From positions 1-22,728 of IMG/VR virus record IMGVR_UViG_3300030202_003189: a stretch of DNA of 22,728 nucleotides, one strand, 5' to 3'. Positions within the stretch are counted from its first letter, which is position 1, and each line of letters opens with the position of its first letter. The stretch is from a virus. This document shows, one piece after another, positions 1 through 22,728 of this stretch. Position numbers and translations under genes: made by a program. Under the pieces are notes generated by a model that worked only from the letters and a program-made list of their open reading frames with translations, searched no databases and was not told where the DNA came from.

Positions 1-72
1 TAATCCACTTAAGAAATCTCCTACTTTTGAAAAAATAGCGTTCATAATTAAAATTGTTTTAATATCTGTCAT
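1..72 (-). CDS. Possible partial CDS running off the left edge
   Basis: A minus-strand reading frame opens with ATG at 72 and stays open for 24 codons to the window edge. It reads as a short hydrophobic stretch (IKTILIMNAIFSKVGDF), which fits the start of a small membrane or amphipathic protein. A second in-frame ATG lies at 45. The upstream sequence is A-rich, as at other starts in this window, and carries a hairpin at 94-117. Too little is visible to assign a function, and it could be chance. Confidence 0.35.
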   Translation of the reverse strand, partial: MTDIKTILIMNAIFSKVGDFLSGL

Positions 73-93
73 ATTATTTTTAACAGATTTTTT

Positions 94-117
94 CCATACT
101 CTTCCGGTTGAGTATGG
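94..117. other. Perfect 8-bp inverted repeat (hairpin)
   Basis: CCATACTC (94-101) and GAGTATGG (110-117) are perfect inverted copies around the 8-nt loop TTCCGGTT. No clear T-run follows on either strand, so a simple intrinsic terminator is not well supported. On the minus strand it lies just upstream of the putative start at 72 and could be a leader hairpin or protein-binding site. Confidence 0.5.
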
Positions 118-244
118 TCATTATTCCTCCCAAACACATGGGGGATCTCACTCACGAGTTATTAATAATTACATCTTTTGTGTAACAATTCAACCCTAAA
201 TGTGATAATCCTCTTCTAAAAGGTAAAAAACAACGATCTTTTTA

Positions 245-253
245 TGTGGATAA
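245..253 (-). promoter_or_regulatory. DnaA-box-like 9-mer (copy 1)
   Basis: TGTGGATAA is the exact reverse complement of the bacterial DnaA-box consensus TTATCCACA. It lies in the AT-rich intergenic region before the first plus-strand gene, with an identical copy at 359-367. Binding is inferred from the consensus only. Confidence 0.4.
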
Positions 254-318
254 TAAAATTACCCCTCTTTTTAACACTAAAATCTTTGTTCCGATGTTTA
301 CAAACATGATTGATTTGT

Positions 319-326
319 TATATTTG
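319..326 (+). promoter_or_regulatory. Bacteroidetes-type -7 promoter element
   Basis: TATATTTG matches the Bacteroidetes -7 consensus TAnnTTTG and lies about 50 nt before the ATG at 378. No good TTTG -33 box is found at the 20-nt spacing seen at the other promoters here; TTTAC at 297-301 is the nearest candidate. It would leave a leader of roughly 45 nt that contains the second DnaA-box-like 9-mer. Confidence 0.5.
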
Positions 327-358
327 TGACTAAAATAACGAACCAGAAGAATATTTTC

Positions 359-367
359 TGTGGATAA
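359..367 (-). promoter_or_regulatory. DnaA-box-like 9-mer (copy 2)
   Basis: Second exact TGTGGATAA, in the same orientation and 114 bp from copy 1, ending 10 nt before the ATG at 378. It falls in the presumed leader of the first gene, so it may act in replication, in regulation, or be coincidental. Confidence 0.4.
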
Positions 368-377
368 AATGTAACCT

Positions 378-1379
378 ATGAATAAGAAACAACTGAAAAA
401 AACAACAGAAGACCTAAATGTTAAAATTTATGACTTACTAAGAATGTTAGACCCAACTAAGACAGGTAAGTACATGCAATTTCTAGTAAAAGAGTTTAGA
501 AGTAAACATAAAGAGAAGGGATATGTTAATTATTCTCCTTTATTACATGGTGATAATTATTTAGATTCTATAAGAAAAAAATGTAGAAATGAATTAGATG
601 ATAGAATCGTTGATTATATATTTGAGATATTCAACAGTGCTAATATTGTTAACTTACAAGTTTTTAATGATCTTTTAGAGAGAGGTAAAATAAAAGAAAA
701 AGACATACAAAAATATAACTCTTTTACTGATATAGAGAGCGCCATTGTTAATTATGAGGAACAAAATCATGAAGATAATATTCATGAATATAAGGAAATA
801 TATAAAGACGATAGATGGTATATTGTTAAACCCTTAAGTTATTACACCGCTAAGATATATGGTGCATCAACTAAGTGGTGTACCTCTAGTCGAGAAACAC
901 CTAAACAATTTTATGAGTATTCTAAAGAAGGTATATTATTATATATTATGGATAGGGCAAACAATAAAAAATGGGCGGTCCATTGGACGATATGGAAAGG
1001 AGAGAAAGAAGAAATGTCTTGGTGGGATGATAAAGACAATAGAATAGATTCAATCCAGGTAGATATTCCATTTGGTATCATGAATGAAGTTAAGAACCAC
1101 CTATTCACAGAAGAAAAACCAAATATTACATATTTTAGTGAAAAAAGTTTGATTAATTTGAAAAAGTTATTAAAATTAGAAAAGAAATCTACTGAAGTAA
1201 GAGAACATGAAGTTTTATTACAAGATACACATGGAGAAAACTTTGATATTAATGTAGGGGGCACATGGGTACCAACTGTTACAAAACCATCAGAGTTCAA
1301 GATAGATGAATGGATAAATAAAAGTCTAGAGTACAGTTACACTTTGGATACAATAAATAAGGGAGGTATCCCAGATTAA
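378..1379 (+). CDS. Phage protein with SxKWCxxS motif, function unknown
   Basis: A 333-residue soluble protein opening the plus-strand train. Residues 1-130 are helical and charged. Residues 145-215 form the most distinctive block, with STKWCTSS at 164-171 followed by a strand-rich segment (LLYIMDRANNKKWAVH). That arrangement is familiar from uncharacterised proteins of large phages and plasmids, but I cannot name a function. The C-terminal 80 residues are charged with no recognisable motif. There is no signal peptide or membrane segment. A TAnnTTTG promoter at 319-326 probably drives it, and no Shine-Dalgarno is present. It ends 13 nt before the next gene, which suggests co-transcription. 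The gene is confident; a function cannot be given. Confidence 0.85.
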   Translation: MNKKQLKKTTEDLNVKIYDLLRMLDPTKTGKYMQFLVKEFRSKHKEKGYVNYSPLLHGDNYLDSIRKKCRNELDDRIVDYIFEIFNSANIVNLQVFNDLLERGKIKEKDIQKYNSFTDIESAIVNYEEQNHEDNIHEYKEIYKDDRWYIVKPLSYYTAKIYGASTKWCTSSRETPKQFYEYSKEGILLYIMDRANNKKWAVHWTIWKGEKEEMSWWDDKDNRIDSIQVDIPFGIMNEVKNHLFTEEKPNITYFSEKSLINLKKLLKLEKKSTEVREHEVLLQDTHGENFDINVGGTWVPTVTKPSEFKIDEWINKSLEYSYTLDTINKGGIPD

Positions 1380-1392
1380 AAAAGTAAAGAAA

Positions 1393-1674
1393 ATGAAAGA
1401 ACAAAGCGATTATCAAGAAAACAAAACAGTTGAAGAAGCAACTGAAGAGTTAAGACAAGAAGTGCCAGAAGTAATTACAAGAAAGATAAATGTATCTGGA
1501 TTAGAAGATGTGAGTCATTTAGTTAAAGAAATGGAAAAGATAGATGAAGACCAACAAAACAATAAAGATAAGATGTATGCTCTAGATGTATCTTACAATG
1601 GGAAACCTTCAAACCCATACTTTACATTATGTAAGTTTATTGAAGAACTTAATAACAAATTAGAAAAACAATAG
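1393..1674 (+). CDS. Small acidic hypothetical protein
   Basis: A 93-residue acidic protein. The first 25 residues are rich in Glu and Thr (EQSDYQENKTVEEATEELR), the middle is helical and charged, and the end (FTLCKFIEELNNKLEKQ) looks like an amphipathic helix. There is no membrane segment, metal site or recognised domain. The start is preceded by an A-rich leader (AAAAAAGTAAAGAAA) rather than a Shine-Dalgarno, which fits the Bacteroidetes-like starts elsewhere. It lies 13 nt after the upstream gene and 2 nt before the CDGSH gene, so it probably shares their transcript. Function unknown. Confidence 0.75.
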   Translation: MKEQSDYQENKTVEEATEELRQEVPEVITRKINVSGLEDVSHLVKEMEKIDEDQQNNKDKMYALDVSYNGKPSNPYFTLCKFIEELNNKLEKQ

Positions 1675-1676
1675 AT

Positions 1677-1856
1677 ATGTCAGTAGAAATTAGAATTATG
1701 GAAAATGGACCAATTTTGGTTAAAGGAGAAACCATCGTAACAAAAGATGGAGAAAAAATAAAAGTAGGAGAAAGTTACGCATTGTGTAGGTGTGGTGAAA
1801 CTAAGAAACAACCAATGTGCGACGGAGCCCATAAATCTTGTGGTTTTAAGGGATAG
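1677..1856 (+). CDS. CDGSH-type iron-sulfur protein
   Basis: A 59-residue protein with the full CDGSH (mitoNEET-type) cluster motif: Cys37-x-Cys39, Pro46 and Cys48-Asp49-Gly50-Ala51-His52. In this family three Cys and one His bind a 2Fe-2S cluster, used in redox sensing, electron transfer or cluster transfer. Residues 1-35 form the expected short beta-rich part (ILVKGETIVTKDGEKIKVG). No membrane anchor is present, so it should be cytosolic. It follows the upstream stop by 2 nt and precedes the cytidylyltransferase-like gene by 9 nt. Bacterial CDGSH proteins are often this short. The family call is confident; its role in a phage is unknown. Confidence 0.88.
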   Translation: MSVEIRIMENGPILVKGETIVTKDGEKIKVGESYALCRCGETKKQPMCDGAHKSCGFKG

Positions 1857-1865
1857 AACAGAACT

Positions 1866-2336
1866 ATGATAGAATCAAATAGAAAAGTAGTAGGATTTAC
1901 AGCAGGGAACTTTGATCTTTTACATCCAGGTTACATTTATACATTTGAAAAGGCTAAAGAACATTGTGATTACTTTATTGTTTTTTTACAAAGAGATCCA
2001 TCATCAACTCGTAATACTAAATATAAACCGGTAATACCTTTATATGAAAGATATAAAACTTTAATGGCGATAAAATATGTCGATGAGGTTCAGACTTACC
2101 AAACAGAAGAAGAACTAGAGGGATTAATCAACTTCTACCAACCTGACATTAGAATCTTAGGAGATGATTATATTGGTAAACCTTTTACGGGTGACCATTT
2201 ACCCCCTAAGGTAGTTTATACTACTAGAGCACATAACTGGTCTACAACAAGGATAAAGAACTTAATAACAGTTCAAACTTTGAGACAGAATCCAGAGATA
2301 ATAAAAGAAGTTAAAGAATTAAAAGATGAAGATTAA
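1866..2336 (+). CDS. Cytidylyltransferase-like nucleotidyltransferase
   Basis: A 156-residue protein of the HxGH nucleotidyltransferase superfamily, closest in pattern to glycerol-3-phosphate cytidylyltransferases and the RfaE C-terminal domain. The N-terminal strand-loop-helix reads FTAGNFDLLHPGYIYTFEKA (residues 11-30). The catalytic HxGH is His20-Pro-Gly22-Tyr23, so the last His is replaced by Tyr. The second nucleotide-binding signature, ISSTxIR in the family, appears as WSTTRIK (125-131). The family transfers a nucleotidyl group from CTP or ATP to a phosphorylated alcohol or sugar in lipid, teichoic-acid or heptose pathways. The changed HxGH raises doubt about full activity. The gene overlaps the next one by 11 nt. 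Confidence 0.8.
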   Translation: MIESNRKVVGFTAGNFDLLHPGYIYTFEKAKEHCDYFIVFLQRDPSSTRNTKYKPVIPLYERYKTLMAIKYVDEVQTYQTEEELEGLINFYQPDIRILGDDYIGKPFTGDHLPPKVVYTTRAHNWSTTRIKNLITVQTLRQNPEIIKEVKELKDED

Positions 2337-2565
2337 CACAAAATATAAAATAGGTGACGAGGTTTACGTTTTTAATGAGAATAAATTACAAAAAACAGAG
2401 ATTAGAGGAATTTATGCAAACGTATTTACGATTTATCCTACAACAGAACCACAAATGAAAACAGAAATCAACTATGATCTAAAACTTATAGAGGGGTCAG
2501 TTGAGGAAGATTTAGTTTATAATAGCGTTCAAGAAGCTAAGGATAATGTAGTGGTAGAAGGATAA
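2326..2565 (+). CDS. Small beta-rich hypothetical protein
   Basis: A 79-residue protein beginning inside the end of the upstream gene (11-nt overlap), so the two are probably translationally coupled. The first 60 residues alternate charged and hydrophobic positions (KYKIGDEVYVFNENKLQKTE), the pattern of a small SH3-like or other beta-barrel fold. The IGDEVYVF segment resembles the first strands of such barrels. The acidic tail (EGSVEEDLVYNSVQEAKDN) is probably helical. There is no catalytic motif or membrane segment. The stop overlaps the next ATG by 1 nt. Function unknown. Confidence 0.75.
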   Translation: MKINTKYKIGDEVYVFNENKLQKTEIRGIYANVFTIYPTTEPQMKTEINYDLKLIEGSVEEDLVYNSVQEAKDNVVVEG

Positions 2566-2810
2566 TGACACCTAAAGAATTTGTTTTATGGTTAAAGGGG
2601 GTTGATGTTGGTTTATCGGGACACCCTTATGAAGGAACATGGAATCTTATCCAAGAAAAATTAAATGAAGTTAAAATGGAGGATAGTCCCTCAAGAATTA
2701 TTCCAAGTAGAGATATTCCAATGCCAGATTCACCTAGTATCTTCCCTTCTCCCTGCGTCCCAACTAAAATACCACCAAGTCCAGGAAGTCCACCCGAAAT
2801 AATTTGTTAG
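2565..2810 (+). CDS. Small phage protein with proline-rich tail
   Basis: An 81-residue protein. Residues 1-36 (MTPKEFVLWLKG..., then W26NLIQEKLNEV) match a short helical pattern common in phage hypothetical proteins. From residue 40 the sequence becomes a low-complexity tail of Pro, Ser and Ile (SPSRIIPSRDIPMPDSPS, then PPSPGSPPEIIC) ending in Cys. The tail is probably disordered and could be a docking segment. ATG overlaps the previous stop by 1 nt. A new promoter, and so a new transcript, begins in or just after the end of this gene. Function unknown. Confidence 0.75.
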   Translation: MTPKEFVLWLKGVDVGLSGHPYEGTWNLIQEKLNEVKMEDSPSRIIPSRDIPMPDSPSIFPSPCVPTKIPPSPGSPPEIIC

Positions 2811-2834
2811 ATTAAAATATTTTTATTATCTTTG
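2803..2834 (+). promoter_or_regulatory. Bacteroidetes-type promoter giving a leaderless transcript
   Basis: TTTG at 2803-2806, a 20-nt spacer, then TATCTTTG at 2827-2834, matching the Bacteroidetes -33/-7 consensus. The ATG at 2839 begins five bases after the final G, about where transcription would start, so the mRNA should be nearly or fully leaderless. Spacing to the ATG and the sequence TTTGTAGTATG are identical at the promoter at 6569-6600. Confidence 0.75.
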
Positions 2835-2838
2835 TAGT

Positions 2839-3441
2839 ATGGAAAATATAATAAAACAAATACAAGAGGCTTTAGATAATAATCTTCCAAAGGAAATTCC
2901 TTTTGAAAGCGGTTTAATGCAACGAGGAATTGCCGATATCATAGAAGTTATAGTTAGTGATATAATCCTAAACCTTAAACACCAATCAATTAAAGAGTCA
3001 TACGAAGCTAAAAGTAAGAGATCAATAGAAGATGTTGGTCTCGTTACAACAGAATACGATGATATTAAAATCGATATAAAAACTCACGACTCTGATTCAG
3101 ACTTGTCAATGCCTAACCTTATTTCAATATCTAGAATAAAAAAATTCTATGAAAACGATAGAAATTTACTACTATATGTTTTTGTGAAGTATGTTACTAA
3201 TGGGAGATCAATACAAATCCTTGATACAAAAGTTAAGGCAATCGAACAACTTAACTGGGAATGTCTAACAATAGGTAACTTAGGTAAGGGACAACTCCAA
3301 GTTAAAAATATGGATGAAATAACATTCCAGACATTTATGACAAGAAATGATTGGATAGAAAGATTATCCTGTGATGTAGTAATCTATTACCAGTCACTTA
3401 TAAAGAAGATACAAACAAAATGGATTAAAGAATGGTTATAG
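2839..3441 (+). CDS. Possible PD-(D/E)xK-type nuclease
   Basis: A 200-residue soluble protein. The middle part suggests a restriction-endonuclease-like core: SIEDVGL (62-68), where Asp65 could be the first acidic residue, then a strand KIDIKT (77-82) in which Asp79-x-Lys81 would be the (D/E)xK pair. A hydrophobic strand LLLYVFVKYV (110-119) follows. This order resembles type II restriction enzymes and related nucleases, but no cognate methyltransferase is in the window and I cannot match a named family. It heads a transcript with its own promoter at 2803-2834 and overlaps the next gene by 10 nt. Nuclease activity is an inference from a few residues. Confidence 0.45.
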   Translation: MENIIKQIQEALDNNLPKEIPFESGLMQRGIADIIEVIVSDIILNLKHQSIKESYEAKSKRSIEDVGLVTTEYDDIKIDIKTHDSDSDLSMPNLISISRIKKFYENDRNLLLYVFVKYVTNGRSIQILDTKVKAIEQLNWECLTIGNLGKGQLQVKNMDEITFQTFMTRNDWIERLSCDVVIYYQSLIKKIQTKWIKEWL

Positions 3442-3719
3442 GTAAAGTAGATTATTATGCTAGGGTAGGTATTTTAAGAAGAGACCATCTAATTGATGAA
3501 GGATTTCCTAACATTAGTTATCAGGAAAAAAATATGAGAATGGAAAGGATGAACAATATGGACTTCCATCAAAACTTCTCTGATGTATTAATTAGAAGAA
3601 TGTTGCACGAAAAAAAGATACCAAACTTTAATATTGGTGGAAAATTAGTATATATAAGTGATCCAAAGACAATAAAAGAATTAGAAGAAAAAATAAAAGA
3701 AAATGGAAGACATAAATAA
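3432..3719 (+). CDS. Hypothetical basic protein
   Basis: A 95-residue basic protein that starts 10 nt before the upstream stop. It holds a Met/Asn/Arg-rich central stretch (NMRMERMNNMDFHQNF) and a C-terminal strand-helix unit (IGGKLVYISDPKTIKELEEK). There is no membrane segment or recognised motif. It overlaps the next gene by 17 nt. The nested overlaps along 2839-4595 point to one co-translated operon. It may partner with the nuclease-like protein before it, but only position suggests this. Confidence 0.7.
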   Translation: MVIGKVDYYARVGILRRDHLIDEGFPNISYQEKNMRMERMNNMDFHQNFSDVLIRRMLHEKKIPNFNIGGKLVYISDPKTIKELEEKIKENGRHK

Positions 3720-4014
3720 AAAAACAAAAGAGGAAATATGGCACGAGAATGAAGCCAGAAAATTTCTAGGAGATGTGGAGGAAGAAGGGAAAATATATCC
3801 TGAACAAACTGACCCAGCAACATTAAAGTCTAAATATTCTGCCAAAAATCCTTATGGAGAAGAGATGTTTAATAAAGAAGATTTCTTAGTGAAAGACCCA
3901 ACAAAAGAGGTACCACAGGAGGAATACATAAAAATAAAGAAATCCTGGTTAGAAGGGTTAAGAGATTTTGATACTTGGACAAAGTGGAAAAACGGTTTAA
4001 TAGAATATAAATAA
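3703..4014 (+). CDS. Hypothetical charged protein
   Basis: A 103-residue, highly charged protein, with many Lys and Glu and almost no long hydrophobic runs. The C-terminal 30 residues (KSWLEGLRDFDTWTKWKNGL) are richer in Trp and look like a helical pair. There is no signal peptide or catalytic motif. The 17-nt overlap with the upstream gene and the 1-nt overlap with the oxygenase gene imply translational coupling. Function unknown. Confidence 0.7.
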   Translation: MEDINKKTKEEIWHENEARKFLGDVEEEGKIYPEQTDPATLKSKYSAKNPYGEEMFNKEDFLVKDPTKEVPQEEYIKIKKSWLEGLRDFDTWTKWKNGLIEYK

Positions 4015-4595
4015 TGGAGTTAGTAATAAAAAGTGATTGGTTATATGTAATGGACAATGTTCTCACATCTGAAGAATGTAAAGAATTAATAGAAATTGCA
4101 GAACCAACCTTAGAAGACTCTACTACTGTAGGGACAGTAATAAAGGGTTATAGAACCAGTTCAAATACCTACATTTCTAAAGAAATAGATAACAAAGTAA
4201 TCCAAGCCACGAACTTAATTACCCAAGTACTAACTGAGTTACCGACTGAAAATCAAGAAGATATGTGTATTGTAAAGTATCGAGAAGGAGAAGAATATAA
4301 AAAACATCGTGATTATATGGTTGATAACCAAACAGAGGAAGGCAAGGCAGAAATGGCTAGAGGAGGAGATAGAGCGTTTACTGTAATGTTTTATCTTAAT
4401 GACGATTTTGAAGAAGGTGGTACATTATTTGTAACACCTAATATAGAAGTAAAACCTAAGACAGGTCGATGTGTAATATGGAAAAACTATATTGATGGTA
4501 AACCTAACACCAAATCTATGCACGCGGGGTTACCAATTAAAAAAGGTATAAAATATATAGGAGTAAAATGGGTGAGACAAAATAAATTTATTTAA
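4014..4595 (+). CDS. 2OG-Fe(II) oxygenase, prolyl 4-hydroxylase-like
   Basis: A 193-residue single-domain dioxygenase of the prolyl-4-hydroxylase alpha-subunit type. Iron ligands are visible as His98-x-Asp100 (KKHRDYM) and distal His170 (SMHAGLP). Lys180, ten residues after the distal His, is at the position that binds the 5-carboxylate of 2-oxoglutarate. The core strand RAFTVMFYLNDDFEEGGTLF (120-139) is typical of the double-stranded beta-helix. The family hydroxylates Pro or other residues using O2, 2-oxoglutarate and Fe(II). Many large marine phages carry such genes and their substrates are mostly unknown. Late proteins of this window have Pro-rich segments that could be targets, which is only a guess. 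Confidence 0.92.
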   Translation: MELVIKSDWLYVMDNVLTSEECKELIEIAEPTLEDSTTVGTVIKGYRTSSNTYISKEIDNKVIQATNLITQVLTELPTENQEDMCIVKYREGEEYKKHRDYMVDNQTEEGKAEMARGGDRAFTVMFYLNDDFEEGGTLFVTPNIEVKPKTGRCVIWKNYIDGKPNTKSMHAGLPIKKGIKYIGVKWVRQNKFI

Positions 4596-4596
4596 G

Positions 4597-4770
4597 ATGA
4601 AAAAAATAATAACGAATATCTGGGCATGGTTTACGGCAATATTTTTAATAATAGATTTTCTTCTTATTGCTTTTTTATTTACTATAATTTTAGTAGTTTT
4701 GTTATCACCATTAGTAATATTAATTGGTGTACCTATGTTAATTAATGTTATCTGGAAAAAAAAGTATTAA
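4597..4770 (+). CDS. Small hydrophobic membrane protein
   Basis: A 57-residue protein that is hydrophobic over nearly its whole length. One or two membrane segments span residues 10-37 (AWFTAIFLIIDFLLIAFLFT) and 38-52, flanked by KKIITN at the N-terminus and WKKKY at the C-terminus. The positive C-terminal tail suggests it faces the cytoplasm. ATG follows the oxygenase stop by 1 nt. Small phage inner-membrane proteins like this may be antiholins, exclusion proteins or membrane-stress factors, but nothing in the sequence decides between these. Confidence 0.7.
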   Translation: MKKIITNIWAWFTAIFLIIDFLLIAFLFTIILVVLLSPLVILIGVPMLINVIWKKKY

Positions 4771-4793
4771 ACTAAATAAAAATAATAGATAAG

Positions 4794-4991
4794 ATGGGAC
4801 ATTGGGAAGATTTGTGGTATGAGATACATGATTCAATAGAACGTGAAGGACTTACAAAAGAGTTCGAAGAACAATTAAAAAAGATGACAAACCAAGATAA
4901 ACATAAACACCTAGACACTAGAGATAAATGGTCCTATGCTTGTACAAAAGTAATTAACAACAAAAGAAAAGAAGTTAATAAAGATGAATAA
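4794..4991 (+). CDS. Small helical hypothetical protein
   Basis: A 65-residue soluble protein, strongly charged and predicted helical (WEDLWYEIHDSIEREGLTKE, then FEEQLKKM). The central run KHKHLDTRDKW holds two His, but no paired Cys to suggest a metal site. The leader is A-rich (AATAATAGATAAG). It overlaps the next gene by 8 nt. Function unknown. Confidence 0.7.
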   Translation: MGHWEDLWYEIHDSIEREGLTKEFEEQLKKMTNQDKHKHLDTRDKWSYACTKVINNKRKEVNKDE

Positions 4992-5367
4992 AAGTAATCA
5001 TAATAGACGTAGAGCGTTAGAGAGTAAGTTGATTAAGAAATCAGATACCTATCCAGGTTACTATAAATACATGATAACTATTGGGGAAAAAGATGGAACA
5101 ACTCATACACGACCATGTTATGGTAAGGATATGCAGGATGCTTTAAGTAGACTTATAAATAAAGAAAGAACTGTTAGGGTTGAAAAGAAAGTAATGAACA
5201 ATCCCTTTCTATTTTTCTTAGGTTGGTTATTAATGATGGGTTGGCCACTTATGTTGGGGTTTGAAACCTCAGCAACACCATGGTTTATAGTTTATGGTTT
5301 TATAGGTATAATAGGTTTAGTAATGATAGGAACCTGGTGGAACAGCTATATAAATAGAGGAGAGTAA
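4984..5367 (+). CDS. Two-helix membrane protein with basic N-terminal domain
   Basis: A 127-residue protein. Residues 1-70 are soluble and basic, with a beta-like segment (YYKYMITIGEKDGTTHTRPC). Residues 73-90 (PFLFFLGWLLMMGWPLML) and 97-119 (TPWFIVYGFIGIIGLVMIG) form two membrane helices joined by a short loop. The end NSYINRGE is polar. The positive soluble domain should lie in the cytoplasm, with both termini inside. It overlaps the gene before by 8 nt. No family recognised. Confidence 0.75.
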   Translation: MNKSNHNRRRALESKLIKKSDTYPGYYKYMITIGEKDGTTHTRPCYGKDMQDALSRLINKERTVRVEKKVMNNPFLFFLGWLLMMGWPLMLGFETSATPWFIVYGFIGIIGLVMIGTWWNSYINRGE

Positions 5368-5372
5368 AATAT

Positions 5373-5397
5373 CAATAATTCTCAGAAGGAGTTATTG
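5373..5397 (+). promoter_or_regulatory. Hairpin upstream of the ClpP gene
   Basis: CAATAATTCT (5373-5382) pairs with GGAGTTATTG (5388-5397) over 10 bp, including two G-U pairs, around loop CAGAA. It lies 27 nt before the ATG at 5424. No T-run follows, so it is more likely a leader or mRNA-processing hairpin than a terminator. The GGAG within it is too far from the start and paired, so it is unlikely to be a Shine-Dalgarno. Confidence 0.45.
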
Positions 5398-5423
5398 TGT
5401 AAACAAACGATAAAATAAAACAA

Positions 5424-6086
5424 ATGAACAACGAATTTAACAAATATGCAATAGGACACGCGGGGATATCCTCATCAGTTCTAAATGATTACCAAAATAG
5501 TGCAACCCCTTACATACTAGAAGAGAGACAATTAAGAGTCACACAGATGGACATATTCTCAAGACTAATGATGGATAGGATTATCTGGATACCTGGACCA
5601 ATTACTGAAGTAACAGGGGTAATCGTACAGGCTCAACTAATGTTTCTAGACACCGCAGATAAGAAAGACATTACTTTACATATAGATTCACCAGGTGGGT
5701 CAGTAAAGGCAGGTTTAGGTATTGTGGATGTTATGGAGTATATTAAATGTGATGTAGCAACTGTAAATACAGGAATGGCTGCCTCGATGGGGTCAGTTTT
5801 ATTGGCTGCAGGTACTAAAGGTAAAAGATCCTCTTTAAGATTCAGTAGAACAATGTTACACCAATCCAGTGGAGGGGCAGTTGGTAATATACAAGACGCA
5901 AGGATTACAATGGACGAATGGGAAAAGACAAATAAGTTATTGTTTGAACTCCTTGGTAGGTATTGTAAGAAAACAGCGAAAAGAGTAGAGAAAGATGCGG
6001 CAAGAGACTTATGGTTAAGTGCTGAAGAATCTTTAGACTACGGAATAATAGATGAAGTAATAAAAAGTAAAAAAACAAAAAAATGA
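5424..6086 (+). CDS. clpP: ClpP-like serine protease
   Basis: A 220-residue ClpP-family peptidase. The triad is visible: Ser121 in GMAASMGS, His146 in RTMLHQSSGG, Asp195 in AARDLWLSAEE. Ser-to-His (25) and His-to-Asp (49) spacings equal those of E. coli ClpP (97, 122, 171). The substrate strand HIDSPGGSVKAGLGI (86-100) is also typical. The N-terminal 40 residues are longer and differ from cellular ClpP, where the axial-loop region contacts the unfoldase. Phage ClpP homologues may act with host ClpX, on their own, or in capsid maturation. Here the next gene is a cyclophilin (4-nt overlap), not a capsid gene, so a role in protein quality control or host takeover looks more likely than prohead maturation. 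Confidence 0.93.
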   Translation: MNNEFNKYAIGHAGISSSVLNDYQNSATPYILEERQLRVTQMDIFSRLMMDRIIWIPGPITEVTGVIVQAQLMFLDTADKKDITLHIDSPGGSVKAGLGIVDVMEYIKCDVATVNTGMAASMGSVLLAAGTKGKRSSLRFSRTMLHQSSGGAVGNIQDARITMDEWEKTNKLLFELLGRYCKKTAKRVEKDAARDLWLSAEESLDYGIIDEVIKSKKTKK

Positions 6087-6568
6087 AAGGAAAAATCGTA
6101 ACCGAACAAGGAACTATGGTGGTAGAGTTCTATGAAAAAGACGCACCGAATACAGTAAATAACTTTGTTAAATTAGCAAAGATGGGATTCTATGAAGGAC
6201 TTAAATTTCATAGAGTTATACCAGGATTCGTGGCACAAGGAGGTTGTCCACAGGGAACTGGAGTGGGTGGACCAGGATATAGTATTCTTTGTGAGATTAG
6301 TGGCGAGAACCAACATCACGACAAAGGAGTACTATCAATGGCACATGCAGGTAGAAATACAGGAGGGTCACAATTCTTTTTAGTGCATAGTAGACACACT
6401 ACTAAACATTTAGACGGTAATCATACATGTTTTGGTAAGGTCGTAGAAGGATTAGATATTATAGATAAGGTTAGACAAGATGACACGTTTAGTATAGTTA
6501 TCGAAGGAGGAGAACAAGACCCAGAAAACATCATTGTAGAGACTCAATTGAAAACAGGGACATTTTAA
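6083..6568 (+). CDS. Cyclophilin-type peptidyl-prolyl cis-trans isomerase
   Basis: A 161-residue cyclophilin, close to the length of small bacterial PpiB. The signature KFHRVIPGFVAQGG (41-54) includes catalytic Arg44 and Gln52. GSQFFLVHS (95-103) and LDGNHTCFGKVVEG (110-123) are the other active-site strands. No signal peptide is present, so it should be cytosolic. The reaction is cis-trans isomerisation of X-Pro bonds. ATG overlaps the ClpP stop (ATGA), implying coupled translation and perhaps a joint folding/degradation role. The Pro-rich, Cys-rich late proteins are plausible clients. Phage-encoded cyclophilins are uncommon. Confidence 0.94.
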   Translation: MKGKIVTEQGTMVVEFYEKDAPNTVNNFVKLAKMGFYEGLKFHRVIPGFVAQGGCPQGTGVGGPGYSILCEISGENQHHDKGVLSMAHAGRNTGGSQFFLVHSRHTTKHLDGNHTCFGKVVEGLDIIDKVRQDDTFSIVIEGGEQDPENIIVETQLKTGTF

Positions 6569-6600
6569 TTTGGTAGTTAAACAATAAAGTATTATATTTG
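6569..6600 (+). promoter_or_regulatory. Bacteroidetes-type promoter giving a leaderless transcript
   Basis: TTTG at 6569-6572, a 20-nt spacer, TATATTTG at 6593-6600, then TAGT and the ATG at 6605. The spacing and the sequence TTTGTAGTATG are the same as at the promoter before 2839. It starts right after the cyclophilin stop and opens the zinc-protein/kinase transcript. Confidence 0.78.
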
Positions 6601-6604
6601 TAGT

Positions 6605-6805
6605 ATGAAAGATTATACATGTGATAAATGTAAAGTGGAGATGTCTATATTTGAAGTAGGATATCTTGGTTCTCCACTCGGTAAGAAAGATAGAAAGGAA
6701 TGTAATCCTTTAATGAGTCTAGATTGTTTATGTCATGAATGTTATACGAAAAGGTTAGACAAACTTGGGAAAAACCCCAACAATATGAATTATGAAAAAA
6801 ACTAA
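6605..6805 (+). CDS. Small zinc-binding-type protein
   Basis: A 66-residue protein with five or six Cys arranged as Cys6-x2-Cys9, Cys33, Cys41-x-Cys43 and Cys46. This fits a small treble-clef or zinc-ribbon fold with one site from Cys6/Cys9 and Cys43/Cys46. Between them lies a polar loop (LGSPLGKKDRKECNPL). It starts five bases after a TAnnTTTG promoter, so translation probably begins at or near the mRNA 5' end. It overlaps the kinase gene by 14 nt. Small zinc proteins in phages are often regulators of host transcription, but no target is visible. Confidence 0.75.
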   Translation: MKDYTCDKCKVEMSIFEVGYLGSPLGKKDRKECNPLMSLDCLCHECYTKRLDKLGKNPNNMNYEKN

Positions 6806-7490
6806 AATTATTAATTTTTTCGGAGGACCTGGAATAGGAAAATCAACCCAAGCCGCAGGACTTTATTCATTAATGAAAAAGAATAGTATGAGCGTGGAAC
6901 TAACCTATGAGTTTCCAAAGATATTGGCTTGGGACGAGAATCATTCTGCAATTAAAGACCAACTTTATATAACCGCTAATCAACATCGTAATATCTCTCG
7001 ACTATATGGGAAAGTAGAATACATTATAGTAGATAGTCCCATTTTGTTTGGGATGGTTTATAAAGACAAATACGGAGCTGAGTACCCACAAGGTTTATAC
7101 GGAGATACCTTTGATACCTTTTTATTAGATTTGTTTCAACAATACGAAAACATCAACATACTATTAAGAAGACGAGAAGAAGATTATGATGAGATTGGAA
7201 GATTCCAAGATCTAAAAGAGTCTAGAGAGATTGATGGTATGTTAAGATCATTATTAGAAGATAATGAACTATCCTATCATGAGTTTGAAGTTAATAAGAA
7301 CAGTGCAACAACAATATATAAAACACTATTTGAGGATATGGAAGAAACAAAATGGGATGGCGGAACAATTGTAAGAATAAACCAATGTAAAGAATGTGGA
7401 AACCACGAAGGAATACAAATACCAAGTCATCCTGGTCTTGCGGAGTGTAGAGTGTGTCAACATCTGTGTGATGTAAAAGAAGAAAAGTAA
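6792..7490 (+). CDS. P-loop nucleotide kinase-like protein with C-terminal zinc ribbon
   Basis: A 232-residue protein. The Walker A loop GGPGIGKST (11-19) follows strand KIINFF, and the Walker B-like YIIVDSPILFG (77-87) lies downstream. An Arg-rich lid LLRRREEDYDEIGRFQ (124-139) follows, as in deoxynucleoside/NadR-type kinases and AAA_28 ATPases. This suggests phosphorylation of a small substrate such as a nucleoside or nicotinamide riboside. The last 40 residues add a zinc ribbon (Cys199-x2-Cys202, Cys219-x2-Cys222), unusual for a metabolic kinase and possibly a nucleic-acid or protein contact. It overlaps the upstream zinc-protein gene by 14 nt. The substrate cannot be decided. Confidence 0.8.
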   Translation: MKKTKIINFFGGPGIGKSTQAAGLYSLMKKNSMSVELTYEFPKILAWDENHSAIKDQLYITANQHRNISRLYGKVEYIIVDSPILFGMVYKDKYGAEYPQGLYGDTFDTFLLDLFQQYENINILLRRREEDYDEIGRFQDLKESREIDGMLRSLLEDNELSYHEFEVNKNSATTIYKTLFEDMEETKWDGGTIVRINQCKECGNHEGIQIPSHPGLAECRVCQHLCDVKEEK

Positions 7491-7514
7491 TTAATTAAAT
7501 AAATAATAAATAAA

Positions 7515-7694
7515 ATGGGAGTAAAAAAGAGAAAATTAGGGTCAAAGAATCCAAAGTACTTTGTTCCAACAAAGGACGATTCACCAGTAGTTAAAGAAAA
7601 AAAGTTAATGTGTAATGTTCCTGTTAGAGACACCAACGGTAATATAATTGAAGGTACTACTATACCGGTATATGGAGTTTGGTATGAGGACTAA
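7515..7694 (+). CDS. Small basic hypothetical protein
   Basis: A 59-residue protein with a basic N-terminus (GVKKRKLGSKNPKYFVP) followed by a beta-like segment (NVPVRDTNGNIIEGTTIPVY) and a polar end GVWYED. The leader is AAATAATAAATAAA, the A-rich type used by most genes here. Its last 11 nt overlap the start chosen for the next gene. It has the character of a small nucleic-acid-binding or ribosome-associated protein, but no family is recognised. Confidence 0.65.
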   Translation: MGVKKRKLGSKNPKYFVPTKDDSPVVKEKKLMCNVPVRDTNGNIIEGTTIPVYGVWYED

Positions 7695-7884
7695 AGAGTT
7701 ATTAAATAATAAGTGGATTAAATTATTATTCAGCGTTTCAATCATGTTGTCAGCGGTTCCATCTATCTATCAGGATTTTACATATGGACATAGTGGTGAA
7801 TGGACCCATTACGGTATGATGTTAGTCGGTGTTTTATATTTTATAGAGTCACTCTTGTGGACATTAGACATATGGAAGAAATAA
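7684..7884 (+). CDS. Small two-helix membrane protein
   Basis: A 66-residue protein starting at MRTKELLNN. An upstream in-frame ATG at 7648 exists, but it would lie deep inside the preceding gene, so 7684 is preferred. Residues 12-27 (IKLLFSVSIMLSAVPS) and 43-62 (MMLVGVLYFIESLLWTLD) are membrane segments joined by a polar loop with Tyr and His. The end IWKK is basic. It overlaps the CorA-like gene by 13 nt, and the coupling suggests the two membrane proteins are made together, perhaps as partners. Confidence 0.65.
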   Translation: MRTKELLNNKWIKLLFSVSIMLSAVPSIYQDFTYGHSGEWTHYGMMLVGVLYFIESLLWTLDIWKK

Positions 7885-8351
7885 TAAAAAAAGAACTATG
7901 GGATCATTACTCAGAACTCCCAAACCCATCATGGTATGAATATAAAGAAAATATGAAAAGCTTAGAACAACAATTAAAACAATTTGAGGAGGATATCTTT
8001 GCGGGTAAGGATATAGACATAACAGAATTTTATGTATTAAAAAAAGCATTACTAGATATTACACTGAGTGGTCATGTTGTGGAGGATTATAGTGACCTCT
8101 TAGAACTTCATGGGATATTAGAGAATATGTTAGATAGACGTCATAACGAACTTATGAATAAGAGATTAAATCTCTTAACCATTTGGTCTACGATATTTCT
8201 ACCTCTTTCATTCTATACTGGATTATGGGGAATGAATTTTGATGATGTTCCTTTAATCACAGATGATAATGGATTTTGGGTGTTCATGGGATTGACGATA
8301 ATAACTATTGGAGGTATGTGGATGTACTTCAAAAATAATAAATGGATATAA
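7872..8351 (+). CDS. Truncated CorA-like magnesium channel protein
   Basis: A 159-residue protein matching the C-terminal part of CorA-family Mg2+/Co2+ channels. The last long helix (residues 25-100) leads into TM1 (TIWSTIFLPLSFYTGLWGMN, 103-122), which ends in the signature Gly120-Met121-Asn122. An acidic loop (FDDVPLITDDNG) and TM2 (FWVFMGLTIITIGGMWMYF, 135-153) follow, and the end KNNKWI is basic. CorA proteins are normally about 300-350 residues with a large N-terminal cytoplasmic domain holding regulatory Mg2+ sites; here most of it is missing. It could form a minimal pore or enter host CorA pentamers. An in-frame ATG at 7800 is rejected because it lies inside the previous gene. Confidence 0.88.
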   Translation: MEEIIKKELWDHYSELPNPSWYEYKENMKSLEQQLKQFEEDIFAGKDIDITEFYVLKKALLDITLSGHVVEDYSDLLELHGILENMLDRRHNELMNKRLNLLTIWSTIFLPLSFYTGLWGMNFDDVPLITDDNGFWVFMGLTIITIGGMWMYFKNNKWI

Positions 8352-8352
8352 A

Positions 8353-8469
8353 ATGAAAGAAATAATAATAATGGTCCCACTACTTATAGTGGTAGGTGGT
8401 TTAGGTGTGGCAATAGGTATGTATATCTCTAGTCAAATAGAAAACCACATAGATAGGAACAGTAAATAA
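8353..8469 (+). CDS. Single-pass micro membrane protein
   Basis: A 38-residue protein, 1 nt after the CorA-like stop. Residues 3-25 form one membrane helix with Gly repeats (IVVGGLGVAIGMYIS), and the tail QIENHIDRNSK is polar. The stop overlaps the next start (ATG at 8469). The length and the Gly-rich helix suit a helix-packing partner. Function unknown. Confidence 0.6.
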   Translation: MKEIIIMVPLLIVVGGLGVAIGMYISSQIENHIDRNSK

Positions 8470-8573
8470 TGAAGAACAAAAGACAATACAAAGATAGTGC
8501 AACATTTGTCTTTATAGGATATGTGGGTATAATCCTCGTAGTCTTAACAATGATTTTAGGTGTATGGGAATAA
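8469..8573 (+). CDS. Single-pass micro membrane protein
   Basis: A 34-residue protein with a basic start (MKNKRQYKDSA) and one membrane helix (TFVFIGYVGIILVVLTMILG), ending VWE. The charge bias suggests an N-in, C-out orientation. Its ATG overlaps the previous stop and its end overlaps the next start, so three micro-proteins are chained by overlapping codons. Function unknown. Confidence 0.58.
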   Translation: MKNKRQYKDSATFVFIGYVGIILVVLTMILGVWE

Positions 8574-8680
8574 CTCACGTAATAGAAATAATAATGGGAA
8601 TAGGTTGGGCTGTTGGATGTTTAGTCGTCGCAACATACTCAATTACTCAGTATATAATAGAAAAAAATAAAAAATTATAA
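8564..8680 (+). CDS. Single-pass micro membrane protein
   Basis: A 38-residue protein starting within the end of the previous gene (10-nt overlap), with an alternative ATG at 8594. One membrane helix with a Gly/Trp/Cys face (GIGWAVGCLVVATYSI) is followed by a basic tail YIIEKNKKL. It belongs to the same chain of micro membrane proteins after the CorA-like gene. Function unknown. Confidence 0.55.
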   Translation: MGITHVIEIIMGIGWAVGCLVVATYSITQYIIEKNKKL

Positions 8681-8684
8681 AAAA

Positions 8685-8966
8685 ATGGAATTAATAGTAG
8701 GAATAGTAATAGGAATAATCATCGGAATAGGGCTCACTTCAGCACCACCATGGAAGTGGCAGAAAAGAAAGTGTAACACAGATTTGAAACCTGTAGATGA
8801 AAGAATGGAGAAGGTTTCTTCTAAGAAGACTCGAGCTACTCACAATAAAATAGCTGATGAGGTAACACACACAGACAAACCAAAGAAGAAAAGAAAACCA
8901 AGAAAGAATACCGGTAAAAGAAAGTATTATAGAAACAAAAAGAAAAAAGTTACCAAGACGGATTAA
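8685..8966 (+). CDS. Membrane-anchored protein with very basic tail
   Basis: A 93-residue protein. Residues 2-19 form a membrane anchor rich in Ile and Gly (LIVGIVIGIIIGIGLTS), followed by PPWKWQKRK. The remaining 65 residues are strongly Lys/Arg-rich and probably disordered (KPKKKRKPRKNTGKRKYYRN). The topology should keep the tail in the cytoplasm, where it could bind nucleic acid or acidic lipids at the membrane. No Cys follows the hydrophobic segment, so a lipoprotein is unlikely. Function unknown. Confidence 0.7.
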   Translation: MELIVGIVIGIIIGIGLTSAPPWKWQKRKCNTDLKPVDERMEKVSSKKTRATHNKIADEVTHTDKPKKKRKPRKNTGKRKYYRNKKKKVTKTD

Positions 8967-8992
8967 AGAAGAATCCAAAATAATTATAGTAT

Positions 8993-9193
8993 ATGGAACA
9001 TACACTTCAGGAAAGAATGAGTATCATGTTAGAAAGAATGGATAGGCACTATGGTCCCCATAGGATAAGAAGAATGTCCAAGGAAGAGATTAATAAGATG
9101 TCTCTTCTTTTTGGTGTTACCAGAGAAGAAAGAGAAGAATCTTATCAGATCCTAGAAACCATTGTGCCGACTATACCAAATAAACAACAATAA
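8993..9193 (+). CDS. Small helical hypothetical protein
   Basis: A 66-residue soluble protein with alternating charges (QERMSIMLERMDRHYGPHRI, then RRMSKEEINKM), probably two or three helices. Residues 41-60 (VTREEREESYQILETIVPTI) end the fold. No metal site or membrane segment. It ends 6 nt before the ribosomal-protein-like gene, so it is probably on the same transcript. Function unknown. Confidence 0.65.
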   Translation: MEHTLQERMSIMLERMDRHYGPHRIRRMSKEEINKMSLLFGVTREEREESYQILETIVPTIPNKQQ

Positions 9194-9199
9194 AAGATA

Positions 9200-9292
9200 A
9201 TGTCAGGGGCTAAAAAGAAAAAGAAAATAAAAATCGCTACTCATAAACGTAAAAAACGTTCAAGAAAAGATAGACATAAAACTAAACGATGA
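9200..9292 (+). CDS. bS22/mS38 (AURKAIP1/COX24)-like small ribosomal protein
   Basis: A 30-residue, extremely basic protein. The block KIATHKRKKRSRKDRHK (residues 11-27) matches, from memory, the short AURKAIP1/COX24-domain proteins encoded by Bacteroidetes (about 30 residues, ATHKRKKR core). Their relatives are mitochondrial mS38 and mycobacterial bS22, which lie buried in small-subunit rRNA near the decoding region. A phage copy could replace the host protein and alter ribosome function, as proposed for phage-encoded bS21. The start is preceded by an A-rich leader, and the stop overlaps the next start (ATGA). Short basic proteins can match by composition, so this needs a profile search. Confidence 0.7.
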   Translation: MSGAKKKKKIKIATHKRKKRSRKDRHKTKR

Positions 9293-9465
9293 GACAAAGA
9301 AACTTAACTAAAGAGGAGAGAATCAAGAAATTAAAAGATAGAAGAGAATTTTTAATCACTGAATTATATGCCGCCCATAGACTGGATGGTTGGCACTTAA
9401 AAGGACTTAGCCAAGAATTAAAGAAAATACGAGAGAAGTTAGTTGATCTGGATATTACATCATAG
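9289..9465 (+). CDS. Small helical basic protein
   Basis: A 58-residue protein whose ATG overlaps the stop of the ribosomal-protein-like gene, so the two are probably translationally coupled. It is helical and charged (LTKEERIKKLKDRREF, then AAHRLDGWHLKGLSQELKKI). Possibly RNA- or ribosome-binding, given its partner and charge. It is the last gene of the plus-strand train and ends 3 nt before the stop of the converging 668-aa gene, with no terminator hairpin between. Confidence 0.65.
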   Translation: MRQRNLTKEERIKKLKDRREFLITELYAAHRLDGWHLKGLSQELKKIREKLVDLDITS

Positions 9466-9468
9466 ATA

Positions 9469-11475
9469 CTATTGGAAGTTACAACAGAAACCACTCCAAC
9501 TAGATGAACAACAAGCTTTCCACTTAATTACCCAATTATCTTCACTGTGTGATGCTTTCCAACTACAACAACCCCCATTACCTCCTTTACAACACCAACT
9601 TTGTTTTCCTGATGGTATTAATGGTCTAGATGGAACTGGTTTACTCGACTTAGCTATACCATATATTTCGTCAAATTCTTTATGAGTTTCATCTACAGTG
9701 TACTCTCTCCCATCTCCTTTTGTTACCATAAACACAGGTGAACCTTCGTCTTCTCCTACTAATTCTTCCATGTCCATATCGTAATCCTCTTCTTCCTCTT
9801 TAAGGAAAGATTGATAACTTTCAGCCACTGAATTATTAGGCATTGGTTGATCTGGCGAAGCAGGACAAGGTTTTACTTGCATATCTGGTCCAACACAAAC
9901 TGTTTGTTCATACACCTGTCCATTAAGACATTCAAGTACGGCGTTAAAGTAATAGGTAGTCTTATAATAAGGTGAAGCTGGATTAGACTCAATATATAAT
10001 CCTAATAAACCTACCGATCTAGTGTAATTTGGACAGGTTCCTATACTTGTCATCTTGTGTACCCCATCCTTATAGAACTTTATGGTACCTTGTCCACATA
10101 ATTGAGCCTCCATACTAACTGAGTTTGCATCAAATTGTGTTATACTTAAAGTGAATGAACAAGATTCCTCACCACACATTAGAGAGCTATCACCACCACC
10201 ACACTCTTCATACTTTTCCAGTTTCTCACTAGATTCTGCAGATGGGTCGATATCATTAACTTCTCCATCACTCATTTCTATATCTACTTGATCTGACTTA
10301 ATATCAATTCTTCCTCCAGACTTTAATTGAGATTCCATACTACTACCTTTGTCTAATTCTCGTTCTTTTATTAACTTTCGTACGAGATTGGTAATATCCG
10401 ATTCTTTTATTCTTATTTTCTCTACTTCTTCTTCCCTATCTCTTACATCTGTAAACGGTTCTTTTTCTTTACTTAAAGAAGAGTTATTTGACATACTCAT
10501 ATCCCTATCTTTCATCATTTCTTTATCCAGTGGTAATTTACCAGGACAATCACTGTCTAGACACATCTGCTTTGTAGGATAACAAGTGGTACCATCCCAT
10601 AGTTGATATTCTCTACATCTAACACATCTTGGATTTCCAAACTTATCTGGCATCCCACATGTCCATTTATTTGATTCTGCACATTGGTCCTGACAATCTT
10701 GTGTTGTAGTATAAGGACAATGACCAGCATCTACTACAGTCTGAGAACATGGAGTAGTACAGTCATGACATCTATAAAACTCTTGTGGGTTTCCAACACC
10801 ACAGGTATTATTACAATCAGTATAAGCGTTTGCTCCTGAAAACTGTCCACTACCATCACCAGGATCTATACAACTACCATTAACACAATCATAAGTTGGT
10901 GCCATAACTCCCAGTTGACACATTTGACAATCTCCGTATGGTCCCTGTATGTTTGTTATTGAGTCTGTACCCATCATCATCATGTGCTGTCCTGTCGAAG
11001 GAACACTTACGGGACCAACATACTCTAAACAGTAATCCTGTGGATTTGGTCCTTGAGAACCACTAGTGTATTTTAATGTAGTGCCCGGTGATGGAGAACC
11101 CATCCCTAGCCAAAAGGCCTCACTATTTTGATGAGTTGCATAATTTTGTAGACTTCCATTATTAGGATTTTGTGATGCGCTATTATATGGAGATGGTGCT
11201 CCCATATACCATCCATAACTACTAACTGGACTTGAACCATTCGCCCCTGCGACGCCCTGACCGTATTGAGCAATTGCAGCATCTATACTAAAACGGTCCC
11301 AGTATCTAATACCACTTCCTAAAAATACAGCATTAGAACAATCGAACCATTCATGATACGTGTTATTATTACTTCCTATTTGTTCTGATAATGTATTCTT
11401 GGAGTTTAATGGTTTAAGACCCATTAATGTTCTACCTCTATTTAGTTCTTCTGTGAGTTTTTTCGGTGTTTTCAT
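9469..11475 (-). CDS. Large Cys-rich late protein with terminal and internal targeting-type tags
   Basis: A 668-residue protein, probably a virion or fibre component. Residues 1-31 hold a helix (KKLTEELNRGRTLMGLKPL) of the EEINRIKxLMG type and a TLSEQ site. Residues 43-310 begin with W-F-D-C and carry more than 25 Cys in repeats such as YTDCNNTC and TQDCQDQC. Residues 354-371 are a second tag, IRIKESDITNLVRKLIKE, of the kind usually N-terminal in this region, so the protein looks like a fusion of two genes. Residues 430-530 resemble the beta domain of the next gene (TVCVGPD versus TVCIGGD). The last 45 residues hold four Cys-Cys pairs. A TATTTATA motif lies 45 nt upstream of ATG. No enzyme motif is seen. 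Confidence 0.8.
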   Translation of the reverse strand: MKTPKKLTEELNRGRTLMGLKPLNSKNTLSEQIGSNNNTYHEWFDCSNAVFLGSGIRYWDRFSIDAAIAQYGQGVAGANGSSPVSSYGWYMGAPSPYNSASQNPNNGSLQNYATHQNSEAFWLGMGSPSPGTTLKYTSGSQGPNPQDYCLEYVGPVSVPSTGQHMMMMGTDSITNIQGPYGDCQMCQLGVMAPTYDCVNGSCIDPGDGSGQFSGANAYTDCNNTCGVGNPQEFYRCHDCTTPCSQTVVDAGHCPYTTTQDCQDQCAESNKWTCGMPDKFGNPRCVRCREYQLWDGTTCYPTKQMCLDSDCPGKLPLDKEMMKDRDMSMSNNSSLSKEKEPFTDVRDREEEVEKIRIKESDITNLVRKLIKERELDKGSSMESQLKSGGRIDIKSDQVDIEMSDGEVNDIDPSAESSEKLEKYEECGGGDSSLMCGEESCSFTLSITQFDANSVSMEAQLCGQGTIKFYKDGVHKMTSIGTCPNYTRSVGLLGLYIESNPASPYYKTTYYFNAVLECLNGQVYEQTVCVGPDMQVKPCPASPDQPMPNNSVAESYQSFLKEEEEDYDMDMEELVGEDEGSPVFMVTKGDGREYTVDETHKEFDEIYGIAKSSKPVPSRPLIPSGKQSWCCKGGNGGCCSWKASHSEDNWVIKWKACCSSSWSGFCCNFQ

Positions 11476-11519
11476 GTTTTTATTTAAGTTTGTTTTTGTA
11501 TAGTTTATTGTACATTACA

Positions 11520-11527
11520 TATAAATA
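11520..11527 (-). promoter_or_regulatory. Late-promoter-like TATTTATA
   Basis: On the minus strand the sequence reads GGGTATTTATATG, 45 nt before the ATG at 11475. It is the copy furthest from its gene. Orientation follows the gene, as at the other seven sites. Confidence 0.5.
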
Positions 11528-11552
11528 CCCACGAAATAGAATAAAGTAATCA

Positions 11553-12575
11553 TTAAAATAATTCTTTAATTCTACTTATTTCATCATCTTCTGGATTTAT
11601 TTTTTTGGCACCAATGTTAGGGTTAGTTGGTTCTGATGGTCCACGATATTCCTTATCAATTTCTAGGGTTCCAGTATTTGAACAAGAGATTTCACTAAAA
11701 CCAGAAGAGTGGTCACCACCTATACATACAGTATGTGAATCTATTCCTTGGGTATACTCACATTCAATTTTAGCAGTATAGTTTCCAGATATTGTGGGAG
11801 GTACGACATATTCAGTCCCATAATTATTAAAATTTGATGCATTAAAACCTCCAGGTCCGCTAATAGTTAAATCCATACTTCCTGAGAAACCTGAATTACA
11901 ACCTTTTAATTTTAATGTTTGAGTTGATGAATCAAAAACAAAGTATTCCATAACACACTCCGCATCTGTTGGAGGAGGATTAAGATTTTGTATACCAGGT
12001 TGACTAAGACCTGATTGATTTAATGGTTTTATAATATTAAGTCCTGGGATGTTTGTAGTACATGTTGTATTAGGAGGTGGCGGAGGTGGATTAATTTGAG
12101 AACAATTATCTTGACAATATTCCATAGAACCAAATTCGTTCCCAGTTGCAAAAAACGAAGTTCCCTCATGTGAAAGTCCTACTTGTGTACAATTAGGATT
12201 TCCTTGTAAGTCGTGTCCACATACAAATTTAGAACTACATAAATTACCTCCAGGATGTGGATTCAATGAAATACCACCACTACCACTAATAGGAGTAACA
12301 TTTTTAACATACCAAGCAAGGTTACGATATTTGATATACATACCCACTTGAGGTGTTTGTCCACCGATATCACTAACAGCAGACCATGTAAGTGTTTTAT
12401 TCTGATAATCAGGCCAAGGGTCTCCATTTGGATCACAAGCCCCATATGTTCCACCAATTGGCCAGGTATTACTACAACTCCAGTCACCATAACCATTACA
12501 CCAGTCAGCACTTATTTTATAAGAAGTGGTCTGTTCATTTAATAGTTTATTGTATTTGTCTAATGATTCCCTCAT
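11553..12575 (-). CDS. Cys- and Pro-rich late protein, paralogue of the 668-aa protein
   Basis: A 340-residue protein starting at MRESLDKYNKLLNEQ, a tag ending in an LLNE site. Residues 26-160 are Cys-rich (W-C and W-S-C motifs, FVCGHDLQGNPNC, MEYCQDNC) and align with parts of the 668-aa protein (WTCGMPDKFGNPRC, TQDCQDQC). A Pro linker (INPPPPPPNTT, 161-171) leads to a beta-sandwich-like region (205-290) ending TVCIGGD. The C-terminus, DEISRIKELF, is a second tag-like helix. A longer reading to 12713 would add a pseudo signal peptide, but it runs through the promoter and intergenic repeats and is rejected. The start at 12575 lies 6 nt after TATTTATA. Likely a virion surface protein. Confidence 0.8.
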   Translation of the reverse strand: MRESLDKYNKLLNEQTTSYKISADWCNGYGDWSCSNTWPIGGTYGACDPNGDPWPDYQNKTLTWSAVSDIGGQTPQVGMYIKYRNLAWYVKNVTPISGSGGISLNPHPGGNLCSSKFVCGHDLQGNPNCTQVGLSHEGTSFFATGNEFGSMEYCQDNCSQINPPPPPPNTTCTTNIPGLNIIKPLNQSGLSQPGIQNLNPPPTDAECVMEYFVFDSSTQTLKLKGCNSGFSGSMDLTISGPGGFNASNFNNYGTEYVVPPTISGNYTAKIECEYTQGIDSHTVCIGGDHSSGFSEISCSNTGTLEIDKEYRGPSEPTNPNIGAKKINPEDDEISRIKELF

Positions 12576-12580
12576 ATTAA

Positions 12581-12588
12581 TATAAATA
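12581..12588 (-). promoter_or_regulatory. Late-promoter-like TATTTATA with upstream C-rich block
   Basis: Minus strand GAGTATTTATATTAATATG: the ATG is 6 nt beyond the motif, so the mRNA would be almost leaderless. Upstream on the minus strand lie CTTTAAT, AGCCCC and ACCTTCGGT in the same order as before the late promoter at 17065. Confidence 0.62.
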
Positions 12589-12635
12589 CTCACTACAGAG
12601 ATTAAAGTGTAGGGGGCTGGGGGAAAGATACCGAA

Positions 12636-12722
12636 GGTTCGAGGTACACAAGAGATAAGTAAAAAACAAGAAAGGAGGGATGGGAGGATAGTACCTTCTG
12701 GTTCGAGGTGCACAATAGATAA
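12636..12722. repeat. Imperfect direct repeat, two 23-nt copies
   Basis: GGTTCGAGGT-A-CACAA-G-AGATAA at 12636-12658 and GGTTCGAGGT-G-CACAA-T-AGATAA at 12700-12722 match at 21 of 23 positions with a 64-bp period. Read on the minus strand both are followed by pyrimidine-rich tracts, so the repeat unit is probably about 50 bp. It looks like a duplicated regulator-binding or RNA element upstream of the minus-strand late gene. Confidence 0.7.
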
Positions 12723-12731
12723 CTTTAAGTT

Positions 12732-12806
12732 CTAAGTCTTATAACTCCTCTCCCATTATTCCCCCTCACTTCGTTCAGGTAATGGTCGTGTACTTATAAG
12801 ACTTAG
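12732..12806. repeat. 13-bp perfect inverted repeat with nested stem
   Basis: CTAAGTCTTATAA (12732-12744) and TTATAAGACTTAG (12794-12806) are exact inverted copies 49 nt apart. Inside, CCATTA (12753-12758) can pair with TAATGG (12780-12785), giving a cruciform or a long RNA hairpin. No T-run follows on the plus strand. Confidence 0.7.
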
Positions 12807-12859
12807 TCCTCCTTAGTGAATGTTAGAGTGAAACAACAGAGGATTGTGTTAATGCATTC

Positions 12860-12895
12860 AAAGGTCTTAAAGAAACTAGATTAGTTTAGACCTTT
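12860..12895 (+). other. Two-step hairpin upstream of a late promoter
   Basis: AAAGGTCT (12860-12867) pairs with AGACCTTT (12888-12895), and within it AAACTA (12873-12878) pairs with TAGTTT (12882-12887) around a 3-nt loop, leaving a 5-nt bulge on one side. It lies 20 nt before the TATTTATA at 12915. It could block read-through or bind a regulator. Confidence 0.6.
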
Positions 12896-12914
12896 ACATA
12901 AGGAATAACGTGCA

Positions 12915-12922
12915 TATTTATA
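12915..12922 (+). promoter_or_regulatory. Late-promoter-like TATTTATA
   Basis: GCATATTTATAATAAAAAC, with the ATG at 12938, 16 nt after the motif. The same spacing occurs at 21305, and 17 nt at 17065. It presumably drives the 12938-14445 unit, which ends at the terminator at 14521. Confidence 0.65.
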
Positions 12923-12937
12923 ATAAAAACAGTTATT

Positions 12938-13168
12938 ATGAATGAAAAAGAAAAAGCAATGAGATATAACACTCTAATGAGTGAGTATATACGTTTAGAG
13001 AACATGATGAAACAAGTTCCTCAGTTATCACTAGACGAACAAATGAAAAACATAGATGCAACCCATAAGGTATTATATACACCAGAAAATGAAGCTCTAG
13101 TTAATCAGTATAAATCAAGAATGTATGCGATACAACATGAGGCGCAAACAAAACAACTAATCAGATGA
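12938..13168 (+). CDS. Small helical late protein
   Basis: A 76-residue, almost fully helical protein (MRYNTLMSEYIRLENMMKQ, then a second helix ENEALVNQYKSRMYAIQHEA). It has no Cys and no clear tag of the type found in neighbouring late proteins. It heads a three-gene late unit behind a TATTTATA promoter and overlaps the next gene by 4 nt (ATGA). Scaffold-, chaperone- or coiled-coil-type roles would fit, but nothing decides. Confidence 0.72.
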   Translation: MNEKEKAMRYNTLMSEYIRLENMMKQVPQLSLDEQMKNIDATHKVLYTPENEALVNQYKSRMYAIQHEAQTKQLIR

Positions 13169-14115
13169 AAACAAGACGTGTAAAGATTTCCCAATCCCAA
13201 CTAGCAAGACTAGTAGAAAATAAAGTAAATGAAAATACTGGTGGTGTAGGAAATCTATCCACTGACGACTCTCCTAATATAGGTATGGGTTCGTCTAAGT
13301 TAGTAACAAAGACTCATATGAACAAACCAGCAGGTAGGTTAAACATTATGGGTGGTACAAATCCACAACAGTTTAAGGAAGGAGGAAGAAAAGAACCTCA
13401 AGGTATGTCTTATAAAAAAGAAATGATGGGAGAAAATAAGTCTAGTGAAAGATTAGATGGTAACAATATAGTAGTAATATGGCCAAGTAGACAATCACAA
13501 CAAGAGATGTCAGGTAAGTTAGACCAAATGGGACTAGAGTTACCAGATGAATGGGAAGTAGGAATGGCTTGTCATTTATGTTGTTGTCCTCTTCATATGT
13601 CAATACAACCTTGTGACTATGGTAAACCTAATAGAAGAAGAGGAGACGGTATGTATGAAAACTCTCACACTATTCCACATAGTGACCAACAAGATTTCTT
13701 TAACGAAGAAGAGGAAGATGAGTATGTAGATACTAGAACACACTTACCTGATGATGGTGGACTCGGTGGTGGAGGAGGTGGAACTCCTTCAGTAGGAGGA
13801 ATACCAGGTTTACCAGTAGGACCTAAAGGTAAAGTAAGAAATAATCCATATAAACCAGGAAAATTAAAAGAAGAGATTACAGCAGGTGGACCTTGTATTT
13901 GTAGAAAGTGGGTGATGGGTTCTGATGGTATAAACAAATGTGTCAGTTATAGTCCTCCTGGATGTGCTGATGCCCCATTTAAGAAAGCCAATGATGATGA
14001 AGATACTGTAAATAAAAAGAAGATTAATCCTAGAGTAATAAGAAGACAAGATAGGGATAAAGCTAGAAGAAGACCTTACTCTTCTAAAGCAAGAGACATG
14101 AGAGGAAGTAGATAA
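13165..14115 (+). CDS. Late protein with N-terminal tag and low-complexity Gly/Pro region
   Basis: A 316-residue protein. The N-terminus MKTRRVKISQSQLARLVENK is a variant of the ESDLTNLIxRVVKE tag, with LVE and VNE sites. Residues 30-110 are polar. A Cys cluster ACHLCCCPLHMSIQPC (134-149) is a possible metal or disulfide knot. An acidic stretch (NEEEEDEYVD) precedes a Gly-rich linker and a short collagen-like piece (GGIPGLPVGPKGK). A second small Cys motif follows (GGPCICRKW, with CVSYSPPGC further on), and the tail is Arg-rich. The build, with tag, linkers and basic tail, suits a virion-internal or decoration protein. No enzyme motif is seen. It is coupled to the gene before by an ATGA overlap. 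Confidence 0.75.
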   Translation: MKTRRVKISQSQLARLVENKVNENTGGVGNLSTDDSPNIGMGSSKLVTKTHMNKPAGRLNIMGGTNPQQFKEGGRKEPQGMSYKKEMMGENKSSERLDGNNIVVIWPSRQSQQEMSGKLDQMGLELPDEWEVGMACHLCCCPLHMSIQPCDYGKPNRRRGDGMYENSHTIPHSDQQDFFNEEEEDEYVDTRTHLPDDGGLGGGGGGTPSVGGIPGLPVGPKGKVRNNPYKPGKLKEEITAGGPCICRKWVMGSDGINKCVSYSPPGCADAPFKKANDDEDTVNKKKINPRVIRRQDRDKARRRPYSSKARDMRGSR

Positions 14116-14127
14116 AAGAATACAACA

Positions 14128-14445
14128 ATGAAAAACTTAATAAGAATAATCAAAGAAGAACTCTCATTACTCCAAGAGAAAGAGAAGTGTTGTAGAAGAT
14201 ATGAATGGATGGGTGGTGAATGGAAATGTACTAAATATAGAAAATGTGCAGATGGTGAAAAACCTGTAGGACAATCACCTCAAGGTATACAAGAAGATAA
14301 AGAAAAAGAATGTTGTGTATGTTATGAAAAGAAACCTGTACTAGGTCATGTTCAAACAGGACCACACGATGGTGATGGATGGAAATGGAAGTGTTGTGGA
14401 TATAAACCATGTAGTGAACTAACTCAAGGTTTCACTCTAGGATAA
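14128..14445 (+). CDS. Small Cys-rich late protein with N-terminal tag
   Basis: A 105-residue protein. The first 17 residues (MKNLIRIIKEELSLLQE) form an amphipathic helix ending in (I/L)-x-E-like sites, similar to tags on its late neighbours. The rest has two related Cys units: EKCCRRYEWMGGEWKCTKY with KC, and KECCVCYEK followed by GWKWKCCGYKPC. Both have a CC pair and a W-K-C segment, so the protein looks internally duplicated. Disulfide or zinc binding is possible. It is the last gene of its unit, followed by a terminator at 14521. Function unknown, probably virion-associated. Confidence 0.75.
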   Translation: MKNLIRIIKEELSLLQEKEKCCRRYEWMGGEWKCTKYRKCADGEKPVGQSPQGIQEDKEKECCVCYEKKPVLGHVQTGPHDGDGWKWKCCGYKPCSELTQGFTLG

Positions 14446-14520
14446 ATGTAATGGGATTCCATTGAAGACTATACACTAAAACACCATTGAGGTTGTATAC
14501 ATTTAGACACGCAAACAAAG

Positions 14521-14542
14521 AGACCCTTAGGGGTCTTTTTTT
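14521..14542 (+). terminator. Intrinsic terminator
   Basis: AGACCC (14521-14526), loop TTAG, GGGTCT (14531-14536) and a run of seven T directly after. This is the classical hairpin plus U-tract and closes the 12938-14445 unit. It is the clearest terminator in the window. Confidence 0.9.
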
Positions 14543-14953
14543 ATGGGATGCGATCCCCTATATGTTCCCCACTAAGAACGTTTAATACATGTCACCATAT
14601 ACAGTGTATGAGGGTTTATTTATCCTTTACACAGTACTTTTCCCCATTTGTACCATAATTATTGTTAAAGGATTCCTTTACTAATCATTACTACGGAGCA
14701 CTCTTTACCACCATTTCCCACTTACTACCACTATCTACCACCACTATAATGTGGGTTTTCATCGGCAAAAACCGTGATTTATAAAATGACACTATGAGTG
14801 GATCTAGTAACTAAACCTCGAAAAACGTCTCTACCTGCGTTGCCCCTTTCGGAAATTGTTTCATTTAAGTCCCGGATTTTTTGACAAGTTGCTAACAAAT
14901 CGTGGATTCTCTCGTGGAAAACCCCGATAATTGTTGATAACTAATGGTTCCAT

Positions 14954-15189
14954 AATTAGGCCACGTTAATTATTAGTTGTACCTTTAGGGTGCAGGTGGG
15001 TGGGTAGTGCGATGCCCGGAACTATTTCACGTGCAAGCATACCTTCCCGCCCGCCCTACAAAGGTACGGAAAATTCCTGACATGGCCAAATTATTTACCT
15101 GACAATATTACCACTGTTAATAACTCCTGGGAAAGTTATGAACATCTAAATTATTTTGTCACATTGTCATAGATTAAATTAGGCCACGT
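14954..15189 (+). repeat. 13-nt direct repeat inside the island
   Basis: AATTAGGCCACGT occurs at 14954-14966 and again at 15177-15189, 223 bp apart. The second copy runs into the palindrome CCACGTGG. The copies flank most of the proposed closed domain at 15050-15225. Confidence 0.65.
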
Positions 15190-15225
15190 GGAAAACATTT
15201 CGTACCTTAGGGGTGGTAGGGCGGG
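15050..15225. repeat. Long-range inverted repeat closing a domain
   Basis: CCCGCCCTAC (15050-15059) is the exact inverse of GTAGGGCGGG (15216-15225). Next to it AAGGTACG (15061-15068) is the exact inverse of CGTACCTT (15201-15208). Together they give 18 paired bases in two blocks with a small asymmetric loop, enclosing 132 nt. Confidence 0.7.
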
Positions 15226-15344
15226 CACCTAGGCCCGTGTCCTAACCACGCTAGCTAGTCACTCCCTGTCCCTTACCCCCCTGACCATCCACTACACACC
15301 CCCCTGGGGGTAGGTGGCATGACCCCCCTATGAATGAATGAGTA

Positions 15345-15379
15345 CCCCCTAGGGGCCCCCTCCCCCCTGGGTACCCCCC
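15345..15379 (-). other. G-quadruplex-type motif on the minus strand
   Basis: Four C-tracts on the plus strand (15345-15349, 15356-15360, 15362-15367, 15374-15379) are separated by 6, 1 and 6 nt. The minus strand therefore meets the usual four-tract, loop-1-to-7 rule with five or six G per tract. Competing plus-strand palindromes (CCCCTAGGGG, GGTACC) overlap it. Confidence 0.6.
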
Positions 15380-15563
15380 GTGTATCCCCTCTTACAGTAG
15401 GTATGACACCACTCATAAGGGGCGGCGACGCTGCAAATAAATTTTCTGAGAAATTTTTGCTTAGAGGTTTGAGTTATTAATTACCCTATAATAAAAGAGG
15501 GGGTGGGTATAATTTGGTTTTAGTGAAAAATTTTTTGCCAGAATTTTTTAATGGATGTTTTGG

Positions 15564-15571
15564 TATTTATA
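15564..15571 (+). promoter_or_regulatory. Late-promoter-like TATTTATA
   Basis: TTGGTATTTATAGTTATG, with the ATG at 15575 only 4 nt after the motif, so the transcript for the small lipoprotein and its two neighbours would be nearly leaderless. Confidence 0.6.
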
Positions 15572-15574
15572 GTT

Positions 15575-15682
15575 ATGATTAAAATAAAACACATATTGTT
15601 TATACTACTATTATTTTCCGCAGGGTGTTCAGTAACTAGTGACGTTCCTAAGGATCATAAGGAGTGTTGTACAAAGAAATGA
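15575..15682 (+). CDS. Small predicted lipoprotein
   Basis: A 35-residue protein with a type II signal peptide: basic MIKIKH, hydrophobic ILFILLLF, and a lipobox-like SAGC with lipidated Cys18. The mature part would be only 18 residues (CSVTSDVPKDHKECCTKK), with a second CC pair near the end. Very short outer-membrane lipoproteins are known as phage o-spanins (Rz1-like), and the two membrane proteins encoded directly after it could be its partners in lysis. No holin or endolysin is seen nearby, so this is a suggestion. It overlaps the next gene by 4 nt. Confidence 0.68.
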   Translation: MIKIKHILFILLLFSAGCSVTSDVPKDHKECCTKK

Positions 15683-15765
15683 TATTAGGGACTATAATAA
15701 TAGTGAGTATCTATTTAACCTTTAGATTTATATTCTGGGTAATAGAAAAATTAGGGGATGATTAA
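15679..15765 (+). CDS. Single-pass micro membrane protein
   Basis: A 28-residue protein consisting of one membrane helix (ILGTIIIVSIYLTFRFIFWV) and a short polar end IEKLGDD. ATG overlaps the lipoprotein stop (ATGA) and its end overlaps the next start by 8 nt, giving a tightly coupled three-gene unit. Possible lysis-unit or membrane accessory peptide; no family recognised. Confidence 0.5.
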   Translation: MILGTIIIVSIYLTFRFIFWVIEKLGDD

Positions 15766-15994
15766 AATATTAAAATTTATAAAGAGTATAGTAGACCCTA
15801 ATTGGTGGGCTGAGAAGATTGGTATGAAGTCTGGTTTTTATGAATGGGCTATGAAATCTCCATTACGTAAATGGGCTCTTAGTTTAGAAGGGTGGAAATG
15901 GTGGTTCTATCAAATAGTTTTTTGTGGTGGTTTATTTATAGGATTAGAATATCTTCTCAATCAAATCGGAATGACTTTATTACCATGGAGGTAA
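15758..15994 (+). CDS. Small membrane protein
   Basis: A 78-residue protein. Residues 1-48 are amphipathic and Trp-rich (VDPNWWAEKIGMKSGFYEWA, then LSLEGWKWW), and residues 49-67 (FYQIVFCGGLFIGLEYLLN) form the one clear membrane helix. A short end IGMTLLPWR follows. The Trp-rich N-terminal part may lie along the membrane surface. It is coupled to the upstream micro-protein and ends 1 nt before the 3' end of the converging tRNA gene. Confidence 0.68.
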   Translation: MIKILKFIKSIVDPNWWAEKIGMKSGFYEWAMKSPLRKWALSLEGWKWWFYQIVFCGGLFIGLEYLLNQIGMTLLPWR

Positions 15995-15995
15995 G

Positions 15996-16070
15996 TCGGG
16001 GTGGCAGGATTCGAACCTGCGGCCTCCACGTCCCAAACGTGGCGCGATAACCGGGCTACGCTACACCCCG
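15996..16070 (-). tRNA. tRNA-Pro (anticodon UGG)
   Basis: On the minus strand a full cloverleaf can be drawn. The acceptor stem is CGGGGTG/CACCCCG and the D-arm lies in GCGTAGCCCGGTTATCGCGC. The anticodon stem CCACG/CGTGG holds loop TTTGGGA with anticodon TGG. The T-arm is GCAGG-TTCGAAT-CCTGC. The discriminator is A and CCA is not encoded. It would read CCA and wobble CCN proline codons, and the late proteins here are unusually Pro-rich and use CCA often. A minus-strand ORF runs 15 nt into its 5' end. Confidence 0.95.
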
Positions 16071-16316
16071 TAACTTAGTGTAAGAACTTGGACTAATAAT
16101 GTAGTTCCATAACTCTCCACCACATTCATCATCTTCATCAACGAGATTTTCTTCTACTGTAATATCTTTAGGGAGAATTCGTTTCAATTTTTCAATATCT
16201 ACTTTTCTCCAATAACCAAATCTTAAACTTAAGGAACCAAGTCTATAAGAAGTACCTACCTCAAAGGAAGTAAACTCGTTTGCTATTTGTTCTAAGGATT
16301 CAATTGATATTCTCAT
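16056..16316 (-). CDS. Small hypothetical protein overlapping the tRNA 5' end
   Basis: An 86-residue soluble protein starting at MRISIESLEQIANEF. An ATG 36 nt upstream is possible, but it would overlap a preceding micro-ORF. The sequence alternates strands and helices (SYRLGSLSLRFGYWRKVDIE, then acidic VDEDDECGGELWNYI). The leader AACAAAATAAAAACA is A-rich, as at other starts. Its last codons and TAG stop lie inside the tRNA-Pro gene (15-nt overlap), so RNase P processing of the tRNA would cut the end of this mRNA. Function unknown. Confidence 0.65.
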   Translation of the reverse strand: MRISIESLEQIANEFTSFEVGTSYRLGSLSLRFGYWRKVDIEKLKRILPKDITVEENLVDEDDECGGELWNYIISPSSYTKLRGVA

Positions 16317-16321
16317 TGTTT

Positions 16322-16408
16322 TTATTTTGTTATTCTTAGACCGAACCACCAAAGGTCCAATCTTATGAACGGTTTGTTTTTATGTTTACCAAATCCAAAA
16401 CGTAACAT
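16322..16408 (-). CDS. Basic micro-protein
   Basis: A 28-residue ORF, basic and aromatic (LRFGFGKHKNKPFIRLDL, then WWFGLRITK). It ends 5 nt before the ATG at 16316 and lies between two better-supported genes on the same strand. The opening FGFGKHKNKPF and its snug fit suggest a real small gene, but so short a frame could be chance. Confidence 0.4.
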   Translation of the reverse strand: MLRFGFGKHKNKPFIRLDLWWFGLRITK

Positions 16409-16436
16409 TCTGTTTTCTTTGTTAAGTTTTATCTTT

Positions 16437-16727
16437 TTAATCTTCACCTCTTATTGCGTCATGGTCATACTCTCCTTCACATACTCCATCATCGTACATT
16501 ATGGTGTTATCATAATCTCCAAGTTTACGAGATCTTATTTTATCCGTATCAGGATTTCTTTCGTATATAATTTCTTTTTTTTTATCTGGGGTTTTATGAT
16601 TATCCCATTTTTTTAGGTTTTCCATAAATTCCTTATGGTCTTCTATTCTTCTACCTTCTTTGATTGCATATTTTCCTAAATGATAAATTGCTATTATTAC
16701 TACTATTAGTATTATTGTTCCTGTCAT
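16437..16727 (-). CDS. Membrane-anchored charged protein
   Basis: A 96-residue protein with one N-terminal membrane helix (GTIILIVVIIAIYHLGKYA, residues 3-21) and a long, highly charged tail (GRRIEDHKEFMENLKKWD, ending acidic DDGVCEGEYDHDAIRGED). There is no lipobox. The tail is probably cytoplasmic. The leader is A-rich (AAATAAAAAT). It follows the first gene of the unit by 4 nt. Function unknown. Confidence 0.7.
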   Translation of the reverse strand: MTGTIILIVVIIAIYHLGKYAIKEGRRIEDHKEFMENLKKWDNHKTPDKKKEIIYERNPDTDKIRSRKLGDYDNTIMYDDGVCEGEYDHDAIRGED

Positions 16728-16731
16728 ATTT

Positions 16732-16926
16732 TTATTTTATTTGAGCTTCGTACCATTCTTCATAAGTCATTGGTCTTTCCATTAACTGTTGTCTAACATC
16801 TAGTGAGTATGCCGCGTATTCACTTGCCATTTCTTTTGTTTCCTTAAGAATAGCTTTTCTAATTTGTTCTCTTACGACGGTATTCACTGGAATCCATTGT
16901 TTTAATAGTTGGTCTACTTCTTTCAT
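16732..16926 (-). CDS. Small helical hypothetical protein
   Basis: A 64-residue soluble helical protein (EVDQLLKQWIPVNTVVREQI, then ETKEMASEYAAYSLDVRQQL), ending MTYEEWYEAQIK. It opens the minus-strand unit and its ATG lies exactly five bases after the G of TATCTTTG, so the message should be leaderless, as before 2839 and 6605. Function unknown. Confidence 0.7.
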   Translation of the reverse strand: MKEVDQLLKQWIPVNTVVREQIRKAILKETKEMASEYAAYSLDVRQQLMERPMTYEEWYEAQIK

Positions 16927-16930
16927 AGGA

Positions 16931-16961
16931 CAAAGATAAGCAATTATAATGATGTGGCCAA
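16931..16961 (-). promoter_or_regulatory. Bacteroidetes-type promoter giving a leaderless transcript
   Basis: On the minus strand: TTG at 16961-16959, a 20-nt spacer, TATCTTTG at 16938-16931, then TCCT and the ATG at 16926. Geometry equals the plus-strand promoters before 2839 and 6605. It drives a small-gene and tRNA unit inside the late region, so this unit is probably expressed early. Confidence 0.75.
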
Positions 16962-16998
16962 GAAAGTCTACTATAAAATTGACCGCCGGAACTCGGAA

Positions 16999-17058
16999 CC
17001 GGACTGTCGTCCGGACCTTCGGTCTCGTCTCCCCCGACCCCAGCCCCTTTTCTTTAAT
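16999..17058 (+). promoter_or_regulatory. Structured C-rich upstream block shared with another late promoter
   Basis: Hairpin CCGGAC-TGTC-GTCCGG (16999-17014) is followed by ACCTTCGGT (17015-17023), a C-rich run with CAGCCCC (17041-17047) and CTTTAAT (17052-17058), then TATTTATA at 17065. ACCTTCGGT, AGCCCC and CTTTAAT occur in the same order before the minus-strand late promoter at 12581-12588. This suggests a copied or conserved extended promoter or RNA element. Confidence 0.6.
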
Positions 17059-17064
17059 TTATGG

Positions 17065-17072
17065 TATTTATA
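17065..17072 (+). promoter_or_regulatory. Late-promoter-like TATTTATA
   Basis: ATGGTATTTATAATAAAAC, with the ATG at 17089, 17 nt after the motif. The C-rich block at 16999-17058 lies directly upstream. Confidence 0.65.
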
Positions 17073-17088
17073 ATAAAACAATTATAAG

Positions 17089-17454
17089 ATGAGAGATTTA
17101 TTGAATAGATACAAACAATTACTAAACGAAGCAAAAGAATTATCTGGTGAAACTGAAATGGAAGAGTTTGCTGAGAAAAGAGGTTCTGGTGCTGAAAAGA
17201 TTAGTGATAGTGCTAAGGAAAAGGGAGGACTTTCTCTTTTAACTTATAATCACTTTAGAGTTAAATTACCTTATTACAAAAAAGCGGCAGAAGGTAAATT
17301 AAATATGGATACGGCTAAGAAAGAATATAACAAACATCTTGAAAAACTTTATTCTTCTACTAACGAAGATATGAATCTTAGTCAGACAGCCTTTCAGGAA
17401 TTAATGGGTAAAATTGAAGTGTTAGGAGAATTATTGTTGGAAAGTAACGAATAA
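17089..17454 (+). CDS. Small helical late protein with LLNEA tag
   Basis: A 121-residue helical protein. The first 17 residues (MRDLLNRYKQLLNEAKE) are a near-copy of the N-terminal tag on the 340-aa minus-strand protein (ESLDKYNKLLNEQ), with the LLNE site at residues 11-14. The rest is soluble and charged (GGLSLLTYNHFRVKLPYYKK, FQELMGKIEVLGELLLESNE) and contains no Cys, unlike the other tagged proteins. It stands alone between two TATTTATA motifs. Could be a scaffold-like or virion-internal protein. Confidence 0.75.
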   Translation: MRDLLNRYKQLLNEAKELSGETEMEEFAEKRGSGAEKISDSAKEKGGLSLLTYNHFRVKLPYYKKAAEGKLNMDTAKKEYNKHLEKLYSSTNEDMNLSQTAFQELMGKIEVLGELLLESNE

Positions 17455-17490
17455 CCTAAAAAAACCCCTTTTCTTTTATGGGTTGTAACG

Positions 17491-17498
17491 TATTTATA
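17491..17498 (+). promoter_or_regulatory. Late-promoter-like TATTTATA
   Basis: AACGTATTTATAATATATG, with the ATG at 17503 starting 5 nt after the motif, so translation would begin near the mRNA 5' end. A short CCCCTTTTCTTT run upstream is shared with the promoter at 17065. Confidence 0.63.
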
Positions 17499-17502
17499 AT
17501 AT

Positions 17503-20500
17503 ATGAAAAATAGGAAATTACTTAACGAATACTATTCTAACTGGAACGATGCATTACTCCTTAACGAACAACAAGTTCCGGGTGGTCCTGGTAACTATGG
17601 AAATGTTTGGGAATTTTGTGGTGTTACACCAGGTCCTCAGGGACAACTGGGGGCTACAGCATTTTCAATAGGACTTAATGCAGGTACTGTTCAATATGGT
17701 GATATTGCTGATGTAGATTATGGTGTTAATGGTTATTACCTGGGTATACCAAACTATTGGGTACCGGAAAAATGTAACGATCAATTATGTACTCAAGCTG
17801 ATGTGGGTAACGAATTTGAAGTTATTATCAAACCAAACCACTATCAAGCTGCAACATATCATCTTAGACTTGTATCCGTTGGACAATCTACACCAACTGT
17901 AACTAACGTCTGTAATTATGGTTCGAACCCACCAGCAACAAACATATATAATTGTCCTCATTATTATAATAACTTTGTAGATGGTAATTGCCTTCCTAGT
18001 CCAGAATATGGATGTACGGACCCGACAGCTACCAACTACCTTCCAACGGCAACAATGGATGATGGGTCTTGTGTCTATCCAATTCCTGGATGTACTGACC
18101 CGGCAGCTAATAACTATAACCCAAATGCCACGGTAGATGACGGAAGTTGTACTTTTACCGATATTTGTCATGGTGAGTTAAGTTGGATGATATGTGACCA
18201 AGGTAATTCCGGATACCCTCCGGGAAGTGGTCCTGTTTGGTCGTCAATGGGTCCTGGAACAGTAGCACCGACCCCAGATGGGTGTTTTCAATGTGATGGT
18301 CAAATGTGTACTGCCGCAGATATAGGACAACCTTTCCAACTTCCAAACTACACTGGAGGTGTGCCAACCACAGCTGTTGGTTTATTAGATTCTATTGCTT
18401 TACCTAAGTATATGCAACCTCAAGATATATATAACGCACAGGCTGCTGTTTGTCCTCCACCACAAGGATGTACTAATCCTCTTGCAACCAATTACGACCC
18501 ACTTGCTGTGGTAGACGATGGAAGTTGTATTATTCCTGGTTGTACAGATGTAAATGCAAACAATTATTTACCAAGTGCAACAATTGATGATGGAAGTTGT
18601 ACTTATGATGTTCTTGGATGTACTGACTCTACCGCCACAAATTACGACCCACTTGCTACCGTAGATGATGGAAGTTGTTATTGGGAAGGATGTACGGACC
18701 CAACTGCAACTAATTACGACCCTAACGCTACCGTAGATGATGGAAGTTGTATTATTCCTGGGTGTACAGACCCAGCAGCGACAAATTATAACCCTAATGC
18801 TACCATAGATGATGGAAGTTGTGTATTCCCAACTGTTGGATGTACCGATCCTACCGCAAGTAATTATAATCCTGTAGCAACAGTAGACGATGGTTCTTGT
18901 TACTGGTTAGGTTGTACCGACCCAGCGGCGACTAATTACGACCCTAACGCCACTCAAGATGACGGTTCTTGTATTTATCCAGTTTATGGTTGTACAGACC
19001 CAGCAGCAACAAACTATAACTCCTTAGCAACAGTAGACGATGGTTCATGTGTTTATCCAATTCCTGGATGTACTGATCCGTTGGCTTTTAATTATGACCC
19101 AAACGCAACAGTGGATGATGGTTCATGTTTATATGATGGTTGTACAGATATAAACGCCACTAATTTTAATCCTAATGCTAACGCAGATTGTTCAGGTGTT
19201 CCAGGTGGTCCTGATACGAGTTGTTGTATATATCCAGTTCCAGGTTGTCCAGACCCTACTGTGGTAGGACCAATTGTTAATACAGGTACACAATTTTGTG
19301 TTAATGGTTGTGAAGTATACGACCCTCTTGCTATTGGATGTCCAGATAATAATGGATTGGTAGTACCGGGTGATACTAGTTGTTGTTGTTTTTTAGGTTG
19401 TACCGACGTAAATGCAACCAATTATGACCCACTTGCTTGTATCGACGATAACTCTTGTCAATTACCTCCTCCAATAAACTGTTCATGTTGTGAAGTAGGT
19501 CAACCTGGTACCATAAGTCAACCAGTAGGGATAATGATTAATGGTTGGACACCGGGTGGTTGTGCTTCCTTGAACTCCGCAACTCTTACAAATTGTGATA
19601 CGGCACAAGCGTTTGACCCAACTGATTGTGAACCAGACTGTACTACTTTTGATTTTTCAAGTGCTACCAATCTACCCAATTCTTTAGGGTCTACCTATAC
19701 CATGTTAAACGATGCTTATAATATGGGTTTACAAAATAGTCAAGCTTATGGGATAATGGATGGAAATAGTACTTTTTGTTACGAATTTTGTGTAGCTGGA
19801 GGTGGAACCCATTGGGCTTGTGATTGTTGTGGGGATATACATGATTGTGACCAAGATACGTATTGGCCAAAACCTTATGGATGTTGGACTTGTCGTGACG
19901 ATAATACTTGTGGTCAACCATCCCCAAGTTGGATGTCAAGTAATATGACTCTTAACTACTATAATAATCAAGCTGATTGTTTAGCCGATGCCCCAGTTAA
20001 TTGTCCTCCAAAACCTAGTTGTGATAATACCCCAGAATTTTGTTCACAAACTCCATCTTTAACTCCAGGAGGTTCATGTTGGATTTGTCATCACCAGACT
20101 GTTTGTTTACCAGTTTATGATTATTTAGAATACGGATCAGGACCTCCAGGGTCAACTGGAACTTATTCCTTTATGATGAATTGGTTAATACCACAAGGAA
20201 CAAACCCACAAACTTATAAAACTCCTCAAGGGAGTGATTTATTCTGTAACGCTCAAGATTGTGTTGCAAACTCTCCATGTACTGAATGGGATACTTGGAA
20301 AGCAGAAGATTGTGGACCACCACCAGGTGGGTGTCCTCCTAATGAAATTTGGTATCCTTACCCTAAATGTGAATGTGGTTTACCTAAGGTGATAGACCCA
20401 GTAGATAAAAAAAGACCTAAAGATAAGGAAAAGGAAAAAGAACTAGACGTTGAAAAAACTGATTCGGATCGTGAAAATAAAGAAACAATAAAGGAAGAAT

Positions 20501-20538
20501 TTAGTCGAATGAAAACTATCTGGAATTATAAGTTATAA
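17503..20538 (+). CDS. Giant Cys-rich late protein with GCTDP/DDGSC repeats, probable fibre or adhesin
   Basis: A 1011-residue protein without signal peptide. Residues 1-23 hold two tag sites (KLLNEY, LLLNEQ). A domain at 36-105 (WEFC, then CNDQLCTQADVGNEF) is duplicated at 228-277 (WMIC, then CDGQMCTAADIGQPF), the second copy splitting the repeat array. From 170 to 652 run about 14 units that start GCTDP, carry NYxP and end DDGSC. These are common in secreted proteins of marine Bacteroidetes, and the acidic ends may bind calcium, with the two Cys forming a disulfide. Residues 653-950 are Cys-rich. The charged C-terminus ends with a tag-like helix (TIKEEFSRMKTIWNY). It is probably a virion fibre or surface protein with host-derived repeats. 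Confidence 0.85.
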   Translation: MKNRKLLNEYYSNWNDALLLNEQQVPGGPGNYGNVWEFCGVTPGPQGQLGATAFSIGLNAGTVQYGDIADVDYGVNGYYLGIPNYWVPEKCNDQLCTQADVGNEFEVIIKPNHYQAATYHLRLVSVGQSTPTVTNVCNYGSNPPATNIYNCPHYYNNFVDGNCLPSPEYGCTDPTATNYLPTATMDDGSCVYPIPGCTDPAANNYNPNATVDDGSCTFTDICHGELSWMICDQGNSGYPPGSGPVWSSMGPGTVAPTPDGCFQCDGQMCTAADIGQPFQLPNYTGGVPTTAVGLLDSIALPKYMQPQDIYNAQAAVCPPPQGCTNPLATNYDPLAVVDDGSCIIPGCTDVNANNYLPSATIDDGSCTYDVLGCTDSTATNYDPLATVDDGSCYWEGCTDPTATNYDPNATVDDGSCIIPGCTDPAATNYNPNATIDDGSCVFPTVGCTDPTASNYNPVATVDDGSCYWLGCTDPAATNYDPNATQDDGSCIYPVYGCTDPAATNYNSLATVDDGSCVYPIPGCTDPLAFNYDPNATVDDGSCLYDGCTDINATNFNPNANADCSGVPGGPDTSCCIYPVPGCPDPTVVGPIVNTGTQFCVNGCEVYDPLAIGCPDNNGLVVPGDTSCCCFLGCTDVNATNYDPLACIDDNSCQLPPPINCSCCEVGQPGTISQPVGIMINGWTPGGCASLNSATLTNCDTAQAFDPTDCEPDCTTFDFSSATNLPNSLGSTYTMLNDAYNMGLQNSQAYGIMDGNSTFCYEFCVAGGGTHWACDCCGDIHDCDQDTYWPKPYGCWTCRDDNTCGQPSPSWMSSNMTLNYYNNQADCLADAPVNCPPKPSCDNTPEFCSQTPSLTPGGSCWICHHQTVCLPVYDYLEYGSGPPGSTGTYSFMMNWLIPQGTNPQTYKTPQGSDLFCNAQDCVANSPCTEWDTWKAEDCGPPPGGCPPNEIWYPYPKCECGLPKVIDPVDKKRPKDKEKEKELDVEKTDSDRENKETIKEEFSRMKTIWNYKL
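18010..19458 (+). repeat. Tandem 72-78 bp coding repeats (about 14 units)
   Basis: Units begin at about 18010, 18088, 18466, 18538, 18616, 18688, 18760, 18838, 18910, 18988, 19066, 19138 (degenerate) and 19396, plus a diverged unit in between. Most are 72 or 78 bp. The DNA coding for DDGSC is often identical (GATGATGGAAGTTGT), so unit loss or gain by recombination is likely. The change from GGAAGTTGT in early units to GGTTCTTGT/GGTTCATGT in later ones suggests blocks of different age. Confidence 0.9.
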
Positions 20539-20555
20539 TTAATGGATAGATTACA

Positions 20556-20563
20556 TATTTATA
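20556..20563 (+). promoter_or_regulatory. Late-promoter-like TATTTATA
   Basis: TTACATATTTATAATAAAG, 29 nt before the ATG at 20592. It follows the stop of the repeat protein by 17 nt, with no terminator between. Confidence 0.58.
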
Positions 20564-20591
20564 ATAAAGACCAAAATAAAAATTAAAAGAT

Positions 20592-21272
20592 ATGCCAGCA
20601 CCAGGGTTTGATAAATGGAGATTGTGTTCAGGAGGGAATAATGTTCCTGGTTCATCTATTGGAGATGGTTCGCAACCATCAGGACCGGAATTGGGATTAT
20701 ATATTGAGTATTTCGATGCTGTTAATGGTGTTGAGGGACAACATTGGTCAAATTCGGGTAGTGGAGTTGGTTCAGGTCAATGGGGGTCAGGTATAACATA
20801 CGACTCAATGATGAACTCTTCTGGTGTGAATTATCAACTAGGTTCACAAAAACCTAGTGCAGGGGAAGTTGTTGGTCTTTCAATTGGAGGACAATGGTTG
20901 GGATGTATGATGTATACAGGGAGATCTAGTGGTTCACCTTTTCCATCTTTTTATCCAGCGGCAACACCTGACCCAATTGGTCAAATTCCTCCAGGACAAG
21001 ATCATTATTGGGAACCGCAACAAGCAACTGCAAGTCAAGTATTCTCTGATTGTTATGGTTGTGTCTGGGGAGCAACGGACCCTGGTGGACCAATAGAAAC
21101 TGATTGGGAACTCGAAAATCCAGATTTAGAGTTTGTAAAACGACCTCCTAAACCAGGAAGTGAGACAATAAAAGATAGAGAACATAAAGAAGAAAAACCT
21201 TCAGGGGAAGGTAACGAAAGAAAAGAACTAAGAGAAGAAGTTAACAAAATTAAAAGATTGATTGGGTATTAA
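20592..21272 (+). CDS. Late protein with C-terminal tag helix, paralogue of Cys-rich family
   Basis: A 226-residue protein. It begins with a W-R-L-C motif (KWRLCSGG), like the W-x-x-C openings of the other Cys-rich late proteins. A Gly/Ser-rich, beta-type region follows (LGLYIEYFDAVNGVEGQHW, then VGLSIGGQWLGCMMYTG) and ends in SDCYGCVWGATDPGGP. There is no N-terminal tag. Instead the C-terminus is charged and ends in a helix LREEVNKIKRLIGY, matching the EEINRIKxLIGY tag type. The LGLYIEY and GLSIGGQWLGC strands resemble VGMYIKYRNLAWYV of the 340-aa protein. Likely part of the same surface or decoration set. Confidence 0.78.
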   Translation: MPAPGFDKWRLCSGGNNVPGSSIGDGSQPSGPELGLYIEYFDAVNGVEGQHWSNSGSGVGSGQWGSGITYDSMMNSSGVNYQLGSQKPSAGEVVGLSIGGQWLGCMMYTGRSSGSPFPSFYPAATPDPIGQIPPGQDHYWEPQQATASQVFSDCYGCVWGATDPGGPIETDWELENPDLEFVKRPPKPGSETIKDREHKEEKPSGEGNERKELREEVNKIKRLIGY

Positions 21273-21304
21273 CCTTTAATCTACGATTTTATTAACTTTT
21301 GATG

Positions 21305-21312
21305 TATTTATT
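21305..21312 (+). promoter_or_regulatory. Late-promoter-like TATTTATT
   Basis: GATGTATTTATTATAAAAAC, with the ATG at 21328, 16 nt beyond the motif and in the same position as at 12915. The last base of the octamer is T rather than A. CCTTTAATCT upstream recalls the CTTTAAT block of two other late promoters. Confidence 0.58.
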
Positions 21313-21327
21313 ATAAAAACATTTATT

Positions 21328-21933
21328 ATGGGAAAAAAAATTAGATTAACCGAAACAGAATTAACTAGAATAATCGCAGACCTAGTTAGAGAAGAAACAG
21401 AAAAAAGAAAAGGAAAGAAGGAGGGTCCAACTTCAAGAAAAGACTTAAAAAAACTTAGTAAAAAAGACTGTAAAAAACTAATGAAGTGTATGAATATGGA
21501 CTCTATGGATTCTATAATGAAAGGTTATTCTAAAATGTATAATGAATCCCCTAAATGGGCGAAAGGAAAATCTTTAACACCTTCTGAGTTCAAAATGAGA
21601 ATGGGTGATTTACCACCAGATGAAGATCCTAAACCAGCGGCTTGTATAATTTTAGCAATATTTAGTTGGACTATTGCGGCTTGGGCGTTCGCCACTTGGT
21701 GTGGTTGGGAACACTCTGACTCTAGATTAAAAGAAAATATAAATAGAACTGGAATTTCTAAATCTGGAATTCCAATTTATACATTTAACTATAAAAATGA
21801 CGATACTCTTTGGTCAGGTGCGATGGCACAAGATTTATTAAATATGGGTATGGAAAATGTAGTAAAGACTATGGATAATGGTTATTACTCAGTTAATTAT
21901 AATATGATTGATGTCGACATGACCAGTCTTTAA
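21328..21933 (+). CDS. Small protein with C-terminal Peptidase_S74 chaperone domain
   Basis: A 201-residue protein. Residues 1-23 (KKIRLTETELTRIIADLVREE) are an N-terminal tag. Residues 24-100 are basic and charged. Residues 104-126 are hydrophobic (ACIILAIFSWTIAAWAFATW), possibly a membrane helix or a core coil. Residues 130-201 match the intramolecular chaperone of phage tailspikes and fibres: SDSRLKENI, then IPIYTFNY, WSGAMAQDLL and YSVNYNMIDV. In this family the domain drives trimerisation of the preceding fibre and cuts itself off before its Ser. Here almost no fibre precedes it, so it may act in trans on other late proteins or sit at the end of a short trimeric stalk. Confidence 0.85.
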   Translation: MGKKIRLTETELTRIIADLVREETEKRKGKKEGPTSRKDLKKLSKKDCKKLMKCMNMDSMDSIMKGYSKMYNESPKWAKGKSLTPSEFKMRMGDLPPDEDPKPAACIILAIFSWTIAAWAFATWCGWEHSDSRLKENINRTGISKSGIPIYTFNYKNDDTLWSGAMAQDLLNMGMENVVKTMDNGYYSVNYNMIDVDMTSL

Positions 21934-21961
21934 TAAAAATAAAAATTAAACAAAAACAAAA

Positions 21962-22354
21962 ATGAAAAAAATTAGACTTAGTGAATCAGACTTAACAAAC
22001 TTAATTGAAAGAGTCGTTAAAGAACAAGCTGCTCAAGTTGGTGGTTTTGGTTATGGGTTTGCTCCTGTAACAGAAGACACTGAAGGTGAAGAAACTTATA
22101 ACTATGGTGAATTAGAAGGAGCTGACCATAGAGAAGAAATGGGTTTAGAACATGAAATGGGTATGGCACCTGCTGATAGAATCGGTGAGATAGAAAAACA
22201 TTTAGACGCACTTAAAAAAGATATGTCTTATGATGAAAGTCATGAAGATAGAGGTGAAGCAAATACATCATTCGCAGAAAGTATGAGAAGAAAAGCTGCT
22301 AACTTAAGAGAGTCTAGAAGAAATCAAAACAGAAGAATCAGAAGAAGAAGATAA
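21962..22354 (+). CDS. Late protein with N-terminal ESDLTNLI tag
   Basis: A 130-residue protein. The tag KKIRLSESDLTNLIERVVKEQ (residues 2-22) is the clearest version in the window and ends at a VVKE site. A Gly/Phe linker (VGGFGYGFAP) leads to an acidic, Met-rich region (GLEHEMGMAP) and a helix (IGEIEKHLDALKKDM). The last 25 residues are Arg-rich (NLRESRRNQNRRIRRRR), a likely DNA-binding tail. Tag, acidic spacer and basic tail would suit a DNA-binding protein packed inside the head. A-rich leader; 28 nt after the S74 gene. Confidence 0.75.
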   Translation: MKKIRLSESDLTNLIERVVKEQAAQVGGFGYGFAPVTEDTEGEETYNYGELEGADHREEMGLEHEMGMAPADRIGEIEKHLDALKKDMSYDESHEDRGEANTSFAESMRRKAANLRESRRNQNRRIRRRR

Positions 22355-22355
22355 T

Positions 22356-22728
22356 ATGGCTAGACCAATTAAAATAAAAGAGAGTGATTTAACCAATATG
22401 GTTAAAAGAATACTCGCTGAAAAGGGAGTAAATGAAGCCATAGGAGGAGGTATGAGTATGAGTGGAGGAAGAAGACTTAATGAAGCACCATATTGTCCAG
22501 GAGGATGTGGTGAATGTGAATGTGTACATCATGGGAAGTTCGGTAGATGTGACTGTGATGGTATGATGGATAACTGGTGGGGTAATGACTGGGGTAAAGT
22601 TGCTGATGATGGAGGAGGAGATGATATTAAAATGGCAAAACAAAAAGAACTAAGAGAGTTCCATGAGTATTCAAAGAATAGAACAAACATAGAAAGATTC
22701 CTTAATGAAATGGAAGATAGAAAGATGG
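22356..22728 (+). CDS. Tagged Cys-rich late protein, cut by the window end
   Basis: The frame is open for 124 codons to the edge. It begins ARPIKIKESDLTNMVKRILA, again the ESDL tag. A Gly/Met/Ser-rich linker follows (GGGMSMSGGRRLNEAP), then a compact Cys cluster (YCPGGCGECECVHHGKFGRC, with CDC after it) that could bind zinc or form a small disulfide knot. WWGNDWG and an acidic Gly-rich part come next, and the visible end is helical (ERFLNEMEDRK). The start is 1 nt after the previous stop. Function unknown. Confidence 0.7.
   Translation, partial: MARPIKIKESDLTNMVKRILAEKGVNEAIGGGMSMSGGRRLNEAPYCPGGCGECECVHHGKFGRCDCDGMMDNWWGNDWGKVADDGGGDDIKMAKQKELREFHEYSKNRTNIERFLNEMEDRKM

Follow-up and report, generated by a model that had tools for sequence, protein, structure and literature searches.

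Short tags on dozens of proteins of a 231-kb phage and many of its relatives are, with high probability, capsid-targeting propeptides that work like the leaders of the T4 internal proteins. The tags, their modularity, their restriction to viruses, the stop of their conservation at a protease motif, a T4-type head module in the same genome and the resemblance of one tag family to the scaffold tail were observed directly. Location in the virion head, cleavage, docking and ejection are inferences, and the docking partner of one family (family A) is unidentified. Since the tags end in the cut site of the phage's own protease and one kind copies the scaffold tail, they most likely load cargo into the head for injection.

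Tagged proteins in the window

The window, the whole stretch of DNA that was analyzed, comprises bases 1 to 22,728 of the 231,285-base IMG/VR virus record IMGVR_UViG_3300030202_003189. The remainder of the record was read in stretches, with open reading frames called mechanically. A sequence-only reading of the window had proposed that ten late proteins share one short tag, ending in many of them in a T4-type (I/L)-x-E site, and all ten proteins, with every peptide quoted, were found in the translation at the coordinates given. The resemblance among the tags was above chance in leave-one-out profiles, but they fell into at least three families and not one. Family A has the pattern (K)IRLTESDLTRIVKRVIKE↓, that is, (K)[IV][KR]L[TSK]E[ST][DE][LI]T..[VI]..[VIL].E (the arrow marks the predicted cut). 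Family C has the pattern xE↓E-hydrophobic-xRMKxLMG, that is, [LI]xE-[EQ]-hydrophobic-x-R-[MI]-[KR]-x-L-[MIW]-[GKN], and the remaining tags are shorter, of LLNE↓Q and IIKKVIKE↓ forms. Many tags did end in (I/L)-x-E, but P3 was V in about 4 of the 10 window tags, so that (I/L/V)xE fits better; as V is not a described preference of T4 gp21, this counts against the proposed function.

On the minus strand, a double-tagged, Cys-rich cargo protein of 668 aa without a Pfam or PHROG family (positions 9469 to 11475) begins with the family-C tag MKTPKKLTEELNRGRTLMGLKPLNSKNTLSE↓Q (11383 to 11475), for which a cut after LSE is predicted and whose leave-one-out score of 27.6 was above all decoys, and contains the internal family-A tag EKIRIKESDITNLVRKLIKE↓R (10363 to 10422; leave-one-out score, 37.4). 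The true start of the minus-strand gene at 11553 to 12575 is an internal Met at 12575, and its N-terminal LLNE↓Q tag, MRESLDKYNKLLNE↓Q (12534 to 12575), was read from the translation. The family-C-like peptide EISRIKELF at the C terminus of this protein (11556 to 11582) was present as described, but it is the weakest tag (decoy fraction, 0.008; rank 10 with the scaffold-tail profile) and no (I/L)xE precedes it.

On the plus strand, N-terminal family-A tags were found at 13165 to 13233 (MKTRRVKISQSQLARLVENKVNE↓N; leave-one-out score, 21.7), 21328 to 21393 (MGKKIRLTETELTRIIADLVRE↓E; 32.1; on a protein with a C-terminal S74 chaperone domain), 21962 to 22024 (MKKIRLSESDLTNLIERVVKE↓Q; 46.2) and 22356 to 22421 (MARPIKIKESDLTNMVKRILAE↓K; 36.5). 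The N-terminal short-type tag MKNLIRIIKE↓ELSLLQE↓K (14128 to 14178) rests on the translation and on positional enrichment, and the N-terminal tag MRDLLNRYKQLLNE↓AKE (17089 to 17130) rests on orthologues with other tags, such as MRLLELLRE↓AKE in Flavobacterium phage immuto. A repeat protein of 1011 aa has an N-terminal LLNE↓Q tag (17503 to 17568; from the translation) and the C-terminal family-C tag ETIKE↓EFSRMKTIWNYKL (20482 to 20535; leave-one-out score, 27.5; also found with the scaffold-tail profile). The C-terminal family-C tag KELRE↓EVNKIKRLIGY (21222 to 21269; 28.0) ends a 226-aa protein that has no N-terminal tag, with in-frame stops directly upstream of its gene. Searches of Pfam and PHROGs gave almost no matches for the window's tagged proteins.

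Predicted cut site, head module and scaffold tail

Family-A tags were collected from IMG/VR with two DNA patterns for LTESDL. Among the matches listed there were 245 unique motif matches, 223 of them within 8 residues of a Met, and the motif lay mostly no more than 15 aa from the protein start. In the columns of these 223 listed tags that lie outside the search pattern, P1 was E in 89%, P3 was I or L in 83% and V in 13%, and P2 was free. Past the P1 Glu, information content fell from 3.2 bits to 1.1 and then to about 0.3 in the next two columns. The cleavage motif of T4 gp21 is L/I-X-E (PMC9026906), and since the columns fall right after (I/L)-x-E, conservation in family A stops at the gp21 cleavage motif.

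The sequence-only reading had suggested looking elsewhere in the genome for a gp21-like protease and a scaffold with a matching docking surface. A T4-type head module lies at 60.7 to 74.3 kb, with terminase large subunit, portal (phrog_213, 9e-66), gp21-type protease (phrog_207, 4.6e-45), an acidic scaffold-like protein and a gp23-type MCP (phrog_138, 6e-67), and four tagged proteins (65442, 68377, 69590 and 70370) are interleaved between portal and scaffold. The N-terminal extension of the MCP ends in ASYLINE↓QTTSTDSG; in 79 relatives the propeptide end is ENQASxLINE↓A or very close, with INE kept in all, and the equivalent border of T4 gp23 is FLTE↓A. By sequence comparison, the MCP propeptide ends in the same predicted site as the tags, LINE↓Q. 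In tag-selected virus records of at least 117 kb, a gp21-type protease was present in 21 of 22 and a gp23-type MCP in 20 of 22; these 22 large records were picked only for the tag and are not independent, as they share related MCPs. Random large contigs had the protease in 8 of 14 (p = 0.008 for the difference from 21 of 22) and the tag pattern in 0 of 14. Because 8 of the 14 random contigs also carry the protease, its co-occurrence with the tags discriminates only moderately.

In line with that suggestion, family C resembles the helix at the C terminus of the phage's own scaffold, which it appears to imitate; the likeness was clearest in the immuto clade. The scaffold of the 231-kb phage ends in YQDPQMKRMMDLMSKIK, and those of relatives end in NPQFLRMKDLMSKIK, usually after LIE↓. 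With a profile made only from the relatives' scaffold tails, the phage's own scaffold ranked first in its genome, and 8 of the next 10 proteins were tag carriers matched at their tag sites, mostly of family C (hypergeometric, 2.7e-11). Family C had been defined before this profile was built, but the likeness had already been noted by eye. The own scaffold tail as a single query did not find the own tags, so that a profile from relatives was needed. In immuto (host LMO8), the scaffold (gp067) ends in ISEVSEQVSRWQKLAGIIK, and two other proteins start with MKKQILSEQFRRMQKLAGIITE↓S and MKKQILSEQFKRMQFLAGIITE↓S; against the own scaffold tail these tags scored 47 and 40, and the next protein scored 27. 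For the tagged immuto proteins gp083 and gp230 a cut after ITE is predicted, which would leave mature N termini of SQFNEE and SEMWDR, and for the immuto MCP a cut after VSE is predicted. The usual form of the scaffold tail among 80 immuto-like loci is VI[SN]E↓VSDAVRRMQKLAGIIK. A scan with the immuto-clade tail returned about 10 further proteins with the helix at a terminus, mostly the N terminus and followed by an xE site, along with one clear C-terminal copy, KTAINE↓VKRMQLLAGLGSSN, with the site on the body side; the C-terminal family-C copies in general have (I/L)xE on that side. Scaffold tails differ by clade (RMKxLM or LMG in one, RMQKLAGI or LAGI in the other), and tags follow their own scaffold: clade-2 tags reached 13 to 42 with the scaffold profile of clade 2, whereas with that of clade 1 most were below 0 and none exceeded 6. 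No tags were found when the scaffold tails of RM378 and Mel-JY01, two T4-type relatives without families A and C, were compared with their own proteins, and the same held for two huge uncultured phages, for which the comparison covered only proteins near the head genes.

These results bear on the possibility that the tags are uncut docking helices for another part of the virion (baseplate, neck or outer shell), with the terminal xE being incidental. Several tagged proteins do look extracellular, with Cys-rich repeats common to untagged secreted-looking and tail-module genes, and some have S74 chaperone domains, which are typical of tail fibres. We nevertheless consider this reading unlikely, because the protease motif is precisely where conservation ends and is also the site in the MCP propeptide, because C-terminal copies carry this motif on the side of the body, and because what the tags copy is the scaffold, which is an internal protein.

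Exchange of tags before the same body

A body family with the signature YMFFSNL...GHDWAQDHI carries family A, a short-type tag (MKNLDSLIRRVIKE↓E) or another leader. A hydrophobic-x-E lies no more than 14 residues before the body in 32 of its 33 distinct orthologues, and in the remaining one VIQE stands slightly further upstream. A second family, which has a weak Pfam DHH phosphoesterase match and whose model, of moderate confidence, matched a RecJ-like fold best, has the leader MKRVKLTEFEIHSLIDRVLLKE↓TGIRD in the 231-kb phage and MKKLIKE↓SGIRD or MKIIITENQLKSLISE↓SGIRN in relatives; across these tags of 7 to 22 aa the Glu is invariant and the common body begins right after it. The window protein at 17089 and its immuto orthologue likewise have different tags before the same body. 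The C-terminal part of 68377 has a homologue in protein 30284 and is preceded in 68377 by an internal tag, so that the internal tags of 68377 probably mark domain borders. By analogy with 68377, the internal family-A tag of the 668-aa protein is probably a border between two putative cargo domains.

Tags that set protein lifetime rather than location, as degrons or processing signals recognized by Clp-type proteases that the phage encodes, would have candidate partners in a ClpP-like gene at 5424 to 6086 (annotated as head maturation protease, phrog_94) and a large Clp-like gene at 51507, and degrons are known to take the form of terminal tags. A processive degron, however, does not require an exact cut site, yet the Glu is invariant across swapped tags and the border is sharp; the tags also resemble the scaffold tail and have the site of the MCP. 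A role as degrons is on this evidence very unlikely.

Modularity, virus restriction and significance

Among the matches listed, at least 200 family-A-tagged proteins fell into at least 145 unrelated body clusters. A common address for diverse cargo, as the sequence-only reading had inferred, was supported by these clusters and by the site of the MCP, but the address has several families, plus C-terminal and internal placements in which the predicted cut lies toward the body. The first of the two LTESDL patterns had 38 matches across 257 Gb of cellular genomes, and only one of these looks like a real tag; family-A tags are virus restricted. A tblastn search with the 23-aa consensus tag against phage records gave no matches, so that family A was not traced to any cultured phage; family C was found in the cultured phage immuto. 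Codons vary freely and synonymously within the tag, which indicates that the peptide is what selection keeps. A nucleotide-level element acting in translation initiation or mRNA structure, which the position of most family-A copies at the start codon might suggest, can hardly be upheld given this codon variation and the existence of C-terminal and internal copies.

Profiles for each family were calibrated against decoys made by shuffling every protein 4 times. All 10 seeds and 3 further proteins (13 proteins) outscored every decoy with the family-A profile, and 9 seeds and 1 further protein (10 proteins) did so with the family-C profile. The non-seed finds include 41906, 202900, 145195 and the C terminus of the prohead protease, in which residues 210 to 229 (RPQKIMESKLDETIKNFLKD) score as family A but are not conserved in relatives. 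Tags also occur widely outside the window. Inspection of the 231-kb phage showed a tag on about 40 proteins, of which only the profile-scored ones are individually significant, and by calibrated profile 21 proteins and the protease itself carry a tag. In the 231-kb record, [LIV][LIV]xE occurred in the first 36 residues of 47 of 186 proteins versus 121 of 1461 internal 36-residue windows (p = 1.7e-10), making it three times commoner there than inside proteins. Tags range from 7 to 30 residues in length, and the shortest forms must be regarded as putative, as they rest on positional enrichment and orthologue comparison. In some relatives the leader has only 7 residues (MKKLIKE), barely a docking helix.

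That the tags are merely chance amphipathic helices, the outcome that would have refuted the sequence-only reading, is scarcely credible: single short tags (LLNEQ, NRYKQLLNEA) are not significant alone, but the decoy-calibrated profiles, the motif stop, the 145 clusters, the positional enrichment and the invariant Glu all speak against it, and chance helices are ruled out for families A and C.

Proposed function and comparison with known systems

If the tags are capsid-targeting propeptides, then during prohead assembly the tag, a short amphipathic helix, would dock its protein on the scaffold core or inner shell, and family-C cargo would join the core in place of the scaffold tail, since family C appears to imitate that helix. 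The gp21-type prohead protease would cut after (I/L/V)-x-E, at the end of an N-terminal tag and at the start of a C-terminal tag, and a cut at internal tags would separate fused domains. The mature bodies would remain in the head with the DNA, with ejection into the next host being probable.

The T4 CTS (IPI, IPII, IPIII and Alt; Mullaney and Black; reviewed in PMC9026906 and PMC3012670) is likewise a short N-terminal leader (about 10 to 20 aa) on unrelated bodies, with L/I-X-E at its end, and the genome that encodes it also has a gp21-type protease together with a gp22/gp23-type scaffold and capsid protein. The T4 leader confers affinity for the core, and the body is set free once the leader is removed; Alt is processed at both ends, and the propeptides of gp21 have been suggested to target gp21 itself (PMC9026906). 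The tag-like C terminus of the present protease fits the latter idea, though relatives do not conserve it. T4 leaders (MKTYQEFIAE and related) gave strongly negative scores with the family-A and family-C profiles. The sequence-only reading had compared the tags to those of T4, but the lack of detectable similarity leaves a parallel in type of function only, so that the tags work like the T4 CTS without shown common descent. The capsid-targeting principle is known; new relative to T4 are the many more carriers (about 40 versus a handful), the C-terminal and internal positions, and the likeness of one family to the C-terminal helix of the scaffold. No report of these tags was found in the literature (subscription journals were outside the scope), nor was any virion proteomics or mass spectrometry found for any tagged phage.

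In the phiKZ-like giants (SPN3US, phiKZ and 201phi2-1; PMC5694885), many inner-head or ejection proteins also have propeptides removed by a gp21-related protease, and two diverged paralogues share an identical N terminus. Several of those propeptides exceed 100 residues, no scaffold counterpart is confirmed and the motif is A/S-x-E (PMC5694885), whereas the present tags have 7 to 30 residues and a scaffold is present. The C-terminal domain of the P22 scaffold (PMC9962691) offers an analogy, as it is needed for capsid assembly and engineered scaffold fusions carry cargo into capsids; the present tags differ in being natural, short and probably proteolytically removed, and homology is not implied.

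With less assurance, we lean toward a broader reading in which dozens of proteins would enter the head by means of a general, exchangeable address code, across a large immuto-related group of T4-like phages. Tag families would be swapped before the same body, one family would copy the scaffold tail at either end of the protein, internal tags would let fused cargo pack as one chain and be cut in the head, and the virion would be a multi-protein injection device. Imitation of the scaffold's own tail may explain in molecular terms how a capsid-targeting sequence recognizes the core. The tags also offer a way to predict from sequence which proteins are head cargo, and possibly which are injected, where most phage genes are without known function.

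Nature of the tagged proteins

Most tagged bodies are without a recognizable family. Recognizable cargo includes peptidoglycan-binding domains, a Tae4-like amidase, endolysin-like domains, a VanY carboxypeptidase with a peptidoglycan-binding domain behind a family-C tag, S74 chaperone domains and the DHH phosphoesterase. The peptidoglycan-binding, carboxypeptidase, Tae4-like amidase and RecJ-like DHH domains are plausible tools for the first minutes of infection. Several of the tagged proteins look extracellular, being Cys-rich with GCTDPxAxNYxPxAxxDDGSC repeats, and the same repeats also occur in untagged secreted-looking and tail-module genes.

Tag families in other genomes

Among cellular genomes, only one convincing family-A tag was found, on scaffold_1 (408 kb) of the uncultured Bacteroidales genome RUG153. 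No gp21-type protease, the T4-type prohead protease taken to cut such tags, was found in the RUG153 genome. The scaffold may itself be a huge phage or may contain one. Separately, a recurrent leader, NFxLKKFLxENKLTxNSxLLKE, was observed in gp076 and gp077 of the cultured Flavobacterium phage immuto (sequence L097, 7221-8521) and in a further sequence (L503, 196-1086), and this leader probably represents an additional tag family.

Contig join and other features of the record

A run of 10 Ns lies immediately beyond the end of the window, at record positions 22729-22738, and window bases 22565-22622 recur nearly identically just after it, at record positions 22739-22796. The N run and the near-exact repeat together indicated that the contig had been joined at this point, and the gene at 22356 is therefore unreliable downstream of the join.

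The S74 chaperone-of-endosialidase domain, usually carried by tail fibers, forms the C-terminal end of two tagged paralogues, and the record has a third copy of the domain on a protein without a tag (window 21328-21933; record 146041-146778 and 114253-114387). Repeats of the form GCTDPxAxNYxPxAxxDDGSC were common to tagged proteins (window 17503-20538; record 203415) and untagged proteins (loci at record 33021-36809 and 172625); one of the untagged proteins, that at 33021, looks secreted and has a T9SS-like C terminus. A ClpP-like protease gene is present at window positions 5424-6086 (matching phrog_94 and others); a large Clp-like open reading frame at 51507 and a second ClpP-like one at 227944 were identified by eye only. 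The protein encoded at window positions 378-1379 is homologous to that at record position 215141 (27% identity over 194 amino acids; function unknown), and one of the pair has a possible short tag.

Follow-up and report, generated by a model that had tools for sequence, protein, structure and literature searches.

A gene-free kilobase in a giant T4-like phage genome belongs to a conserved two-part DNA element, probably a replication origin combined with divergent early promoters

The window analysed here covers positions 1-22,728 of an IMG/VR virus record of 231,285 bp, which we labelled G000. No open reading frame (ORF) of at least 60 amino acids occurs between 14446 and 15757, the widest such gap in the record. 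Subtracting two tiny ORFs (15575-15682 and 15679-15765) leaves a true gap of 14446-15574, which is the largest ORF-free stretch, and the gene-free kilobase reported in a preliminary description of this DNA is thus confirmed. The kilobase had also been called GC-rich. GC content at 14543-15563 does exceed that of the whole record (0.43 versus 0.343), but it is patchy, at 38% in the left part, 0.63 at 15216-15435 and only 0.26 at 15436-15574. Both of the boundaries that had been named, a terminator on the left and a late promoter on the right, are present. The features of the stretch, in window coordinates, are as follows.

14521-14542, plus strand: intrinsic terminator AGACCCTTAGGGGTCTTTTTTT of the upstream operon, the left boundary of the element
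14706-14745, minus strand: four iterons GTGGTA/GTGGGA at exact 10-bp steps (14706, 14716, 14726, 14736)
14882-14886, plus strand: TGACA (followed by AG), a weak match and degenerate counterpart of the conserved 5'-module core CTGACATTTTGACAAAATCAAGT
14932-14940, minus strand: DnaA-box-like 9-mer TTATCAACA
14956-14987, plus strand: predicted promoter P1, TTAG-N20-TACCTTTA with a GGCCACGT box; predicted +1 near 14992, initial transcript G-rich
15090-15059, minus strand: predicted promoter P3, exact TTTG-N20-TACCTTTG with a GGCCATGT box; predicted +1 near 15054, leftward
15100-15169, no strand assigned: P3/P2 spacer with TGACA (15100), TTATTAACA (minus strand, 15115-15123), TTATGAACA (plus strand, 15136-15144) and TGTCACATTGTCA (15157-15169)
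15179-15210, plus strand: predicted promoter P2, TTAG-N20-TACCTTAG with a GGCCACGT box; predicted +1 near 15215, rightward
15343-15435, no strand assigned: 3' module with C-tracts (G-runs on the minus strand) and an inverted repeat
15436-15574, no strand assigned: A+T-rich segment after the 3' module (GC 0.26), a candidate unwinding element
15564-15571, plus strand: TATTTATA, putative T4-like late promoter for the operon that follows
15575-15682, plus strand: 35-aa lipoprotein-like ORF, the right boundary of the gene-free stretch

Similar terminators, for example CCCCTACAGAGGGGATTTTTT, border the element in relatives; cyanophage matches of the terminator in blastn were dismissed as chance hairpin similarity. 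The TATTTATA octamer also occurs right before the genes at 12938, 17089, 17503 and 20592. Its copies at 12915, 15564, 17065, 17491 and 20556, each ahead of a plus-strand gene, resemble a set of late promoters of the T4 kind. The 35-aa lipoprotein-like peptide ends in KECCTKK and is overlapped by an ORF for a 28-aa membrane peptide (15679-15765, plus strand), both being downstream of the late promoter. The 28-aa ORF is conserved in locus L002, where a similar Cys-rich lipoprotein-like ORF lies near 1986-2129. The tRNA gene noted earlier is a tRNA-Pro at 15995-16070 (minus strand). Its association with the kilobase did not hold up, since no tRNA lies closer than 3 kb to the element in any of 59 relatives, and the proximity in the window is therefore incidental.

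G000 encodes a T4 gp23-like capsid protein as well as a terminase, UvsX-like recombinase, single-stranded DNA-binding protein (SSB), DnaB-type helicase, primase, SbcCD-like nuclease and RpoD-like sigma factor, and its replication genes are T4-like. The sigma factor (G000:196015-196818; phrog_351, E = 6e-60) may read TAnnTTTG promoters. Judged by the capsid protein, its closest cultured relatives include Flavobacterium immuto phages (~41% identity). Because of these relatives and the Bacteroidota-type promoters, we infer a Bacteroidota host for G000, and the giant T4-like phages that bear the element probably infect Bacteroidota in general. At 17503-20538 (plus strand), the window encodes a 1011-aa protein with many GCTDPxATNYNPxATVDDGSC repeats, a repeat of adhesin type that is seen in flavobacterial proteins. 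Many proteins, including those at 13165, 17089, 21328 and 21962 in the window, start with a short amphipathic LxxxxRIIxE-type prefix that may be a capsid- or structure-targeting tag.

The flavobacterial sigma-A box is TAnnTTTG (PMC9723704). A 39-nt direct repeat in the kilobase (14954-14992 and 15177-15215) and its inverted copy are, as read from the sequence, three Bacteroidota-type promoter units. P1 reads TTAGGCCACGT...TACCTTTA, P2 reads TTAGGCCACGT...TACCTTAG, and P3, which matches the consensus exactly with a 20-nt spacer, reads TTTGGCCATGT...TACCTTTG. The 13-nt direct repeat seen earlier is the core of the 39-nt repeat. The long-range inverted pairs are likewise real (15049-15059 with 15216-15226, 11 of 11 positions complementary), and the segments that pair are promoter copies. 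The promoter unit did not occur in 2000 shuffles of the kilobase. In four related genomes, TTTG-N19-21-TAnnTTTG yielded 42 intergenic matches, 25 of them right ahead of an ATG on the same strand, compared with 2-7 intergenic matches and 0-4 before an ATG for permuted or mis-spaced controls; these phages use this promoter class. P3 and P2 form a divergent pair, and P3 and the layout of the divergent spacer are conserved in L154 (from G019) and L305, while homologues of P1 are found in G001, G009 and G015. All three promoters are followed by G/C-rich rather than A+T-rich DNA.

Homologues of the kilobase were detected by blastn/nhmmer in G019 (nhmmer E = 2e-15), G001 (5e-9), G009 (6e-7) and G015 (2e-4); G012 and G013 also contain its modules. 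Two search motifs were derived from these relatives. The 5' motif, CTGACAT..TGACA....CAAGT, retrieved 34 IMG/VR stretches, mostly from large phage contigs. The 3' motif, CCGTATCCCCYCTTA...GGGG, retrieved 84 stretches, 59 of them distinct and again mostly from phage contigs (up to 322 kb). The conserved feature is a two-part DNA element present in dozens of related phage contigs of up to 322 kb. Its 5' part contains TTATNAACA, operators of the form TGACA-N3-TGWCA, and iterons (GTGGTA/GTGGGA) phased at exactly 10 bp; its 3' part consists of CCCCCTCCCGTATCCCCCC...GGGGGG followed by A+T-rich DNA. Conservation at the 3' module exceeds the searched letters, with CCCCCTCCC before it and AGGGGGGAYAATNCC and A/T tracts after it. 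With up to 3 mismatches allowed, the 3' block was present in 37 of 50 records, in exactly one copy in each of these 37 and never in two, and its reversed control gave no match in the same record set. Wherever both modules are recognisable, they stand in the same order, 0.6-2.2 kb apart.

The surroundings and the interior of the element are far less constant. Flanking genes differ between relatives, and in most relatives protein genes of several kinds lie between the modules; G012 and G013 each carry an ORF in mid-element. Promoter units are missing or rearranged in many relatives that retain both modules. One unit is left in G001, G009 and G015, and the order is -,+,- in G019. A family of ~100-aa proteins is encoded directly after the 5' module in L225 (1807-2112, plus strand), L155 (3322-3612, plus strand) and ~16 more loci. 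The window does not encode a member, and the protein (predicted structure with pLDDT 84) has no known fold relative and no Pfam family.

Other searches were less productive. The flanking proteins at 13165-14115 and 14128-14445 led to no relatives, and a search with the 78-aa ORF gave relatives of which only the contig of L002 has the element. An exact 23-mer of the P2 region had no match in IMG/VR, and blastn against a collection of 50,697 cultured-phage records did not find the element. Several candidates were set aside as apparent chance matches: L038, L233/L242 and a single GTDB match (L330, in a Planctomycetota MAG). The match of L281 to the 3' pattern is due to chance.

We examined the sites within the two modules against shuffled and background sequences. 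The chain of four iterons is exceptional, as none of 5000 dinucleotide shuffles reached even three. Across the 5' modules of 23 relatives, GTGG[TG]A was found 60 times against 6.75 expected, most commonly at a spacing of 10 bp. TGACA-N3-TG[AT]CA occurred 50 times in these modules against 0.22 expected; 23 of the 50 were built into the search pattern and the remainder are independent of it. TGACA pairs with a spacer of 2 or 4 were absent from the 5' modules.

DnaA-box-like sites are enriched as well. The kilobase contains three TTATNMACA sites against a mean of 0.16 in shuffles, only 3 of 5000 of which reach three. All three are near-consensus TTATNAACA variants, and the window has no exact TTATCCACA. 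Exact TTATCCACA was found 28 times in 55 3' modules (0.18 expected) and TTATNAACA 29 times in the 5' modules (1.5 expected), and TTATNGACA and TTATNTACA showed no clear enrichment. These module counts come from related sequences, with a background of eight records; because the loci are related, clustering within a single genome is the better test for DnaA boxes. By this measure, DnaA boxes (TTATNCACA) cluster far above background in two relatives, with five exact TTATCCACA copies each in ~1.2 kb. In the 269-kb record G076, 5 of the 9 TTATCCACA copies genome-wide are no more than 1.1 kb away from the 5' motif (P = 6e-10), and in the 183-kb record G055 the element contains 5 of the 7 copies (P = 2e-9).

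A stand-alone protein of 112-132 aa consisting essentially of DnaA domain IV, the box-binding domain, is encoded in 2 of 25 relatives, both large: L331:1408-1806 (minus strand) in G042 and L332:1399-1737 (minus strand) in G049 (PF08299, E = 1e-21 and 1e-16, respectively). Each gene adjoins one for a conserved 182-aa protein. This protein may be one by which the phage acts on DnaA boxes, either as a decoy or as an initiator. In G000, we recognised no DnaA domain and no initiator gene, including beside the element.

The preliminary description had proposed, as one of its readings, a large structured RNA in a setting like that of GOLLD and ROOL, possibly of a new class. Such an RNA would fit a gene-free, locally GC-rich kilobase that has a tRNA close by and whose middle section folds better than shuffled sequence. 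Folding of the whole kilobase exceeded that of shuffles modestly (z = -3.5 on the plus and -2.7 on the minus strand). The excess was confined to 14946-15231, with z = -0.8 for the left part and +0.15 for the right part, so the outer thirds fold like shuffles. The middle section scores about -6 on both strands because the promoter copies sit inverted to one another, and the stem noted earlier has the same cause. Rfam covariance models gave no match in the window at the gathering threshold; when the kilobase was searched at E ≤ 10, neither GOLLD, ROOL nor any other family produced a match approaching its cut-off.

Nor did pair counts across the 3' inverted repeat, GTATCCCCTCTTA...TAAGGGG in the window (15386-15394/15416-15422, with TGACA in the loop), reveal a stem supported by compensatory changes. 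The C6/G6 arms are nearly invariant (44-54 of 54 C-G per pair), a constancy partly due to selection, since most rows had been retrieved with a pattern that included the left arm. A T-A replacement is seen in the window alone, beside a C-A mismatch, and changes on one side only speak against the outer pairs that might form. The repeat thus shows conservation of sequence and none of base pairing, as far as the alignment tells. No fold appears to be conserved, because the copy number and order of the promoters vary and the interior holds protein genes in relatives. With protein genes filling that interior in most relatives, a kilobase-long conserved RNA fold for the family is very unlikely. GOLLD and ROOL (Rfam; PMC12286853) resemble the window in being long non-coding phage stretches with a tRNA nearby; unlike them, the element has no covariance-model match, no conserved fold, no link to a tRNA, and protein genes in its interior in relatives. 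We consider a new giant RNA class to be highly improbable here.

The promoters, phased repeats and clustered DnaA boxes in relatives argue instead for a cis-acting DNA element, which we interpret as probably the main replication origin combined with a divergent early-promoter region. A replication site had been mentioned earlier as an alternative, and it gains from the occurrence of the element once per genome with 10-bp iterons, operators, promoters and A+T-rich DNA. The skew analysis proposed at that time lent it no support: neither GC skew nor third-position skew switches at the element in G000, G012 or G013. A strand-composition switch is not a strict defining feature of origins, and skew is a weak test here because it tracks the orientation of genes and because recombination drives most replication in T4-like phages. 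The degenerate 5' core of the window, its lack of an exact TTATCCACA and the absence of a recognisable DnaA domain or initiator gene from G000 count against an origin, and the A/T tracts that follow the 3' module in relatives are to be read against A+T-rich DNA that is common throughout the genome.

If the element is an origin, early in infection RNA polymerase with a host or phage Bacteroidota-type sigma factor would start at P3 (leftward) and at P2 and P1 (rightward). We infer that an initiator would bind at the iterons with their 10-bp phasing as well as at the TGACA sites, and that host DnaA, or the phage DnaA-domain-IV protein where one is encoded, would bind the DnaA or DnaA-like boxes. 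The A+T-rich segment could then melt locally, the G-rich early transcript could leave an R-loop, or both, which would let the T4-like helicase, primase and SSB of the phage load. The predicted G-rich initial transcripts are compatible with an R-loop primer, and nothing more. Later in infection, the TATTTATA late promoter would take over. More tentatively, and with rather less than even confidence, the element may represent an undescribed origin type shared across a large clade of uncultured T4-like jumbo phages, in which DnaA-type and transcript-primed initiation are joined in one site. Under this proposal, which we hold equally tentatively, the once-per-genome element would itself be the divergent early promoter, and a phage iteron-binding factor would act there together with DnaA of the host or with a DnaA-domain-IV protein of the phage.

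Such sites could also function purely in transcription control, with divergent promoters and operators switching early genes while replication starts elsewhere. The three good Bacteroidota promoters and the TGACA and TTATNAACA sites that recur in the P3/P2 spacer agree with such a role, and DnaA can double as a transcription factor. Yet many relatives keep the 5' and 3' modules without promoter units or with rearranged ones, the flanking genes vary, and exact DnaA-box clusters together with phased iterons, once per genome, exceed what promoters need; regulation by itself is therefore unlikely to account for the element. A packaging start (pac/cos) or a centromere-like partition site, with repeats or palindromes bound by a terminase small subunit or a ParB-like protein, is less probable again. 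It would explain the single copy, the phased repeats and the palindromes, and several homologues do lie at contig ends. The element is internal in G000, G012, G013 and G015, however, and contig ends are not common to them; no part in packaging or partition is known for DnaA boxes or promoters; and the T4-like terminase suggests headful packaging. None of our findings points toward the packaging site that had also been considered.

To our knowledge, how jumbo T4-like phages start replication is largely unknown, and in T4 itself several dissimilar origins were discovered only by experiment. The element shares with the T4 origins a T4-like phage context, the presence of promoters, an A+T-rich segment that is a candidate for unwinding (like the unwinding DNA at oriF and oriG), even direct repeats (as at oriE) and small ORFs nearby. 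T4 oriF and oriG have promoters, downstream unwinding elements and an R-loop primer, and oriE has evenly spaced iterons (PMC3016281). In contrast to the several T4 origins, which lack a common motif, the element is one multi-part non-coding unit per genome across dozens of contigs. As far as that review (PMC3016281) describes, the T4 origins have no DnaA boxes, whereas relatives of the element do. The iterons also differ, measuring 12 nt at oriE and 10 bp here. Bacterial oriC and iteron plasmid origins contain DnaA boxes, iterons and an A+T-rich unwinding element. The element resembles them in its clustered TTATCCACA (in relatives), phased direct repeats and A+T-rich segment; it differs in that G000 has no recognised adjoining initiator gene and that the boxes of the window are TTATNAACA variants. 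Neither embedded promoters of the sigma-A type nor a 3' module of C-runs and G-runs is known to us from oriC.

We therefore favour a phage replication origin of a variant for which we found no earlier description; our searches of open-access literature on phage origins and DnaA boxes turned up none of the element, which is itself weak evidence. A signature that occurs once per genome would allow origins to be placed computationally in dozens of large phage contigs. The element also raises the directly testable question of whether a T4-like phage uses host DnaA, and what appeared to be a giant RNA becomes an ordinary, testable DNA element. Other big non-coding gaps occur in related phages (G013:203528-204632 and G014:82747-83470) and look tmRNA-like by eye; tmRNA was found by ARAGORN in L003 and L005.
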